DNA from: Komagataeibacter xylinus
Lineage (GTDB): Bacteria > Pseudomonadota > Alphaproteobacteria > Acetobacterales > Acetobacteraceae
Direction: 5' to 3'
Length of the DNA stretch: 64,000 bases
Assembly: GCF_004302915.1 (NCBI RefSeq)
Contig: NZ_QQBI01000005.1
Location: forward strand, 1-64,000
The notes under the pieces are model-generated. The model made no database searches and was not told the origin of the DNA. It was given only the letters and a program-made list of their open reading frames with translations. A program made the translations under genes and the position numbers. Positions 1-64,000 of this stretch are shown here, one piece after another; position 1 is the stretch's first letter, and each line of letters begins with the position of its first letter.

Positions 1-346
1 CTACTACCCCGGCTATGTCGGCTGGGGTTACCCCATGGGCGGCTGGGGCTGGGGCGGCGGCTGGGGTGGCTGGGGCTGGCCTGGCTATTATGGCGCGGGG
101 GCTGCAATGGGGGCTGCCGCGGCAAGTGCCAGCTATCGGGCCGCACCCGAAGTCTATAACGCCACGGGCAACAACGCGCCTGAAGACGATTCCGTCTATG
201 ACAAGGACCTGTCCACCCTGCTGGCCCCCGCGCAGCCGCAGCCCGGCCCGCAGGGCAATGGCCAGCCCGCACCGCAGCGCCCTCCGGCTTCATGCCCCAA
301 AGGGCAGGTCTATAACGACCTGACCGAAAGCTGCGACCGGCCCTGA
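1..346 (+). CDS. Glycine/tryptophan-rich secreted protein, C-terminal part
   Basis: The reading frame is open from the left edge (first full codon at base 2) and ends with TGA at 344-346, so the start lies outside the window. The visible part begins with a Gly/Trp/Tyr-rich stretch (GGWGWGGGWGGWGW). An Ala-rich segment, an acidic segment (NAPEDDSVYDKDL) and a Pro/Gln-rich tail with two cysteines (SCPKGQVYNDLTESC) follow. This composition is typical of small exported or envelope proteins of acetic acid bacteria, but I recognise no domain. The gene at 3633-3959 has a similar Gly/Trp/Tyr/Pro bias. The function is unknown. Confidence 0.6.
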   Translation, partial: YYPGYVGWGYPMGGWGWGGGWGGWGWPGYYGAGAAMGAAAASASYRAAPEVYNATGNNAPEDDSVYDKDLSTLLAPAQPQPGPQGNGQPAPQRPPASCPKGQVYNDLTESCDRP

Positions 347-368
347 CAGGGGGCGCATCATCAATGCT

Positions 369-441
369 TTCGGGTGCCGCCTTTTTGCCGGAGGCGGCAC
401 TTCCTGAAGCTTTTTGCAAAAAGCTTCACCAAAAACTTTTC
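369..441 (+). repeat. Double-hairpin intergenic repeat, copy 1
   Basis: This copy carries a GCCGCCTTTTTG...GGCGGC hairpin and then a GAAGCTTTTTGCAAAAAGCTTC hairpin, which is followed by ACCAAAAACTTTT. It lies between the end of the glycine-rich gene and the end of hemH, which converge here. The T-rich flanks on both sides suggest a bidirectional terminator. Confidence 0.75.
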
Positions 442-464
442 TCCGTTAGCGGGCAGGAGAGACC

Positions 465-1520
465 TCAACCAGCAGAGGCTTCCGCTTTACGGGGCAGCCA
501 GCCTGCCAGTTCCTCGCGCACCAGGGTCTCGAGCAGGTTTATGGCATCGGGCGAGTTGTTCAGGCACGGAATCAGGGCCAGTTCCTTGCCGCCAGCCTTG
601 ATGAAGTCTTCCGCCGCCTCGTTGCCGATTTCATCAAGCGTTTCGATACAGTCGGAAATGAAGCCCGGCGTAATCACCGCAATGCGCTCGATGCCCTGCG
701 CGGGCAGCGACTCGATAAACGGCGCGGTATAGGGCTCCAGCCATTTTGCCGGCCCAAAGCGGGACTGGAAGGTGAGCGGCATCATGCGCTCGTCATACCC
801 CATGGCATGACGCAGCGCGGTGATGGTGCGCGCGCATTCATCGGCATAGCTGTCGCCCTTTTCCACATACACCCTGGGCAGGCCATGGAAGGAGGCGACA
901 ATCATCTGCGGCTTGAAATCCAGCGTTTCGAGCCGGGCCATGATCGAACGCCCGAGGGCCGCGATATAGGCCGGATGGTCGGGGAAGGCCGGCAGGGTGC
1001 GGATGGCAGGCTGGTTGCGCAGCCGCATCAGGGCGCGAAACGCCTGGTCATTGGCCGTGGCCGTGGTGGTGGCGCTGTATTGCGGGTAGAGCGGGGCAAG
1101 CAGGATGCGGTCGCACCCCTGTGCCACCAGCTCATGCAGCGCCTGCTTTATGGAGGGCTGGCCATAGCGCATGCCCCAGGCCACCGGCACATCGTCAGCC
1201 GCCAGCCTTTTTGCCAGCATTTCCGCCTGGTCGCGCGTATAGGTGCGCAGCGGGCTTTCATTACGGTCATGGTGCCAGATGCGGTGATAGGCCTCGCCCG
1301 ACTTGCGCGGGCGGAAGGTCAGCACCGGGCCATACAGGATCGGCTTCCAGACCAGGGGACTGGCTTCAATAATGCGCCGATCTGACAGGAATTCAGCCAG
1401 ATAGCGGCGCACCGCGCCATAGCCGGTGCCATCAGGGGTGCCAAGATTGCTCAGCAGTACCCCGGTGCGCGGCGGCGCATCTTCATGCCCCGCCGCGCGC
1501 TTTACGGTAATGAATGTCAT
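465..1520 (-). CDS. hemH: Ferrochelatase
   Basis: Ferrochelatase inserts ferrous iron into protoporphyrin IX, the last step of protoheme synthesis, and usually acts at the inner face of the membrane. The protein has the family N-terminus (GVLLSNLGTPDG) and the LAPLYPQYSATTT segment. The SFHGLP motif carries the metal-binding histidine (about residue 209), and the later acidic motif is ISDCIETLDEI. No C-terminal Fe-S cysteine cluster is seen. A TTG codon at 1556 could extend the frame by 12 residues, but I prefer the ATG at 1520, which gives 351 residues, the usual length. A small membrane-protein ORF lies just upstream on the same strand. Confidence 0.93.
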   Translation of the reverse strand: MTFITVKRAAGHEDAPPRTGVLLSNLGTPDGTGYGAVRRYLAEFLSDRRIIEASPLVWKPILYGPVLTFRPRKSGEAYHRIWHHDRNESPLRTYTRDQAEMLAKRLAADDVPVAWGMRYGQPSIKQALHELVAQGCDRILLAPLYPQYSATTTATANDQAFRALMRLRNQPAIRTLPAFPDHPAYIAALGRSIMARLETLDFKPQMIVASFHGLPRVYVEKGDSYADECARTITALRHAMGYDERMMPLTFQSRFGPAKWLEPYTAPFIESLPAQGIERIAVITPGFISDCIETLDEIGNEAAEDFIKAGGKELALIPCLNNSPDAINLLETLVREELAGWLPRKAEASAG

Positions 1521-1592
1521 GTTCCGGCTGCTACAGGAAGCCGGAGGTGGATGCAAAGGAACAGCGGACCCTCACCCTGCACAAGGGGCGCC

Positions 1593-1715
1593 CTAGCGGC
1601 GGGTGCGCACCCGGACCGGCTGCATGGCGCGCGCGGGGGCTGAACAGTAACGGGCGGCGGCAACAAGGCCCAGCAGGGCCACAACGGGGGAAAGCATCTG
1701 GACAAAAGCGAACAT
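1593..1715 (-). CDS. Small hydrophobic protein (40 aa), unannotated type
   Basis: This is a 40-codon frame on the minus strand starting with ATG at 1713-1715 and ending with TAG at 1593-1595. A purine-rich ribosome-binding site (AGGAAAGGGA) lies just upstream. The peptide begins MFAFVQMLSPVVALLGLVAA, a plausible single membrane span or uncleaved signal, and ends in a basic tail (RVRTRR). It lies between mutY and hemH on the same strand. A second 40-codon frame with the same design (10848-10970) supports it as a real class of small membrane peptide. No function is known. Confidence 0.5.
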   Translation of the reverse strand: MFAFVQMLSPVVALLGLVAAARYCSAPARAMQPVRVRTRR

Positions 1716-1775
1716 CACGGTCCCTTTCCTGATCGGACACCCATTACTCAACCGCGCGGATCATACCGGCGTCAA

Positions 1776-2849
1776 TCAAAAAATACCGGCCTTGCGTGCA
1801 ACCTTTACGCATTTGCCCATGAGCGAGGGCAGCGCCACGGCATCGTCACCGGGGTAATGCACGCACCCCCCTGCCGCCATGCTGTTGGGAAAGGCCGCGA
1901 TCGTGGCTGCGTACACATCCACCAGCAGCGTAAAATGGGTGAATACATGCTTCACCTGCCCCACCATGCGCCAGCGGGGTTGCAGCCGGGGGGCGGCAGG
2001 AGCCTGCGCCAGCGCTTCCGCCTGAGGCCACGGGTCATCGCGCCAGTGCGGTCCCGGCAGGCCCATCATGCCGCCCAGCAGCCCCTTTTCGGGGCGGCGG
2101 ACCAGCAGCAGGCCACCGGCTTCATCCACCAGGCAGAAATGCACGCCGTGCCGCACGGGCCGCACGGCCTTGGGCGCGCGGCGCGGCAGGGTGGCGGCAA
2201 TGCCCTGCGCGTGGCCCGCGCAGGCGTCGCGCCACGGGCACAGCACGCAGGCGGGGTTGCGCGGCGTGCAGATGCCTGCCCCAAGGTCAAACAGGGCCTG
2301 CGCGAAGTCGGAGGGGCGGGCTTTTGCCTGCGCATCCGCGTTCAGGGTCACGGCGCGGGCGGCAATGGCCTTGCGGGCGCCGGGCAGCGGGTCGGTCAGG
2401 GCAAACAGGCGGCTGGTCACGCGCTCCACGTTGCCATCCACCGGCACCACGGGGCGGCCAAAGGCAATGGCGGCGATGGCCGCTGCCGTATAGGCCCCGA
2501 TTCCCGGCAGTTCCAGCAGCCCTTCCACCGTATCGGGAAAGGTGCCCCCCAGTGCTGCCACGGCCTTGGCGCAGGCATGCAGGTTGCGCGCGCGGGCATA
2601 GTAGCCAAGCCCCGCCCATAGCGCCATGACCCGGTCCTGCGGCGCGCGGGCCAGTGCCGTCACATTGGGAAAGGCAGCAAGGAAGCGCTCGAAATAGGGC
2701 ATGACCGCCGTAACCGTGGTCTGCTGCAGCATGATCTCGCTCAGCCAGACCCGATAGGGATCAACGCTCTGGCCGGGCAGCGCGCGCCATGGCAGAATGC
2801 GACGGTGCCGGTCATACCAGCGTAACAGATCGGTAGCACAAGGTAACAC
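1776..2849 (-). CDS. mutY: A/G-specific adenine glycosylase MutY
   Basis: MutY removes adenine mispaired with 8-oxoguanine. The HhH-GPD core starts near the N-terminus (ILPWR, then SEIMLQQTTV with the catalytic Glu). The helix-hairpin-helix is LPGIGAYTAAAI, and VVPVDGNVERV follows. The 4Fe-4S cluster ligands are four Cys spaced C-x6-C-x2-C-x5-C around residues 194-210 (ICTPRNPACVLCPWRDAC). A C-terminal Nudix-like 8-oxoG recognition domain follows (HFCLVDEAGGLLLVRRP). The frame stays open far upstream through the opposite gene. I chose the GTG at 2849, which puts about 20 residues before LPW as in other MutY proteins. It is divergent from the DciA-like gene, with only about 10 bases between the two start codons. 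Confidence 0.92.
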   Translation of the reverse strand: MLPCATDLLRWYDRHRRILPWRALPGQSVDPYRVWLSEIMLQQTTVTAVMPYFERFLAAFPNVTALARAPQDRVMALWAGLGYYARARNLHACAKAVAALGGTFPDTVEGLLELPGIGAYTAAAIAAIAFGRPVVPVDGNVERVTSRLFALTDPLPGARKAIAARAVTLNADAQAKARPSDFAQALFDLGAGICTPRNPACVLCPWRDACAGHAQGIAATLPRRAPKAVRPVRHGVHFCLVDEAGGLLLVRRPEKGLLGGMMGLPGPHWRDDPWPQAEALAQAPAAPRLQPRWRMVGQVKHVFTHFTLLVDVYAATIAAFPNSMAAGGCVHYPGDDAVALPSLMGKCVKVARKAGIF

Positions 2850-2859
2850 GGACCCGTTT

Positions 2860-3360
2860 ATGACGAACCCGCCGCCACGCAGCAAGAAAAAGAACGAAGC
2901 CGCCGCTGCCCCCGAGCCGCCGCGCCGGGCCTTTCGCGCGCGCAGCATGGCCGCCCTTCTGCCCCAGATCAGCCAGCCGGTCTTTCGCAAGCAGTCGGCT
3001 GCCGCCGTGCAGGTCATGACGGACTGGGCGGATATTGTCGGCCCCCATCTGGCAGCACTGACCGTGCCGCGCAGGCTCTCGGCCGGCACGCTGACGGTAG
3101 GCTGCCAGGGGCCGGTGGCGATGGAACTGCAACACCTCGCCCCCACCGTCATTGCCCGCATCAACACCACCTGCGGCACCGGCGTGGTCAAGCGGCTGAA
3201 AATGGTGCAGGACCTGCTGCCCGCGCCCCGGCAGGCCGCTCCCCCTGCCCCGCCGCGCACGCCCCCACCCCCGGTGGAAATTGACGACATGCCCGACGGC
3301 CCGCTGAAAGAGGCGCTGGCTTCACTTGGCGGATGGCTCCGCGCCCGACAGGATCGCTGA
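2860..3360 (+). CDS. DUF721 / DciA-like protein
   Basis: The 166-residue protein carries the DUF721 pattern: W..IVGPHLA..T.P, a Gly-Thr-Leu-Thr-Val strand, ELQHLAPTVIARIN, and G...VKRLKMVQDL. This family includes DciA, the replicative-helicase loader or operator found in bacteria that lack DnaC. The N-terminus is basic (PPRSKKKN) and the middle is Pro-rich. The ATG at 2860 gives MTNPPPRSKKK, and a longer frame upstream would run into mutY. The gene diverges from mutY with almost no spacer, so promoters and ribosome-binding sites must lie inside the opposing coding ends. A replication role is inferred from the family. Confidence 0.72.
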   Translation: MTNPPPRSKKKNEAAAAPEPPRRAFRARSMAALLPQISQPVFRKQSAAAVQVMTDWADIVGPHLAALTVPRRLSAGTLTVGCQGPVAMELQHLAPTVIARINTTCGTGVVKRLKMVQDLLPAPRQAAPPAPPRTPPPPVEIDDMPDGPLKEALASLGGWLRARQDR

Positions 3361-3365
3361 AAAAA

Positions 3366-3438
3366 TGAAAGTTTTGGGCGCCGCCTTTTTTCAAAGCGCT
3401 TCGTAAAACGCCACCTTTTTGAAAAAAGGCGGCACCCG
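3366..3438. repeat. Double-hairpin intergenic repeat, copy 2 (hybrid)
   Basis: This copy starts like the forward form (AAAGTTTTGGGCGCCGCC) and ends like the reverse form (TTTTTGAAAAAAGGCGGCACCC). Both outer parts are therefore the GC stem, and the GAAGCTT stem is reduced to GCGCTTCGTAAAACG. It looks like a rearranged or recombined copy. It begins six bases after the DciA-like stop codon. Confidence 0.65.
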
Positions 3439-3632
3439 GGCAATTTTATTCTGCTGGAAGCAGCCCGGATGCGTCGCCCTGTTCCCAACATGAATCATGC
3501 TGTCATGAAAACGCCCTGTTCCAGGGGTTTCCTGACACGCAACATCACGGAACGGTGAGGTAGCGGGGCTGGATATCTGGCCGATCCGTGCCAATATCGG
3601 CTTTGCAATGGTACACAAAAGGAACCCGTCAG

Positions 3633-3959
3633 ATGCGTAAGTTGGCTCTGTTGCTGGCTGTATCCATGGGACTGGCTGGCGTCCTGCCCGCCCCTGCCGC
3701 CCATGCATGGGGTGGTGGCTGGCGGGGTGGCCCTGGTTGGGGGGGCGGCTGGCACCGTGGCTGGGGCTGGGGCGGCTTTGGCGTGGGCATGGCCGCTGGC
3801 ACGGCCCTTGGGGTAGCCATGTCGCCCTATCGCTACCGGCCTTATGGCTACGGGTATGGTTATCCGGTTTACGGCTATCCGCCGCCGCCCTACCCGGTCT
3901 ATGCCTATCCGCCGCCACCACCCCCGCCGCCTCCGGCCTATTACGGTTATTACCGCTAG
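3633..3959 (+). CDS. Small exported Gly/Trp then Tyr/Pro-rich protein
   Basis: A 108-residue protein. It has a clear signal peptide (MRKLALLLAVSMGLAGVLPA, with cleavage plausible after AHA). A Gly/Trp region (GGGWRGGPGWGGGWHRGWGW) follows, then a hydrophobic Gly/Ala segment and a tail of Tyr-Pro repeats with a nine-proline run. The start is the ATG at 3633, preceded by AAAAGGAACC. The longer upstream frame adds no signal-like sequence. This looks like a structural or surface protein of the periplasm or outer envelope. I recognise no domain and assign no function. It resembles the partial protein at the left edge in composition. Confidence 0.7.
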   Translation: MRKLALLLAVSMGLAGVLPAPAAHAWGGGWRGGPGWGGGWHRGWGWGGFGVGMAAGTALGVAMSPYRYRPYGYGYGYPVYGYPPPPYPVYAYPPPPPPPPPAYYGYYR

Positions 3960-4093
3960 AGCAGATCCAGTTTGAATGGACACATTCGAACTGGTGAAGG
4001 TGCTCGATAAACAATGAGTTAGGGCAATTCCACCGCGCCAGAGTTCAGTGGAATGGCGCTATGGTTGGCCAAGGCAGGGCTGGAAAGGATCGC

Positions 4094-4492
4094 ATGCTCT
4101 CTCCCCTCCGCGCTGATACACTTGGCACACGCGTCCTCACGCGCCACCAGTACAATATCATGATGGACCTGAAGGAAATTGACGGCCTGTGGGGTATCTG
4201 GGACCGCATGGGCCGCGTTCGCGCCAACCCTGCCGCAACCCAGCCTGACCTGTGGCTGGAAATCGAAACATCCGACTACATGACGGATGGCCTGTTGCTT
4301 TACTGCCCCATGGCCACAGATCTGGACGGCACGACGACCTATGACCTCGATAACGTGCTGCTGGTACTCGAGGCCTACGAGCACATCGCCACCATTCCCG
4401 GCTGGCTTGCGCCCGAGCGCACGCTGTACCGCATTGACGCCAGCAGGCTTCTGCCAGATGAAACCCATCTGGACCCGGTCGAATACGACTGA
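4094..4492 (+). CDS. Hypothetical protein (132 aa)
   Basis: An acidic, well-composed 132-residue protein that I do not recognise. It contains LTRHQYNIMMDLKEIDGLWG, DLWLEIETSDY and DLDGTTTYDLDNVLLVLEAY, and looks like a small soluble alpha/beta protein without signal peptide or membrane segment. The ATG at 4094 follows a strong ribosome-binding site (GGAAAGGA). An earlier ATG at 4061 lacks one. The opposite-strand frame over the same DNA has a shadow composition. It stands alone between the secreted-protein gene and a nested pair of repeats. Confidence 0.65.
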   Translation: MLSPLRADTLGTRVLTRHQYNIMMDLKEIDGLWGIWDRMGRVRANPAATQPDLWLEIETSDYMTDGLLLYCPMATDLDGTTTYDLDNVLLVLEAYEHIATIPGWLAPERTLYRIDASRLLPDETHLDPVEYD

Positions 4493-4507
4493 ATACTTCG
4501 AGAACAG

Positions 4508-4561
4508 GTAAAGGTTTCTGGTGAAGCTTTTTTCAAAAAGCTTCGTAAAGACGCCGCCATT
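4508..4561 (-). repeat. Double-hairpin repeat, copy 3, interrupted by a MITE
   Basis: This is the first part of a reverse-oriented double hairpin (GGTTTCTGGTGAAGC, a GAAGCTT stem, then GACGCCGCCAT). It breaks off at 4561. What looks like the remainder (AAAAAGGCCGCACCAAAAAC-like sequence) resumes near 4729, after the element at 4565-4725. It is read as an older repeat split by a younger insertion. Confidence 0.55.
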
Positions 4562-4564
4562 TAA

Positions 4565-4725
4565 GAGGCTGTTGAAAACAACTCATTGATAAAAAATAAT
4601 AAAAGTTTTTGGGTGCCGCCTTTTTTCAAAAAGGCGGTGTTCTTTTAAGCTTTCTGAAAAAAGCTTCACCAAAAACTTCCTCATGATTCCTGGATATTTT
4701 CTGGGCTAACTTTTCAAACAGTCTC
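4565..4725 (+). mobile_element. 161-base MITE with terminal inverted repeats and TAA target duplication
   Basis: The left end reads GAGGCTGTTGAAAAC and the right end reads TTTTCAAACAGTCTC, which together form an imperfect terminal inverted repeat of about 15 bases. The element is flanked by TAA (4562-4564) and TAA (4726-4728). It has no coding capacity. Inside is a complete double-hairpin core (about 4605-4680). The sequence is closely similar, in reverse orientation, to the element at 48217-48378, including the arms outside the core. A 3-base TNA duplication is the pattern known for the IS1031 group of the IS5 family, described in Komagataeibacter. That parentage is an inference. Confidence 0.8.
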
Positions 4726-4749
4726 TAAAAAGGCCGCACCAAAACACAT

Positions 4750-5376
4750 TCAAAGGGTGCGGGCCGCCCGCACGAATTCATGAATCAACGCGGGCGACTT
4801 GATGCCGGGGGCGGTTTCCACCCCGGATGAGACATCCACTGCCCGCGCCCCGCTACGCATCACGGCCTCGCGCACGTTATCGGGCCGCAGACCACCAGCC
4901 AGCATCCACGGCACTGGCGCCTGCCAGCCCTCGGTCAGGCTCCAGTCAAAGGCCTGGGCATTGCCGCCGGGGCGCTGTGCACCGGCGGGCGGGCGGGATT
5001 CAATCACCAGCCCATCCACCGCGCAGCTCTGCGGCAGGTCGGCGCGGGCGGCAATACCGGCAGCCAGCCACACAGGCACGCCAAACCGCGCGCGGATGGC
5101 TGTAGCACGGGCTGCAGTGTCATAGATCTGCACCCCATCGAGTGCGACCGCATCCAGCACGTGACGGATCTCATCATCGGTCGGGCGCACGAACAGGCCG
5201 ATGGCGCGTGGGCCACCAGGCGGCAGGCGGCGCACCAGCGGAGCGGCCTGCGGGGCCGTGACATGGCGCGGCGAGCGGCTGAAGAACACGAACCCCACCC
5301 AGTCGGCCCCGGCGGCACTGGCAGCCTCCAGACCCGCCTCGTCACGGATGCCGCATATCTTGACCCTGACTGTCAT
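4750..5376 (-). CDS. trpF: Phosphoribosylanthranilate isomerase
   Basis: TrpF converts N-(5-phosphoribosyl)anthranilate to CdRP in tryptophan synthesis. Recognised by the (beta/alpha)8 signature elements: VKICGIRDEAGLEAASAAGAD at the start (catalytic Cys), WVGFVFFSRSPRHV, and the C-terminal phosphate-binding MLAGGLRPDNV and GVDVSSGVE-like segment (AVDVSSGVETAPGIK). The ATG at 5376 gives 208 residues, the usual length. The TTG further upstream is unlikely. It is the last gene of lapA-pyrF-trpF on the minus strand. In many alphaproteobacteria trpB-trpA follow directly, but here they are 46 kb away. Confidence 0.92.
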   Translation of the reverse strand: MTVRVKICGIRDEAGLEAASAAGADWVGFVFFSRSPRHVTAPQAAPLVRRLPPGGPRAIGLFVRPTDDEIRHVLDAVALDGVQIYDTAARATAIRARFGVPVWLAAGIAARADLPQSCAVDGLVIESRPPAGAQRPGGNAQAFDWSLTEGWQAPVPWMLAGGLRPDNVREAVMRSGARAVDVSSGVETAPGIKSPALIHEFVRAARTL

Positions 5377-5405
5377 TGTGGTCCTGCCGCCAATTTTAAG
5401 GTTCA

Positions 5406-5489
5406 AAAAGTTTTCAGGTGCCGCCTTTTTTCAAAAAAGGCGTTATTCTTTCAAAGCTTTTTGGAAAAAAGCTTCACCAGAAACTTTTT
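5406..5489 (+). repeat. Double-hairpin intergenic repeat, copy 5
   Basis: A full core: AAAAGTTTTCAGGTGCCGCC, a GC stem with TTTTTTCAAAAAA loop region, AAAGCTTTTTGGAAAAAAGCTT, then CACCAGAAACTTTTTT. It occupies almost the whole gap between pyrF and trpF and ends two bases from the pyrF stop. If it terminates transcription, it would attenuate trpF expression from a promoter upstream of pyrF. Confidence 0.8.
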
Positions 5490-5491
5490 TT

Positions 5492-6211
5492 TCAGGAATG
5501 CGCTGTTTCCAGTTCGGCGGCAATCGCGGCGGCAGCAGCAGCGGGGTTGTCGGCCCGGGTAACGGGGCGGCCCACCACGATCCAGTCTGCGCCAGCGGTA
5601 CTGGCCTGTGCCGGGGTCATGACCCGCTTCTGGTCGCCCAAAGCGCTGCCTGCCGGGCGGATGCCGGGCACCACCAGCACCGGTTTATCACCAAGCGCTG
5701 CCCGCAGCGGCGCGATCTCGTGCGAGGAACAGACCAGCCCATCCGCCCCGGATTCCATGGCCAGCGCGCCGAGACGCAGCACCTGCGCCTCCACGCTGCC
5801 CTGCACCCCGGTTTCGTGCAGGGCGGCCTCATCCATGCTGGTCAGCACGGTCACGGCCAGCAGCAGCGGGCGGGCCCCTTCGGGGAAGGTCTCGTCAACC
5901 GCCCTGCGGGCAGCGGCGATCATGGCGCGGCCACCACTGGCATGGATGGTCAGCATGGCGGGCCGCAGGGCTGCAAGGCTGCCAATGGCGGAGGCCACGG
6001 TGTTGGGAATGTCGTGCAGCTTGAGGTCAAGAAAGAGCGGGCTTTCGCCTGCCGCCTTGCGCACCGCATCGAGCCCGCAGGCATAAGTGAACTCAAGCCC
6101 CAGCTTGACCATGCTGGCAGGCCCCGCCACCTGCTCGCGCCAGCTTACGGCCTGCGCCGTGTCCTTGGTGTCAAGGGCAACGATCAGGCGGGTGGACCGT
6201 CCATGGCTCAT
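5492..6211 (-). CDS. pyrF: Orotidine-5'-phosphate decarboxylase
   Basis: PyrF decarboxylates OMP to UMP, the last step of de novo pyrimidine synthesis. The family N-terminus is LIVALDTKD. The catalytic Lys-Asp array is FLDLKLHDIPNT near residue 60, followed by LTIHASGG and the C-terminal phosphate loop VVGRPVTRA. The length of 239 residues is normal. The ATG at 6211 is preceded by GAGGAGCG. It is transcribed with lapA upstream, and trpF lies downstream beyond a hairpin repeat. Confidence 0.94.
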   Translation of the reverse strand: MSHGRSTRLIVALDTKDTAQAVSWREQVAGPASMVKLGLEFTYACGLDAVRKAAGESPLFLDLKLHDIPNTVASAIGSLAALRPAMLTIHASGGRAMIAAARRAVDETFPEGARPLLLAVTVLTSMDEAALHETGVQGSVEAQVLRLGALAMESGADGLVCSSHEIAPLRAALGDKPVLVVPGIRPAGSALGDQKRVMTPAQASTAGADWIVVGRPVTRADNPAAAAAAIAAELETAHS

Positions 6212-6254
6212 TGGCGGCGCTCCTCAGGCAGATAAAATGGCGGGTTGGTCGGGA

Positions 6255-6671
6255 TCAGGAATGCTCGGGCGGCCTGGGCAGCTGCGCGGCCGCCTGAGGG
6301 GCCGGGTCCACCTCGGGTTCGGGCTGCGTCTCGACCGGCTGGGCCGCGGCATAGGCCTTGAGCATGGGGGAATTGGCCGGGGCCGATGTCAGGCCCGGCG
6401 GGCGGGCAGTTGCATCGGCATCAGGCTGGCTGGCGCGCAGGGTGCGCAGTTCGAGCTCGGCGCGGCGGGCGCGGCGGATCTGGCGCAGCACCACGATCCA
6501 GACACTGGCCGAGCCGGTGGCATAGAACAGGGCAGCCACCAGCAGCGCCAGCACGCCGGGGGATGACGTCCACTTCCACTGCAGCCATGACAGTTCCACC
6601 GGCGCCTGGTTGCAGGCCGCGAAAACGATCAGTGCCACGGTCACGGGCAGGGTGATGAAAAGACGTATCAT
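6255..6671 (-). CDS. lapA: LapA-domain (DUF1049) membrane protein
   Basis: A 138-residue inner-membrane protein with two predicted spans (LFITLPVTVALIVFAACN and PGVLALLVAALFYATGSASVWIVV). They are joined by a short loop with ELSWLQW. A basic cytoplasmic stretch (RQIRRARRAELELRTL) and a Pro/Ala-rich tail follow. This two-helix plus coiled segment is the LapA domain. In enterobacteria LapA helps control lipopolysaccharide assembly, and a lapA-pyrF-trpF order is common in alphaproteobacteria. The family call is good, while the precise role here is inferred. Confidence 0.78.
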   Translation of the reverse strand: MIRLFITLPVTVALIVFAACNQAPVELSWLQWKWTSSPGVLALLVAALFYATGSASVWIVVLRQIRRARRAELELRTLRASQPDADATARPPGLTSAPANSPMLKAYAAAQPVETQPEPEVDPAPQAAAQLPRPPEHS

Positions 6672-6792
6672 GATCCTGTTTCCCTACCCCCAACAACCAG
6701 AGCCTGCAAGAAAATCAATTCATGCGGCGCTGCCTTGATCGCGCGGCACGGGCATGGTTGCCTGTAGGACACAGGGTGCAGGGAGCGTGGCA

Positions 6793-7080
6793 ATGGGCAA
6801 GGTTGTCGTTTTTCGCAACACGGCACGGCGTGATGAATCCTGGGCGGTGGAAGCACGCACCGGGCGCGAGACCTGCATCGCCAGCATCTATGCCACCCGT
6901 GCCGCGGCCGAGGCCGATTGCGCGTGGCGCAACCAGCAGGTCATGGCCTATCGCGCCTTTCTCGAGCGCAATGCGGTGGCGGTGCCGCAATACAGCATCC
7001 GCCCCTATCGCCGCGCGGACCTGCCCCGTGCGTGGCGCCCCCTGCCCGCGCTGGGCTTCCTGCATGGGCAATGCCACTAA
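6793..7080 (+). CDS. Hypothetical protein (95 aa)
   Basis: A small basic soluble protein that I do not recognise: MGKVVVFRNTARRDESWAVE at the start, then CIASIYATRAAAEADCAWRN and AYRAFLERNAVAVPQYSIRPYRR. The segment around ATRAAAEADCAWR suggests a short helix. The ATG at 6793 follows GCAGGGAGCGTGG. It diverges from lapA and is followed directly by a partial hairpin repeat, which would serve as its terminator. No membrane segment or cofactor motif is seen. Confidence 0.6.
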   Translation: MGKVVVFRNTARRDESWAVEARTGRETCIASIYATRAAAEADCAWRNQQVMAYRAFLERNAVAVPQYSIRPYRRADLPRAWRPLPALGFLHGQCH

Positions 7081-7097
7081 TTAATTGATTAAAAACA

Positions 7098-7157
7098 GTA
7101 AAAGTTTCTGGGTATCGCCTTTTTTTCAAAAAGGCAGCGTTCTTCTGAAGCTTTTTC
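7098..7157 (+). repeat. Double-hairpin repeat, copy 6, 3'-truncated
   Basis: AAAGTTTCTGGGTATCGCC with the GC stem (TTTTTTTCAAAAAGGC), then the first arm GAAGCTTTTT, where homology stops at CCCTGCCC. Bases just upstream (ATTGATTAAAAACAGTA) match the MITE arm outside the core. This is probably a MITE remnant rather than a bare core. It starts close to the stop codon at 7078-7080. Confidence 0.65.
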
Positions 7158-7253
7158 CCTGCCCCCGCCTTCGCTCACCCGCCGTGGGGTATGGTATAAA
7201 GCGCGGTCAGGCCCATGCCCGGCCACAAGCCGATTGCAGCAAACGGAGATTTC

Positions 7254-8660
7254 ATGACCGCGACCGCCTCCCCCCTTTCTCCCGTTCTGGAACAGGCGGA
7301 CCGCACGCTCGATGCGGCCCTTGAGCGGCTTTTTGCCTTCCTGCGCATTCCCAGCATTTCCACCCAGCCCGAACATGCCGATGACTGCAGGCGCGCAGCG
7401 CAATGGCTGCGTGATGAACTCGATGGCCTCGGCTTTGACGTGACCCTGCACGAGACCCCGGGCCACCCCATTCTTACAGCCCATGACCGTACGCCGCCCG
7501 CAGGCCCGCATGTGCTGTTCTATGGCCATTACGACGTGCAGCCCGTCGACCCGCTGGACCTGTGGGAGAGCGGGCCGTTCGAACCCAGGCTGGTCACGGG
7601 GGAAAATGGCACGAAGCGCATCGTCGCCCGGGGGGCTTCGGATGACAAAGGCCAGGTCATGACCTTTATCGAGGCCATCCGCGCCATCCGGGCAACGGGC
7701 GGGCAGATGCCGGTGCGCATCTCGCTGCTGATCGAGGGCGAGGAAGAATGCGGCGGCCCCAGCCTGCTGCCTTTCATGGAAACGCACCGCAAGGAACTGC
7801 GCGCCGATGTCGGCCTGATCTGCGATACCGCCATGCTGCCCGGCGTGCCCGCCATCACCACCACGCTGCGCGGCATGCTGGGCGAGGAGGTGCATCTGCG
7901 CTGCGCCACGCGCGACCTGCATTCCGGCATATACGGCAATGCCGCGCGCAACCCCGCCGAGGTGCTGTGCCAGGTGCTGTCCTCCATCCGTGATGAGGCC
8001 ACGGGCCGGGTCACGCTGCCCGGCTTCTATGCGGGCGTGCAGGATCCCACGCCCGAACTGCGTGCGCGCTGGCGCGAGATTGCGCCCGATGACGCGACCG
8101 TTCTGGGTGAAGTCGGGCTTTCATGCCCGGCGGGTGAAAAAGGCTACACCGCCATCGAGCAGACATGGTGCCGCCCGAGCTTCGAGATCAATGGCATTGC
8201 CAGCGGTTATGCCGGCGCGGGCTTCAAGACCGTGCTGCCCGGCGAGGCCGTAGCCAAGGTCTCGTTCCGGCTCGTCGCCGGGCAGGACCCGGTGCATATC
8301 CGCCAGGCCTTCTGCAGCCATGTGCGCAACATGGTGCCTGATGACTGCACGGTTACGTTTACGCCCTGCGGCGGATCGGTGGCCAGCGCCCTGCCTGAGG
8401 ATGCCTTTGGCCTCAAAGCCGCCCTCGACGCACTGGGCGCGGAATGGAACACGCCTGCGGTGACCATCGGCTGTGGCGGCTCGATCCCGGTGGCCGCCGA
8501 CATGCAGCGCGTGCTGGGCATGCCTGCCCTGCTGGTGGGTTTTGCCCTTGACGATGACCGCGCCCATTCGCCCAACGAGAAATATGACCTGACCTCCTTC
8601 CACAAGGGCATGCGCTCATGGATCCGCATCCTGCACGCCCTGGCCACGACCGATGCCTGA
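7254..8660 (+). CDS. M20-family metallopeptidase (dipeptidase-like)
   Basis: A 468-residue zinc exopeptidase of the M20 clan, of the type acting on dipeptides or N-acyl amino acids. [10 protein letters not shown] (metal His and catalytic Asp near residue 90), GASDDKGQ (bridging Asp near 128), [10 protein letters not shown] (catalytic Glu and metal Glu near 160) and the late metal-His segment AHSPNEKYD are all present. The inserted dimerisation domain contains [15 protein letters not shown]. There is no signal peptide, so it is cytoplasmic. The ATG at 7254 has ACGGAGATTTC upstream. It overlaps the start of pdxA by 8 bases, suggesting co-transcription. The substrate is unknown. Confidence 0.88.
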
Positions 8661-9642
8661 GGCCACGCCCCCCCTCGCCCTGACCATGGGCGACCCCGCC
8701 GGGATCGGGCCGGAAATTACCGCAGGCGCCTGGCGGGCCATGCGGGCTGGCCCCACGGCCTTTGCCGTGATTGGCGATGCAGGACTGATTGGCCGCCATG
8801 GCGTGAAAGTGCGCGAGATTGGCAGCATTGGCGAGGCCGCGGGCGTGTTTGCCGATGCCGTGCCGGTGCTGCCGGTCACGCTGGCGGCCCCCGTCGTGGC
8901 CGGACAGCCAGACAGCCGCAATGCGGGTGCCATCACCACCTCCATCGCGCGCGCGGTGGAACTGGCCCGCCACGGGCATGCAGCAGGCGTGGTCACCAAC
9001 CCCATCAGCAAGATCGTGCTCAAGAAGGCGGGCTTCGCCTATCCCGGTCATACGGAATACCTGGCCACCCTGTGCAACGTGCCGGGGCGCGAGGTGATGA
9101 TGCTCGCCTGCCCGGAACTGCGCGTGGTGCCCGTTACCATCCATGTCAGCCTGCGCCGCGCGCTTGATGAACTCACCACCGAAGGCATCATCGCCGCCAC
9201 CCGCACCACCCATGCGGCCCTGATGCGTGATTTTGGCATCGCCCACCCACGCATCGCCATCGCCGGGCTGAACCCGCATGCGGGCGAAGGCGGCACCATG
9301 GGCACGGAAGAACAGACCATCATCATCCCCGCCATCGAGGCGTTGCGCGCGCACGGCATGGATGTAAGCGGCCCGTGGCCACCGGATACGATGTTCACGC
9401 CCCCCGCCCGCGCGCGCTATGACGTGGCGATGTGCATGTATCACGATCAGGCGCTGATCCCGCTCAAGACCATCGACATGACGCAGGGGGTCAACACCAC
9501 GCTGGGACTGCCCATCATCCGCACATCGCCCGATCACGGCACCGCTTTCGATATTGCAGGCCACGGCACGGCAGACCCCTCGAGCCTTGTCGCGGCATTA
9601 CGCATGGCCATGCAGATGGCCGAACACAGGAACAGGTCATGA
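8653..9642 (+). CDS. pdxA: 4-hydroxythreonine-4-phosphate dehydrogenase
   Basis: PdxA oxidises 4-phosphohydroxy-L-threonine, supplying the aminoacetone phosphate used by PdxJ in the DXP-dependent pathway to pyridoxal phosphate. The family start [15 protein letters not shown] is intact, as are TNPISK, the YPGHTEYLA segment, [10 protein letters not shown] and the metal-binding [11 protein letters not shown] / [14 protein letters not shown] region. The length of 329 residues is normal. The start overlaps the upstream peptidase, and its TGA overlaps the ATG of pdxJ, giving a tight pdxA-pdxJ unit. Confidence 0.95.
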
Positions 9643-10385
9643 GCGCATCTTCTCCCGCCGCCATCAGGCTGGGCGTGAACATCGATCACGTCGCCACCGT
9701 GCGCAACGCGCGCGGCGGCACGCATCCCGACCCGGTCAGGGCCGCACTGCTGGCCCAGAAATCGGGCGCTGATGGCATTACCGCGCACCTGCGCGAGGAC
9801 CGCCGCCACATCCGCGATGCCGACCTCGAGCGCCTGCGCGCGGAGCTGGCCATTCCGCTGAACATGGAAATGGCGGCGACCGAGGAGATGACCACCATCG
9901 CCGCCCGCCTGCGCCCCCATGCGTGCTGCCTGGTGCCCGAACGGCGGCAGGAAGTCACGACCGAGGGCGGGCTGGACGTGCTGGGGCAGGCCCGAACGCT
10001 GGCCCCGCGTATTGCGCGGCTGAACGGGGCGGGCATCCGTGTCTCGCTGTTCATTGATCCCGATGCCGCACAGATCGAGGCTGCGGCAGAACTGGGGGCC
10101 GCCGTGGTGGAACTGCATACCGGCGCCTATGCCGATGCGCCTGATGCCGCCGCACGCGCAACGGAACTGGGCCGCCTGGCCACGGGCGCGGCCCATGCCG
10201 CCCATTGCGGGCTGGAAGTACATGCGGGCCATGGCCTGACTTACGATAACGTGCCCCCCATCGCGGCCCTGCCGCAGGTCATGGAACTCAATATCGGGCA
10301 TTTCCTGATCGGGCAGGCCATTTTTGACGGGCTGCCTGCGGTAATCAGGCACATGAAGGCCGTAATTGCTGCAGCGCGTGGATGA
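9639..10385 (+). CDS. pdxJ: Pyridoxine 5'-phosphate synthase
   Basis: PdxJ condenses aminoacetone phosphate with 1-deoxy-D-xylulose 5-phosphate to form pyridoxine 5'-phosphate. Motifs: [17 protein letters not shown] (substrate loop), [63 protein letters not shown] and the C-terminal GHGLTYDNV and [16 protein letters not shown]. The ATG at 9639 overlaps the pdxA stop (ATGA), so translation is probably coupled. 248 residues, complete. Confidence 0.95.
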
Positions 10386-10847
10386 GAAGGACCGGCCTGG
10401 CACGGGGCGGCCAGGCGCTTCAACATGACCTCGCCCATAAGGATAAGGCCGCCTGGCCGTCGGCCCTCATGTTCGTGCCATCGGCCGAAAGAGGCCATGC
10501 CCAGCGCAGGTGCCTGTCGTTCCTGAACCAACTGTAGACACTCGCGGGTGCAATTCTTTACCCAACGGATGAAACGCTGGGCAGACCATCAACATAACCT
10601 CTGCCCAACGCGGATATGCCGCCATTTCCTGCCATTCTGATACCGCCAGCGGGTCGCAGCCATCATGCGCCACGGATCAGGCAATAATATCGTGCCCCAA
10701 ATCAGAGGCTTCCAGAATGGCCTGTCTCATCAGTGAAAGCGGCCGGGGCGGCTCAATAAGGGGGCACAGACGCTGCCACAGGGATCATGCAGCTCCTGGC
10801 CGCGTACGTGGTGGCTTTGGCATCACGGCCTGCGTAACTGCAGAGGG
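10386..10847. other. 462-base gap with possible gene debris
   Basis: No convincing gene is present. On the minus strand there are short open pieces with protein-like composition. One example is a 35-codon stretch over about 10690-10795 that reads LWQRLCPLIEPPRPLSLMRQ and ends IIA-stop. A second, over 10467-10673, includes AVSEWQEMAAYPRWAEVML. Neither has a start with a ribosome-binding site, and they are in different frames. I read the gap as decayed remnants of one or more genes, perhaps a transposase, without evidence for which. Confidence 0.35.
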
Positions 10848-10970
10848 TCACGGCAGGGCACAGGTGAGCAGGCAGGTCCCGGCCGGGCGTGCAGCGGGGT
10901 GCAGGTCATTTGATGCGGCCAGGCCCGCCACGATCGCGGCGGTTGCCAGAATGAGCGAAAGCATGTGCAT
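10848..10970 (-). CDS. Small hydrophobic protein (40 aa)
   Basis: A 40-codon minus-strand frame with a strong ribosome-binding site (GGAGGAAAGGGTC immediately before the ATG at 10970). The product starts MHMLSLILATAAIVAGLAAS, a single hydrophobic segment that could be a membrane anchor or signal peptide, and ends with a short tail holding two Cys. Length and design match the 1593-1715 frame, whose leader is also AGGAAAGGG-like. It sits divergently upstream of tadA. The function is unknown, and it may be a small exported peptide. Confidence 0.5.
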   Translation of the reverse strand: MHMLSLILATAAIVAGLAASNDLHPAARPAGTCLLTCALP

Positions 10971-11177
10971 GACCCTTTCCTCCGCGTGTGGGATAACCAT
11001 GCGCCGATCCGCCGTGTGGCCGGTCGCGCGCGACCTGTCTGCATGAGGCAGGGCGGCTGTAACGCCCGGCCCGTAAACGGTTAACCACCAGGGCCGGACG
11101 CGGTTGCGCCCATCGCGGAAAAGTTGTGCCGCCGCGCGGGACTGGCCCGTGCCGGGGGGGCCGGGTATCATGCGGGC

Positions 11178-11639
11178 ATGACACGTCCGCTCCCGGCTTA
11201 TTTCATGGATATTGCGATGGCAGAGGCACGGGCCGCAGCACTGCGTGGCGAGGTGCCGGTGGGGGCCGCCCTTGCCGGACCACAGGGGCAGGTGCTCGCG
11301 CGCGCGGGCAACCGGGTGGAGGAATGGCATGATCCCTCCGCCCATGCCGAAATGCAGGTCATGCGCGCAGCGACCCGCCTGCGTGGCGGCCAGCGCCTGG
11401 CGGACTGCACGCTTTATGTCACGCTTGAGCCATGCCCCATGTGTGCGGCGGCGGCGGTGCATTTCCGTATCGGCCGGATTGTGTTCGGCGCCTATGATCC
11501 CAAGGGCGGGGGCGTGGAGCATGGCCCGCGGGTGTTTGCGCAAGCCCGCTGCCTGCACCGGCCCGAAACGGTGGGCGGCGTGCGCGAGCGCGAGGCCGGG
11601 GCGCTGCTACGGGATTTTTTTGCCCAAAGGCGCGCCTAA
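11178..11639 (+). CDS. tadA: tRNA-specific adenosine deaminase
   Basis: TadA deaminates A34 to inosine in tRNA-Arg(ACG) for wobble decoding. The zinc-dependent cytidine-deaminase fold is visible: HAEM with the proton-shuttling Glu near residue 56, and the zinc ligands in EPCPMCAAA near residue 85. The N-terminal helix (FMDIAMAEARAAALRGEVPVGA) and FGAYDPKGGGVEHG are also typical. The ATG at 11178 gives 153 residues, normal length. An upstream extension of the frame has no support. Confidence 0.92.
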   Translation: MTRPLPAYFMDIAMAEARAAALRGEVPVGAALAGPQGQVLARAGNRVEEWHDPSAHAEMQVMRAATRLRGGQRLADCTLYVTLEPCPMCAAAAVHFRIGRIVFGAYDPKGGGVEHGPRVFAQARCLHRPETVGGVREREAGALLRDFFAQRRA

Positions 11640-11761
11640 CCTATTTGTCATGCAACGGTATAACACGGGTCGGCTCTCTTGCGGCACAATGCAGGGAATG
11701 GGACTGTCATGCCCAGGCGGCCAGTCCCGCCCCGTTGTTTCGAGATTTCAGCAGGACCTCC

Positions 11762-13336
11762 ATGCTCAGGGATGCCATGTCAGACGTAGTACGGTCGAAC
11801 ACCCTTTCCTCCCGCCGGTTTCGCACGCGGTTGCTGGCCTCTCTGGTGGCCAGCGCGGTTACCGGGGCGGGACTGGCCTGCGCACCTGTGGCGCGGGCCG
11901 ATGAAACCGGGGTCATCCACCCCGATACCCAGATCCAGCAGCTGCCCAACTTCGTCAATCTGGTCAAGCAGGTCAAACCGGCGGTGGTCTCGATCACGGC
12001 CCGCATCAAGGATGCTGACACGGGCGAGGAAATGGGCGGCGGTGGCGGCATGCCGGGCGGCTTTCCGTTCCCGTTCCCTTTCCAGATGATGCCGCAGCAG
12101 GCGCACCGCACGGTTGAGGCGCGTGGCTCGGGCTTCGTCATCTCGCCCGATGGCTACGTCGTGACCAACAACCATGTGGTCAAGGGCGCCACCAAGGTCA
12201 CGGTCACGCTTGATGATGGCACGGCGCTGCCCGCCAAGATCGTGGGCCGCGATTCAAAGACCGATATCGCCCTGCTCAAGGTCTCGCCCTCGGGCAAGCT
12301 GCGCTTTATCGAACTTGGTGATTCCGACAAGGTCGAGCCGGGCGAATGGGTGGTGGCCGTGGGCAACCCGTACGGCCTTGGCGGCACGGTGACGGCGGGC
12401 ATCGTCTCCGCGCGCGGGCGTGATATTGGCGATGGGCCGTATGATTCCTTCATCCAGGTGGATGCACCCATCAACCGTGGCAACTCTGGCGGCCCGCTGT
12501 TCACGCAGGATGGCAAGGTGGTGGGGGTGAATACCGCCATCCTCTCGCCCTCGGGCGGGTCGATCGGCATTGGCTTCGCCATTCCGTCAGATACCGTAAA
12601 GAACATTGTCGAGCAGCTTGAAAAGACCGGCCATGTCACGCGCGGCTACCTGGGGGTGACTGCGCAGGAAATCACGCCGTCGATGGCCAGCGCGCTGGGC
12701 ATGAAGCCCTCGGCCACGGGGGCGCCGGCCACCGGGGCGCTGGTAGCCAGTGTGAGCGTGGGCAGCCCGGCCGAGAAAGCGGGCCTCAAGGCCGGTGACG
12801 TGGTGACCCAGCTCAATGGCCAGAACATCGATACGCCCCACACGCTGGCGGTCAATGTGGCCTCCATTACGCCGGGCACCAAGGCGTCGATTGCCTACCT
12901 GCGCAACAACAAGCCGCAGACGGCAACCGTGCTGATTTCAAGCCTGGGCAAGGGCAGCACGGCCGATGGCACGGTGGGCGACAGCACGCATGATACTGAC
13001 AAAGGCCCGAAACTCGGCGTAACCCTTGCACCCCTGACGCCTGACCTGCGCCAGCAGCTCGGACTGGAGGAAAGCGTGCGCGGCGTGGTGGTGAGCGACG
13101 TGCAACCCGGCTCGCCCGCCGAGCAGGCCGGTATCCATGCCGGTGACGTCATTCAGGCGGTGGGCGAAGTGCCGGTTGAAAACCCGCGCGCCACCGTCTC
13201 GGCCATAAGGCAGGCCTTCCAGGCCAATCACTCGGTGCTGCTGCGGGTGGTGCGCAACGGGCAGAGCGTGTTCGTGGCGGTCAGCCCCAATGCCGATGAT
13301 AACGATGCGGCGACGGATGATGACGACGATCAGTAA
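11762..13336 (+). CDS. DegP/MucD-type periplasmic serine protease (Do family)
   Basis: An HtrA-family protease-chaperone for envelope quality control. The signal segment (RTRLLASLVASAVTGAGLACA) is followed by the trypsin-like domain with His in TNNHVVKGA (about 137), Asp in SKTDIALLKV (about 167) and Ser in NRGNSGGPLF (about 242). Two PDZ domains follow (near 295-385 and 420-510). A Gly/Pro/Phe-rich Q-linker (GGGGMPGGFPFPFPF) sits before the protease core, and the C-terminus is a run of Asp. The start is ATG 11762 or 11777. A canonical terminator follows the gene. Confidence 0.9.
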   Translation: MLRDAMSDVVRSNTLSSRRFRTRLLASLVASAVTGAGLACAPVARADETGVIHPDTQIQQLPNFVNLVKQVKPAVVSITARIKDADTGEEMGGGGGMPGGFPFPFPFQMMPQQAHRTVEARGSGFVISPDGYVVTNNHVVKGATKVTVTLDDGTALPAKIVGRDSKTDIALLKVSPSGKLRFIELGDSDKVEPGEWVVAVGNPYGLGGTVTAGIVSARGRDIGDGPYDSFIQVDAPINRGNSGGPLFTQDGKVVGVNTAILSPSGGSIGIGFAIPSDTVKNIVEQLEKTGHVTRGYLGVTAQEITPSMASALGMKPSATGAPATGALVASVSVGSPAEKAGLKAGDVVTQLNGQNIDTPHTLAVNVASITPGTKASIAYLRNNKPQTATVLISSLGKGSTADGTVGDSTHDTDKGPKLGVTLAPLTPDLRQQLGLEESVRGVVVSDVQPGSPAEQAGIHAGDVIQAVGEVPVENPRATVSAIRQAFQANHSVLLRVVRNGQSVFVAVSPNADDNDAATDDDDDQ

Positions 13337-13366
13337 GATCGGGTGAACTGAACGGATTGGCATGAG

Positions 13367-13397
13367 GGCCGGGGCAGTTCTGTCCCGGCCTTTTTTG
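13367..13397 (+). terminator. Rho-independent terminator of the DegP-type gene
   Basis: A 10-base-pair GC stem (GGCCGGGGCA / TGTCCCGGCC, one G-U pair), four-base loop and six T residues lie 30 bases after the stop codon. It also marks the left limit of the AT-richer island. Confidence 0.85.
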
Positions 13398-13684
13398 TGT
13401 GGGGGCGGGGATGGAGCTGTGACTGTTTTTTGGGGGGGGAACGGAAGGTCTGCTATTAGGCACAAAATTTCAATAGTGAACGTTTTTATGATAAAGGTGT
13501 CCAGATTTTGACCTGAAGTCACCAGTTTTACATGATGAGGAAATGAGTTCCCGGCGTTGGCTAATCGCTCGTGGAAAAAGCCTCTACATCGTCTTGCAAA
13601 AGCTTATGACGCTTTCCATCTATATCTAGTTGCAACTTATATAGTGATATCGCAGTAATTTTTTCTCGGAGAGAAGAATATCTA
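13398..13684 (+). other. AT-rich leader of the 13.7 kb island
   Basis: This stretch is clearly richer in A+T than the surrounding chromosome and has no plausible gene. It ends with a good ribosome-binding site (CGGAGAGAAGA) nine bases before the ATG at 13685. TTGCAA and TATAT-like elements near 13590-13650 may hold the promoter for the two-gene cassette, but I cannot fix it. No attachment site or terminal repeat of an island is evident. Confidence 0.4.
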
Positions 13685-14770
13685 ATGGCTGATTTCTTTG
13701 AAATAGATTTATTAGGTGTCGAAACAAAAAAGAGTGGCGATGCAATAGCAATTCGCTATGAATTGGCAGGACAGACGACCATCCACGTTGTTGATGGGGG
13801 GTATACTACCAGTGGGGAGTGTCTTCGAGACCTCATCAACAAGTATTACGATAATCCGACATTCATCAATCGTGTGATCGCGACGCACAACGATGGGGAT
13901 CACGCACGTGGTCTAATCGCAATTCTCGAACATTTTGAGGTCGGTGAACTATGGATGCTCCGCCCGTGGGAGTATGCGGAAGAACTCATTGAGCATTTTA
14001 GTAATTATGAGAGTGTACCACACCTACGAGGCGCCCTGCGGCGTGCGTACGCTAACCTTGCAGCTCTTGAAGATATAGCGATTGACAAGGGCATTCCAAT
14101 CCATGAACCGTTCCAAGGGGCGCAGATCGGTGCATTCCACGTCATGGCCCCCTCGCGCGAGCGGTACCTCGACCTCATTTTAACGTCGAACAAAACGCCG
14201 GAAAGCTTGGGTATCGAATCCAGAGTCGACAGTATTTTGGGTACCATCATGGAGAAGGCGAAGACAGCAGTCGCGTTGCTCCGAGCATCATGGGGAGCGG
14301 AAGCCTTTCCGCCAGGAGATACGAGCAACGAAAATGAAATGAGTGTAGTCCAGTACGCTGTGCTGAATGGCAAGAAAATCCTGTTAACTGCTGATACGGG
14401 ACGAAAAGGTCTACAGGAGGTCATCGACTATGCACCATATGTCGGTTTGACCCTTCCGGGGATCGACAGATTCCAAGTTCCACACCATGGTGGGCGACAC
14501 AATGTTAATACGGATCTGCTAAACGCTATTGTAGGCCCGATTCTCCAGGAGCCGCAGGAGACCGGGCATTTTCAGGCCTATATCAGCTCAGCGAAGGCAG
14601 ATGAAGACCATCCCCGTAAGGTCGTACAACGCGCGCTTATCCATCGTGGTGCAAATCTTCACATGACCGAGGGCCAAAACATCCGTACGTCGGGTGGTGC
14701 CGCTCCGTCACGGCCAGATTACACGCCATTGGTGCCGACCGCATATCCCGATTCCTATGAGGAGGCTTGA
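13685..14770 (+). CDS. ComEC-type metallo-beta-lactamase fold hydrolase
   Basis: A 361-residue soluble protein with the metallo-beta-lactamase fold of the ComEC/Rec2 branch. The N-terminal strand pair ends in VVDGG (Asp37). The metal motif is THNDGDH (H68, D70, D72, H73), the H-x-D-x-D-H form seen in ComEC. ENEMSVVQY precedes the LLTADTG strand with the bridging Asp237. VPHHGG (His267) is the late metal ligand. Phosphodiester or nucleotide hydrolysis is the usual chemistry of this branch, but no substrate can be named. Codon use and base composition differ from neighbours, suggesting transfer. The stop codon overlaps the ribosome-binding region of the membrane gene that follows, so the two are coupled. 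Confidence 0.8.
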   Translation: MADFFEIDLLGVETKKSGDAIAIRYELAGQTTIHVVDGGYTTSGECLRDLINKYYDNPTFINRVIATHNDGDHARGLIAILEHFEVGELWMLRPWEYAEELIEHFSNYESVPHLRGALRRAYANLAALEDIAIDKGIPIHEPFQGAQIGAFHVMAPSRERYLDLILTSNKTPESLGIESRVDSILGTIMEKAKTAVALLRASWGAEAFPPGDTSNENEMSVVQYAVLNGKKILLTADTGRKGLQEVIDYAPYVGLTLPGIDRFQVPHHGGRHNVNTDLLNAIVGPILQEPQETGHFQAYISSAKADEDHPRKVVQRALIHRGANLHMTEGQNIRTSGGAAPSRPDYTPLVPTAYPDSYEEA

Positions 14771-14772
14771 CG

Positions 14773-15600
14773 GTGGCAATACCGATCCCGAACGGTATTG
14801 CACAGCTGTTCGATAGCTATGGTCGGCAGGCCAGACTGTTTCCTGCTCTTCTAATGATTTTTCCTCCCCTTCTTACCATACTGGCATGGTTCCCGTGGCT
14901 TCTGCTTTCCAGTGGCGGTGCGACACTTCTTACATTAGCGACATCATGCGGCCTTCTATACGCTCTTGGCTCGTATGCTCGCACCAAGGGTAAGCGGATT
15001 GAGCCAAAACTACTGAAGAGGTGGGGCGGATGGCCGACAACACTACTTTTGCGCCATGACAGCGAACTCGATCAGCATACCCGGCTGCGTTATCACACAT
15101 ATCTGGCGGGCGTAGTGCCCGAAAGTCTATCCTTCCCCACGGTTCAGGAAGAGCAAGCGAATCCCGCAGGCGCCAATGCGGTGTATGATTCAGCAGTACG
15201 GTGGTTGAAAGAAAGAACTCGAGGTAAAGAGTTTGCGATGGTGGAGCGCGAGAATGCGCAATACGGATTTCGTCGTAATTTGCTGGGCCTCAAGCCTTTC
15301 GCACTCACCCTTTGCCTCCTGACGTTGGTCATCACGATGCTCACAATTTTTAACAAAGCTCCTAATCTCGTGGATTCTATAAGAAATTGGGACTTTGTGG
15401 CGTTAGCAAAAGTAGCATCTGATCTTGGCCCCGCTATCCTAGCGACATTTGCGGTCAATCTGTTTGCCATGCTTGCGTGGGTTTTTGTCGTGACCAAGCG
15501 CTGGGTTCGGGAAGCCGGATTCCAGTATGCCTACGCTCTACTCGCCGTGTGCGATATGACAACCAACGCGACGAATAAGAAAAGGAAAAAGGCTGTTTAG
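14773..15600 (+). CDS. Four-segment membrane protein partner of the MBL hydrolase
   Basis: A 275-residue protein of unknown family. Two hydrophobic segments near the N-terminus (about residues 22-67), a cytoplasmic-looking middle, and two more segments near 177-195 and 215-240 are visible, with a basic end (KKRKKAV). The middle holds a conserved-looking patch (KRWGGWPTTLLLRHDSELD, then RLRYHTYL). I chose the GTG at 14773, seven bases after AGGAGG. A TTG at 14767 is possible but too close to that site. Spacing to the MBL gene implies a stable pair: a soluble hydrolase with a membrane partner. A defence or stress role is a guess from this architecture. Confidence 0.65.
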   Translation: MAIPIPNGIAQLFDSYGRQARLFPALLMIFPPLLTILAWFPWLLLSSGGATLLTLATSCGLLYALGSYARTKGKRIEPKLLKRWGGWPTTLLLRHDSELDQHTRLRYHTYLAGVVPESLSFPTVQEEQANPAGANAVYDSAVRWLKERTRGKEFAMVERENAQYGFRRNLLGLKPFALTLCLLTLVITMLTIFNKAPNLVDSIRNWDFVALAKVASDLGPAILATFAVNLFAMLAWVFVVTKRWVREAGFQYAYALLAVCDMTTNATNKKRKKAV

Positions 15601-15689
15601 TGGACAAGGATCAGATCTATCTGCCAGCAGACATGCTGCCGCGTCCCTTCCGATGCGAGGTCAATATGCGCAATGCGGGTTTTCTATAG
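15600..15689 (+). pseudogene. Stub of a third coupled gene
   Basis: A GTG codon overlaps the stop of the membrane gene (TAGTG), 10-20 bases after the purine-rich AAGGAAAAAGG. The frame runs 29 codons (MDKDQIYLPADMLPRPFRCE then VNMRNAGFL) to TAG at 15687-15689. Start position, overlap and ribosome-binding site are those of a translationally coupled third gene. The early stop and loss of coding character afterwards suggest truncation or a frameshift. The product is too short to identify. Confidence 0.45.
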
Positions 15690-15838
15690 CACGCCTATAT
15701 GCGGAATGGATCGTTACACAGCCTAACCCCGCACGGGAACTTTGTACCAATCATGTCCGCTTTACGGAAAACAATTTAGCGGCTCGTATGACCAAAATGA
15801 GGCGACTACCGCCCACCCGGTTTCATAACCGGGCACCA

Positions 15839-17338
15839 TCAATGTCTTTCAATTCCATCATAAGTCCTGACGTTTTGACTGCCTGCCATATTCTTCAGGG
15901 CCATGTCGATGTCCGCCCAGTTCCCACATTTCGCAGCGGCAGCGACATAGCCATCGGGTCGTATCAGCCAGATACCGTTTTCATCCGGTGGCAGGCATGG
16001 TTCGGGCATCAGCAGGGCTGGATGGCGTGCGATCATGGCCCGCGCTGCAGCGCTGTTCCTGGCCGCAAGCACAAAGCGGGGCGGCATGTTGTCCTGTCCG
16101 GAACATGGCCATGAAACCAGTCGCTGCCCTGGCCCAGGGCCACGCAGCCCCCGGGCTGAACCCATGTTGAGGGGGCTGTCCGGGTAGCCGATCAGGATTC
16201 CGGAAAGCCGATTGGCAATGGCACGACGGACCACCGGAATGCGAAAGCCCTGCTTTACAATGAAGTTGCGCACCCTCTGCGCCAGATGGCTTCTGAGCAG
16301 GACAATTCTGGTCATGCGGCTGGAATCCGACAGGATCTGCCGTGCAACACCGCTGCGTTCGCTACTGTAGCTGTCCAGCAGGCGCGGGCTGGCGTCCTGC
16401 CGCTCGACCAGTGCCAGCTTCCACGCAAGATTGAAGGCATCCTGCATGCCCATGTTCATGCCCTGACCACCGGCAGGGCTATGGATATGGGCCGCATCGC
16501 CAGCCAGGAACACGCGGCCCCTGCGGTAGTCCCTGACCCTGCGTTCATTAACCCCGAAATCCGACAGCCACACCGGATCGGACAGGATGACCCCGCCCGG
16601 TCCGCGCCGGTCAACAAGTGCCTGTATTTCCCCAAGGTCAGGCCTATGCAATGCAACCGGCCCCAGATCGGCGATGATACGGTAATGGCCCCGCGATATT
16701 GGAAAGAACATGACAGCGCCGTCGGGGTGCCAGAAAATTGCCGGTTCGTCGGGCGGGATCGCAAGGCCCGCCACGTGCACGTCAGCAATGACAAAACCCA
16801 TGGGCAGCGTGTCCCCCGCGAATGCCAGGCCCAGCGTGCTGCGCACAAGGGAATGCGCCCCATCGCACCCGATGAGCCACGCTGCTTCCACGGTCTCGAT
16901 CCTGCCGCCCGCATGCCTGAGCGTGCAGGACACACCGTCGTCCCTGCCAGTAAAGTCGGTCAGTTCGGTCCCGCGTTCGACAGTATGGCCAAAAGTCCCG
17001 AGATGGTCTTCCAGTAACCGCTCGGTTTCCGATTGCGCAATCATCAGCAGGTAATTGAAGGATGAGGCGATCGTGCCGAACGGGATCCGGGCCAGTGTCG
17101 TGTTGCCGGCATGAATGCTCACGGCATCCGCACGCAGCCCGGTGGCCATAAACGCATCGGCACAGCCCGCTGCATCAAGCAGTTCCAGTGTCCGGGGCCA
17201 GATGGCCAGGGCGCGGGACTGGGTGGTGCGGGCTGGCAGCCTGTCAATAACCCTGACAGGCGTGCCGTAGCGGGCCAGTTCGGCGGCCATGATCAGGCCG
17301 ACAGGCCCCGCACCGCTAACAAGGACGGGCTTCGACAT
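15839..17338 (-). CDS. FAD-dependent monooxygenase (class A aromatic hydroxylase type)
   Basis: A 499-residue flavoprotein of the p-hydroxybenzoate hydroxylase / pentachlorophenol monooxygenase type, using NAD(P)H and oxygen. The dinucleotide-binding [17 protein letters not shown] lies at the N-terminus. [14 protein letters not shown] is the DG motif, and [19 protein letters not shown] is the GD motif contacting the FAD ribityl chain. [15 protein letters not shown] follows. The ATG at 17338 places the Rossmann motif at residue 9, as is usual. The open frame upstream to 17650 is an artefact. The C-terminal thioredoxin-like tail is weakly matched. The substrate is unknown, and the gene stands alone beside the island. 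Confidence 0.85.
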
Positions 17339-17567
17339 GGTTTTATCCAAAGGAAAGGACGTGTCAGGCCATATGAACGGATGCCACCACGTTAACGCCG
17401 GACGCAGCCGGACTGTTCCTGCCTGCTCCCGGGCAGGCAGGCGGTTGTGGCACGGAAAAAGGGGCGGCTTTCCCCCCGTTTCCTTAAAAAAACGGCCCAC
17501 CCTGATTGTCGTGGCAGGGTTTCTTGCCGTATCTGCACGCATTGCATGTTCGTTTCCGGAGGGGATG

Positions 17568-18485
17568 ATGACCGGTCCAGCACTATCCGATGCCCAGGGG
17601 TCGTCTCGCGCGCGCCTGATTGATGGCAAGGGTTTCGCCGCCCGCCTCACTCAGGATATCGCAGCCGATGTCAGCGCCTTTTATGAAAAGCACCACGTCA
17701 CCCCCGGCCTCGCCGTGGTGCTGGTGGGCAATGACCCCGCAAGCGAGGTCTATGTGCGTAACAAGGCGCTCCAGACCCACCGCGCGGGCATGCGTTCGTT
17801 CATGCACATGCTGCCCGCCACCACCGCGCAGAACGAACTGCTCAGCCTGATCGCACGGCTCAATGTCGATCCCGAGATCCATGGCATCCTCGTGCAGCTG
17901 CCCCTGCCTGCGGGGCTCGACCCCGTGGCCGTGACCAACGCCATCGCGCCCGAAAAGGACGTGGACGGGCTGGGCGTGGTCAATGCTGGCCGGCTGGCGC
18001 TGGGGCTGCCAGGCATCGTGCCGTGCACGCCGCTGGGCTGCCTGCTACTGCTGCGCCATTACGTGGGCGACATGCGTGGCAAGGATGCGCTGGTAATTGG
18101 TGCCTCGAACCTCGTTGGCCGCCCCATGGCCGAACTGCTGCTGCAGGAGGGCTGCACCGTTACCGTGGCGCATGTCGACACGCGCGATACGGCGGCCCTG
18201 GCCCGTCAGGCCGATATCGTGGTGGTGGCGACCGGCGTGCGCGAACTGGTGCGCGGCGACTGGATCAAGCCCGGTGCCACGGTGATTGATGTCGGCATTT
18301 CGCGCGTTACGCTGCCTTCGGGCAAGACGCGGCTGGTGGGCGACGTGAAGTTTGACGAGGCCGTTGAGCGCGCTGGCCTGATTACGCCCGTGCCCGGCGG
18401 CGTGGGGCCAATGACCATTGCCTGCCTGCTGCGCAACACCCTTGATGCGGCCCGCCAGATCGTGACGGGGCAGGCACGCTCATGA
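17568..18485 (+). CDS. folD: Methylenetetrahydrofolate dehydrogenase / methenyltetrahydrofolate cyclohydrolase
   Basis: FolD interconverts 5,10-methylene-, methenyl- and 10-formyl-tetrahydrofolate with NADP. Seen: [15 protein letters not shown] with the catalytic Lys region, [37 protein letters not shown], the NADP-binding [16 protein letters not shown], and VGDVKFDE followed by [19 protein letters not shown]. The ATG at 17568 lies five bases after GGAGG, and an adjacent ATG at 17565 is possible. The product is 305 residues. Its TGA overlaps the ATG of the MetF-like gene, forming a one-carbon operon. Confidence 0.94.
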
Positions 18486-19234
18486 CCCTGACCTCCGTTG
18501 AACTGATCCCGCGGGATGCGGAAACCCTGCTGCGTGACGCCAATGAAGTCGCCCGGCTGTTCCCCGATGCGGGGATGATCAATATCCCCGACCTGCTGCG
18601 CTTTCCGCTGCGCAGCTGGGAGGCGGCGCGGCTGGTGCGCCCGGTTTTCGCGCGCGTGGTGCCGCATATCCGCGCCATTGACATTGCGCCTGACGCGCCC
18701 CTGCCGGGCGCGGATGATCCGGGCCTGCGCGAGGTGCTGGTGGTCAAGGGCGACCCGCCATCGGACCTGCGCCACCGCACCTACCCCAACAGCAGCGAGA
18801 GCGTGATCGCGCGTTATCGCCGCGAGGCGCCGCATCTGGATGTCTATGCCGCGTTCGACCCGTATCGCCGCGCACCGTATCTGGAAATGGAAGCCATCGC
18901 GCGCAAGAAGGAAGCCGGTGCCATCGGCTTCTTCACCCAGCCCATATTCGACCTGCCCATGCTGGATCTGTGCATGAACTGGCTGCATGGGGAAAATGTG
19001 TTCTGGGGCATCTCGCCCGTGGTAGGGCCAAAATCGCGCTCATATTGGGAGACGACGAACCACGTCATCTTCCCCCACGGGTTTGAGCCAACATTCGAGG
19101 CCAATATCACCTTTGCCCGGCAGATGATGGAGGTCGTGGCCCGCGCGGGCGGCAACACCTACCTCATGCCGCTGCGCGTCAACCTTGAGCGCTACCTGAC
19201 GCCGCTGCGGCGTGATCAGGGCGTTTCAGACTAG
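18482..19234 (+). CDS. MetF-like methylenetetrahydrofolate reductase family protein
   Basis: A 250-residue protein of the methylenetetrahydrofolate reductase fold, shorter than classic MetF (about 290). Recognisable pieces are [26 protein letters not shown], the YRREAP...YAAFDPYR segment, and [16 protein letters not shown], which matches the family's G(A)xxxxTQ(P)xF strand. VFWGISPVV occupies the position of the usual GI.P. The start overlaps the folD stop (ATGA). This supports a role in folate one-carbon transfer, probably reduction to methyl-THF for methionine synthesis. Whether it has full MetF activity is uncertain. Confidence 0.75.
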
Positions 19235-19250
19235 AATATTGATAAAAGGA

Positions 19251-19332
19251 AAAAGTTCTTGGTGAAGCTTTTTTCAAAAAACTCCGAAGAACGCCGCCTT
19301 CTTGGAAAAAAGGCGGCACCCAAAAACTTTTT
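19251..19332 (-). repeat. Double-hairpin intergenic repeat, copy 7
   Basis: Reverse orientation: AAAAGTTCTTGGTGAAGC, a GAAGCTT-type stem, ACGCCGCC, then the GC stem ending GGCGGCACC and CAAAAACTTTTT. Upstream ATTGATAAAAGG resembles the MITE arm. It sits between the convergent ends of the MetF-like and Nudix genes and probably terminates both. Confidence 0.78.
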
Positions 19333-19355
19333 CAGGGTTCACGCCACCCAGGTGT

Positions 19356-19931
19356 TCAGATCCAGCCACGCGCCCGGATCAGGCCAAATGCCGCAATCGT
19401 GACCATGCAGGTGATCCGCCCGTCCAGGATCATCGCCTCCATCTCGGACAGGGGAACGGTGTGGCAGGTAATGTCCTCCTCCGTTTCCTCGCGCTGGTGG
19501 CTGCCCTGCGTCAGCCCGGTGGCCAGGAAGGCGCGGCCCTTCTGGGTGGTGTAGCCAGCGCCCTGGTACAGCAGCCCCGCATCGCGCATCTCGGCGGCCA
19601 TGAGGCCGGTTTCCTCGCGGAGTTCGCCACGCGCCACCTCATCGGGTGTTGCGTCGGGGCGGTTTTCCCACATGCCCATGGGCAGTTCCCACATCCGCTT
19701 TTGTATGGGATAGCGGTATTGGCGGATCAGGGTGACGCGGGGGCCCTCGGGGCTTTCCCACAAGGGCAGGATCACGACAAAATCACCGCGCTCCACCACG
19801 CCATACAGCCCCTCGCGGCCATTGGGGCGCAGGATGATGTCCTCGCGCACGCGGGTCCAGGGGTTTTCGTAGGCCGTGCGGGTGGAAAGCGTGGTGTAGC
19901 CGCCTGCATCGGGGGTGGGGCGTTGCGTCAT
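19356..19931 (-). CDS. Nudix hydrolase (ADP-ribose pyrophosphatase-like)
   Basis: A 191-residue Nudix enzyme that hydrolyses a nucleoside diphosphate linked to another moiety. The Nudix helix is PMGMWENRPDATPDEVARGE then LREETGL, with the catalytic/metal REEXG core present. Upstream VTLIRQYRYPIQKRMWELPMG is typical of ADP-ribose or GDP-sugar pyrophosphatases (NudF/NudK group). The ATG at 19931 is preceded by AAGGAGACAGG, an excellent site. The longer frame to 20036 has no such support. The substrate cannot be fixed. Confidence 0.85.
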   Translation of the reverse strand: MTQRPTPDAGGYTTLSTRTAYENPWTRVREDIILRPNGREGLYGVVERGDFVVILPLWESPEGPRVTLIRQYRYPIQKRMWELPMGMWENRPDATPDEVARGELREETGLMAAEMRDAGLLYQGAGYTTQKGRAFLATGLTQGSHQREETEEDITCHTVPLSEMEAMILDGRITCMVTIAAFGLIRARGWI

Positions 19932-20143
19932 GAAACCTGTCTCCTTCGTGGCCTGTTGAGGCATGTCCATGCATCCTGCACGGGGCTGTGGTGCGGGAAC
20001 GAATGGTTGCGGGTTGGTTTTTTCAGTTTTTTCCATAAGCCGTATCCGGCGTTGTGCCCAAGCTCTTTTGCGGCGCGAAAAATCAGGGTTGTCATGCGCG
20101 CTGGTGCGGCGCGTTCGTTTTCTATGGGGAGTGCAGGCATATC

Positions 20144-21337
20144 ATGACCGGGCCGCAGGCATCATCGGCGTCACCGACACGGCGGATACTGCCCGTCGTG
20201 CTGTTCAATCTGCTATGTTACATCGATATCGGCCTGCCGATGGCGGTTATTCCGGTTTTTGTGCACCAGGTGCTGGGCTACAACACCGTGCTGGCGGGGA
20301 TGGCGGTCTCGGTGCAGTATCTCGCAACCTTCGCCTCGCGCGCGGGCGCGGGGCGGCAGGCCGACCGGCGCGGCGCCAAGCCCACGGTCATCGTGGGGCT
20401 GGCCATGTGCACGCTCTCGGGGCTGATGCTGCTGGCCTCGGGCGTGCTGCTGCATTTTGCGGTCCTGTCGGTGGGGCTGCTGATCCTGAGCCGCGTGCTG
20501 CTGGGCATTGGCGAAAGCTGGACGGCGACGGGCGCCATCATGTGGAATATCGGCCGCGTGGGCGCAGGACGCACCGCGCAGGTGATCTCGTGGAATGGCG
20601 TGACCTCTTATGGCGGCATCGCCCTTGGTGCGCCGATCGGGCAGATCCTGTCCGGCCTGCCCATGCCCTATGGGGGGCTGACGCTGGTGGGCGCGCTCTC
20701 GGCTGGGCTGACGCTGTTCGGTTTCGTGCTGGCGCGCCAGTATGCGCCGGTGCCGCCCGTGCCTGCCAAGGCGCCGCCCATGCCCTTCGGGCAGGTGTTC
20801 ATGCGCGTGCTGCCCCATGGCATGGTGCTGGCCTGCGGGTCGGTGGGATTTGGCACCATTTCCGCCTGCCTGGCGCTGTTCTATGCCCATAATAACTGGA
20901 ATGGCGCCGCCGTGGCGCTGGCCGGTTTCGGCCTGACCTTCGTGATGATGCGCTTTTTGTTCGCCCGCCAGATCGACCGCCGGGGCGGGTTGCAGGTCAC
21001 CCTCATCTCCCTGCTGGTGGAAACGCTGGGCCTGGGCGTGCTGTGGCAGTGCTCGAGCGTGGAAGGCGCAGCCCTTGGGGCGGCACTGACCGGGGCCGGG
21101 TTCTCGCTGGTGTTTCCCGCCATGGGGGTGCTGGCCGTGGGCCGCGTGGGGGCGGAGAACCGGGGGGCGGCGCTGGGCGCTTTTTCCGTGTTTCTCGATA
21201 TTGCCGTGGGGCTGTCCGGCCCGCTGCTGGGGCTGGTGATCCAGACAATGGGCTACGGGGCGCTGTTTCTGGTCTCGGCCCTGTTTACGCTGGCAGGCGT
21301 GGGTGTCACCATGGCATTGAAATTCCTGCCGCGCTGA
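20144..21337 (+). CDS. MFS transporter (YhhS/AraJ-like efflux permease)
   Basis: A 397-residue inner-membrane carrier with 12 expected spans. LPVVLFNLLCYIDIGLPMAV is TM1. VLAGMAVSVQYLATFASRAGAGRQADRRGAK holds a form of the MFS motif A loop between TM2 and TM3, with GRQADRRG. RVLLGIGESWTATGA is typical of the YhhS/arabinose-efflux branch. A second half begins at about MPFGQVFMRVLPHG. The ATG at 20144 fits this branch. It is divergent from the Nudix gene. The substrate is unknown, with efflux of a small metabolite or sugar inferred from the family. Confidence 0.85.
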   Translation: MTGPQASSASPTRRILPVVLFNLLCYIDIGLPMAVIPVFVHQVLGYNTVLAGMAVSVQYLATFASRAGAGRQADRRGAKPTVIVGLAMCTLSGLMLLASGVLLHFAVLSVGLLILSRVLLGIGESWTATGAIMWNIGRVGAGRTAQVISWNGVTSYGGIALGAPIGQILSGLPMPYGGLTLVGALSAGLTLFGFVLARQYAPVPPVPAKAPPMPFGQVFMRVLPHGMVLACGSVGFGTISACLALFYAHNNWNGAAVALAGFGLTFVMMRFLFARQIDRRGGLQVTLISLLVETLGLGVLWQCSSVEGAALGAALTGAGFSLVFPAMGVLAVGRVGAENRGAALGAFSVFLDIAVGLSGPLLGLVIQTMGYGALFLVSALFTLAGVGVTMALKFLPR

Positions 21338-21383
21338 AGGGTGCGTGGCGCATGACCAACCTTGCGGGAGCTGAGCTGGATAG

Positions 21384-21968
21384 ATGCAGATTTCATCTGT
21401 AGCGGTTTTTTGTGGATCACGTTTCGGCTCAAGGCCGGAATATGCAGCCCAGTCGCGCGCACTGGGCACGGCGCTGGGGCAGGCGGGGCTGCGGCTGGTC
21501 TATGGGGGCGGGCATGTCGGCCTCATGGGCACGGTGGCCGACGCCACGCTGGCGGCAGGGGGCACCGTGACGGGCGTGATCCCGCGCTTCCTGCATTCAC
21601 GCGAGATCATGCATGAAGGTGTGACCGACCTGACCGTGACCGACAGCATGCATGACCGCAAGGCGCGCATGTTTGCCTGCTCGGATGCCTTTGTGGTCAT
21701 GCCCGGCGGCCTGGGCACGTTTGACGAGACGATCGAGATCATGACATGGCGGCAGCTGCGCCAGCATGACAAGCCGATCTATATCGTCAACATCGCAGGC
21801 TGGGCCGACCCGCTGCTGGCCATGATCGATGCCTGTATCGAGGATGGATTCGCCTCCCCCAGCGCACGTGACCTGTTTGCGGTGGTGCCGGATGTGGCCA
21901 CCCTCATGGCCGTCCTGGCAACCCTTCCGGCACCCTCCGGCGCGCGCGATGCGGTGGCAACGCTGTAA
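21384..21968 (+). CDS. LOG-family protein (TIGR00730), nucleotide 5'-monophosphate phosphoribohydrolase
   Basis: A 194-residue Rossmann-like protein of the LOG family, which releases nucleobase from cytokinin or purine ribotides and is often misnamed lysine decarboxylase. Motifs: AVFCGSRFGSRPEY, LVYGGGHVGLMG, GVIPRFL, MHDRKARM and the signature MPGGLGTFDETIEI (about residue 104-117). It starts 46 bases after the MFS gene on the same strand and may be co-transcribed with it. tRNA-Pro follows 56 bases later. Confidence 0.9.
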   Translation: MQISSVAVFCGSRFGSRPEYAAQSRALGTALGQAGLRLVYGGGHVGLMGTVADATLAAGGTVTGVIPRFLHSREIMHEGVTDLTVTDSMHDRKARMFACSDAFVVMPGGLGTFDETIEIMTWRQLRQHDKPIYIVNIAGWADPLLAMIDACIEDGFASPSARDLFAVVPDVATLMAVLATLPAPSGARDAVATL

Positions 21969-22024
21969 AACTTTTCATCTATCCCCTTGCGCAAAAGGGA
22001 GCAGGCTAGTATAGCCGCGTGCAA

Positions 22025-22101
22025 CGGAGTGTAGCTCAGCCTGGTAGAGCACTGTGTTCGGGACGCAGGGGCCGGAGGTTCGAATCCTCTCACTCCGACC
22101 A
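22025..22101 (+). tRNA. tRNA-Pro (anticodon CGG)
   Basis: The 77-base cloverleaf folds fully. The acceptor stem is CGGAGTG/CACTCCG, the D-arm is GCTC...GAGC, and the anticodon stem CTGTG/CGCAG carries the loop TTCGGGA, giving anticodon CGG. The T-arm is GGAGG-TTCGAAT-CCTCT, and the CCA is encoded. The C1-G72 first pair and G-rich anticodon loop are typical of bacterial proline tRNAs. Confidence 0.95.
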
Positions 22102-22107
22102 GATTTG

Positions 22108-22141
22108 CAGGCCGATTGCCCTTGGGCGGTCGGCCTGTTTT
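22108..22141 (+). terminator. Terminator after tRNA-Pro
   Basis: A 14-base stem (CAGGCCGATTGCCC with GGGCGGTCGGCCTG, two G-U pairs), a two-base loop and TTTT begin six bases after the tRNA's CCA end. Confidence 0.8.
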
Positions 22142-22160
22142 CGTATCTGCCTGAATGACA

Positions 22161-22243
22161 GAAGTTTTGGGGGTGCCGTCTTTTTTCAAAAAGGCGGCGT
22201 TCTTTTCGAAGCTTTTCGGAAAAAAAGCTTCACCAGAAACGTC
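22161..22243 (+). repeat. Double-hairpin intergenic repeat, copy 8
   Basis: GAAGTTTTGGGGGTGCCGTC, a GC stem (one mismatch, GCCGTC/GGCGGC), CGAAGCTTTTCGGAAAAAAAGCTTC, ACCAGAAACGTCTTT. It lies between the tRNA-Pro terminator and the trehalase terminator, in the tail-to-tail gap. Confidence 0.78.
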
Positions 22244-22258
22244 TTTGTGGCTTCCATT

Positions 22259-22290
22259 AAAAAAGGGGGAGACCTGCAGGTCTCCCCCTG
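22259..22290 (-). terminator. Terminator of the trehalase gene
   Basis: A perfect 24-base palindrome (arms GGGGGAGACCTG / CAGGTCTCCCCC, 22265-22288). It is followed, on the minus strand, by six T residues. It starts eight bases after the trehalase stop. The T-rich other side would make it work in both directions. Confidence 0.85.
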
Positions 22291-22296
22291 TGTTTT

Positions 22297-24969
22297 TTAC
22301 GGCTGGGCCGGTTGTGGCGGCGTGGCCGGGCTTGCGGGGGCTGCCTGCTGGCTGGCTGGGGCTGTCGCATCGCTGGCAGGCGCATTAGCCGGTGCTGGCT
22401 GGGCTGCGGGCGGCGTAGTGGGTTCAGGCGCCGTGGACGGCGCGGGCGGGCTGGCCGCAGGAGTGGAAGCGCTGGTCGCGTCCGGCGCGGCAGGCGTTGC
22501 GGGCGCGCTTGCGGCAGGCTGTGCAGCCGGCGCCGTAGGTGTCGCAATTTCCGCCGGGGTGGCGCTTGGCGCGGGTGCTTCGGCAGGCGGCGTGGCTGGT
22601 GCCGTCGCCTGCGCGGGCGCTGGGGCGGGCGGCACTTCAGTGGCTGCGGTCGGCGCGCTGGCGCCCACGCTCGAAACCTGTGGCAGCGTGGGGGTGGGAG
22701 CCACTGGGCGCGGGGTCAGGGTAACGGTGGGCTGGGTGTAGCGGTTCAGCGCATCGGCGTCACTCTGCACGCCATAGGCGTTCATGGGCGGCAGGGGCTG
22801 GGGCGAGGGCTGATCCGCCGCCGGGTTGCGGTCAAGCACCACGCGGGTGTTCTGCGGGTAACGGTTCATCAGGCCAAGCAGCGTGCCGTTGGTCCAGCCA
22901 AAGCCGATCTGCATCGGGTATTCGCCGCCACCTTTGCCGCCCTTGGGGCTGATATAGGGATTGACCACGTCATATTTTTCCAGAAGCACGCCCGATTTCT
23001 CGTAGGTGCCGATCACGCGGCCCATCCAGCGGGCCGCGATGTCGCTGGCAAGCTGGTCATAGCCATACTGGTTGAAGCCCTTGACCGCCATCCACTGCAA
23101 CGGGGCCCAGCCATTGGGGGCATCCCACTGCTGGCCGCTATTGGTACGCTCGGTGGCGATCAGGCCGCCAACCTTGAGCAGGTTCTTGCGCACGGTTTCC
23201 GATACGGCCTTGGCCTGCTCGGGCGTTGCCATCTGCAAAAACAGCGGCACGACGGTGGCACCTGACAGGATGGAGGTCGACTCGCCCTTTTTCCAGTCAT
23301 AATCGATATAGGCCGCGCGCCGCTCATCCCACAGGATGCGCTGTGCGGCACTGATGCGCTCTTCGGCCAGGTGCGCGTAACGGGCCGCTTCCTCCTTGTT
23401 GCCCTTCAGGTCATAGGCGTGGGCCAGCGTCTGCTGCAGGTGCGGGATGAGGAAGTTGAGCTCCACGGTCAGCAGTTCCGTGGTGTGGATGGTGGAGAGC
23501 GTATGCCCGTCCGCCAGCCAGCGCGAGCTGAAGTCCCATCCCGTCTCGGAGCCTGCGCGCAGGTCGCGGTACACCTCGTTCTTGGGGCGACCGGACTCGG
23601 CAGCCGTGGCGATGTCCTGCGGGTAGCTTTCATCACGCGGGGTGTCGCGGTCATCCCAGTGGCGGTTCATGATCGTGCCATCGGGCAGGCGCACCACGTG
23701 GCGGTAGGCGCCGCCGGGGGCGACCGAATCCTGCCCGTCCATCCAGTAGTCATATTCCGCCTGCAGTTCGGGCAGGAAGGTGGTGTAGGCCACCTGCCCG
23801 TCATGCATGGCCAGCAGGTCGACCATCAGCGAGAAGAACGGCGCCTGCGAGCGGCTGAGGTAATAGGTGCGGCTGCCGTTGGGAATATGGCCGTATCGGT
23901 CGATCATCGAGGCCATGTCGCGCACCATGTCGCGCATGAGGTCGATCTTCTGGTTTTCATACAGGCCGATCATGGTGAAGTAGCTGTCCCAGTAATACAG
24001 TTCACTGAAACGGCCACCGGGCACCACATAGGTGAAAGGCAGGGGCAGCTGCGAGGAATAGGCCACCTGCGTATCAGGCGGGCGGCTGAGCACTTCCCAC
24101 ATGCCCACGATGTAGTCGCGCACGTTTTCATCAGGCGTGCGCTGGTAGGAGACGGTCTTGCGCTCGGGCAGGGTAAAGTGCTGGGCCACGAAATCCTTGA
24201 GCGAGAAATCGGGGCGCTGGCGGGCCAGGTTGTACTGCGCCATGAGGTCGGCGGGCGCTTCATCGGGTATGGCGTCGGCCGCGGTCTTGGCATCGGTGTA
24301 GATATGCGCCTCGCCAATGGCCTGGAACAGGCCGTCAAGCGCGATCGAGGGCGGGCGCAGGTCCTGTGCCAGGGCCGCAGGCGCTGCGGCATCGGACAGC
24401 AGGGCATCGGCGGGCGGGACCGGGCTGCTGCCACTCGATGCCGGGCCATCCTTGTGCATGGTCTGCCCGGGCTGGGTGCCCGGCGGGGTGGCATCGGCAT
24501 GGTCGGCGCTGCCCGTGCCCGGGCCCGTGCCCGGCGTGGCCGTGGGCGGGCTGGCCGGGGGAGCGCCCGCCTGCGGTGCGGCGGGTGTGGGCACGGGGGG
24601 CGTGGCAGTACCCGGCGTGGCCTGCGGCGGCGTGGGGCTTACGGATGGCGTGGTGGCGGCTGGTGCAGGTGGCATGCTTCCGCTCCCCGAAAGCGGTTCG
24701 GGCGTTGGCACCGAATAGGTCTGCTCCGCTGCTGCGTCCGGGCTTGCAGCGGCGGCAGGGGCTGACGGTGCCGCTGCTGTCCGTTCCGTGCCGGTGGGCG
24801 CGGACGGGATGGCAGCGGGGGTCTGGGCGCCAGGCGTGGCCTGTGTGGACTCAGGCGCTGTCTGGGCCAGGGCGGGCGCACCCGCGTAAAGAAGGCTGGC
24901 CAGCACGAGCCCGGCCTGACGGGGCGCGGACCGGGACAGGTTTGAACCGCACAGGAGTAAAACTTTCAC
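22297..24969 (-). CDS. treA: Periplasmic trehalase (GH37) with long Ala/Pro extensions at both ends
   Basis: The enzyme hydrolyses trehalose to two glucose. Trehalase signature 1 is present (PGGRFSELYYWDSYFTMIGL), as is signature 2 (QWDAPNGWAPLQWMA). The catalytic Asp region is GSETGWDFSSRW, and the Glu region LLEKYDVVNP matches the E. coli TreA acid/base. A signal peptide (LVLASLLYAGAPALAQ) implies export. Unusual features are about 170 residues of Ala/Pro/Thr-rich sequence before the catalytic domain and about 140 more after it, which make the protein 890 residues against about 560 for TreA. The start is GTG at 24969, with a GGAG box. Earlier frame codons are unlikely. Confidence 0.87.
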   Translation of the reverse strand: MKVLLLCGSNLSRSAPRQAGLVLASLLYAGAPALAQTAPESTQATPGAQTPAAIPSAPTGTERTAAAPSAPAAAASPDAAAEQTYSVPTPEPLSGSGSMPPAPAATTPSVSPTPPQATPGTATPPVPTPAAPQAGAPPASPPTATPGTGPGTGSADHADATPPGTQPGQTMHKDGPASSGSSPVPPADALLSDAAAPAALAQDLRPPSIALDGLFQAIGEAHIYTDAKTAADAIPDEAPADLMAQYNLARQRPDFSLKDFVAQHFTLPERKTVSYQRTPDENVRDYIVGMWEVLSRPPDTQVAYSSQLPLPFTYVVPGGRFSELYYWDSYFTMIGLYENQKIDLMRDMVRDMASMIDRYGHIPNGSRTYYLSRSQAPFFSLMVDLLAMHDGQVAYTTFLPELQAEYDYWMDGQDSVAPGGAYRHVVRLPDGTIMNRHWDDRDTPRDESYPQDIATAAESGRPKNEVYRDLRAGSETGWDFSSRWLADGHTLSTIHTTELLTVELNFLIPHLQQTLAHAYDLKGNKEEAARYAHLAEERISAAQRILWDERRAAYIDYDWKKGESTSILSGATVVPLFLQMATPEQAKAVSETVRKNLLKVGGLIATERTNSGQQWDAPNGWAPLQWMAVKGFNQYGYDQLASDIAARWMGRVIGTYEKSGVLLEKYDVVNPYISPKGGKGGGEYPMQIGFGWTNGTLLGLMNRYPQNTRVVLDRNPAADQPSPQPLPPMNAYGVQSDADALNRYTQPTVTLTPRPVAPTPTLPQVSSVGASAPTAATEVPPAPAPAQATAPATPPAEAPAPSATPAEIATPTAPAAQPAASAPATPAAPDATSASTPAASPPAPSTAPEPTTPPAAQPAPANAPASDATAPASQQAAPASPATPPQPAQP

Positions 24970-25214
24970 GAGACGCCAATTCTCCAGATAATAAAAAGAT
25001 AAATATGATCCGTGCACCATGCCCTGCCTTGCCTGCCTACCACAAAGGGAAACCATGCAGATGAAGGGAAGTTCATTTTCAGGCATGGTGGCTGTCATGA
25101 ACATGTCCCTGCTTTTCCATAGGGTACAAATCCGGCTATGCTATGTGCCCTCCCGGCCTGCGCGGCCTGAGCGTTCGTGTTTTTCCTGTTCCGCCAAACC
25201 GGAGTCGTCCTTTC

Positions 25215-26675
<1,461 letters not shown>

Positions 26676-26834
26676 TGATGGGCGGGCCGGGGATCATGCT
26701 GCCAGCATGCTCCCGACCCTGCACACTGGCCGCGCACACGTCAACCTGGCAGTAAATGATCGTGCCCTTAACGCCTGTATGTGCTTGACCCCACACGGCA
26801 GGGGCATGACCTATTGATTCATGACCCCTGTTGT

Positions 26835-27506
26835 TCAGGGCAAGGGCAGGTCGTTTACGGTCACGATGCGCCACCCCTCAGGCAGGCGCTCGACCACGCT
26901 CAGCGCCAGGTTCTGGATGGAGAAATGCAGCGCCGTTTCGGGGTGAACCCGCAGGGCATGGGCCAGGGCCGCGCGAATGGCGCCCCCGTGGCTGACCACC
27001 ACCATGTCCTGCCCCTCATGCTCGGCAGCGAGGCGGTCAAGGCAGGCCCCCACGCGCGAGCATACCTGCACCATGCTTTCACCCTGCGGCGGCAGCTCGG
27101 TTGCACCCACTGACCAGAACGGATGAGCGGGCAGGCTCAGCTTGTCAGGCAGCGTATCATGCGTAATGCCATGCCACTCGCCCATCGACTGTTCGGTCAG
27201 GTCAGGCTCCACGCACCATTCATGCGGGCCATACCCGGCCTTCTGGATGGCGCGCGCGGTATGCTGGGTGCGTGACAGCGGCGAGGTAAACCACAAGGCG
27301 GGTTTTGGCAGGCGGCGGGCCAGCGTTTCATACATCTCGCGCTGCGCCACGAGGCTGTCGGAGCAGAGCGGCACATCCATCGCCCCATACAGCCGCATGC
27401 GGGCATTCTGTTCCACCAGGGCGTGGCGGATCAGCCAGAAGCGGGTCACCCCCTTTTCCAGCTGCGGGGTATCAAGAAAATTGCCGTGGTTGGTCTGTAT
27501 CGTCAC
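26835..27506 (-). CDS. Histidine phosphatase superfamily protein
   Basis: A 223-residue phosphoglycerate-mutase-like phosphatase. The catalytic motif reads LIRHALVEQN, with Ala replacing the usual Gly (RHA form, as in CobC-like members). FTSPLSRTQHTARAI carries the second Arg. LTEQSMGEWHG has the acid, and VVVSHGGAIRA has the second His. A GTG at 27506 starts it. It ends with DLPLP. It lies downstream of the PLP enzyme on the same strand with 34 bases between, so it is probably in the same transcript. The substrate is unknown. Confidence 0.83.
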   Translation of the reverse strand: MTIQTNHGNFLDTPQLEKGVTRFWLIRHALVEQNARMRLYGAMDVPLCSDSLVAQREMYETLARRLPKPALWFTSPLSRTQHTARAIQKAGYGPHEWCVEPDLTEQSMGEWHGITHDTLPDKLSLPAHPFWSVGATELPPQGESMVQVCSRVGACLDRLAAEHEGQDMVVVSHGGAIRAALAHALRVHPETALHFSIQNLALSVVERLPEGWRIVTVNDLPLP

Positions 27507-27540
27507 ACCGGAAATCCATCATGGAAAAAACAGGAAAAGG

Positions 27541-29652
27541 TCAGGCAGGCAGAATCGCACGCGCGCGCCAGCCATGCGGCAGGTAGGTCTGCACGGGCGC
27601 CATGGCGGCAAGGCGGGGCCAGTGCCGCAGGATCAGGCCAATCTTGTCAAGGATGCGCCCGACATTGCGCGCCTCGCGGTGCAGGCGTTCGGTCGGGTCC
27701 ATGCCCTCATGCGAGGGCTCGCCCGAAACCAGCCGCGCGCCAGCCGAAATGCGCAGCGCCCCCGCCAGTGCATCGGGCAGGTCGGGATGGGCCAGCGGCA
27801 CCGGCTGGCCTACATGGCACAACACCGCGGCAAGGGCCGCATCAGCATCATCAGGGGGAATACAGCCGGAAAGATCGGTATTGAGCCACGCATATAACTG
27901 CCGCGCCTCGGCCACCGCCAGCGGGCGAAAGCCGCCTTCGGGGCTGTCGGGCGCACGGACAAAAAAGCTCATGATGGTGGGCAGGCAGTCCCATGCCTGA
28001 TCGGGCCCGGGCCGGGCGGGCGCAACAGGCGGCAGCAGTTCCAGCACGGGGCTGGCCGCGATCTGCGCCGTCACGGCCGCAAGGAAAGTGCGCAGCCGGT
28101 CGCGCACCACGGCACGCGGTATGGCGCCAAACGCCGTTATTTCAGCCAGGGCCGCCTGCCAGCGCAGGATCAGGCCGATATTGTGCCCCGGCGCCAGGCC
28201 ATCACGCGCCGGGCCTGCGGGCCAGGCGGCTTGATAGCTGTAGTCCGCAAGCCCGGCGGGCAGGCTGCGCGGTCCATCAAGCCTGCGGCGCACGCAGGCA
28301 GGCAGCAGCAGCGCCCCGCAAAAGGGCGGCCCGGTAAAGAATTTGGAGCCGGTCACCATCACCATCCAGCCCATGTCCAGATAGGCGCGCACCCGTGCCG
28401 GGTCGAGCCGTGCCTGACAGGCATCCACCACCACGTCGGGCCGGTCATCCGGGCCTGCGCCAAGCGGGGCGGTCGCCTCTTCCAGCGCCGCAAGCCCCGG
28501 TGCGAGCAGGCCCGTCTTGGACAGGTCAAGCCGATGCAGCAGCACATGGCGGCCTGCCGCGCGCAGTTCATGCGTCAGGCGGCGCGTCTGTGCATCCACA
28601 TCCGCCAGGGCGCGCACATGGCCCGCCCCATCGCGCATGGGCACGTTGACCACCTCCGTGTCATCAGGGAAACCCGCAATGCGCGCGCCCCGTGTCACGC
28701 CGTGGCCGAGGGCGGTGTCATTGGCAAAATGGCGGCCCTGCGCGGCCAGTGGCACACCGCTGCCCGTCTCCTCCGGGGCAAGGAGGATATTGCTGACGGG
28801 GCGGCCACCGGGCGCCAGCGCCGCAAGGGCCAGCGCATACAGCTCGCAATCCGTGCCCGACGGGGCCAGCACCACGCCTTCTTGCCCGGTCAGCCCAAAC
28901 GCGGTGGCGATACGGGCCTGTATATCGGCATCCTGCGCCCGGGCCGCCTCCTCCGCCCGGCCCTGCAAGGCCCCCGCTACCAGGGCGAGACGGGCCGTTT
29001 CGGCGCCGGCAAAGCCACGCTCGGACAGGGACGAGGCCGTGGACGAGGCAAAGGTGATGGCCCAGGGCCGGGGCCGGTGCGAACAGCCGTAATGGTTCAG
29101 CCCCGTTGCCGGGTCCAGCGCCAGCCGGGCATCGCCGCCCGTTGCCATCAGGGTCTCGATCGGCCCCAGCAGCTTCCACAACCGGGTCAGCGCGCCCTGC
29201 AATGCCGTGAAATCGGCCTCCACGGGCGTGGCGGCAAGTGCGGGCTGCAGGGGGGCCAGGGCGGGCCATGTCGCGCGCAGGGTGGCGCTGTCCGGCACAC
29301 AGGCCCCGGCCATCAGGGGCACCCATGCGGCTGGCGCATCCGTATCGGCGCGGCCCGTATCGAGGTACCAGAACAGCGCTGCCGTACGGGCGGCGCAGAA
29401 GGCGGCATGAAAAGGCTGCCGGGGCGCGCGTTCCAGCAGGGCGGCGAGTTCAAGCGCATGGCGCAGGAAAAAGGCCGTCTGCTCAAGGTCACCCTGAAGC
29501 GGCAGACCAAGCACGATCCCCCCATCGGGCAGGATGCGGAAGGGTGCGTGCAGCACCGGGTCCAGCACGATGCGCCGCGCGCCCGCAATCACCCGCAGGT
29601 CTGGCCGTTCCAGAACACGCAGCAGCTCCTGCGTCAGAGTATGGGCGAACAC
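27541..29652 (-). CDS. Large PLP-dependent (fold type I-like) enzyme of unknown function
   Basis: A 703-residue protein. The first 180 residues form an unrecognised N-terminal domain. The core resembles fold type I PLP enzymes: APSGTDCELYAL (about 263-274) suits the phosphate-binding turn, VVVDACQA (Asp410) the pyridine-nitrogen acid, and MVTGSKFFTGPPFCGAL holds the likely Schiff-base Lys437. YGCSHRPRPWAITFASSTAS precedes the core. I know no named family with this whole arrangement. The GTG start at 29652 lies within the end of the RluA-type gene (19-base overlap) after AAAAGGAAAC. The histidine phosphatase follows. A transferase or lyase role is inference. Confidence 0.65.
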   Translation of the reverse strand: MFAHTLTQELLRVLERPDLRVIAGARRIVLDPVLHAPFRILPDGGIVLGLPLQGDLEQTAFFLRHALELAALLERAPRQPFHAAFCAARTAALFWYLDTGRADTDAPAAWVPLMAGACVPDSATLRATWPALAPLQPALAATPVEADFTALQGALTRLWKLLGPIETLMATGGDARLALDPATGLNHYGCSHRPRPWAITFASSTASSLSERGFAGAETARLALVAGALQGRAEEAARAQDADIQARIATAFGLTGQEGVVLAPSGTDCELYALALAALAPGGRPVSNILLAPEETGSGVPLAAQGRHFANDTALGHGVTRGARIAGFPDDTEVVNVPMRDGAGHVRALADVDAQTRRLTHELRAAGRHVLLHRLDLSKTGLLAPGLAALEEATAPLGAGPDDRPDVVVDACQARLDPARVRAYLDMGWMVMVTGSKFFTGPPFCGALLLPACVRRRLDGPRSLPAGLADYSYQAAWPAGPARDGLAPGHNIGLILRWQAALAEITAFGAIPRAVVRDRLRTFLAAVTAQIAASPVLELLPPVAPARPGPDQAWDCLPTIMSFFVRAPDSPEGGFRPLAVAEARQLYAWLNTDLSGCIPPDDADAALAAVLCHVGQPVPLAHPDLPDALAGALRISAGARLVSGEPSHEGMDPTERLHREARNVGRILDKIGLILRHWPRLAAMAPVQTYLPHGWRARAILPA

Positions 29653-30392
29653 CGTGCTGTTTCCTTTTCCACGTTGGCGGGCGGCACGACCCAGCCTGCC
29701 TCGGCCATGATGCGGCGCATATGGTCCGGTGGGGGCGCCATGGCCCGCACGGGCGGGTCAAGCGGCAGATTGATGCCGCGACTCATGAGGTGTAGCGCCC
29801 CGGCCGTGGGCGCGCCATAGCGCTCATCCCCCCGTATGGGGCAGCCGATCAGGGCGCAATGCACGCGGGCCTGATGGGTGCGCCCGGTTTCCAGCACCAG
29901 TTCCAGCCAGCTTATGGGTGCACCGGCCGCATCCCTGCCCTGCCCCAGCACCCGCCACCGCGTGCGGGCAGGCTGCGCGTCCTTCACATTGGCCTGCATG
30001 CGCCACTGCCCGGCCTCTTCCACGCGGCCCAGGGGATCTGCAACCACGCCAGACAGGCCCGCAGGCGTGCCATGCACGATGGCCCAGTAGGTCTTGCGGG
30101 CCCGACCTGAAGCAAAACAGGCCTGCGCCGCCACCAGGGCCTGCTTGCGCAGCGCCACGACCAGGCAGCCCGCCGTATCCTGATCCAGCCTGTGCGCCAG
30201 CCACGGCCCGTTGCGGTGGCGGGACAGGAGGGGAAACCAGTCCTCGACACTCGCCCCGCCCCTGCGGCCGGGATGGACCGGCAACCCCGGCGGCTTGTCA
30301 AGCACCACGAAGCGGCTGTCACGGTACAGAACCGTGAACGGCAGGGAGCCAGTGGGCTGCACGGATGCGGGCCGGGGCGAAGATGGCCTCAT
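29634..30392 (-). CDS. RluA-family RNA pseudouridine synthase
   Basis: A 252-residue enzyme that isomerises uridine in rRNA or tRNA. The catalytic motif HRLDQDTAGCLVVA contains the Asp, followed by RARKTYWAIVHG and the later LETGRTHQARVHCALIGCPI. The N-terminal ...VLYRDSRFVVLDKPPGLPVHP is family-typical. There is no S4 domain. The ATG overlaps the ftsK stop (ATGA), and its own end overlaps the PLP-enzyme start, so ftsK, this gene and the PLP gene read as one unit. The RNA target is unknown. Confidence 0.87.
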   Translation of the reverse strand: MRPSSPRPASVQPTGSLPFTVLYRDSRFVVLDKPPGLPVHPGRRGGASVEDWFPLLSRHRNGPWLAHRLDQDTAGCLVVALRKQALVAAQACFASGRARKTYWAIVHGTPAGLSGVVADPLGRVEEAGQWRMQANVKDAQPARTRWRVLGQGRDAAGAPISWLELVLETGRTHQARVHCALIGCPIRGDERYGAPTAGALHLMSRGINLPLDPPVRAMAPPPDHMRRIMAEAGWVVPPANVEKETARCSPIL

Positions 30393-33217
30393 TCGTCTTC
30401 TGTCGAGCGGCGCATCAGCACTTCACGGCGGCCCACATGATTGGCCTCGCTGACCAGCCCTTCCTTTTCCATCTGCTCGATGATCTTGGCCGCGCGGTTA
30501 TAGCCGATGGAGAGATGGCGCTGGATGAAGGACGTCGAGGCCTTGCCTTCGCGTGCCACCACCTCGACCGCCTGGGCAAACAGGCCATCTTCATCAGCGC
30601 TGCCAGAGGGGGCGGCAAACGGTTTGTCGGCGCTGTCTTCTTCCTGCGGCGAGATGACATCATCATCATAGATCGGCTCGCCCTGCGTGCGCAGGAAGGC
30701 CACGACAGCTTCCACCTCCGCATCCGCCACGAAGGGGCCATGCACGCGCGTGATCCGCCCGCCCGCCTGCATGAACAGCATGTCGCCCCGGCCCAGAAGC
30801 TGCTCGGCCCCCTGCTCGCCCAGAATGGTGCGGCTGTCGAACTTGCTGATGACCTGAAAGGAAATACGCGTGGGGAAATTGGCCTTGATGGTGCCGGTAA
30901 TCACATCGACCGAGGGGCGCTGGGTGGCAAGGATGAGATGGATGCCCGCCGCGCGCGCCTTCTGTGCAAGGCGTTGCAGCAGGGACTCGATCTCCTTGCC
31001 CGCCACGATCATGAGATCGGCCATCTCATCAACCACGATGACAAGGTATGGCAGCGAATCAAGGGCAAGCTGCTGCTCCTCGAAGGTCGGCTTGCCGGTT
31101 TCGGGGTCGTAGCCGGTCTGCACGCGCCGGGTCACGATCTCGCCGCGTTCGCGGGCTTCGGTCACGCGCTCGTTGTAGCTGGCGATGTTACGCACCTGCA
31201 GGTGCGCCATGGCACGGTAGCGGCGGTCCATCTCGCGCACCGCCCATTTCATGGCCGCGACCGCCTTGGCCGGTTCCGTCACCACCGGGGTCATGAGGTG
31301 GGGAATGCCTTCGTAGATGGACAGCTCGAGGATCTTGGGATCGATCAGGATCAGGCGGCACTGCTCGGGCGAGAGGCGGTAGAGCAGCGACAGGATCATG
31401 GAGTTCACCCCCACCGACTTGCCCGACCCCGTGGTGCCCGCGATCAGCAGGTGAGGCATGGCGGCAAGGTCGCTGTAAACCGATTCACCCGCAATATCCT
31501 TGCCAAGCGCAAGGTTGAGCCGCGCGGGAGAATGCGCCCATCTGGGGTCCATGAGCAGTTCGGAGAAATAGACCGTCTCGCGCCGTGAGTTCGGCACCTC
31601 GATGCCAATCACGTTGCGCCCCGGCACGGTGGCGATGCGCACGCTGAGCACCGACAGGGAACGCGCCACGTCATCCGCCAGGCCAATCACGCGGGCGGCG
31701 CGGATGCCGGCAGCAGGCTGGAGTTCATACAGCGTGACCACGGGGCCTGCATGATAGGCCACGATCGTGCCCTGCACCCCGTATTCGGACAGCACGGTCA
31801 CGAGCTGGGCGGCATTGGCCTTGAGCAGTTCCTCGGTCGGCTTGGTCGTGGAGGCCGGCGGCGGCGGGGTCAGGAGTGACAGCGAGGGAAACTGCCACTG
31901 CGGCTGTTGCGGTGGCGTATAGGCGGGCGTGGCGGACGCTGCTGGCGCAGGCGACTCATATGCATCCGGGCGGGCGGGCACCTCTTCAGCGCGCGAGCCG
32001 CCGGAGAAAAGGCGCGAAAAGATGTTCGGGCGCGCGGGTTCCTCAACAGCGGGCGGCGTGCCCGGATGATCGGTGATGGCCCTGTTTTCAGGCGCAGGCG
32101 GCTCGTCATGCCATGGCGCGCGGTCAGATGGCGTGTCATCCCCCCCCATCAGCAGCGGCTGGGGAATGTCCTCATCCATGCCGGGCGGGTGCATCCAGTT
32201 GCTCTGCAACGACACCTGCGCCGGTCGCCCCCCTTCCACCTTGCGGCTGCCAGGCAGCGCCGGGCGCGCCGCATCCGGCTTTGTCGTGGTGGCGGGCACG
32301 TTCGCGCGCAGGCTGCCCGGGGAGGCCGCATCATTCACCGGCGTCAGGCCCGTGCCGGGAACGGTCGCGGGAACGGCTGCTTCAGCATGGGGCGTGGACA
32401 CTGTCAGGGCGGTATTGAAAAGCGGTTCGTCCTCTTCCTCCATCAGCGCGGCCTGTGATGAAGGGGGTGCTGCGGCAGGGGCTGCCTGAGAGGCGGGTGG
32501 ACAGGCCGGTGCTGGTGCCTGCGCCCTGCCCTGCCCTGCTTCGGGCCGGGCCGTCATGCGGCGCAGCCAGGCCACCAGCACCATGGGCTGGCGCAGCCCG
32601 GACAGGAAGCCACGCCCCATGCCCTGCCATTCCGACAGGGACAGGGCGAGCGCCAGCAGCACCAGCAGGCCACCCAGCACCAGCCCCAGCACCCAGACGA
32701 GAAAGGGGCCGCCGCGCCCCATGAACACGGTGGCGGCCTGAATCGACATATGCGCGACCGACAGGCCAACCGCACCGCCCAGGCCCGCCTGCGTGGGCCA
32801 TTGCGGCGCGTGCAGCCCCGCCAGCAGCGGCAGGGCCGCGACATCAGCCGCAATGACCGGCAGGCCGCACAACAGCGCGATGAGACGTAGCAGCGCCGAT
32901 GCCAGCCCATGATGGCGGATCAGGCGCCAGCCCCATGCCATGAGGCAGAAAATGGTCAACGTGCCCACGATCCCGAAATTCTGGAGCATGAAGTCCGCCA
33001 TATAGGCGCCCGGCCGCCCGAGCAGGTTGCCCGGCGGCTGCGCGCTTGACGTATTGGCGGAGGGATCGCGCGGATCGTAACTCCATAACGCGATGACGAG
33101 ACACAGCGCCAGAATCCACAACCCCACGCCACCGGCTTCGGCCAACCGTTCGCGCAGGCGCGAACGGGCCGGGCCAGAGGAAAGTGATTCAGGAAAAAAA
33201 CGGCTGAAGATCGCCAA
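30389..33217 (-). CDS. ftsK: DNA translocase FtsK
   Basis: FtsK pumps chromosome ends through the division septum and activates XerCD at dif. The N-terminal membrane domain has about four spans in the first 210 residues. A Pro/Ala-rich linker to about 440 follows, then the motor with Walker A AGTTGSGKSVGVN near 595 and Walker B LVIVVDEMADLM near 726. A C-terminal winged-helix gamma domain (TSFIQRHLSIGYNRAAKIIE) reads KOPS. A TGA lies just upstream in frame, so the only start that keeps the first span is TTG at 33217. 942 residues. No strong ribosome-binding site is seen. Confidence 0.93.
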   Translation of the reverse strand: MAIFSRFFPESLSSGPARSRLRERLAEAGGVGLWILALCLVIALWSYDPRDPSANTSSAQPPGNLLGRPGAYMADFMLQNFGIVGTLTIFCLMAWGWRLIRHHGLASALLRLIALLCGLPVIAADVAALPLLAGLHAPQWPTQAGLGGAVGLSVAHMSIQAATVFMGRGGPFLVWVLGLVLGGLLVLLALALSLSEWQGMGRGFLSGLRQPMVLVAWLRRMTARPEAGQGRAQAPAPACPPASQAAPAAAPPSSQAALMEEEDEPLFNTALTVSTPHAEAAVPATVPGTGLTPVNDAASPGSLRANVPATTTKPDAARPALPGSRKVEGGRPAQVSLQSNWMHPPGMDEDIPQPLLMGGDDTPSDRAPWHDEPPAPENRAITDHPGTPPAVEEPARPNIFSRLFSGGSRAEEVPARPDAYESPAPAASATPAYTPPQQPQWQFPSLSLLTPPPPASTTKPTEELLKANAAQLVTVLSEYGVQGTIVAYHAGPVVTLYELQPAAGIRAARVIGLADDVARSLSVLSVRIATVPGRNVIGIEVPNSRRETVYFSELLMDPRWAHSPARLNLALGKDIAGESVYSDLAAMPHLLIAGTTGSGKSVGVNSMILSLLYRLSPEQCRLILIDPKILELSIYEGIPHLMTPVVTEPAKAVAAMKWAVREMDRRYRAMAHLQVRNIASYNERVTEARERGEIVTRRVQTGYDPETGKPTFEEQQLALDSLPYLVIVVDEMADLMIVAGKEIESLLQRLAQKARAAGIHLILATQRPSVDVITGTIKANFPTRISFQVISKFDSRTILGEQGAEQLLGRGDMLFMQAGGRITRVHGPFVADAEVEAVVAFLRTQGEPIYDDDVISPQEEDSADKPFAAPSGSADEDGLFAQAVEVVAREGKASTSFIQRHLSIGYNRAAKIIEQMEKEGLVSEANHVGRREVLMRRSTEDE

Positions 33218-33372
33218 AAATCCACATCCCGATCATAAGGCCCGCCTGCGGGGACCAAAAGCACGAGGGAGATGACCTTGCATGCCGCGCCTGCCATTCC
33301 CGCCAAACGAAACAACTATAACCCTGTCCACACGACAGAAAGAAGGCCGACAGGATAAAATACGGCGATGAA

Positions 33373-33948
33373 TCACCCGTTATCATCCACCCCATGCTGC
33401 CAGGCATACAGGCAGGCCGCCCCGTGCCGCCGCTCGAGCAGCAGGCGCTGCGCCGCCACGGGAGCCTCTTCCGCCGCCGCCGTCTCGACCACGATGAGGG
33501 TGCGGGCATGCAGCCACCCGCCCCGTTCAAGCACGGCCAGCGCCCTTGTGGGCAGATCCTGGTTATAGGGTGGATCAAGAAAGACCAGATCAGCGGGGGC
33601 AGCAGGGCCACGCGGCGGCAGGCGCAGCATGTCGCAGGCGCGAATCGTGGCACGGTCCTGCACGCCACAGCCGCGCACATTCTCGCGCAGGCACCGCTGG
33701 GCCGCGCGGTCGCGCTCGACAAACAGCGCCGATGCCGCCCCGCGTGAAAGGGCCTCAAGCCCCAGAGCACCCGTTCCGGCAAACCCGTCGAGCACGTGCG
33801 CGCCGCGCAGCCGGTCCGCCCCGGCCCATGGCGCATGGGCCAGCGTATCAAACAGGGCCTGGCGCACCCGGTCCGCCGTGGGCCGCGTGACCTGCCCCGG
33901 CGGCGCCAGCAGGCTGCGACCCCGGCATTCGCCCGCGATGATGCGCAT
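33373..33948 (-). CDS. rsmD: 16S rRNA (guanine966-N2)-methyltransferase RsmD
   Basis: The SAM-dependent methyltransferase modifies G966 of 16S rRNA. MRIIAGECRGRSL and PTADRVRQALFDTL at the N-terminus are RsmD-specific. LDGFAGTGALGLEALSRGA is SAM motif I, FVERD binds the ribose, and VFLDPPY is the catalytic NPPY-like motif IV. 191 residues. Its ATG overlaps the stop of the upstream RluB-type gene (TGATG arrangement), so they are coupled. Confidence 0.93.
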   Translation of the reverse strand: MRIIAGECRGRSLLAPPGQVTRPTADRVRQALFDTLAHAPWAGADRLRGAHVLDGFAGTGALGLEALSRGAASALFVERDRAAQRCLRENVRGCGVQDRATIRACDMLRLPPRGPAAPADLVFLDPPYNQDLPTRALAVLERGGWLHARTLIVVETAAAEEAPVAAQRLLLERRHGAACLYAWQHGVDDNG

Positions 33949-34724
33949 CAGGCCCCGCGCGGGGTCTTGCCGCCCGCAAGGCCCGCGATCTGCTCACGGA
34001 TCACCTTGCCGGTCACCTCCTCGAGTTCGCCCCGCTTGAGCGTGCCAAGCTGGAACGGCCCGTAGGAAGTGCGGATCAGGCGGCTGACATGCAGGTTCAG
34101 CCCCTGCATCACCTTGCGGATCTCGCGGTTCTTGCCTTCGCGCAGCGATACGGTCAGCCAGGCATTATCGCCCTTGACGGAATCAAGCTGCGCCTCGATC
34201 GGGCCATAGCGCACGCCATCAAACTCGCTGCCCCTGATCAGGGATGCCAGCGCGCGCTCATCAACCACGCCAAACACGCGCACGCGGTAGCGCCTGATCC
34301 AGCCATTGCTGGGCAGTTCCAGCCTGCGCGCGAGCGCGCCATCATTGGTGAGCAGCAAGAGCCCCTCACTATTCAGGTCAAGGCGGCCCACGCTGATGAC
34401 GCGCGGCATGCCCGGCGGCAGGGAATCGAACACGGTGGGGCGATCCTCGGGGTCACGGTGGGTCGTGACCAGCCCATCGGGCTTGTGGTAGCGCCACAGC
34501 CGCGTGCGGTCGGGCGCGCCGACCACCTTCTGCTCGACCTGAACGATATCGCCTTCATCGACAAAAGTGGCCGGATGGGTGACGGGCGCGCCGTTGAGCT
34601 GCACCTTGCCCTCGGCAATCAGGCGCTCGGCATCGCGCCTGCTGCACACGCCCGAACGGGCCAGCCATTTGGCAATACGGTCGCCACGCGCGGGGGGGGC
34701 TTCGGTGGAATGGTCCTGTGTCAT
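33948..34724 (-). CDS. rluB: RsuA/RluB-family pseudouridine synthase
   Basis: The N-terminal S4 RNA-binding domain (RIAKWLARSGVCSRRDAERLI) is followed by a pseudouridine synthase core. The catalytic motif is VGRLDLNSEGLLLLTNDG, and SLREGKNREIRKVMQ follows. The family modifies 23S (RluB, RluE, RluF) or 16S (RsuA) rRNA. The length of 258 residues and the GRLDLNSEG motif fit RluB best. The ATG at 34724 is preceded by AGACAGGAAC. The frame to 34805 overlaps the upstream gene and is rejected. It lies between an amidotransferase and rsmD, all overlapping by 1-4 bases. Confidence 0.85.
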   Translation of the reverse strand: MTQDHSTEAPPARGDRIAKWLARSGVCSRRDAERLIAEGKVQLNGAPVTHPATFVDEGDIVQVEQKVVGAPDRTRLWRYHKPDGLVTTHRDPEDRPTVFDSLPPGMPRVISVGRLDLNSEGLLLLTNDGALARRLELPSNGWIRRYRVRVFGVVDERALASLIRGSEFDGVRYGPIEAQLDSVKGDNAWLTVSLREGKNREIRKVMQGLNLHVSRLIRTSYGPFQLGTLKRGELEEVTGKVIREQIAGLAGGKTPRGA

Positions 34725-35458
34725 GTTCCTGTCTGCCTCGCAGCGTCGATCAACCCTTCGAACAGAAGACGGTCTCCTGCCGATATGCCAAATTCGGGGT
34801 GCCACTGCACCCCCATACAGAACGGATGGCCGGGAAGCTCAATGGCCTCGACCACGCCATCGGGCGCCGTGGCGCAGACGACTCCGCGCCCGGCATCCGC
34901 CACCGCCTGGTGGTGCGATGAATTGACGGCCAGCGTATCGCGCCCCACCAGGCGCGCAAGCTGCGTGCCGGGGGTGACATGCACCACATGCCCCGCCTCG
35001 TCACGCGGGTTGGGCTGTTCATGCGCCAGGGCCGCGGGATAGGTATCGGGAATATGCTGCACCAGCCGCCCACCGAGCAGCACGGCGAGCAGCTGCATGC
35101 CGCCGCAAATGCCCAGCACGGGTCGCCCCAGATCCAGCCCCGCCCCCAGCAGCGCCAGTTCCGCTGCCGTGCGGCGCGGCTTGGTCTGCACGGTGGCATG
35201 CGGCGGTTCATCGCCATAAAGCTGTGGCGGCACGTCAAAGGCGCCGCCGGTCACCACCAGCCCGTCGAGCCGCGCCATCATCTGCACAGCCTGCGCCGCA
35301 TCATGCCCCACAGCCACGGGCAGGCCGCCACAGGCGGAAATCATGTCCATGTAGTTCTGGCGCAGCGCGTACCATGCAAAGCGGGAATAGCCGCCCGTGG
35401 TGGAGGGTGGCTCACTATCGAGCGTGATACCGATCAGGGGGGCACGTGAAGAGATCAT
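34721..35458 (-). CDS. Gamma-glutamyl-gamma-aminobutyrate hydrolase family protein (class I glutamine amidotransferase)
   Basis: A 245-residue amidotransferase-like hydrolase of the PuuD group, which cleaves gamma-glutamyl amides. The nucleophile elbow GICGGMQLL carries Cys, and VQWHPEFG the His of the triad. PLIGITLDSEP and the oxyanion segment GLVVTGGAFDVPPQLYG are typical. No synthase domain is fused. The ATG at 35458 gives the family N-terminus, and its end overlaps the rluB start (ATGA). No polyamine genes are nearby, so the physiological substrate is open. Confidence 0.83.
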   Translation of the reverse strand: MISSRAPLIGITLDSEPPSTTGGYSRFAWYALRQNYMDMISACGGLPVAVGHDAAQAVQMMARLDGLVVTGGAFDVPPQLYGDEPPHATVQTKPRRTAAELALLGAGLDLGRPVLGICGGMQLLAVLLGGRLVQHIPDTYPAALAHEQPNPRDEAGHVVHVTPGTQLARLVGRDTLAVNSSHHQAVADAGRGVVCATAPDGVVEAIELPGHPFCMGVQWHPEFGISAGDRLLFEGLIDAARQTGT

Positions 35459-35532
35459 GGCCCTGCGGGACCGGCGAACGGGCGGAACGGAGTCATCATG
35501 CTGTTCCCCCTTCTGTGCTGCGTGCATGATAC

Positions 35533-35565
35533 AAAAAATCCCCACCGGCAGAGCCTTGATGGGGA
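35533..35565 (-). terminator. Terminator downstream of tRNA-Lys
   Basis: On the minus strand TCCCCA and TGGGGA pair around a 15-base loop and are followed by six T residues (AAAAAA at 35533-35538 on the plus strand), 25 bases beyond the tRNA end. Confidence 0.65.
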
Positions 35566-35589
35566 CTTATGTAATCTTATTAAACCCTA

Positions 35590-35665
<76 letters not shown>

Positions 35666-35748
35666 ACAGGGTTACCCTCTCGGGTGAGAGGGCTTCTAGC
35701 AGTCACCCCGTTGGGTGGCAAGGGGTTTTTTGAACTTTTTTATACTCC

Positions 35749-36648
35749 CTAGCGCTGAAGCAGCCGCAGCAGCCCATCAAACTGCTCGAGAGAGCGGTAA
35801 TCGATCTTCAGGCTCCCACCCTTGCCATCAAAGCTGATCTGCACTTTCAGGCCCAGCCTGGTGGCAAGATCGCGCTCAAGGGCGGTGATCTCGGGATTCC
35901 TGGCAGCCTTCTCCCCCTTCTCGCGCGCGGTAGCGGCCTTGCGCTCATGCTGTTTGGCCAGGGCCTCGGTCTGGCGCACGTTCAGCCCCTGCGCCAGCAC
36001 CACCTTCAGTGCCGCCACCGGATCGGGATGCGCCAGCAGGGCCCGGGCATGACCGGCGGAAAGGCTTTGATGGCGCACCGCATCGCGCACGGGCGGCGGC
36101 AGTTGCAGCAGGCGGACCATGTTGGCCACATGCGGGCGCGACTTGCCGATGGCGCCGGCCAGTTCATCCTGGGTCAGGGCATAGTCATCAAGCAGGCGCT
36201 GAAGGCCCTCGGCCTCCTCGATGGCGTTGAGGTCGGCGCGCTGGAGGTTCTCGACCAGGGCCGCGGCCATGGCATCGCCATCATCAAGCGGGCGGATATG
36301 CACCGGCACGTCATGAAGCCCGGCGATCTGCGCAGCCCGCCACCGGCGCTCGCCCGCAATGATCTGGTAGGTGCCCGGGCGCTGCGGATGGGGCCGGACC
36401 AGAATGGGCTGCAAAATGCCGCGCACGCGGATGGAACTGGCCAGTTCATCCAGCGCGCCCGGTTCCATCTGCTGGCGCGGCTGAAAGGGGCTTGGCTCCA
36501 TGACATCAACCGGCAGGCTGGAAATGGCTTCCGGCGCCTTGCGTCCTTCAACAGCCGGCGCGGCAGGCAGCGCATTGACCTGCTCGCCCAGCAATGCCGC
36601 AAGCCCGCGACCCAGACGGGGGCGGCCTGCTTCCTTCTTGGTTTTCAC
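35749..36648 (-). CDS. parB: Chromosome-partitioning protein ParB
   Basis: ParB is the CTP-dependent clamp that loads at parS and spreads to build the partition complex. Box II, GERRWRAAQ (near residue 101), follows the Q-rich GILQPILVRPHP segment. ALVENLQRADLNAIEEAEG is the CTP-domain end, and the HTH (TQDELAGAIGKSRPHVANMVRLL) reads parS. The C-terminal dimerisation end is DYRSLEQFDGLLRLL. The N-terminal LGRGLAALLG motif contacts ParA. 299 residues. It overlaps the parA stop. Two perfect parS sites lie 1.4 and 3.7 kb upstream. Confidence 0.95.
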   Translation of the reverse strand: MKTKKEAGRPRLGRGLAALLGEQVNALPAAPAVEGRKAPEAISSLPVDVMEPSPFQPRQQMEPGALDELASSIRVRGILQPILVRPHPQRPGTYQIIAGERRWRAAQIAGLHDVPVHIRPLDDGDAMAAALVENLQRADLNAIEEAEGLQRLLDDYALTQDELAGAIGKSRPHVANMVRLLQLPPPVRDAVRHQSLSAGHARALLAHPDPVAALKVVLAQGLNVRQTEALAKQHERKAATAREKGEKAARNPEITALERDLATRLGLKVQISFDGKGGSLKIDYRSLEQFDGLLRLLQR

Positions 36649-37472
36649 GCGCGTGCCTTCCCTTTATGGCCAGCCGACAGGCCAAGGCGCTGGGCCAGTT
36701 CGGTTGCCAGCGCCTGATAGGCCTGGCTGCCCGACGAGCGCTGGTCATAATTCATGACCGGCTGCCCATGGCTCTGTGCCTCGGAGATGCGGATATTGCG
36801 GGGAATGAGGGTTTCCATCACCTTGTTGCCAAAGAAGCTGCGGGCATCATCAGCCACCAGTTCCGACAGGTTGTTGCGCCGGTCATACATGGTCAGCACG
36901 ATGCCATCGAGTTTGAGCGCGGGATTGAGCCCCTTGCTCACGCTGTTGACGGTACGCACCAGCTGGCTGATGCCTTCAAGCGCGAAGAACTCGCATTGCA
37001 GCGGCACGAGCACCGACTGCGCCGCCACCAGCGCGTTGAGCGTGAGCAGGCCAAGGCTGGGCGGGCAATCGATCAGCACCACGTCATAATCGCTGCCAAT
37101 CTGGGCCAGCGCCTCACGCAGGCGGTATTCACGCCCTTCCGCCATGACCAGTTCCAGTTCGGCGCCAGCCAGTTCGGTATCCGCCGCAATCAGCGACAGG
37201 CCCGGCACCGCGCTGGCCTGCACCACGCCTGCGGCACGCGCGCCATCTTCAAGCATGGCATAGGTGCCGCTGCTGCGGGCATCATACCCAACGCCCAGAC
37301 CGGTCGAGGCATTGCCCTGCGGGTCGAGATCGACCAGCAGCACTTTCAGCCCCGAGGTAGCCAGCGCCGCCGCCACGTTGATGGCGGTGGTTGTCTTGCC
37401 TACGCCGCCCTTCTGGTTGGCCAGCGCGATAATGCGGGGGGAAGACGCGGACCGGCTTCCCGTATCATTCAT
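36645..37472 (-). CDS. parA: Chromosome-partitioning ATPase ParA
   Basis: A Walker-type ATPase that moves ParB-parS complexes over the nucleoid. The deviant Walker A is [14 protein letters not shown] close to the N-terminus. [34 protein letters not shown] (Walker B) and [16 protein letters not shown] are all present. I prefer the ATG at 37472 ([11 protein letters not shown]). A GTG at 37490 would add six residues. The start overlaps the end of rsmG. The order mnmE-mnmG-rsmG-parA-parB is the conserved origin-proximal cluster of many bacteria. Confidence 0.95.
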
Positions 37473-38091
37473 TGTTATGGTCTCTGACACGCCTGATATC
37501 GCTCAATTCTAGAATCACACCATCCGTATTGGTACGGCTTGGAATCCGGGTTGTCGCCATGTGCCAATCGGCACGGGCCATCGTCAATTCTTCCTCTGCG
37601 TTGCGTCCTTTCAGAAACAGGCAGACACCATCGGGCCGCAGGAACCGCGTGCCCCATTCCAGCAGGCGCGACAGGGGTGCGAGGGCCCGGGCCGTCACCA
37701 CCTGCGCTGGCGGCACCTCGGCCACCTCCAGCCGCTGCGCGCAGACCCGCACCTTCACCCCCGCCACCCGAGCCGCCTCACGCAGGAAGGCGGCCTTGCG
37801 CTGGTCGGATTCAACCAGCGTCACATTCGCATCGGTCGCACACGCAATGACCAGACCGGGAAACCCCCCGCCCGAGCCCATATCGACAAGATCCACCCCG
37901 CCGGGGAGGATCAGGCTGGCAAGCTGCAGGCTATCGCCGATATGGCGTGACCACAGATGTGGCAGGTCATGGGGGGAGACAAGGTTGATGCGCGCATTCC
38001 AGCGCAGCAGCAGGTCGGCATACCGCTCCAGCCGTTCGCCTGTTTCACGTGAAACATCGGCCAGCACCGCTGCGGCGTCGTCGCGCGCCAT
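37465..38091 (-). CDS. rsmG: 16S rRNA (guanine527-N7)-methyltransferase RsmG
   Basis: RsmG (GidB) makes m7G527 in 16S rRNA, and its loss gives low-level streptomycin resistance. It has [33 protein letters not shown], the SAM-binding [15 protein letters not shown], and [13 protein letters not shown]. 208 residues. The ATG overlaps the mnmG stop. The 16-base parS at 38041-38056 lies inside it and encodes part of VSRET near residue 14, a position conserved in many bacteria. Confidence 0.94.
38041..38056. promoter_or_regulatory. parS: parS centromere site 1 (inside rsmG)
   Basis: The perfect 16-base palindrome TGTTTCACGTGAAACA, the consensus parS of bacterial chromosomes, lies within the 5' part of rsmG. 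ParB encoded 1.4 kb away should nucleate here. Confidence 0.95.
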
Positions 38092-39965
38092 CAGGCTGCA
38101 ACCTGGCGCTGGCGGATATGGGCCAGGAGCGCCACAAGGGCTGAGGGCGTAATGCCGGGAATGCGCTGGGCCGCGCCAAAGGTTACGGGCCGCACGCGCG
38201 CAAGGCGCTCCTGCATCTCGCTGCTCAGCCCGCCAACCTGCGCATAATCGAGGTCAGGCGGCAGGGTGATGCGGCCTTCGGTGGCAAGCTGGCGGATCTC
38301 ACGGTCCTGACGGGTAATGTAGCCGCTGTAGCGGGCCTCGGTGGCCAGGTGCCGGGCCACGCGGGGCGGCAGGTCGGCAAACCACGGGGCGATGGAGGCA
38401 ATCATGGCGGGCGTTGCGTCAGTGGCCAGCACATCAAGCAGCGAGCGCGCGCGCCCGTCTGCCGAGACACTGATCCCGGCCCGACGCAGGAGTTCCGGCG
38501 CATAGGTTTCCTGCCCGGCCCGGCGGGTGGCTGCATCAATGGCCGCCCGCTCCGCTTTGAGCCGCGCGGCGCGTGGTGCCGCAACACACCCCCATTCCAT
38601 GCCACGCGGCGTGAGACGCAGGTCAGCGTTATCGGCCCGCAGGGTCAGCCTGTATTCCGCGCGCGAGGTAAACATGCGGTATGGCTCGGACACGCCCTGC
38701 GTGGTCAGGTCATCAATCATGACCCCAATATAGGCATCGCCACGCTCCAGCGTTACCCCTGCCTCACCGGCTGCGTGCCGGGCGGCGTTGATGCCCGCGA
38801 TCAGGCCCTGCGCCCCGGCTTCCTCATAACCCGTTGTGCCGTTGACCTGCCCCGCCAGAAACAGGCCGGGCAGGCTTTTGAGTTCCAGCGTGGGGGCGAG
38901 TTCACGCGGGTCGACATAATCATATTCAACGGCGTAGCCCGGCCGCACGATGCGGCAGTTTTCCAGCCCCGGAATGCTTTGCAGCATTTCAAGCTGCACA
39001 TGGGCAGGCAGGCTGGTGGAAATGCCATTGGGGTAGACCAGCCCGCCATCGGGGTTGCCGGGCAGGCCTTCGGGCTCAAGAAAGATCTGGTGCGAATCCT
39101 TTTGCGCGAACCGCACCACCTTGTCCTCGATGGAGGGGCAGTAGCGCGGCCCCCGCCCCGAGATTGCGCCACCATACAGTGCCGAGAGGTGCAGGTTCTC
39201 GCGAATGATCTCATGCGTGCGCGGCGTGGTGGCCGTGATGCGGCACGAGACCATGGGATTGGTGATGGCGTCCGTCATGCGGCTGAAGGGTTCGGGTTCG
39301 GCATCGCCCCGGTCTTCGGGCAGGCTGTCCCAGTCGATGCTGTCACGCGCGATGCGGGCGGGCGTTCCGGTCTTGAGGCGACCCATGCGCAGGCCGAGTG
39401 CGGCAAGACGTTCGCCCAGCGCGTTGGCGGGCCGATCCCCTACCCTGCCCGCCGGCTCACTGTCATGCCCGACATGGATGGTGCCGCGCAGGAAGGTGCC
39501 GGTGGCCAGCACGACGGCACCGGCAGAAAAGACCCGGCCATCCTCACACACCACGCCGCCCACGCGGCCCTGCGCATCGAGCCGCACGTCACCCGCAGCG
39601 CCTTCCACAATTTCCAGCCCTGCGGTCTGTTCCAGCAGGTCCTGTATGGCCTGCCGGTACAGCGTGCGGTCCGCCTGCGCGCGCGGGCCATGCACCGCTG
39701 GGCCCTTGGAGCGATTGAGCAGCTTGAAGTGGATGCCCGCCCGGTCGGCGGCAATGCCCATCAACCCGTCCAGCGCATCGATCTCGCGCACCAGATGCCC
39801 CTTGCCAATGCCGCCAATCGCCGGGTTGCACGACATGATGCCCACCGTATCGCGCCGGTGCGTGAGCAGCAGGGTGCGGGCACCCGTGCGCGCGGCGGCG
39901 GCGGCGGCTTCGCACCCCGCATGCCCGCCCCCGACGACAATCACATCATAGGCCCGATCCATCAC
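38091..39965 (-). CDS. mnmG: tRNA uridine-5-carboxymethylaminomethyl modification enzyme MnmG (GidA)
   Basis: With MnmE, this FAD protein builds the cmnm5 modification on U34 of several tRNAs. The N-terminal FAD motif is [19 protein letters not shown]. The [24 protein letters not shown] and [16 protein letters not shown] segments, [11 protein letters not shown] with its Cys-proximal region, [14 protein letters not shown] and the C-terminal [11 protein letters not shown] are all intact. 624 residues. The start is MM at 39965. It follows mnmE on the same strand with nine bases between. Confidence 0.96.
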
Positions 39966-39974
39966 CCCTTGCTC

Positions 39975-41282
39975 CTACTTGCCAATACAGAACTGGCCAA
40001 ACACGGTATCCAGCAGCGCTTCCACATCCACAGCCCCGGTCAGGCGGCCAAGCGCGCGCATGGCCAGCCGCATTTCCTCACCCCGCATTTCCGGCCACGC
40101 CAGCGAAAGCGCGCGCCCGATATGGTGCGCCGTCTCCTCGATTGCGGCACGATGGCGCGCGCGGGTCAGCGGGGCATTGGCCCGGCCTGCTGTCAGGGCG
40201 CGGGCTTTCTCGGCCAGCACTGTCCGTAGCACATCCATGCCCGCATGGGTGAGAACACTGATGCCAATTGCCCCCTCAGGCGCGTGATGCTGGTCGATCT
40301 TGTTGCACACCAGCAGGCCACCCTCTTCCAGCCGGGGCGGAAGGGCGCTGCCAGTAAAGACCTGCACCACGCAATCCGCCTGTTTCACGTGAAACATCGA
40401 GCGCCGCACACCCTCGGCTTCAATCTCATCCTCTGTTTCGCGCAATCCGGCGGTATCGACAAGCGTTACCGGCACGTCACCCAGCACGATACGGGTCTCG
40501 ATCGCATCGCGCGTGGTACCGGCACGGGCGGATACGATTGCCGCATCCCGCCCCGCCAGCTCGTTGAGCAGGCTGGACTTGCCCACATTCGGCTCGCCCA
40601 CAATGGCAAAGACAAGCCCGCGCCGCAGCCGCTCCGCTCCCGCGCCCTCGCGCAGGTAGGCCGTCATGGTTGCGTGTAGCGCCGTCAGGCCATCAAGCAG
40701 GCCCTGCTCCACTTCCGGCGGCAGTTCTTCATCGGGGAAGTCGATCAGCGCTTCCTGATGGGCCAGCAGCGTGCGCAGCCTGTCAGCCCATGCGTGGTAC
40801 AGGCGGCTCTGCGCGCCATCAACCTGCGCCAGCGCCTGCCTGCGCTGGGCCTCGGTCTCGGCATCGATCAGGTCGGCAATGCCTTCCGCCTGCATGAGGT
40901 CGATGCGCCCGTTGCCAAAGGCCCGGCGGCTGAACTCGCCCGGCTCGGCTGGGCGCGCGCCAAGGGCTACGAGCGCATCAGCCACGGCATTGATCACGGC
41001 AGGGCCAGCGTGCAGGTGCAGTTCCACGCTATCTTCGCCCGTGTAGCTGTCCGGGCCGGGAAACCACAGCACCAGCGCGCGATCGAGCAGCACGGGCGTG
41101 GCGCCCTGCCGGTTCCACAATCCGCGCAGCGAGGCCCGACGGGGCGCAGGCAGGCGGCCACAGAGGCTTTCAAGCATCCGGCCACTCCCCTTCCCGCTCA
41201 GGCGCATGACGGCGATTGCCGCGCGCGACAGGCCGCTGGCCAGGGCGAAAATGACCGGGGGAGAGCCATCATTATCCTGCAT
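39975..41282 (-). CDS. mnmE: tRNA modification GTPase MnmE
   Basis: The G-protein partner of MnmG. The N-terminal folate-binding domain contains [20 protein letters not shown]. The GTPase inserted at about 215-360 has G1 [10 protein letters not shown]2 AGTTRD, G3 DTAG and G4 NKID. The C-terminus is FGQFCIGK with the essential Cys. The ATG at 41282 (GGAGGCAAGA upstream) is preferred to the one at 41294. 435 residues. A perfect parS lies inside the GTPase domain, encoding FHVKQ. Confidence 0.95.
40381..40396. promoter_or_regulatory. parS: parS centromere site 2 (inside mnmE)
   Basis: A second exact copy of TGTTTCACGTGAAACA, 2.34 kb from the first. It lies in a different codon phase inside mnmE, so conservation of the DNA site rather than the peptide explains the match. 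Confidence 0.95.
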
Positions 41283-41366
41283 TCTTGCCTCCATCAGGTC
41301 ATCATCATTTTGCCGGTGCTGCGAACGGCGTTATCGTTCACCTCTTTGTCCTGATCAAGGTGACTC

Positions 41367-41834
41367 ATGCCACAACTTTCGATGCATTCGCCACTGGCCC
41401 CTCTGACCGTCTCCGCCGAGGATGGGCAGATCGTGGCGCTTGACTGGGGCTGGGGCCGCGACCAGGAAGAAACACCCCTGCTCGATAAAGCCCGCTCCTG
41501 GCTGGAAGCCTATTTTGATGGCGAGGTCGCGCTGTGCAACCTGCCGCTTGCCCCCTATGGCACGCCAGAGCAGCAGGCGGCATGGCAGTTCATGCAGACC
41601 ATTCCCGTGGGCCAGCAGGTCAACTGGCGCGATGCCGCCCGCCGGGCAGGCGTATCGCCCGAGACCATTCTCAGTGCCTGCGCCGAGAACCCCATCCCCA
41701 TTTTCATTCCCTGCCACCGCATCGATTTTGCCGATTGCCCGGATTATGACCCCGACAGCTACCCCGGCGATGAAGGCGCGCGCGACCGGCAGTTCCTGCT
41801 TGACCTTGAAACCCTGTCCGCCACCCCGCTTTGA
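41367..41834 (+). CDS. Methylated-DNA--protein cysteine methyltransferase family protein (Ogt-like)
   Basis: A 155-residue protein. The C-terminal half is the alkyl-transfer domain: AWQFMQTIPVGQQVNWRDAA (wHTH), then ACAENPIPIFIPCHRI with the acceptor Cys in PCHR. The N-terminal half (ALDWGWGRDQEETPLLDKARSWLEAYFDG) matches the Ogt/Ada ribonuclease-like domain. It would remove O6-alkyl groups from guanine by suicidal transfer. There is no Ada DNA-binding or AraC part. The gene ends shortly after PCHRI and lacks the usual longer VG...G.YGGG tail, so activity is somewhat uncertain. Confidence 0.78.
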   Translation: MPQLSMHSPLAPLTVSAEDGQIVALDWGWGRDQEETPLLDKARSWLEAYFDGEVALCNLPLAPYGTPEQQAAWQFMQTIPVGQQVNWRDAARRAGVSPETILSACAENPIPIFIPCHRIDFADCPDYDPDSYPGDEGARDRQFLLDLETLSATPL

Positions 41835-41864
41835 ACCCCGCATAGCAGAACAGGAGCCACGATC

Positions 41865-42836
41865 ATGAATACCGTCATCCGCGTGCATGACTATGGGGGG
41901 CCCGATGTCCTCCGCGTGGAAACGCTGCCTGTCCCGACACCTGGCCCCGGCGAGGTCGTGCTGCGGCAGGAGGCGATCGGCGTCAATTTCATTGATACCT
42001 ATTTCCGCAGCGGGCTGTACAAATTCCCCGCCCTGCCCGCCATTCCCGGCATGGAGGGGGCTGGCACCATCACGACAGTGGGTGAAGGCGTAACGGGGCT
42101 GGAGGTCGGCATGCGGGTGGCCTACCCCGCAACACCGGGTGGATACGCCACCCTGCGCACCATCGCGGCAGACCGGGTCGTGGTGCTTCCGCCCGATATC
42201 ACAGCCCAGACAGCCGCCGCCATGATGCTGCGCGGCCTGAGCGTGCACATGCTGCTGCGCGAGGTGTACTGCGTGCAGCCGGGCGATGACATTCTGGTCT
42301 ATGCGGCAGCAGGCGGCGTGGGGCTGCTCATGTGCCAGTGGGCACGGCATCTGGGCGCGCGCGTGATCGGCGTAGTCTCCACGCCGGAAAAAGCCGCACT
42401 GGCCAAGGCCAATGGCGCGGCGGATGTCATCATCGGCACCGACACTGTGACCGAACAGGTCCGCACCCTGACCGAAGGCCGCATGCTGCCCGTGGTGTAT
42501 GACAGTCTCGGCAAGGCCACGTTCGAGGCCAGCCTGTCCTGCCTCCGGCCACGGGGGCTGATGGTCAGCTACGGCAATGCCACAGGCGCCGTGACCGGAG
42601 TGGATGTGGGCACGCTGGCCAGCCATGGCAGCCTTTACCTGACCCGCCCCCTGCTCATGACCTATATCGCCCAGCGCGCGGCCCTTGAGCATGCAGCCCA
42701 TGAACTGTTTGCCCTTGTTGAGAAAGGCGTGCTGACGCCGCGCATCGGCCAGTCCTTTGCGCTCAAGGATGCGGCACAGGCGCATATCGCGCTGGAATCG
42801 CGCAAGACCACCGGCAGCACCATCCTGCTGCCCTGA
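41865..42836 (+). CDS. qor: NADPH:quinone oxidoreductase (zinc-independent MDR family)
   Basis: A 323-residue medium-chain reductase. It has PGPGEVVLRQEAIGVNFIDTYFRSGLY, PGMEGAGTITTVGEGV, and the Rossmann loop VYAAAGGVGLLMCQWARHLGARVIG. The sequence lacks the catalytic-zinc Cys/His and the structural-zinc Cys quartet, as expected for quinone reductases. It follows the Ogt-like gene by 30 bases on the same strand, with AGGAGCC before the ATG, so the two are likely one operon, set between mnmE and rho. Confidence 0.9.
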   Translation: MNTVIRVHDYGGPDVLRVETLPVPTPGPGEVVLRQEAIGVNFIDTYFRSGLYKFPALPAIPGMEGAGTITTVGEGVTGLEVGMRVAYPATPGGYATLRTIAADRVVVLPPDITAQTAAAMMLRGLSVHMLLREVYCVQPGDDILVYAAAGGVGLLMCQWARHLGARVIGVVSTPEKAALAKANGAADVIIGTDTVTEQVRTLTEGRMLPVVYDSLGKATFEASLSCLRPRGLMVSYGNATGAVTGVDVGTLASHGSLYLTRPLLMTYIAQRAALEHAAHELFALVEKGVLTPRIGQSFALKDAAQAHIALESRKTTGSTILLP

Positions 42837-42840
42837 TATA

Positions 42841-42917
42841 AAGTTTGGGTGCCCCTTTTTTCCAAAAAGGCAGCGTCTTCCGAAGCTTTTAAAAAAAAGC
42901 CTCATCAAAAACTTTCA
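42841..42917 (+). repeat. Double-hairpin intergenic repeat, copy 9 (diverged)
   Basis: AAAGTTTGGGTGCCCC, a damaged GC stem (CCCCTTTTTTCCAAAAAGGC), CGAAGCTTTTAAAAAAAAGCCTC, ATCAAAAACTTT. Both stems carry mismatches, and the outer stem AAAGTTT/AAACTTT is kept. It begins four bases after the qor stop. Confidence 0.68.
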
Positions 42918-42920
42918 ATA

Positions 42921-42952
42921 AAAAAACCCCGGCCTTTCTGCCGGGGTTTTTG
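42921..42952. terminator. Bidirectional terminator between qor and rho
   Basis: A CCCCGGC/GCCGGGG stem with a six-base loop, an A7 tract on the left and a T5 tract on the right. It serves rho (minus) and qor (plus), which converge here. Confidence 0.85.
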
Positions 42953-42975
42953 CTCTGGCACCTGCTGTGATGCGA

Positions 42976-44286
42976 TCAGGTATTCATCGCATCAAAGAAG
43001 TCGTGGTTGGTCTTGCTGTATTTCAGCTTGTCGAGCAGGAAGTCCATCGCATCCATCGTGCCCATCGGCGCAAGGATACGGCGCAGCACCCACATCTTGG
43101 CCAGGTCGGCACGATCAACCAGCAGTTCTTCCTTGCGCGTGCCACTCTTGGTGATGTCGATCGCGGGGAAGGTGCGCTTGTCGGCCAGCTTGCGGTCAAG
43201 GATCAGCTCCGAGTTGCCAGTGCCCTTGAACTCTTCAAAAATGACCTCATCCATGCGGCTGCCGGTATCGATCAGGGCGGTGGCGATGATGGTCAGCGAC
43301 CCCCCTTCCTCGATGTTACGGGCCGCACCGAAGAAGCGCTTGGGGCGCTGCAGCGCATTGGCGTCCACGCCACCGGTCAGCACCTTGCCCGATGAGGGCA
43401 CGACCGTGTTGTAGGCCCGGGCCAGGCGCGTGATGGAATCCAGCAGGATCACCACGTCACGCTTGTGCTCGACAAGGCGCTTGGCTTTTTCCAGCACCAT
43501 TTCGGTCACCTGCACGTGGCGGGTGGCGGGCTCGTCAAAGGTGGAGGACACCACCTCGCCGCGCACGGAACGCGCCATGTCGGTCACTTCCTCGGGCCGC
43601 TCGTCAATCAGCAGCACGATGAGGAAGACCTCGGGGTGGTTGGCGGAAATGGAGGAGGCGATGCTCTGCAGCATCACGGTCTTGCCGGTGCGCGGGGGGG
43701 CTACGATCAGAGCGCGCTGGCCCATGCCGATGGGCGAGACAAGGTCGATCACGCGGGAAGTGAAATCGCGGTTCGGGGTCTTGCCCTTCCCCTTGCCCGT
43801 GGGCACCGGGGCTTCAGCGCCACCCACGGCCGAGTTCTCGACTTCCATCTTCAGCCGCCGCTCGGGGTAGAGCGGGGTCAGGTTGTCGAAGTTGATGCGC
43901 TGGCGCACGGCCTCGGGCGGCTCGAAATTGATGGCGTTAACCTTGAGCAGCGCAAAATACCGCTCGCCATCGCGCGGGGCGCGGATCTGGCCTTCCACCG
44001 TATCACCGGTGCGCAGGCCAAAGCGGCGGACCTGGCTGGGAGAGATGTAGATATCATCCGGCCCTGGCAGGTAATTGGCCTCGGGCGAGCGGAGGAAGCC
44101 AAATCCATCGGACAGGATTTCAAGCGTGCCGTCCCCATAGATGGCCTGGTCGTTATCAGCCAGGGTCTTGAGGATCGTGAACATCAGCTCCTGCTTGCGA
44201 AGAGATGATGCGTTTTCAATGTTCAGACTTTCAGCATAAGCCAGAAGGTCTGCTGGAGTTTTGGCCTTGAGTTCGGCGAGTTGCAT
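42976..44286 (-). CDS. rho: Transcription termination factor Rho
   Basis: The hexameric RNA helicase. The N-terminal Rho-N helix is [20 protein letters not shown]. The cold-shock-like RNA-binding domain follows ([29 protein letters not shown]). The motor has Walker A APPRTGKT near residue 200, [12 protein letters not shown], Walker [15 protein letters not shown], and the Q/R loops ([20 protein letters not shown]). The ATG at 44286 gives 436 residues. Upstream codons in frame encode a sequence unlike Rho. Rho lies next to mnmE clusters in several alphaproteobacteria, though here two genes intervene. Confidence 0.95.
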
Positions 44287-44655
44287 GCAGGATGTGCCTA
44301 TAAGTGGGCAGTTCACGGAGGGAAAGAAAAGCCAGCAATCAGAGGGACGAAGGCGCGCCACGAAAGGGGCCTGACCATGTTCGGATGAAACGGTTGATGC
44401 TGCTTGACTGACAGGAAGGGATTCCATCTGGGCCGGAGCACCATCAGGAATGGTCGCCACAATATGCTTTTCCCCGCCCAAGGTCAAGCTTTTGCACAGC
44501 CGGACAGTATTATCTATAGACCGGAAGGTCCATACACACAGCAGGTCCGGCCAGGCATTCTCCGCGACACACGCCGCCTGCGGGCCATTTTTACAGATTG
44601 TAAAAGATTATCCCGTCTAGTGCCTGACCTTGCTGGAATATTTTAGGCCCTGAAA
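44287..44655. other. 369-base divergent intergenic region (rho / glycosyltransferase)
   Basis: No gene is supported. It should hold the rho promoter and a long 5' leader. Rho leaders are autoregulated in other bacteria, but no clear attenuator can be drawn here. The right part is AT-richer and leads into the glycosyltransferase gene, with no strong ribosome-binding site evident before its ATG. Confidence 0.4.
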
Positions 44656-45492
44656 ATGCATCCCTCCAAGTCCTCTGTGTGCATGATTATCAAAAATGAA
44701 GAAGCCCACATCAAGGAATGGGTCTGCTACCACAAGGCACTGGGATTCGATACAATCATTATACTTGATAACAATTCAACTGATAATACCCGCCCTGAAA
44801 TTGAAAAACTCGGCAGGTTCATGGATGTCAGATACCATTCATGGGAAAAGGAGGACTTCTTTTATCAGATAGATGCTTATAATTTCTGTATTTCGACCTA
44901 TCGTGAGGAATTCAGATGGATGGCTTTCATTGATTCCGATGAATTTATCGTTCCAAAAAACGACGAGAATATAAACGATTTTCTTGAAAAATATGATGCG
45001 TATGATGCCCTGGTTCTCAACTGGGCCATGTTCGGGTCATCAGGCCATATCAATGCGCCCGAAGGATTGATGATGGAATCCTTCACCAGAAGATCGGATG
45101 AAAATTTTTACAATACCCGCCATGTCAAAACCATTCTGAACCCCAAAAAAACAAAACACTGCATCAATCCTCATGTTTTTGAAATTGATGGCAGGAGCAT
45201 CAATGTCCTGCATCGTGAACCGACATGGGAAAAGCCGGGCATAGTCAATCATGGGCCTATCTATGATGAATGCCAGATCAATCATTATTATACCAGAAGC
45301 CAGAGCGAGTGGATTCGTAAAATAAAACGCGGGTATCCCGACATGGATACATCAGCATTTGACAATGACAAGATCATGGAAGGTTTCCGCTATGCTGACC
45401 TGAATGATGTTGTCGATGTATCAGCCCTGCGTTTTTTAAAACGGACAAAAGAAATCATTTCCGCAGTCAATCTTTTATCCAGCCTGTCATGA
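44656..45492 (+). CDS. Glycosyltransferase family 2 / GT92-like protein
   Basis: A 278-residue soluble glycosyltransferase. CMIIKNEEAHIKEWVCYHKALGFD and IIILDNNSTDNT are the start of the GT-A nucleotide-sugar domain. WMAFIDSDEFI holds the DxD-type motif (DSDEF). The pattern of K-E-W...Y-H...G and the late NHYYTRSQSEWIRKIKRG matches the Glyco_tranf_2_4/GT92 group, often cell-surface glycan enzymes. The gene is much richer in A+T than the chromosome, suggesting acquisition. No other polysaccharide gene is adjacent. Donor and acceptor are unknown. Confidence 0.8.
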   Translation: MHPSKSSVCMIIKNEEAHIKEWVCYHKALGFDTIIILDNNSTDNTRPEIEKLGRFMDVRYHSWEKEDFFYQIDAYNFCISTYREEFRWMAFIDSDEFIVPKNDENINDFLEKYDAYDALVLNWAMFGSSGHINAPEGLMMESFTRRSDENFYNTRHVKTILNPKKTKHCINPHVFEIDGRSINVLHREPTWEKPGIVNHGPIYDECQINHYYTRSQSEWIRKIKRGYPDMDTSAFDNDKIMEGFRYADLNDVVDVSALRFLKRTKEIISAVNLLSSLS

Positions 45493-45527
45493 GCGGGCAG
45501 GGCGTGCACCGCATACCTTTCAGAAAA

Positions 45528-45575
45528 GCGGCCGTTTTCAAAGCTTTTTGAAAAAAGCTTTGCCAAAAACTTTTT
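45528..45575 (-). repeat. Partial double-hairpin repeat, copy 10
   Basis: Only the GAAGCTT-type stem (AAAGCTTTTTGAAAAAAGCTTT) and the outer flank GCCAAAAACTTTTTT remain, preceded by GCGGCCG. It lies 36 bases after the glycosyltransferase stop. A TTTTCAGACAG string at about 45668 may be a decayed MITE end. Confidence 0.55.
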
Positions 45576-45800
45576 TAATTACAGTTACTTATGAAGTCTT
45601 CACCCCGAAAGATCGCCCTCATGACTTCACATGAGCGGTCCCCTCCATCCTGCCTCAGACTCAACTTTTCAGACAGGTATTCATATCATGCTTGCAAAAA
45701 GCAATCATAACCAGATCTTTAAATAAATATTATTCATTGGAGCATATTCTGCACATTCCAGAAGAAAATATTCCAGCCATCCCAATTCAGGAGCATGAAT

Positions 45801-47552
45801 ATGTCCGATGTTCTCGGCGTTTATTATGGAACAGGCAACACCGTAACCGAAAGCGGCTCATATACACTGGACCCAGGGGGCGTGCTCGGCCTTCTTTCGC
45901 CTGCGGCCATGACCGTCTCCTCTCCAGACGGCAAGCCCGTCGATGCGACAATCAACTTCGCGGGCCTGCTTGACCTGCCCGTCACCGCCGCTGCCTCTTT
46001 TACCGTCACCGCTGAAAAGAATACGGTCGTGACAGTCAGCGCGGGCGCCGTAAACACGCTGACCACAACCACCCTTGATGCAAATGGCGGCACGGTGGCG
46101 CTGGCTGGCGGCCTGCTGAACGCGGCAAGCGGGGTGACAATCAACCTGACAAATGGCGGCACATTCAACGGGTCTGGCATCATTTCCGCCCTGGCGGGCG
46201 CCACCATCAACTTTGGCAGCGGTGGCGGCACGCTCAACCTTGCCGGTTCCGACACGGGGCTTGCGCTGCTGTCGGGCGCATCCATCAATAACTTCGGCAG
46301 TGGTGATTCCATTATCGTGGAGAGTGATGGCACCCCCGCAACGGTAACCGGCGTCAGCTATGATAGCCTGCTTGGTTCTTCCACCCTCACCTTCTCCAAC
46401 GGGGATACGCTGGCGCTTCAGGGCCAGTATCAGGACACCAACCCGCAGGCCGCCGGTTACGTCTCCACCGTAGCCGATGCGGATGGGGAAGGCACGGTCC
46501 TGGTGTGCTTCCTCGCCGGCTCCATGATCCGCACCCCGGATGCTGACATCGCCATTGAAGACCTGTGCGCGGGCGACACCATCATCACCATGGTGAATGG
46601 CGCGCCACAGCCCCGCACCATTACATGGGCCGGCCGGGCGCATGCCATGGTTCACCCCGGACTGCCCGATGATGAAGCAGGCTACCCGGTCCGTATCCTC
46701 AAGGATGCCATAAGCGCGGGCGTGCCCTACAAGGACATGCTGATTACGGCGGAGCACTGCCTTTATTTCGAGGGGCGGTTCGTGCCCGCCCGCATGCTCG
46801 TCAATAACACGTCCATTTTCTACGATCGCACGATCACGTCGTATGATTACTACCATATTGAAACGCAGGAACACGCGGTCATCATCGCTGATGGCATGAT
46901 GACCGAAAGCTATCTTGATACCGGCAACCGCCGTGCCTTCCGCCAACAGGGCAATGTCGTTCTGCTCGGTGGCAGCCGCAACCTGACATGGGCGCAGGCC
47001 GCCGCACCGCTTGACGTATCGCCGGGCTTCGTCGAGCCGCTGTTCCGCCAGATCGCGGCCCGCGCCGCTGCTTCAGGGCATGAACCCCAGGCACAGGCCG
47101 CCACCATGACGGACGAGGCCGACCTGCACCTGATGACGCAGGCTGGCGTCATCATCCACAAGATGCGCGAGGCAAACGGGTTTGCCTTCTTCATGATCCC
47201 GCCGGGGGTGGAGAGCGTACGCATCATGTCCCGCACCAGCCGCCCGTCGGACACGATCGGCCCCTATATTGACGACCGCCGCCAGCTTGGCGTTCTGGTC
47301 AAGGACATCAAACTGTTCGAAGGCAGCATGGCCCGCCCCATTACCACCCACCTTGCCCATGAGGCGCCCGAGGGCTGGCATGATGGCTGGTACGCACCCG
47401 AAAATGTTCCCTGCCGCTGGACAGACGGGCAGGCCACCGTGCACCTCGGCGCCCGGCACCCCACGCTCATGGGGCTGCTCTGCCTCGAAATCCTTGCAGG
47501 TGGCCCCTATGTCATCAGCGCCACGCCCCAGCCGCAGTCCCTGACAGCATGA
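45801..47552 (+). CDS. Secreted beta-repeat protein with Hint (Hedgehog/intein-type) domain
   Basis: A 583-residue protein. Residues 1-230 form a Gly/Thr/Asn-rich beta-solenoid-like region (ANGGTVALAGGLLNAASG, NLTNGGTFNGSG). At about 236 a Hint_2-type domain starts with CFLAGSMIRTPDADIAIEDL, the Cys being the expected autocatalytic nucleophile, and continues with VPYKDMLITAEHCLYF and the block with TSYDYYHIE. A C-terminal region to 583 is unassigned. Such proteins are frequent in Acetobacteraceae and Rhodobacterales, often without a signal peptide. The start is the ATG at 45801, seven bases from AGGAG, rather than 45795. Self-cleavage is inferred from the motif. Confidence 0.8.
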   Translation: MSDVLGVYYGTGNTVTESGSYTLDPGGVLGLLSPAAMTVSSPDGKPVDATINFAGLLDLPVTAAASFTVTAEKNTVVTVSAGAVNTLTTTTLDANGGTVALAGGLLNAASGVTINLTNGGTFNGSGIISALAGATINFGSGGGTLNLAGSDTGLALLSGASINNFGSGDSIIVESDGTPATVTGVSYDSLLGSSTLTFSNGDTLALQGQYQDTNPQAAGYVSTVADADGEGTVLVCFLAGSMIRTPDADIAIEDLCAGDTIITMVNGAPQPRTITWAGRAHAMVHPGLPDDEAGYPVRILKDAISAGVPYKDMLITAEHCLYFEGRFVPARMLVNNTSIFYDRTITSYDYYHIETQEHAVIIADGMMTESYLDTGNRRAFRQQGNVVLLGGSRNLTWAQAAAPLDVSPGFVEPLFRQIAARAAASGHEPQAQAATMTDEADLHLMTQAGVIIHKMREANGFAFFMIPPGVESVRIMSRTSRPSDTIGPYIDDRRQLGVLVKDIKLFEGSMARPITTHLAHEAPEGWHDGWYAPENVPCRWTDGQATVHLGARHPTLMGLLCLEILAGGPYVISATPQPQSLTA

Positions 47553-47560
47553 GAGAGGAT

Positions 47561-47582
47561 CCCTGCGCCCCTGGGCGCAGGG
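47561..47582 (+). terminator. GC hairpin between the Hint and XRE genes
   Basis: A perfect 10-base-pair stem (CCCTGCGCCC/GGGCGCAGGG, two-base loop) nine bases after the Hint-protein stop. There is no T tract, so it could be a weak terminator, an mRNA-stabilising hairpin or an operator. The XRE gene starts 13 bases later. Confidence 0.45.
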
Positions 47583-47595
47583 ACCGACCAGCCAT

Positions 47596-48174
47596 ATGAA
47601 TGCACCCTTTACCCTCAAAGCCGGACAGATCTGGACCGGCGCGCCGCCCCGCCGCGAAATACGTGGCATTGACGAAGTGGGGGAAACCCAGGTCTCGTTT
47701 CACAAACAGACCTCAAGGCGCCGTTTCCTGACCTATCAGACCACGACGATCATGGGATTTCGCAAATGGATCCAGCAGAGTCAGGCCATCTCCAGTGATG
47801 GGCTGAGTGCTGCCAGCATGCATGGGTTTTCCCCATCACGTGAAATCGGGCAGCGGATCCAGCTCCTGCGCAAGGCGGCGGGGCTGAGCCAGCAGGAGCT
47901 GGCCAACATGCTCGGGGTCTCGCGTACTGCCGTTGGTTTTTGGGAAACGGGGCGCCCCAACAGGATCAGCAGGCATGTGCCCCGCATCGCAAAGATTTTT
48001 GGTATCAGCGAGGAAGTTTTCCTCAATGGGCAGAGCAGCGAAAAAACCCAGATGTCCGTTACAAGGGACGAGGAAAATATCATCAACCTCTACAGGGCCC
48101 TTCCAATAGATGACAGGCTCCAGGCGATAAAACGCATGGAAATGCTTTATAAGAGGCACCTACATTCTTCGTAA
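47596..48174 (+). CDS. XRE-family transcriptional regulator
   Basis: A 192-residue regulator. A basic N-terminal extension of about 80 residues without recognisable domain precedes an HTH_3 domain (IGQRIQLLRKAAGLSQQELA, then MLGVSRTAVGFWETG, about 84-140). A short C-terminal helical tail follows (PIDDRLQAIKRMEMLYKR). FWETGRPNRISRHVPRIAKIFGISEEVF is the usual second half of such domains. The ATG at 47596 overlaps no strong ribosome-binding site. It lies 43 bases after the Hint gene and may control it or respond to the same island. The operator is unknown. Confidence 0.78.
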   Translation: MNAPFTLKAGQIWTGAPPRREIRGIDEVGETQVSFHKQTSRRRFLTYQTTTIMGFRKWIQQSQAISSDGLSAASMHGFSPSREIGQRIQLLRKAAGLSQQELANMLGVSRTAVGFWETGRPNRISRHVPRIAKIFGISEEVFLNGQSSEKTQMSVTRDEENIINLYRALPIDDRLQAIKRMEMLYKRHLHSS

Positions 48175-48216
48175 GGCATTACAGGACTTGAAAAACAAAG
48201 CGTCTTCCAAATATTA

Positions 48217-48378
48217 GAGACTGTCTGAAAAGTCAGCCCCACAGACATCCAGAAATCATAAGAAAGTTTTTGGTGAAGCTTTTTTCAAAAAGCTTCGAAG
48301 AACACCGCCTTTTTGAAAAAAGGCAGCACCCAAAAACTTTTATCATTTTTTATCAATGAGCTGTTTTCAAACAGTCTC
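48217..48378 (-). mobile_element. 162-base MITE inserted at the stop codon of the barrel-protein gene
   Basis: The ends are GAGACTGTCTGAAAAG and TTTTCAAACAGTCTC. The flanks are TTA at 48214-48216 and TTA at 48379-48381, the second being the complement of the TAA stop of the barrel-protein gene. It is colinear in reverse with the 4565-4725 element, including the arm that reads CTCATTGATAAAAAATGATA on the minus strand. The double-hairpin core is at about 48263-48343. It has no coding capacity. It should also terminate the adjoining gene. Confidence 0.85.
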
Positions 48379-49686
48379 TTAAAACCCGATCACCGCATCC
48401 CCGCCAAAGGTGAACATGCCGTTATTGCGCCCGCCATTGAACGGCGTGGTGCCATTGAGCGCCCGGTCAAAGCGGATTTCGGGCCGCAGCATGAACACGC
48501 GCACATGGTGGCCAATCTGCGGGCGGTAGCTCAGCCCCAGCGTCATTTCCCCATAGGTAGTGCCATGACTCGAGGCCTGCGGCCCCGGCACCACCTCGCC
48601 CCCCGTGCCCGCCAGGGCCTCCATGTAGGAATTGTTCCCCCGGAAGGTAGCCACCATGGCGTTGTTGTTGTCACGATAGATCTCGCCACGGTAGTTGAAG
48701 GTCAGGTCGCGGTTGATGCGATAACTGAGGAAGCTGATGAAGCTCTCCGCATCCACGCCTGCAAACTGCCCGCGCGCGCCCATGCCGCGCGTGCCTTCAT
48801 CATGCAGGTAATTGAACTCCGCCGTCAGGCTCAGGCGTTTGTTGACCTGGTAATAAGCACTGACATCGTTCCAGAAACGCTGGGTGTGATCGGCTTCGTA
48901 ATGCCCGATGTCACGCCAGGCATTTTCCGGCCCGACCCGGCTCAGTTCCACGATCTTCAGCCTGCCATGGGCCAGATTGTTCAGGTTGAAGCCAAAATAG
49001 CCCGCGGGCGCATTGTTGTTATCCGCATGGCCGAAAGATGTCTGGTTGCCGGTATCGATCCCGAACGTCACGTCAACCATCGGCGTCACATGCCAGTTGA
49101 ACATGGCCCCGATATGTTGGAACGGCACCGAATATTCAGATGTATAGGCCAACGTGTAGAAAGGGCGCGAGGTGGGGTCCAGCCCTTCCACCCCCATTGG
49201 GGCCTGCAATATGCCCGCCTGCATGTCCAGCCCGCCGCGGGTGGCCCATGGCAGGTGCACATCCATATGCGCCTGTGCCGGAATGAGCTGGTAACGCGCG
49301 TTCCATTCCCGGTCACTCACGCCAAGCAGCTGGTAATAGCGGGCATCCGAGCCGTACATCCCTTCAAGCGTGAAACCGACCTGATAGGTATTGCGGGTGG
49401 AATCGATGGCTTTGGCAAGCGTGAATTCCGCCTGGTTCAGTTGCACCTGATTGGCGTGGTCGGCAAAGAAATCACCAAAATTGTAGCCGGGCTGGGGGCG
49501 GGCGGGGTTGGCCATGATGCCGCCTTCGATCTGGCCCGTCAGGGTCACGCCGCCAAGCCAGCGCGTGAAACCCGTGTCATGCCCCAACCCCGAGAAAACC
49601 TTGACCTGCGCCCGCGCCCTGCCTGAAACGCCGGTAAAAAGGCAGGCGACCACCAGAAGGCCCCAAACCCGGTGGTGTGATTTCAT
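48379..49686 (-). CDS. Outer-membrane beta-barrel protein (BBP2/OmpL-like porin)
   Basis: A 435-residue exported barrel. The signal peptide MKSHHRVWGLLVVACLFTGV is cut near RARAQ. Alternating strands with aromatic girdles follow, such as GYFGFNLNNLAHGRLK, RLSLTAEFNYLHDEG, and RINRDLTFNYRGEIY, and the protein ends in Phe (DAVIGF), the usual outer-membrane insertion signal. The pattern fits the beta-barrel porin-2 group. The ATG at 49686 has GGAGGGG upstream. The TAA stop coincides with the target duplication of a MITE, so the gene ends exactly at an insertion. The transported solute is unknown. Confidence 0.78.
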   Translation of the reverse strand: MKSHHRVWGLLVVACLFTGVSGRARAQVKVFSGLGHDTGFTRWLGGVTLTGQIEGGIMANPARPQPGYNFGDFFADHANQVQLNQAEFTLAKAIDSTRNTYQVGFTLEGMYGSDARYYQLLGVSDREWNARYQLIPAQAHMDVHLPWATRGGLDMQAGILQAPMGVEGLDPTSRPFYTLAYTSEYSVPFQHIGAMFNWHVTPMVDVTFGIDTGNQTSFGHADNNNAPAGYFGFNLNNLAHGRLKIVELSRVGPENAWRDIGHYEADHTQRFWNDVSAYYQVNKRLSLTAEFNYLHDEGTRGMGARGQFAGVDAESFISFLSYRINRDLTFNYRGEIYRDNNNAMVATFRGNNSYMEALAGTGGEVVPGPQASSHGTTYGEMTLGLSYRPQIGHHVRVFMLRPEIRFDRALNGTTPFNGGRNNGMFTFGGDAVIGF

Positions 49687-49841
49687 GATCGGTTTTCCCC
49701 TCCGGCACCTGCCGACAGCGCCAGGGCCTGTGCAGCCCTGTCCGGCAATCATGAAATTTCTTTTATTTTATTTTCCGGCAGCCTGAAACCTAAATTATTG
49801 AAATGGTTCGATCTTATAACAATGCCCTATAAGATATATCT

Positions 49842-50807
49842 TTATTTTCCCAGCCATCCGCGCCGCCAGAACCACAACAGCGGCAGCACGACGGTGGCCG
49901 CCATCAGCGCGAGCGAATACCAGTAGCCGTATTTCCAGTTCAGTTCCGGTATATCGTGAAAGTTCATGCCATAAATACCGGCCACCAGCGTGGGGGCCAC
50001 GCCAATGAAACTGACCACGGTCAGGATCTTCATGCCGTTATTCTGCTCGATGCTGATAAAGCCCAGCGTCGCATCAAGCAGGAACTGCACCTTGTTGGCG
50101 GTCTGTGACACGAAATCGTTGAGCGAGCGGATATCACGCCCCACCGTGCCCAGCCGCGCCTGCAGCCGCTCGCTCAGGTCATGGCGCTTGTTCTCGCCCA
50201 GAAAGATCGAGATCCGCTCAAGCCCCAGCAGGCTGTCGCGCACGGATGAACTCAGGTCGCCCGAGCGCCCCACCCGGCGCAGCATGTTGCGCAGCAGGTT
50301 GGCGGCCTGCGCCTGGCTTGGCGCCTCGGACTGAAAGACATCCTTGGACATGCCATCAAGCGACTGGCCCAGATGTTCAAGGATATCGGCCAGCCGGTCC
50401 ACGATGGCCTCAAGCAGCATGATTCCCGCCTCGTTGGCGCTGAGCGGCGTGTCCTGCCCCGCCACCTGCCGCGCCACCACGTCAAACGCGCTGAAGCCGG
50501 TATAGCGGATGGTCAGGATCCGCTCATGCATGAGCACGAACCCCACGGGCGAGACGAAAAAGTCATCCGGCGTCTTGCGCACCAGCGGCGTGGAGAGATA
50601 GACGGCATTCCCCTCCATGAACAGGCGCGAGGAACTCTCGATCTCGTCAAGCTGGGCACGGGTGGGAATGCGCAGGCCGGTCAGTTCGGCGGCAAGGGCT
50701 TCCTCATCCGTGGTGGGGTCAAGCAGGTCCAGCCATGCTGCGTCGGCCACATCGGCCGCTGCGGTCACTGTGCGGGCCGGGGCGCCGGGGCGATGCGCTA
50801 GAAACAT
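49842..50807 (-). CDS. corA: CorA-family magnesium/cobalt transporter
   Basis: A 321-residue inner-membrane channel. The large cytoplasmic domain (ARTVTAAADVADAAWLDLLD, LTIRYTGFSAFDVVARQV) leads to a long helix, then TM1 ILTVVSFIGVAPTLVAGIYG. The GMN selectivity motif follows (YGMNF near residue 281), and TM2 is YSLALMAATVVLPLLWFW. The loop DIPELNWKYGYW is typical. The C-terminal basic end is WRRGWLGK. It lies between the barrel protein and the divergent trpB. Mg2+ is the likely main substrate. Confidence 0.92.
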   Translation of the reverse strand: MFLAHRPGAPARTVTAAADVADAAWLDLLDPTTDEEALAAELTGLRIPTRAQLDEIESSSRLFMEGNAVYLSTPLVRKTPDDFFVSPVGFVLMHERILTIRYTGFSAFDVVARQVAGQDTPLSANEAGIMLLEAIVDRLADILEHLGQSLDGMSKDVFQSEAPSQAQAANLLRNMLRRVGRSGDLSSSVRDSLLGLERISIFLGENKRHDLSERLQARLGTVGRDIRSLNDFVSQTANKVQFLLDATLGFISIEQNNGMKILTVVSFIGVAPTLVAGIYGMNFHDIPELNWKYGYWYSLALMAATVVLPLLWFWRRGWLGK

Positions 50808-51003
50808 GGGCTGTCTTTCGTTAATTCCTGTCGCTGTTCATCCATCATGCCGGGGCAAACATGTCAAATCATGACACATGTCCCCTCGCCCGCGGGGGCT
50901 GGTATTTTGCCGCCATCCGGTCCAGAACCGCATGACACGGCAGCTTGGGACGGCTGCATGACAGAACCTGAGCCACGCACCTATTTCTTGCGGAGTAGCG
51001 AAG

Positions 51004-52233
51004 TTGAGCGCAACAGACACACAGGCAGGCGCCAACAGCCTGCGCAGCGGGCCGGACGGGCGCGGCCGTTTCGGCATTTTTGGGGGCCGCTTCGTAGCCG
51101 AGACCCTGATGCCGCTCCTGCTGGAGCTGGACGCCGCCTACAGGGCCGCCCAGGCCGACCCCGAATTCCACCGCGAGCTGGATTACTACCTCAAGGATTA
51201 TGTCGGCCGTCCCAGCCCGCTGTGGCTTGCCCGCCGCATGACCGAGCAGCTCGGTGGCGCAAAGATCTACATGAAGCGCGAGGAGCTGAACCACACCGGC
51301 TCGCACAAGCTCAACAATGTCATGGGCCAGATCCTGCTCGCCCGCCGCATGGGCCGCACGCGCATCGTGGCCGAGACCGGTGCCGGCCAGCACGGCGTTG
51401 CCACCGCCACCGTGTGCGCGCTGTTCGGCATGAAATGCGCCATCTACATGGGGGCCACCGATGTCGAGCGCCAGAAGCCCAACGTGTTCCGCATGCGGCT
51501 GCTGGGCGCTGAAGTGGTTCCCGTCACGGCAGGTGCGGGCACGCTCAAGGATGCCATGAACGAGGCCATGCGCGACTGGGTGACCAACGTGCATGACACC
51601 TACTTCCTGGTTGGCACCGTGGCAGGGCCCCACCCCTACCCGCAGATGGTGCGTGACTTCCAGTCCGTCATCGGCGTGGAAACCAAAGAGCAGATCATGG
51701 CAGCCGAAGGCCGCCTGCCCGATGCGATCGTTGCCGCCATTGGCGGCGGGTCGAACGCCATGGGCATCTTCCACCCCTTTCTCGATGACCCCGAAGTGAA
51801 GCTGATCGGCGTCGAGGCGGCAGGCTGCGGGCTGGATAGCGGGCGCACCGCCGCCTCCATCGAGCGCGGCAGGCCCGGCGTGCTGCATGGCAACCGCACC
51901 TACCTGCTGCAGGATGATGACGGGCAGATCACCGAGGCGCATTCCATCAGCGCAGGGCTGGACTACCCCGGCGTCGGCCCCGAGCATTCATGGCTCAGCG
52001 ACATTGGCCGCGCGGAATACGTGGGTGCCACCGACCAGGAGGCGCTCGACGCCTTCCAGCTCTGCACCCGCACCGAGGGCATCATCCCCGCGCTGGAAAG
52101 CGCGCATGCCATCGCCTATGCCGCCAGGCTCGCGCCCACCATGGCGAAGGACCAGATCATCGTGGTCAACATCTCCGGCCGGGGGGACAAGGACATCTTT
52201 ACCGTTGCCGAACACCTGGGAGTGAAACTGTGA
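51004..52233 (+). CDS. trpB: Tryptophan synthase beta chain
   Basis: TrpB condenses indole with L-serine, using PLP. The Schiff-base Lys is in [16 protein letters not shown] near residue 100. The [13 protein letters not shown] segment, [13 protein letters not shown] (phosphate loop) and [10 protein letters not shown] are intact. The gene starts with TTG at 51004 (GGAG about 10 bases upstream). 409 residues. Its TGA overlaps the GTG of trpA. Its common alphaproteobacterial partner trpF lies 46 kb away at 4750-5376. Confidence 0.95.
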
Positions 52234-53066
52234 GCCGCATCGCCCGCCGCTTCGCCACCCTGCGCGCGCAGGGCCGTGGCGCCCTGATCCCGTATGTCGA
52301 GGCCTGCGACCCCGATTATGACACGTCGCTCGCCATCCTGCGCGGCATGCCCGCCGCTGGCGCCGACCTGATCGAGGTGGGCGTGCCCTTCTCCGACCCG
52401 TCAGCCGATGGCCCGACCATCCAGAAGGCCGCGCTGCGCGGGCTGAAGGGCGGCTCGACCATGAAGCGCGTGCTGGAGATGGTGCGTGCCTTCCGCGAAG
52501 GCGATGACGGGACGCCCATCATCCTGATGGGCTACACCAACCCCATCGAAGCCTACGGCGCCGAACGCTTCTGCGCGGATGCGAAAGCAGCCGGCGTGGA
52601 CGGGCTGATCGTGGTTGACATGCCACCCGAGGAAGCCGACCTGCTGGCAGGTCCGGCAGCAGCCACCGGGCTGGACATCATCCGCCTTGTCGCCCCCACC
52701 ACGCCGGATGCGCGGCTGCCCATCGTGTTCAATGGCGCGTCGGGCTTTGTCTATTATGTCAGCATCACGGGCGTGACCGGCACGCGCACCGCCAGCACCG
52801 ATGAACTGGCCGCTGCCCTGCCGCGCCTGCGCAAGGCGACCGACCTGCCCATCGCCATCGGCTTTGGCATCCGCACGCCAGAACTCGCGGCCAATGCCGT
52901 AAGCGTGGCGGACGCCGCCGTGGTGGCCTCGGCCCTGCTCAACACGCTTGAGGGCACGCTTGACGCGGATGGACAGGCAACAGCGAAAACCGTGCCCGCC
53001 GTGCTCGAGCAGCTGCGCGGGCTGGCTGACGCCGTGCATGCCGTGAGCAAAACCGCCTCAAAATAA
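52230..53066 (+). CDS. trpA: Tryptophan synthase alpha chain
   Basis: TrpA cleaves indole-3-glycerol phosphate and channels indole to Trp[20 protein letters not shown], the catalytic Glu in [35 protein letters not shown] (second acid) and [13 protein letters not shown] are all present. The GTG at 52230 overlaps the trpB stop. 278 residues. A hairpin repeat follows before accD, which may reduce readthrough from trpBA. Confidence 0.95.
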
Positions 53067-53083
53067 TCCATTGATACAGAACA

Positions 53084-53164
53084 GAAGTTTTCGGGTGCCG
53101 CCTTTTTTCAAAAAGGCGGCGTTCTCTCGAAGCTTTTTGGAAAAAGCTTCACCAGAAACTTTTT
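53084..53164 (+). repeat. Double-hairpin intergenic repeat, copy 12
   Basis: A near-perfect core: AGAAGTTTTCGGGTGCCGCC, TTTTTTCAAAAAGGCGGC, GAAGCTTTTTGGAAAAAGCTTC, ACCAGAAACTTTTT. Upstream CCATTGATACAGAACAG matches the MITE arm, so it may be an eroded MITE. It lies in the trpA-accD gap, starting 18 bases after the trpA stop. Confidence 0.82.
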
Positions 53165-53283
53165 ACAGTCTGCAGGCCGTTTCACAGGCAATTTTCCGGA
53201 ACGCTCCCTGCAATGACAATCTGGCCCAATCGTTCATCTGCCTGTATGGAACAGGCCTCCAGAAAGCTTAAGGGAGAGGCAAC

Positions 53284-54150
53284 ATGAGCTGGCTGACCGA
53301 ATATGTGCGCCCCAAGATCCGCGGCCTGCTCAAGCGGGAAGTGCCGGACAACCTGTGGACCAACTGCGAATCATGCGAGCAGATGATCCTGACCAAGGAC
53401 CTGCGCAAGGCGCTGAACGTGTGCCCGCATTGCGGCCACCACATGCGCGCCACCGTGCCCGAGCGGCTGGAATGGACGTTCGATAACGGGGAATACACCC
53501 GCATCGAACTGCCCAAGGTGCCGGTTGACCCGCTCTCCTTCCGTGATCGCAAGCGCTATACCGACCGGCTCAAGGATGAACGCGCCAAGTCCCACCTTGA
53601 GGAATCGATGGCCGTGGCCCACGGCCAGATTGGTGGCCATAACGCGGTAGTGGCGGTGATGGCGTTCGAGTTCATCGCGGGCACCATGGGGGCAGCGCTT
53701 GGCGAGGCTTTCCTAGCCGCCGCCCGCCTGGCCATCCTGCAGCAGTCGCCGCTGATCGTGTTCACCGCATCGGGCGGGGCGCGCATGCAGGAGGGCATGA
53801 TCAGCCTGATGCAGATGCCGCGCACGACGGTTGCGGTGCAGATGCTCAAGGAAGCGGGCCTGCCCTATTTCGTGGTGCTGACCAACCCGACCACGGGTGG
53901 CGTATCCGCCTCGTTCGCCATGCTGGGCGATGTGCAGATTGCTGAGCCCAATGCGCTGATCGGCTTCGCGGGCCAGCGCGTGATCGAGGATACGGTGCGC
54001 GAGAAGCTGCCTGAAGGCTTCCAGCGCGCGGAATACCTGCTTGAGCATGGCATGCTCGACATGGTGGTCAAGCGCGGCGACCTGCGCGCGGTGCTTGGCC
54101 GCCTGACAGCGCAGCTCAACTACCGCCACATCGCCCCCCGCGCCGCCTGA
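53284..54150 (+). CDS. accD: Acetyl-CoA carboxylase carboxyltransferase subunit beta
   Basis: AccD, with AccA, transfers the carboxyl group from biotin to acetyl-CoA in fatty acid synthesis. The N-terminal zinc ribbon (two CxxC: CESC and CPHCGHH) precedes the crotonase-like domain: EFIAGTMGAALGEAF, IVFTASGGARMQEG (oxyanion), LTNPTTGGVSASFAMLGD and IGFAGQRVIEDTVREKLPEG. The ATG at 53284 follows AAGGGAGAGG. 288 residues. In the usual order trpA-accD-folC; folC starts 17 bases later. Confidence 0.95.
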   Translation: MSWLTEYVRPKIRGLLKREVPDNLWTNCESCEQMILTKDLRKALNVCPHCGHHMRATVPERLEWTFDNGEYTRIELPKVPVDPLSFRDRKRYTDRLKDERAKSHLEESMAVAHGQIGGHNAVVAVMAFEFIAGTMGAALGEAFLAAARLAILQQSPLIVFTASGGARMQEGMISLMQMPRTTVAVQMLKEAGLPYFVVLTNPTTGGVSASFAMLGDVQIAEPNALIGFAGQRVIEDTVREKLPEGFQRAEYLLEHGMLDMVVKRGDLRAVLGRLTAQLNYRHIAPRAA

Positions 54151-54167
54151 GCTACGGAACCCCGCAC

Positions 54168-55490
54168 ATGAAAGCGCCTGCCCTCGGGCCGGAATTCGTG
54201 GGCCGCACAGGCCAGATACTGGAACGGCTGAACCGGCTGTATCCGGCCCTGATCGACCTGTCGCTCACCCGGCTTGAAACGCTGCTTGGCCGCCTTGGCC
54301 ACCCCGAGCGCCGCATGCCGCCTGTCGTGCATGTGGCGGGCACCAACGGCAAGGGCAGCACCTGCGCCTTCATGCGCGCCGTAGCCGAGGCTGCGGGCTG
54401 GCGCGTGCATGTGCTCACCTCGCCCCACCTCGTGCATGTGACCGAGCGCTTCCGCATTGCGGGCCAGATCGTGAGCGAGCACGAACTCGCCGCCGTGCTG
54501 GAGGAGATCGAGCAGGTCAACGCATGCGCGCCCATTACGGTGTTCGAGGTGCTGACGGCAGCAGGCTTCATGCTCTGCGCCCGTCACCCGGCGGATCTGA
54601 CAATCGTGGAAGTGGGGCTGGGTGGCCGGTTTGACGCCACCAACGTGATACAGCGCCCGGCAGCCTGTGCCATTACCGCCATCTCGATGGATCACGAGGC
54701 CTTTCTGGGCGATACGCTGGGTGCCATCGCGGGCGAAAAGGCTGGCATCATCAAGCACGGCGTGCCGGTTGCCACCGGCCGCCAGCCTGCCGAGGTGATG
54801 GCGGTCATCGCCCGCACTGCACACGCTCAGGCCGCCCCGCTATGGCGGCGCGACCATGAATGGTTCATCGAAGCTGTAGAGGGGGGCACAGCCCTACGCT
54901 ACCGCGATGCCCATGGCACGCTGCACCTGCCCCCACCCGGCCTGCGTGGTGCCCACCAGATCGACAATGCGGGCCTTGCCATCGCCACCCTGCGGGCCAG
55001 TGGCCTGCCCGTGCCTGCCAGCGGCTGGGCGGGCATTGCGCAGGCCCGCTGGCCCGCGCGCATGCAGCGCCTGTCGGGCCATCTGGCGGCCCTGCTGCCT
55101 GCCGGGTGGGAACTGTGGCTCGATGGCGGCCACAACCCCGGCGCGGGCCACGTTCTGGCGCAGGTGATGGATGAGTGGTCGGACCAGCCCACCCATCTGG
55201 TCATTGGCATGAAGCAGACAAAGGACGCCATCGGCTTCCTCGCCCCGCTCCTGCCGCGTGCCGCGTCCATTCAGGCCGTGGCGGAAGAAGGCCAGCACCT
55301 GGCCCAGCCCGTGGCCGATATCGTGGCCGCATCCGGCGGGCGCGCCACGGCAGGCCCGACCCTGCACGCTGCCCTGAGCCATCTTGCGGCCCAGGCTGGC
55401 CCTGACGCCCCGCCTGCGCGCGTTATCATATGCGGCAGCCTGTACCTGGCCGGTGTTGCGCTACAGCACGATGGCTGGCAGCCGGACTGA
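54168..55490 (+). CDS. folC: Dihydrofolate synthase / folylpolyglutamate synthase
   Basis: FolC adds glutamate to dihydropteroate and to reduced folates. ATP-binding P-loop VAGTNGKGST is near residue 58, followed by LTSPHLVHVTERFRI and LTIVEVGLGGRFDATNVI. SMDHEAFLGDTLGAIAGEKAG contains the metal His region, and the C-terminal domain includes LWLDGGHNPGAG. 440 residues. It follows accD on the same strand. Confidence 0.93.
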   Translation: MKAPALGPEFVGRTGQILERLNRLYPALIDLSLTRLETLLGRLGHPERRMPPVVHVAGTNGKGSTCAFMRAVAEAAGWRVHVLTSPHLVHVTERFRIAGQIVSEHELAAVLEEIEQVNACAPITVFEVLTAAGFMLCARHPADLTIVEVGLGGRFDATNVIQRPAACAITAISMDHEAFLGDTLGAIAGEKAGIIKHGVPVATGRQPAEVMAVIARTAHAQAAPLWRRDHEWFIEAVEGGTALRYRDAHGTLHLPPPGLRGAHQIDNAGLAIATLRASGLPVPASGWAGIAQARWPARMQRLSGHLAALLPAGWELWLDGGHNPGAGHVLAQVMDEWSDQPTHLVIGMKQTKDAIGFLAPLLPRAASIQAVAEEGQHLAQPVADIVAASGGRATAGPTLHAALSHLAAQAGPDAPPARVIICGSLYLAGVALQHDGWQPD

Positions 55491-55501
55491 AAACGGATAA
55501 A

Positions 55502-55581
55502 CGTTTCTGGTGAAGCTTTTTTCAAACAGCTTCAAAAAGAATGCCGCCTTTTTGTGAAAAAAGGCGGCACCCAAAAACTTT
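55502..55581 (-). repeat. Double-hairpin intergenic repeat, copy 13
   Basis: Reverse orientation: CGTTTCTGGTGAAGC, a GAAGCTT-type stem, ATGCCGCC, the GC stem (GCCTTTTTGTGAAAAAAGGC), CACCCAAAAACTTT. It fills the gap between the convergent ends of folC and the MFS gene and ends at the base before the MFS stop codon. Confidence 0.8.
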
Positions 55582-56997
55582 CTATTTTTCCTCTGGCAGC
55601 GGCGCGCCCCGGCCGATTTCGCGCAGCGGCAACCCGGCCATCAGGCGCTGCTCGATCTTTTCAAGCGACATGTCCCGTGTCTCGGGAATGAAGCGCCATG
55701 TAATCAGCACGAAGAACAGGTTGAACCCCGCAAACAGCCAGAAGGTCGGGCCATTGCCCATCCACTGCAGCAGCGACAGGAAGCTTGCGCCCACGATCAT
55801 GTTGGCGATCCAGTTGGTGAGCGTGGAGATGGAAATGCCAAGGTCACGCCCCTGCAGCGGCTGCACCTCCGAGCACAGCACCCAGATCAGCGGCCCCGCC
55901 GACATGGCGAAGCCCGAGATGTAGATCAGCAGCATGAACACCGCGATGATCTGCTCCGACTGGTCGAGATGCGGGCGGTTGAGCATGAAGCCAAGGCTGC
56001 CCATGCCCACGGCCATGATCAGGAAGCCGGTATACAGGATCGGCTTGCGGCCCCAGCGGTCGACAAGGCCGATGGCGATGAAGGTGGCCAGCATGTTCAC
56101 CAGCCCCACCATGGCCGTGCACCAGAGCTGCGCGGGGCCGACATAGCCTGCAAGGGCGAATATCTTGGGGGCGTAATACATCACCACGTTCACGCCCGCG
56201 AGCTGCTGCATGACCTGCAGCGTCATGCCCAGGAAAATGGAGCGGCGGAAATTGCGGTTGTTGCGCAGCAGGCTCCAGCCACGCTGCTTCTGCTGGAGCT
56301 GGCGGCTGATGTTCTGGATCTCCTGCATGGCCACGCTCTTGTCGTTGCGCAGGTCTTCGAGCACTTCCAGCGCTTCCTTGCTGCGGCCACGCATCATGAG
56401 CCAGCGCGGACTGTAGGGCAGGAACAGCACGCCAATGAGGAACAGCACGCCCGGCACGGCGGCAATGGCGAACATGCCGCGCCAGTTACCCGCGTAGCTG
56501 AACATGGTGTTGCTCAGGAAGGCGATGAAAATGCCCGCCGTGATCATGAGCTGGTAGGTCGAGATCATGGCGCCACGCGCCTGCTCGCTGGCAATCTCGG
56601 ACAGGTAGAGTGGCGCCGTGAACGCCGCCACCCCGATGGCCAGCCCCATGATGAGCCGCCCTGCAATCATGGACGGGATCGACCACGCCAGCGCGCAGGC
56701 CAGCGAGCCTGCCACGAACACCGCCGCCCCCACCAGCAGCGCATGCTTGCGCCCGATCTGGTGCGACATCCAGCCCCCGCACAGGGAGCCTACGGCAGCG
56801 CCGCCCATCATGGCGCTGACAATCCATTCCTGCTGGAGGGTGGTGGCATGGAAGGTGGCGGCAAGCAGGTCGAGCGCACCGGATATGACCCCGATGTCAA
56901 GCCCGGCCATGAGGCCTGCCAGCGCGGCAAGGCAGCCAATGATGAGGGTACGCATCCGGGCCGGATCAAATACGGCGGGCGCAGGCTGATTTTCCAT
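55582..56997 (-). CDS. Sugar-porter MFS transporter (GalP/XylE-like)
   Basis: A 471-residue, 12-span proton-coupled sugar carrier. TM1 contains GLMAGLDIGVISGAL. GGWMSHQIGRKHAL is motif A. GRLIMGLAIGVAAFTAPLYLSEIASE has the PxYxSE sugar-porter signature. LQVMQQLAGVNVVMYYAPKIF is the QQxxGxN motif, and FIPETRDMSLEKIE is PETR. The stop is TAG at 55582, touching a repeat. The ATG is at 56997. Its paralogue at 61749-63227 is on the other strand. The sugar cannot be named. Confidence 0.9.
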   Translation of the reverse strand: MENQPAPAVFDPARMRTLIIGCLAALAGLMAGLDIGVISGALDLLAATFHATTLQQEWIVSAMMGGAAVGSLCGGWMSHQIGRKHALLVGAAVFVAGSLACALAWSIPSMIAGRLIMGLAIGVAAFTAPLYLSEIASEQARGAMISTYQLMITAGIFIAFLSNTMFSYAGNWRGMFAIAAVPGVLFLIGVLFLPYSPRWLMMRGRSKEALEVLEDLRNDKSVAMQEIQNISRQLQQKQRGWSLLRNNRNFRRSIFLGMTLQVMQQLAGVNVVMYYAPKIFALAGYVGPAQLWCTAMVGLVNMLATFIAIGLVDRWGRKPILYTGFLIMAVGMGSLGFMLNRPHLDQSEQIIAVFMLLIYISGFAMSAGPLIWVLCSEVQPLQGRDLGISISTLTNWIANMIVGASFLSLLQWMGNGPTFWLFAGFNLFFVLITWRFIPETRDMSLEKIEQRLMAGLPLREIGRGAPLPEEK

Positions 56998-57041
56998 TAA
57001 AATCCGGTCCTTTGATATTCTTATTGTTGCCGGTGATCACA

Positions 57042-57587
57042 TTATTCCTGTCGCGCGAGGCCGGTCAGGAGAAAGAACGATACACCATATTCGCGCGTCC
57101 GGTCGGGATCATGTTCCAGCAGCCTGTCAATGACAAATCGTTTTACCCTAAAAACAACAGGGCTATCCGCTCTATGCCCTGCTTCACAGTCCGATTCCAT
57201 GACTTCCATCATATTTGCAAGCCATGGCAGTATGCCCGGGCGTTCTGTCAGCACAAGCGGCGCGCGGGGCGAGAACAGGAGCGTGCCACGCGCGCGCAGC
57301 GTGTCCATCCCGGTGGTGGTGGTGATGTGGTAGAGATAGCCATCCGGCCCGTCATCAGGGCGCAGGGTGCGGGCCGGCACCACGGCCAGCCCGAGGCCCG
57401 CGATATCAAGATAGGTCAGCGCATGCGGGCGGTCCGCCGCAGCCGCGGCAAACAGGTCGGGCTGCGCCCTGGCGCCGGGTGGCGGCGGCGGCGCGGGTGG
57501 GGCCGCAGGCCGCCTGCGCCGCGGGTGCCGGGGCGCGGTCGGTATGAGCGGCAGCCCTGTCATCCTGCCCTTGCGCCCCTGCCCCAT
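57042..57587 (-). CDS. Hypothetical protein with Pro-rich N-terminus
   Basis: A 181-residue protein. The first 45 residues are Pro/Arg/Ala-rich. The rest looks like one globular domain: YLYHITTTTGMDTLRARGTL, FSPRAPLVLTERPGILPWLANMME, then VVFRVKRFVIDRLLEHDP and GVSFFLLTG. The beginning (YHIT...L...G) and the end resemble small ADP-ribosyltransferase-like folds, but no catalytic triad is convincing, so this is only a hint. Starts at 57587 or 57563 (GGGCAGG before the latter) are both possible. It lies between the MFS gene and the Zur-like gene. I know no name for it. Confidence 0.6.
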   Translation of the reverse strand: MGQGRKGRMTGLPLIPTAPRHPRRRRPAAPPAPPPPPGARAQPDLFAAAAADRPHALTYLDIAGLGLAVVPARTLRPDDGPDGYLYHITTTTGMDTLRARGTLLFSPRAPLVLTERPGILPWLANMMEVMESDCEAGHRADSPVVFRVKRFVIDRLLEHDPDRTREYGVSFFLLTGLARQE

Positions 57588-57651
57588 GCATCCGCCCCAT
57601 CAATCCCGGCTCACGCCCCCTCAGGGTCGCGCCTGCTCCGTTCAACCACCC

Positions 57652-58140
57652 TCAGCCACACGCGGCGCACAGGCCTTCGGCCTCGATGGTGGTCTGCCGC
57701 ACCGTAAAGCCCCGTGCCTTCGTCACCTCCAGCAGGGCCTTGAGGATATGGGGATCATCGAGCTCGGTCACACGCCCGCACGCACTGCAGATCAGGAACT
57801 GCGCCGCATGGACATGCCCGTGGCAGGCATGCCCCGATTCCAGCATGTGCCTGCACCCCACAAAAGCCGAGAGCCGCTCGATCTTGTGGATCAGCCCCTG
57901 CTCCATCAGAAAATCCAGCGCGCGGTATACCGTGGGCGGCGCCACCGGCCTGCCCCGGCTGGCACGGATCTGCTCAAGCAGCTCATAAGCACCCAGCGGC
58001 CGCTCGGCAGCCAGCACCAGCCCGAGCACCAGGCGGCGCATGTCCGTCAGCCTGACCGCGCGCGCGGTGCACAGGCTGGCAGCCTGCTCAAGCAGGGACT
58101 CGGTCCCCGCGGGCAGGCCGGTTCCGGCCGTCTGTGTCAT
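57652..58140 (-). CDS. zur: Fur-family regulator, Zur-like
   Basis: A 162-residue metalloregulator. The winged helix is LTDMRRLVLGLVLAAERPLG (helices), then AYELLEQIRASRGRPVAPPT and VYRALDFLMEQGLIHKIE, with the LNAFVGC-like segment (LSAFVGC). A His-rich strip (HACHGHVHAAQF) and two CxxC pairs (CSAC, CAAC) bind structural zinc. Zur proteins show PPTVYRALDFL as here, rather than the more common Fur TVYR..., so zinc sensing is likely. The ATG at 58140 gives the usual N-terminus, while a GTG at 58191 is possible. No zinc transporter is in the window. Confidence 0.82.
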   Translation of the reverse strand: MTQTAGTGLPAGTESLLEQAASLCTARAVRLTDMRRLVLGLVLAAERPLGAYELLEQIRASRGRPVAPPTVYRALDFLMEQGLIHKIERLSAFVGCRHMLESGHACHGHVHAAQFLICSACGRVTELDDPHILKALLEVTKARGFTVRQTTIEAEGLCAACG

Positions 58141-58215
58141 GCGGGCCACTATGCTGTGCTCCTGTGCGGTTTGCCGGAGGGCTCCAACCACCCTGCCCTG
58201 CGTCCCGGCAGGCGG

Positions 58216-58347
58216 TCAGTCCGGCAGGTGATCCACCCACATGGCCATCAGGGCCACGAAAAGGGCAAGTCCCGCATGTATCCAGATCAGCCCGCGCAGC
58301 GTCAAGACAGGAACCTGCGGGGGGCGGGCGCGCGGGGTCTGTGCCAT
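58216..58347 (-). CDS. Small single-span membrane protein (43 aa)
   Basis: ATG at 58347 with a strong site upstream (GGAAGGAGCAGATGCC). The 43-residue product has a basic Pro-rich N-terminus (MAQTPRARPPQVPVLTLRG) followed by one hydrophobic span (LIWIHAGLALFVALMAMWV) and DHLPD. The stop at 58216 lies just before the Zur-like gene region on the same strand. There is no homology I can name. The good start signal and clear membrane segment support translation. Confidence 0.6.
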   Translation of the reverse strand: MAQTPRARPPQVPVLTLRGLIWIHAGLALFVALMAMWVDHLPD

Positions 58348-58424
58348 GGCATCTGCTCCTTCCATCGCATTACTGCGCTGTGCATGCGGCAAAAGGCTGG
58401 ATTTTTTCTTAATATGAAGAAGTG

Positions 58425-58542
58425 TAAAAATTTCTGGTGAAGCTTTTTTCAAAAAACTTAGAAGAACGCTGCCTTTTTGAAAAAAGGCAGCACCCAAAAA
58501 CTTTTATTATTTTTTATCAATGAACTGTTTTCAAACAGTGCC
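58425..58542 (-). mobile_element. 5'-decayed MITE abutting the flavin reductase stop codon
   Basis: The right end TTTTCAAACAGTGCC and the inner arm (minus-strand CATTGATAAAAAATAATA) match the two full MITEs, and the double-hairpin core is at about 58430-58506. The left terminal repeat is not recognisable. The element ends at 58542. The next three bases (TTA, 58543-58545) are the complement of the TAA stop of the flavin reductase, just as at 48379-48381. Confidence 0.7.
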
Positions 58543-59037
58543 TTACTCGCCCGGCGCGTGAGGCAGCATGTGGTAGCTGCGGTTGAAATAGACCAGCCCG
58601 CCACGGGGGCTGGAATTGCGCAGGCTTTCCACCGCGCCGAACATGACGCTGTGGGTGCCGACTTCCACAATCCGCTCGATGCGGCAGTCAAGCGACAGCA
58701 CCGCCTCGTTCAGCACGGGCGCACCCGTGGTCAGCGTATCCCAGTGCCCGGAGCGGAAGCGCTCGGCCTGCTCGAGCGGGCTTGCGAACACGCCCGATAT
58801 GTCCTGCTGGTCGGCGGCGAGCACATTGATGCACATGGCCGCATCCACCCGAAAGCGGTCGCGCACGCGAGAGTTGCGGTTGAGGCAGACAAGAACCGTG
58901 GGCGGCGTATCGGTCACCGAGCACACGGCGGAGGCGGTAAAACCCGCCGGGTCATCAAGTGTTCCCGTCGTGACAACATTCACGGCCGCGCCCAGGCGGG
59001 CCATGGCGTTGCGAAAGGTGAGGGCGTCAATCCCCAT
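58543..59037 (-). CDS. Flavin reductase domain protein (HpaC/RutF type)
   Basis: A 164-residue FMN/FAD reductase that would supply reduced flavin to a two-component monooxygenase. FRNAMARLGAAVNVVTTGTLDDPAGFTASAVCSVTDTPPTVLVC is the FMN-binding split barrel start. INVLAADQQDISGVFA and VGTHSVMFGAVESLR are the other conserved segments. The ATG is at 59037, divergent from the crotonase-type gene. A companion monooxygenase is not adjacent. The stop codon TAA is the base triplet flanking the MITE remnant. Confidence 0.88.
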   Translation of the reverse strand: MGIDALTFRNAMARLGAAVNVVTTGTLDDPAGFTASAVCSVTDTPPTVLVCLNRNSRVRDRFRVDAAMCINVLAADQQDISGVFASPLEQAERFRSGHWDTLTTGAPVLNEAVLSLDCRIERIVEVGTHSVMFGAVESLRNSSPRGGLVYFNRSYHMLPHAPGE

Positions 59038-59163
59038 GGTGCTTCTGCCTTCGGTAACTGTGCATGCCTGTGGTCCGCACGCAGCCGTGACGCCGGACAG
59101 CAGCGGAGGTAGCGCATTCTACCCTCGTTGAATACCGCAAAACCACATGAAAGGACGCAACCC

Positions 59164-60225
59164 GTGCCCCCCGAACCCATCCAGACCACCGTGCAGGGCG
59201 CGCTCGGCCGCATCACGCTCGGCCGCCCCGAGGCGCTCAATGCCCTTAACCTGGACATGATCAACCACCTTGCCGCCACCCTGCGCGCATGGCGCCATGA
59301 CCCGGGCGTTGAAACCGTGCTGCTTGACAGCACCAGCCCGCGCGCCTTCTGCGCGGGCGGTGATATCCGCGCCATCCGCGCCCTGCTGCGCGAGCGCGGG
59401 GTGGAGGCGGCAACACAACCCTTCCGCCACAGCTACCGGCTGGCCTCGATGCTGGCGGGCTACCCCAAGCCGGTTGTCTCGTTCCTTGACGGGATCTGCA
59501 TGGGCGGCGGCGTGGGGCTTGGCGGGCATGTGCGCCACCGCATCGTGACCGAGCGCGCCTGCGTGGCCATGCCCGAGAACGCCATTGCGCTGACACCGGA
59601 TGCAGGCGGGTCCTACCTGCTCGCGCGCGCGCCAGGGCTGAGCGGGCTGCGCCTTGGCCTGACCGGCGGGCGCATGAACGCCACCATGGCCATAGCCGCA
59701 GGCTTTGCCGACCGGCAGGCCCCTTCCGGCCAGCTTGAAAACATAAGGCGCGCACTCACCCACACGCCCGCGGGGCTGGTGATGGACAGCCTGCCGCCCT
59801 GCCCTGCCCTTGACGGCGGCCCGGACACCGCCACCATCGCCCCGGTCTATGACGCGCCGGACGTGGCAACGATCATGGCGCGGCTGCAAACCCATCCGGC
59901 CCCCTGGGCGCAGGCCGACATTGCCGCCCTGCAGGGGGCGTGCCCGTTCTCGCTGTGCATCACCTTTGCCGCCTATCATGCCGCCCGCGCCCTGCCTGAC
60001 CTGGACCATGTGCTGGAGCAGGAATTCCAGCTCATCAGCCAGTTGCTCCGCCGCCCCGATTTTGCCGAGGGCGTGCGCGCCCGCCTGATCGACAAGGACA
60101 ACGCGCCGCGCTGGTCACCGGCCACGCTGGGTGCTGTATCGGGGCGGGAAATTGCCTCCTGCCTGCAAAACCATGCATCCTTTTCCCTCGACCTGCCCGT
60201 GCTCGATACAGATCAGGAACAATAA
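59164..60225 (+). CDS. Enoyl-CoA hydratase/isomerase family (3-hydroxyisobutyryl-CoA hydrolase-like)
   Basis: A 353-residue crotonase-fold protein. GRITLGRPEALNALNLDMI and AFCAGGDIRAI are the acyl-CoA and oxyanion segments. YPKPVVSFLDGICMGGGVGLGGHVRHRIVTERACVAMPENAIAL follows. The long C-terminal part (HHYH-like fatty loop, then SFCAYHAARALPDLDHVLEQEFQL region) and the E/D pattern are those of the 3-hydroxyisobutyryl-CoA hydrolase group, which works in valine breakdown. GTG at 59164 is best placed (AAAGGA eight bases upstream), while a TTG at 59128 is an alternative. The exact substrate is inferred. Confidence 0.82.
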   Translation: MPPEPIQTTVQGALGRITLGRPEALNALNLDMINHLAATLRAWRHDPGVETVLLDSTSPRAFCAGGDIRAIRALLRERGVEAATQPFRHSYRLASMLAGYPKPVVSFLDGICMGGGVGLGGHVRHRIVTERACVAMPENAIALTPDAGGSYLLARAPGLSGLRLGLTGGRMNATMAIAAGFADRQAPSGQLENIRRALTHTPAGLVMDSLPPCPALDGGPDTATIAPVYDAPDVATIMARLQTHPAPWAQADIAALQGACPFSLCITFAAYHAARALPDLDHVLEQEFQLISQLLRRPDFAEGVRARLIDKDNAPRWSPATLGAVSGREIASCLQNHASFSLDLPVLDTDQEQ

Positions 60226-60244
60226 GTTATCACCCGTAAAGTAG

Positions 60245-61684
60245 ATGAAAATGCCCTTCTCCGACTGCTACGCCCCCGCCACCCATCACAGCCGCCTCGG
60301 CGATGAATTCTATGACGTGGTGCAAGCCGCCACCTTCCCCGCCCACATCCTGCGCTACCGCAATCATGATGTTTCGCCCCGCATCGGCCTTGACGGGCTG
60401 ACGGATGCGGAATGGGTCCGCCATTTCGGTCATTTCGACCCCCTGCCCGGCTCGCTGCCCCAGCCACTCGCCCTGCGCTATCACGGCCACCAGTTCCGGT
60501 CGTACAACCCCGACCTTGGCGATGGGCGGGGCTTCCTGTTCGCGCAGCTCATGGACAGCGTGGATGGCCGCCTGCTCGATATCGGCACCAAGGGCAGCGG
60601 CACCACGCCCTGGTCACGCGGGGGGGACGGACGGCTGACGCTCAAGGGCGGCGTGCGCGAAATCCTGGCCAGCGAGCGGCTTGACGCGATGGGCGTGCGC
60701 ACCTCGCGCACACTGAGCGTGATCGAAACCGGCGAGGCCCTGCACCGGGGCGACGAGCCATCGCCCACGCGGTCATGCGTGCTGGCGCGGCTCAGCCATT
60801 CGCACATCCGCATCGGCACGTTCCAGCGCCTTGTCGCCAATGATGACAAGGCCAGCCTGAAACATCTCGTGGCCTATGTGCTCGAGACCTACTACCCCCA
60901 CCTTGCCAATGAACCCGACCCGGCGGCGGCGCTGTACGATGCCGCCACCACCCGCATGGCCGAGATGACGGCGCAATGGATGACGGCGGGCTTCGTACAC
61001 GGGGTGCTCAATACCGATAACATAAACCTGACCGGCGAGAGCTTTGATTACGGCCCGTGGCGGTTCCTGCCCAGCTTCGACCCCCGTTTCACCGCCGCCT
61101 ATTTCGACCATTCGGGCCTGTATGCCTATGGCCGCCAGCCCGAGGCGATGATGTGGAACGTGGCCCGGCTGGGCGAGTGCCTGATCGCGCTTTCGTCACT
61201 TGAGAAAATTCAAAGTATTTTTGATGACTTCTGGATCAGATATGAAAGATTCCTTGATATTTCTGTATTAAACCGGCTTGGTATCAACGAAATTTCAAGA
61301 AAATCATCGCAACATCTACGTGAATGCCTGTTCTCATTCATGGAAGAAAGCCAGATTGGGTTTGAATTTCCGTTTTTTGACTGGTATGGTGGCCCCAAGA
61401 GCCAGAAACGGGCTATATCGGGGCCACATGCATCCTTTTATGCACAGGATAGTTTCCGTCCCGTGCAGGGCGCGCTCATGCAGCATGAGCCCGTGGCGGG
61501 CTGTGACCTGTCGCACCCCTATTTCAGCGACGGGGCGCCATGCCTGATGCCGGTCGAAACAGTGGAAGCCCTGTGGCAGCCCATCGCCACGGCCGATGAC
61601 TGGAGCGGCCTGCACGCCACCATGGGGCACATTGCCCGCATGAAAGCCGCCCTGAACGCCATGCCCCACCAAGGGGCAGGCTGA
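60245..61684 (+). CDS. selO: Protein adenylyltransferase SelO (YdiU family)
   Basis: A pseudokinase-fold enzyme that transfers AMP to protein Ser/Thr/Tyr in redox stress. It has YHGHQFRSYNPDLGDGRGFLF, LDIGTKGSGTTPWSRGGDG with the ATP-binding region, GVRTSRTLSVIETGE, and the metal-binding HGVLNTDNINLTGESFDYGPW near residue 255-275. 479 residues, the usual length for the shorter bacterial forms. The ATG is at 60245 (MKMPF). Bases about 61200-61380 within the gene fall to about 35% G+C, against about 65% around them. A stress-protein role is known for the family only. Confidence 0.9.
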   Translation: MKMPFSDCYAPATHHSRLGDEFYDVVQAATFPAHILRYRNHDVSPRIGLDGLTDAEWVRHFGHFDPLPGSLPQPLALRYHGHQFRSYNPDLGDGRGFLFAQLMDSVDGRLLDIGTKGSGTTPWSRGGDGRLTLKGGVREILASERLDAMGVRTSRTLSVIETGEALHRGDEPSPTRSCVLARLSHSHIRIGTFQRLVANDDKASLKHLVAYVLETYYPHLANEPDPAAALYDAATTRMAEMTAQWMTAGFVHGVLNTDNINLTGESFDYGPWRFLPSFDPRFTAAYFDHSGLYAYGRQPEAMMWNVARLGECLIALSSLEKIQSIFDDFWIRYERFLDISVLNRLGINEISRKSSQHLRECLFSFMEESQIGFEFPFFDWYGGPKSQKRAISGPHASFYAQDSFRPVQGALMQHEPVAGCDLSHPYFSDGAPCLMPVETVEALWQPIATADDWSGLHATMGHIARMKAALNAMPHQGAG

Positions 61685-61748
61685 CCCTGCGGGGGAACCG
61701 GGCCGATACGGATGAATTATAACAACAAGGAAAGGAAAAGGCACCCGC

Positions 61749-63227
61749 ATGAACACCCAGTCCCCCCCACCCCAGAACACCCAGCAACCAACCGAACCGC
61801 TACCCGATCTGTCCCAGATCGAGATTTCACCCAACGCGCGCAAGACCCTGTGGCTCGCAGCCATCGTGGCCGCAATCTGTGGCGGCCTCTATGGTTACGA
61901 TACCGGCATCGTGTCGGGCGCGCTCTTGCTCATTACCAAGGACTTCCATCTCAGCAGCTTCCTGCAGGAGATGGTGGCCTCCGCCATTCTCGCGGGTGCC
62001 GTGCTCGGCTCGCTGCTCACCGGCTGGCTGTCGGAGCATTATGGCCGGCGCAAATCGGTCATGATCGTCACGGCGGTGTTCGTGCTTGGCGCGCTGGCCT
62101 GCGCGTTTTCACCCGATGTCTATACGCTCATCGCGGCGCGCGTGTTCCTCGGGCTTGCAGTCGGCGGCTCCACGCAGGTGGTGCCGATGTACATCTCGGA
62201 ACTCGCCCCCGCGCACAAGCGCGGCCACATGGTCACGATGTTCAACATCGCCATCGGCATCGGCATCTTTGCCGCCAACATCATAGGCTTTGCCGCGCGT
62301 GATGCGTGGGGCTGGCGGCCGATGGTGGCCATTGCGGCCATTCCGGCGGCGGGCGTGTTCATCTCCATGTTCTTCCTGCCCAAGAGCCCGCGCTGGGCGG
62401 CGGAGCATGAAAGCCTGGATTCCGCCCTTGAGCAGCTCCAGCGCATCCGCACCTCCGAGCGCGAGATCCGCCGCGAGATGCGCCGCATCCACGCCAACGC
62501 CAATGAAGAGACCGACCCGCGCGACATCGGCTGGCGCGGCATCCGCCAGCCCTGGGTGCGCCCCGCACTCGTGGCCGCCCTTGGCGTCGCGTTCTTCACG
62601 CAGGCAGGCGGGCTGGAGATGATGATCTACTACGCGCCGACCTTCCTGTCGGATGCGGGGTTTGGCAGCTCATCGGCGCTGATGGCCAGCATCGGCATTT
62701 CCATCATCTACCTGGTCATGACCGTGCTGGGCTCGAACATTGTCGACCGCATCGGCCGCCGCCGCCTTGTGCTGGTCATGGGGCCGGGCAGCGTGCTGAG
62801 CCTGATCGGGCTGGGCATCATGTTCCTCGCCCACCCGCAGCCGGGCAGCATGGGCAGCTGGCTGATCATTGTGTTCATGCTGCTGTTCATGGTGTTCAAC
62901 GCCGGTGGCATTCAGGTGGTGGGCTGGCTGCTCGGTGCCGAGATGTTCCCGCTCTCCATGCGCGGCAACGCCACCAGCCTGCATTCGGCCATGCTGTGGG
63001 GCAGTGACCTGCTGGTCACCAGCACGGCACTCACGCTGGTCACCAAGATCACGCTGGGGGGCACCATGTGGTTCTATGCCGGGGTGAACCTGCTTTCGGT
63101 GCTGTTCGTGTATTTCATGGTGCCTGAAACACGCGGCGCCTCGCTTGAGGATATCGAGGAGGCCCTGCGTGAAGGGCGCTTCCGCCCCACGCGCGGCAAC
63201 ACCGCGATCGTGGAGGAAGAAGAATAA
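61749..63227 (+). CDS. Sugar-porter MFS transporter
   Basis: A 492-residue, 12-span carrier, paralogous to the one at 55582-56997. A Pro/Gln-rich cytoplasmic N-terminus (QSPPPQNTQQPTE) precedes TM1 with GGLYGYDTGIVSGALL. GWLSEHYGRRKSVM is motif A. FLGLAVGGSTQVVPMYISELAP has the sugar-porter signature, and MVPETRGASLEDIE is PETR. The QQxxGxN motif is replaced by FFTQAGGLEMMIYYAP, so specificity may differ from GalP. It starts 64 bases after selO on the same strand, with AAGGAAAGGAAAAGG upstream. A hairpin repeat touches the stop. Confidence 0.88.
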   Translation: MNTQSPPPQNTQQPTEPLPDLSQIEISPNARKTLWLAAIVAAICGGLYGYDTGIVSGALLLITKDFHLSSFLQEMVASAILAGAVLGSLLTGWLSEHYGRRKSVMIVTAVFVLGALACAFSPDVYTLIAARVFLGLAVGGSTQVVPMYISELAPAHKRGHMVTMFNIAIGIGIFAANIIGFAARDAWGWRPMVAIAAIPAAGVFISMFFLPKSPRWAAEHESLDSALEQLQRIRTSEREIRREMRRIHANANEETDPRDIGWRGIRQPWVRPALVAALGVAFFTQAGGLEMMIYYAPTFLSDAGFGSSSALMASIGISIIYLVMTVLGSNIVDRIGRRRLVLVMGPGSVLSLIGLGIMFLAHPQPGSMGSWLIIVFMLLFMVFNAGGIQVVGWLLGAEMFPLSMRGNATSLHSAMLWGSDLLVTSTALTLVTKITLGGTMWFYAGVNLLSVLFVYFMVPETRGASLEDIEEALREGRFRPTRGNTAIVEEEE

Positions 63228-63271
63228 AAGTTTGTTTCTGGGTGCCGCCTTTTTTCAAAAAGGCGGCATTC
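63226..63271 (+). repeat. Partial double-hairpin repeat, copy 15
   Basis: Only the first stem is present: AAAAGTTTGTTTCTGGGTGCC, GCCGCCTTTTTTCAAAAAGGCGGC, ATTCTGCC. It starts at the stop codon of the MFS gene and lies four bases before the S9 peptidase stop, so it probably ends both convergent transcripts. Confidence 0.68.
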
Positions 63272-63275
63272 TGCC

Positions 63276-64000
63276 TTACGCCTTCAGTTCAACTGACAGG
63301 GCAGGGGTCACGGGCAGGCGCAGCACCTGCTGGTAGAAGGCCAGTTCCAGCTCCCAGGCCTGCCGTATGGTCGCCTCCTGCCGGAAACCGTGGCCCTCGC
63401 CTGCAAATTCATACAAGGCACACGGCACGCCCTGCCCCCGCAGCGCAGTAACCATGGAGCGCGCCTGCGAGGGCGGCACCACCTTGTCATCCAGCCCCTG
63501 CAAAAACAGCACCGGCGCCTTGATGTGCGCGACCTGCGTAATGGGGGAGCGGGCCAGATAGGTCGCTTCATCGGCAGGGTAGGGGCCAACCAGCGTATCA
63601 AGATAGCGTGACTCGAACTTGTGGGTATCGGTTGCCAGCGCCCGCAGGTCGGTCACGCCATACAGGCTGGTGCCCGCGGCAAACAGGTCGGAGCGCGCCA
63701 GCGCCAGCAGCACCGTCAACCCGCCAGCACTGCTGCCGCGTATGACGATGCGGGTGGGGTCGACCAGCCCCTGCGCCGCCAGATAATGGCAGGCGGCGAT
63801 GCAGTCATCCACATCCACCACGCCCCACTGGCCCTCAAGCCGCTGGCGGTAGGCACGGCCAAAGCCGGTCGAGCCGCCATAATTGACATCAACGACCGCA
63901 AAGCCCCGACTGGTCCACCACTGCACCTTGAACGAGAAGGCGGCACTTGCCCGCCCGGTCGGCCCGCCATGGGCCATGACCACCAGCGGCGGCTTTTCAC
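63276..64000 (-). CDS. S9-family serine peptidase (prolyl oligopeptidase type), C-terminal part
   Basis: The frame is open to the right edge (reading EKPPLVVMAHGGP before the first Met), so the start lies outside the window. The visible part is the alpha/beta-hydrolase domain: VMAHGGPTGR, WTSRGFAVVDVNYGGSTGFGRAYR, nucleophile GSSAGGL, Asp in LQGLDDKVVPP and His in EGHGFRQEA. This is the acylaminoacyl/dipeptidyl peptidase type, cutting short peptides. The N-terminal propeller is not visible. The stop is at 63276, next to a repeat. Confidence 0.88.
   Translation of the reverse strand, partial: EKPPLVVMAHGGPTGRASAAFSFKVQWWTSRGFAVVDVNYGGSTGFGRAYRQRLEGQWGVVDVDDCIAACHYLAAQGLVDPTRIVIRGSSAGGLTVLLALARSDLFAAGTSLYGVTDLRALATDTHKFESRYLDTLVGPYPADEATYLARSPITQVAHIKAPVLFLQGLDDKVVPPSQARSMVTALRGQGVPCALYEFAGEGHGFRQEATIRQAWELELAFYQQVLRLPVTPALSVELKA

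What the first reader, a model, noticed from the sequence alone, without database searches (positions are those of the whole stretch)
369..63271. A family of about 15 double-hairpin repeats between genes
The same roughly 80-base design recurs at about 369, 3366, 4508, 4605, 5406, 7098, 19251, 22161, 42841, 45528, 48263, 53084, 55502, 58430 and 63226. Its parts are an outer stem AAGTTTTTGG/CCAAAAACTT, a GCCGCC-T6-CAAAAAGGCGGC hairpin and a GAAGCTTTTT-GAAAAAAGCTTC hairpin. Both orientations occur. All copies are intergenic, and most start or end within about 40 bases of a stop codon. The pairings are kept although sequences differ, which suggests selection on structure or transposition. They would fold into a three-way junction and act as terminators.
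Basis: partly seen in the sequence, partly recalled or inferred. Interest (0 to 1): 0.75.

Follow-up and report, generated by a model that had tools for sequence, protein, structure and literature searches.

The report
Spreading double-hairpin repeat at gene ends
A short DNA element that folds into two hairpins sits just behind the stop codons of many genes in acetic-acid-type bacteria, is kept in shape while its letters change between genera, and in this lineage has been spread to hundreds of places, at least partly by riding inside a tiny transposon.

Summary
The 15 repeats are real. In 1.26 Mb of this genome I found 155 copies: 84 between convergent genes, 64 tandem, 3 divergent; 77 of 98 convergent gaps of 60-500 bp hold one. 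Some are the middle of a 161-165 bp IS5-type MITE with TNA duplication; copy 4605 has clean empty sites in two relatives. The MITE end often abuts a TAA stop codon. Most recognisable copies lost the MITE ends but kept the core. In genus g79 three sites are shared by five of five species, cores 95-97% identical against 89% for flanking DNA, interior inverted between species. Other genera carry the design with different, still-pairing stem letters. Among window copies alone covariation does not exceed chance. Terminator function is not shown: scans miss most copies and mismatches show no RNA-strand bias. Best reading: an orientation-independent 3'-boundary element (termination or RNA 3'-end protection) amplified here by a MITE. 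Rivals: a DNA-level BIME-like role, or a selfish MITE in a safe haven.

The parts
358..442 (+). double-hairpin copy, left outer arm weak; 3' of hemH, convergent
   Evidence: R1 73.3 bits; same site occupied in close species
3365..3451 (-). copy with rearranged first half, just after the stop of the DciA/DUF721 gene
   Evidence: R1 47.9 bits; site occupied in several relatives
4508..4564 (-). older copy, first part, interrupted by the MITE
4565..4725 (+). 161-bp MITE (ends GAGGCTGTTGAAAA / TTTTCAAACAGTCTC) inserted in the hairpin of copy 4508; TAA at 4562-4564 and 4726-4728
   Evidence: clean empty site in L108 and L106; TIR at 4711-4725
4597..4682 (+). double-hairpin core inside that MITE
   Evidence: R1 96.7 bits
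4729..4750 (-). remaining end of copy 4508 behind the MITE (limits read by eye)
   Evidence: sequence
5402..5490 (+). copy between pyrF stop and trpF start
   Evidence: R1 82.5 bits; empty in G005, G002
7096..7157 (+). truncated copy
   Evidence: R1 39.1 bits; fuller copies in relatives
19249..19335 (-). complete copy, convergent
   Evidence: R1 97.6 bits
22156..22246 (+). complete copy, convergent
   Evidence: R1 79.7 bits
42835..42918 (+). complete copy between an alcohol dehydrogenase gene and rho, convergent
   Evidence: R1 69 bits; genes; opposite orientation in G002, G008
45487..45576 (+). degenerate copy, second hairpin kept
   Evidence: R1 27.4 bits
48217..48378 (-). 162-bp MITE with TTA on both sides
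48260..48345 (-). core inside that MITE
   Evidence: R1 104.2 bits
53079..53165 (+). complete copy between trpA and an accD-like gene; same site and orientation in six of six relatives
   Evidence: R1 99.9 bits
55497..55586 (-). complete copy, convergent
   Evidence: R1 91.2 bits
58424..58509 (-). complete copy with MITE remnant on one side
   Evidence: R1 100.9 bits; empty in G005
63226..63299 (+). truncated copy, first hairpin kept (63241-63267)
   Evidence: R1 35.1 bits

Best explanation
What it is (well supported): an 80-90 bp intergenic element of the Acetobacteraceae made of an outer inverted repeat (AAAAGTTTTTGG/CCAAAAACTTTT) that encloses two hairpins whose inner stems end in T-runs and A-runs. 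Where it sits in this genus (shown): directly behind stop codons, above all between convergent genes, almost never between divergent starts. How it spread in this lineage (shown for some copies, inferred for the rest): it is the middle of a 161-165 bp MITE with IS5-type ends that inserts at TNA, often exactly at a TAA stop codon, which the target duplication rebuilds; the ends then erode and the core stays. What it does (inferred): it marks the 3' boundary of transcripts read from either side, as a stop for polymerase and/or a hairpin that blocks 3' exonucleases. Because both hairpins are palindromes the element should work in either orientation, which fits the inversions seen between species. 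The exact biochemical step is not shown.
For: Context in 1.255 Mb of G000: 84 convergent, 64 tandem, 3 divergent, 3 edge, 1 in a called gene, of 155; by intergenic bp p=2e-31 for convergent excess and 8e-19 for divergent lack. 77 of 98 convergent gaps of 60-500 bp occupied, 1 of 131 divergent; in six relatives 40/60 convergent, 41/194 tandem, 0/77 divergent. T[AT]A sites do not explain it: 788 of 2669 lie in divergent gaps. Near-full tandem copies start a median of about 20 nt after the upstream stop (39 copies). MITE: TIRs, TSD and empty sites; of 25 TIR ends preceded by TAA, 12 are in-frame stop codons against 6.8% of intergenic TAA (p). Probe profile 5-13 (ends) against 57-109 (core), with a dip at the unpaired linker. 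g79: three sites in five of five species, core identity 0.95-0.97 (gaps left out) against 0.89 for flanking mostly coding DNA, interior flipped at all three sites (orientations by reading). Family scale: stems GCCGCC, TCCGCC, GTCGCC, GTGGCCCC, GAAGC, GCAGC, GTTC, CTTC, CTCCC, each with its complement; 25 distinct arm pairs 91% paired against 57% shuffled, 0 of 2000.
Against: Few copies look like canonical intrinsic terminators. In tandem copies mismatched pairs show no RNA-sense bias (G-U 95, A-C 98, p=0.89), so RNA-level selection is not visible in this genome. Genome-scale double changes (44) exceed shuffles (24 +- 4) but not the slid structures (34-45). Convergent gaps with a copy have fewer other terminators (15 of 77 against 14 of 22), but the difference vanishes when free length is matched (12 of 39 against 12 of 33). 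In close relatives the core is not more conserved than the rest of the same gap (0.87-0.92 against 0.86-0.92). Young, TIR-bearing copies are already concentrated at 3' ends (48 entries, some elements counted at both ends: 25 convergent, 9 tandem, 1 divergent, 13 edge), which insertion bias plus purifying selection could explain. In several other genera the few best copies read are mostly tandem, not convergent (g45 0 of 4, g74 0 of 4 with 2 divergent, g104 0 of 2, one g92 species 0 of 4 convergent). The family-wide copies were found with a model that rewards pairing, an ascertainment bias.
Confidence: 0.5

Rival explanations
1. A selfish MITE family and nothing more: it targets TNA at stop codons and gene ends, copies elsewhere are purged, and the core is only what has not yet decayed.
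For: TIR, TSD and empty sites; young copies already at 3' ends; no RNA-strand bias of mismatches; core not more conserved than the rest of the gap in close relatives.
Against: Equal-length probes find the core roughly ten times as often as the ends, and bare cores include the top-scoring ones. In g79 three copies, with no MITE ends in the 220-nt stretches shown, are kept in five species. Stem letters change in pairs between genera.
Confidence: 0.23
2. A DNA-level element, like BIMEs that bind gyrase (recalled): the inverted repeats with AT-rich tips extrude or are bound by a topology protein between convergent genes.
For: Preference for convergent gaps in this genus, orientation independence and inversion, T-runs and A-runs kept when stem letters change, no G-U over A-C bias.
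Against: No binding protein or DNA motif identified here; copies also follow single tandem genes within about 20 nt of the stop, which suggests a link to the transcript.
Confidence: 0.2
3. Bare cores are a second, independently mobile element, and the MITE only captured one.
For: 55 of 82 anchored copies show no MITE flank on either side; at the pyrF site the bare core lies between TGA and TGAACC as a 3-bp duplication would predict.
Against: No excess of direct repeats around 82 anchored cores; flank clusters point to one vehicle only.
Confidence: 0.1

Closest known systems
REP/BIME elements (GTAG- and CGTC-tagged palindromes; PMC3733652, passages read)
   Same: Short, high-copy, hairpin-forming, mostly between convergent and unidirectional genes, placed behind coding regions.
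   Different: No GTAG or CGTC tag at the stem base in the consensus, two different hairpins inside a third inverted repeat, no Y1 (RAYT-type) transposase gene found in this genome. The paper states that CGTC repeats are missing in Acetobacteraceae.
MITEs of the IS5 family (IS1031-like group and its TNA target are recalled)
   Same: 161-165 bp, terminal inverted repeats, 3-bp TNA duplication, too short to code for a transposase; an 883-bp DUF4096 IS in G012 has ends GAGCCTGTTTGGAAAA and GAGCCTGTTTGAAAAA (L229).
   Different: Carries a conserved double hairpin that outlives the ends; no autonomous element with the exact ends was seen in the loci read.
BOX and RUP repeats of pneumococcus (PMC3049150, search listing with start of abstract only)
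   Same: Small interspersed repeats in bacterial chromosomes.
   Different: No relation tested; different family and host.
Intrinsic terminators
   Same: Strong stem-loops just behind stop codons; outer arm ends in CTTTT on both strands in the consensus.
   Different: No GC-rich hairpin directly followed by a T-run in most copies.

Membership tests
MITE (IS5-type) | terminal inverted repeats | tested here: met
   TIRs at both ends 161-165 bp apart in five distinct pairs and further pairs
MITE (IS5-type) | target duplication of fixed length and empty sites | tested here: met
   TTA on both sides in 4 of 5 pairs, CAA/TAA in the fifth; clean empty site in two relatives
MITE (IS5-type) | mobilised by a cognate full-length IS | tested here: inconclusive
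   2 of 30 DUF4096 loci read have end pairs within 3 mismatches; the best (L229) has TAA and TTA beside it, not a clean duplication
MITE (IS5-type) | holds for all copies of the family | tested here: not met
   55 of 82 anchored copies show no MITE flank; none seen in the stretches shown for g79
REP/BIME | GTAG or CGTC at the foot of the palindrome | tested here: not met
   consensus of 155 copies has neither
REP/BIME | RAYT transposase in the genome | tested here: not met
   PF01797: 0 matches in G000, 5 of 14 control genomes ring; draft assembly
REP/BIME | location behind genes, convergent or tandem | tested here: met
   148 of 155
Intrinsic terminator | GC-rich hairpin followed by a T-run | tested here: not met
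   fires on 52 of 155 on one strand, 0 on both
Intrinsic terminator | ends transcripts in vivo | not testable with these tools
   no RNA data
Any Rfam family | score at or above the gathering cut-off | tested here: not met
   only two tRNAs in the window; in 8 related loci all listed matches lie below cut-off

The most novel reading that the evidence does not exclude
A family-wide, structure-conserved and orientation-independent 3'-end module of Acetobacteraceae: pairing and A/T-runs are kept while the stem letters are exchanged wholesale between genera, the interior flips in place between its outer arms, and in one lineage a stop-codon-seeking MITE turned it into a self-spreading gene-end module that now occupies most convergent gene pairs.
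Probability: 0.45. Interest if true: 0.78.

Novelty: new variant of a known kind. Interest (0 to 1): 0.64.

Why it matters
It links three things usually seen apart: a mobile element, a conserved structured module, and the layout of gene ends. If the 3'-boundary role holds, a transposon has supplied the ends of a large share of convergent gene pairs in a genus, and comparison of filled, empty and flipped sites across species makes the effect of a gene-end element directly testable. It also offers compact orientation-independent candidate parts for engineering acetic acid bacteria.

Tried and rejected
Covariation in the window alone: no excess over shuffles. Autonomous IS with the exact TIR: the one exact TIR pair at IS-like spacing that I noticed in the list (G014 C52, 1046 bp) is two MITEs flanking a small gene; I did not read every listed TIR. 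RAYT: none in the own genome. Independent mobility of bare cores: no direct-repeat excess. A second vehicle: one flank cluster of 33, the rest pairs that look like coding coincidences. Complementary use of classical terminators: signal lost after length matching. RNA-level selection through G-U against A-C: none. A purely T[AT]A-driven location: not enough. Dropped rows: locus L338 (G121) looked like a chance hit and was left out. The right-hand probes use one variant of a flank that has at least one other variant, so that side is undercounted; the left flank is shared. Literature: paper searches listed nothing that describes this repeat (listings only; most were narrow, and the held library is open-access only). 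Passages were read in PMC3733652, PMC4686929, PMC12306157 and PMC4666352.
Full report
Observation. Ten align over the whole design, five are damaged. The consensus is an outer inverted repeat AAAAGTTTTTGG/CCAAAAACTTTT, a GCCGCC-T6-A5-GGCGGC hairpin, a short linker, and a GAAGC-T5-A6-GCTTC hairpin. The first hairpin occurs 139 times in the 3.63-Mb draft genome with up to three mismatches and never when read backwards. A covariance model from the ten copies gives a match for 150 of the 150 candidates scored, out of 2176 first-look candidates, so 150 is a floor. A sequence-only profile finds 155 non-overlapping copies, whole or partial, in 1.255 Mb. If even, that would be about 450 per genome (inference).

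Position. With a simple gene caller on that 1.255 Mb (1111 genes), 84 copies lie between convergent genes, 64 between tandem genes, 3 between divergent genes, 3 at edges and 1 over a called gene. Convergent gaps make up only 22.5 of 153.5 kb. 77 of 98 convergent gaps of 60-500 bp hold a copy, 58 of 360 tandem gaps, 1 of 131 divergent gaps. In about 750 kb of six relatives the figures are 40 of 60, 41 of 194 and 0 of 77. The 39 near-full tandem copies begin a median of about 20 nt behind the upstream stop codon; orientation relative to the gene is not clearly biased (24 same, 15 opposite). The distribution of T[AT]A sites does not explain this, since divergent gaps hold 788 of 2669 of them.

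Vehicle. Copy 4605 lies inside a 161-bp segment with ends GAGGCTGTTGAAAA and TTTTCAAACAGTCTC, flanked by TAA, in the hairpin of the older copy 4508. Two close species (L108, L106) have the uninterrupted older copy; a third (L104) is uninterrupted but shortened. Full-length elements of 161-165 bp with the same ends occur elsewhere in this and other species and, at 91% identity, on plasmids of Novacetimonas hansenii and Komagataeibacter nataicola. Of 57 distinct TIR ends, 13 directly abut an in-frame stop codon. Among the 25 preceded by TAA, 12 are stop codons, against 6.8% of all intergenic TAA (p=2e-8) or a rough 18% that I estimated by hand for convergent gaps (p=6e-4). The two ends of one element count separately here. 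The duplication rebuilds the stop codon. I saw no autonomous element with these exact ends; an 883-bp IS with a DUF4096 transposase in G012 has similar ends.

Core outlives vehicle. Equal-length probes along the mini-transposon find 5-13 copies of the ends but 57-109 of the core, with a dip at the unpaired linker, intermediate counts (25-82) across the borders and 0-1 hits for shuffled probes. Of 82 copies with both core ends recognised, 55 show no MITE flank at all, 21 on one side and 6 on both; the flankless ones include the best-scoring core. Cores carry no direct-repeat excess and no second kind of flank. Per-column conservation is 0.91 in the hairpin stems, 0.84-0.88 in the outer arms and 0.69 in the linker.

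Comparison between species. Against three close species, shared sites give 27 copies in the same orientation, 2 opposite (one of them the nested 4605) and 3 absent. Against G005: 6 same, 1 opposite, 5 absent. Against G002: 3 sites same, 6 opposite, 8 absent; against G008: 4 same, 5 opposite, 5 absent. At one of the opposite sites G005 is empty, so parallel insertion is likely there. One site, between trpA and an accD-like gene, is shared in the same orientation by six of six relatives. Core identity in the distant relatives is 0.84-0.88 where fourfold sites are 0.62-0.64, but the alignable rest of the gap is about as conserved (0.82-0.90), and unrelated copies within the genome are already 0.80 identical. 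In the close relatives core and rest of gap are alike. These tests alone do not prove constraint on the core.

The clearest case is genus g79. Each of the five species searched has only three or four copies. Three sites are shared by all five, a fourth by two. Core identity is 0.95, 0.97 and 0.95 with gaps left out, against 0.89 for the flanking, mostly coding DNA; by eye the differences cluster in the linker, which at the second site is 16 nt longer in two species. No MITE ends are seen in the stretches shown. Read by eye, the interior is inverted between species at all three sites; at the third the immediate flanks are alike in both orientations, which fits inversion in place between the outer arms. 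The G000 orthologs found for several of those genes have no copy within 250 nt.

Family scale. Of 397 genomes of the family, 82 have a match at E <= 0.001, in 23 of 102 genera (at most 11 candidates scored per genome, strict filters; many matches are weak, and strong ones below 1e-20 occur in g1, g97, g55, g79, one g86 and one g92 genome). None of 24 genomes from other families of the class matched. Reading copies from six further genera shows the same plan with other stem letters: GTTC and CTCCC, CTTC, GTGGCCCC, GTGGGGGC, GCCGCCC and GCAGC, each opposite its complement, while the outer arms and the T-runs and A-runs stay. Some copies have one hairpin decayed, and one locus (L338) was a chance hit. 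Among 25 distinct arm pairs from 61 hairpins, 91% of positions pair, against 57% when arms are dealt out anew (0 of 2000). These loci were chosen by a model that rewards pairing, so the figure is biased upward; the number in single genomes (118 matches counting both strands in G062) speaks against chance. Stop-to-core distances there are mostly under 30 nt, but the few copies read are mostly tandem in g45, g74, g104 and one g92 species, with two divergent in g74. Within this genome the covariation is modest: 44 double changes against 24 +- 4 in shuffles and 34-45 in slid structures, pairing 88.5% against 87.6 +- 0.2 shuffled and 47-64% slid.

Function. Placement behind stop codons on both strands, symmetry and conservation of structure point to a boundary element for transcripts from either side. 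Against a plain terminator: few copies meet hairpin-plus-T-run criteria, and in tandem copies the RNA sense shows as many A-C as G-U mismatches (98 and 95), so RNA-level selection is not visible here. Hairpin protection of RNA 3' ends needs no T-run and remains possible; so does a DNA-level role. I put the boundary role at one half.

Known kinds. It works most like REP/BIME elements in placement, but fails their tag and RAYT tests. Its vehicle is a MITE by TIR, duplication and empty site. No Rfam family matches at its cut-off. The searched open-access papers listed no description of it. I therefore file it as a new variant of a known kind.

Noticed in passing
window 53208-53283: The stretch just upstream of the accD-like gene is nearly identical in seven species although fourfold sites to three of them are only 0.62-0.64 identical; a possible conserved leader. 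It does not fold better than shuffles and has no Rfam match at a cut-off.
   Followed up: partly
window 10400-26800: No long syntenic match in six relatives while both sides are syntenic; a tRNA lies at 22025-22098. Possibly a genomic island.
   Followed up: no
L124, roughly 13-14 kb in (ortholog of G000:C57:69178 in G018; place estimated): Outer-arm remnant without the interior, as if the hairpins were deleted between the arms.
   Followed up: no
G000 flanks e102, e103, e104: A separate repeat of about 110 bp, 68% alike between two of its copies, next to some double-hairpin copies.
   Followed up: no
G000:C57 about 104600-104700: A conserved stretch containing TTGGACTAATCCAA (with small changes) upstream of a gene in four species.
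   Followed up: no
window 42835-42918: The copy lies at the 3' end of the gene for transcription termination factor Rho (Pfam Rho domains), beside a classical terminator-like hairpin.
   Followed up: partly
G005 genome: 47 exact TIR 15-mers, the most of the 19 genomes searched (next 24 in G014), suggesting recent activity of the mini-transposon.
   Followed up: no
155-copy alignment of G000: In the element's own sense hairpin 1 has more G-U than A-C mismatches (93 against 47), the outer arms the reverse (47 against 114), irrespective of gene direction; unexplained.
   Followed up: no
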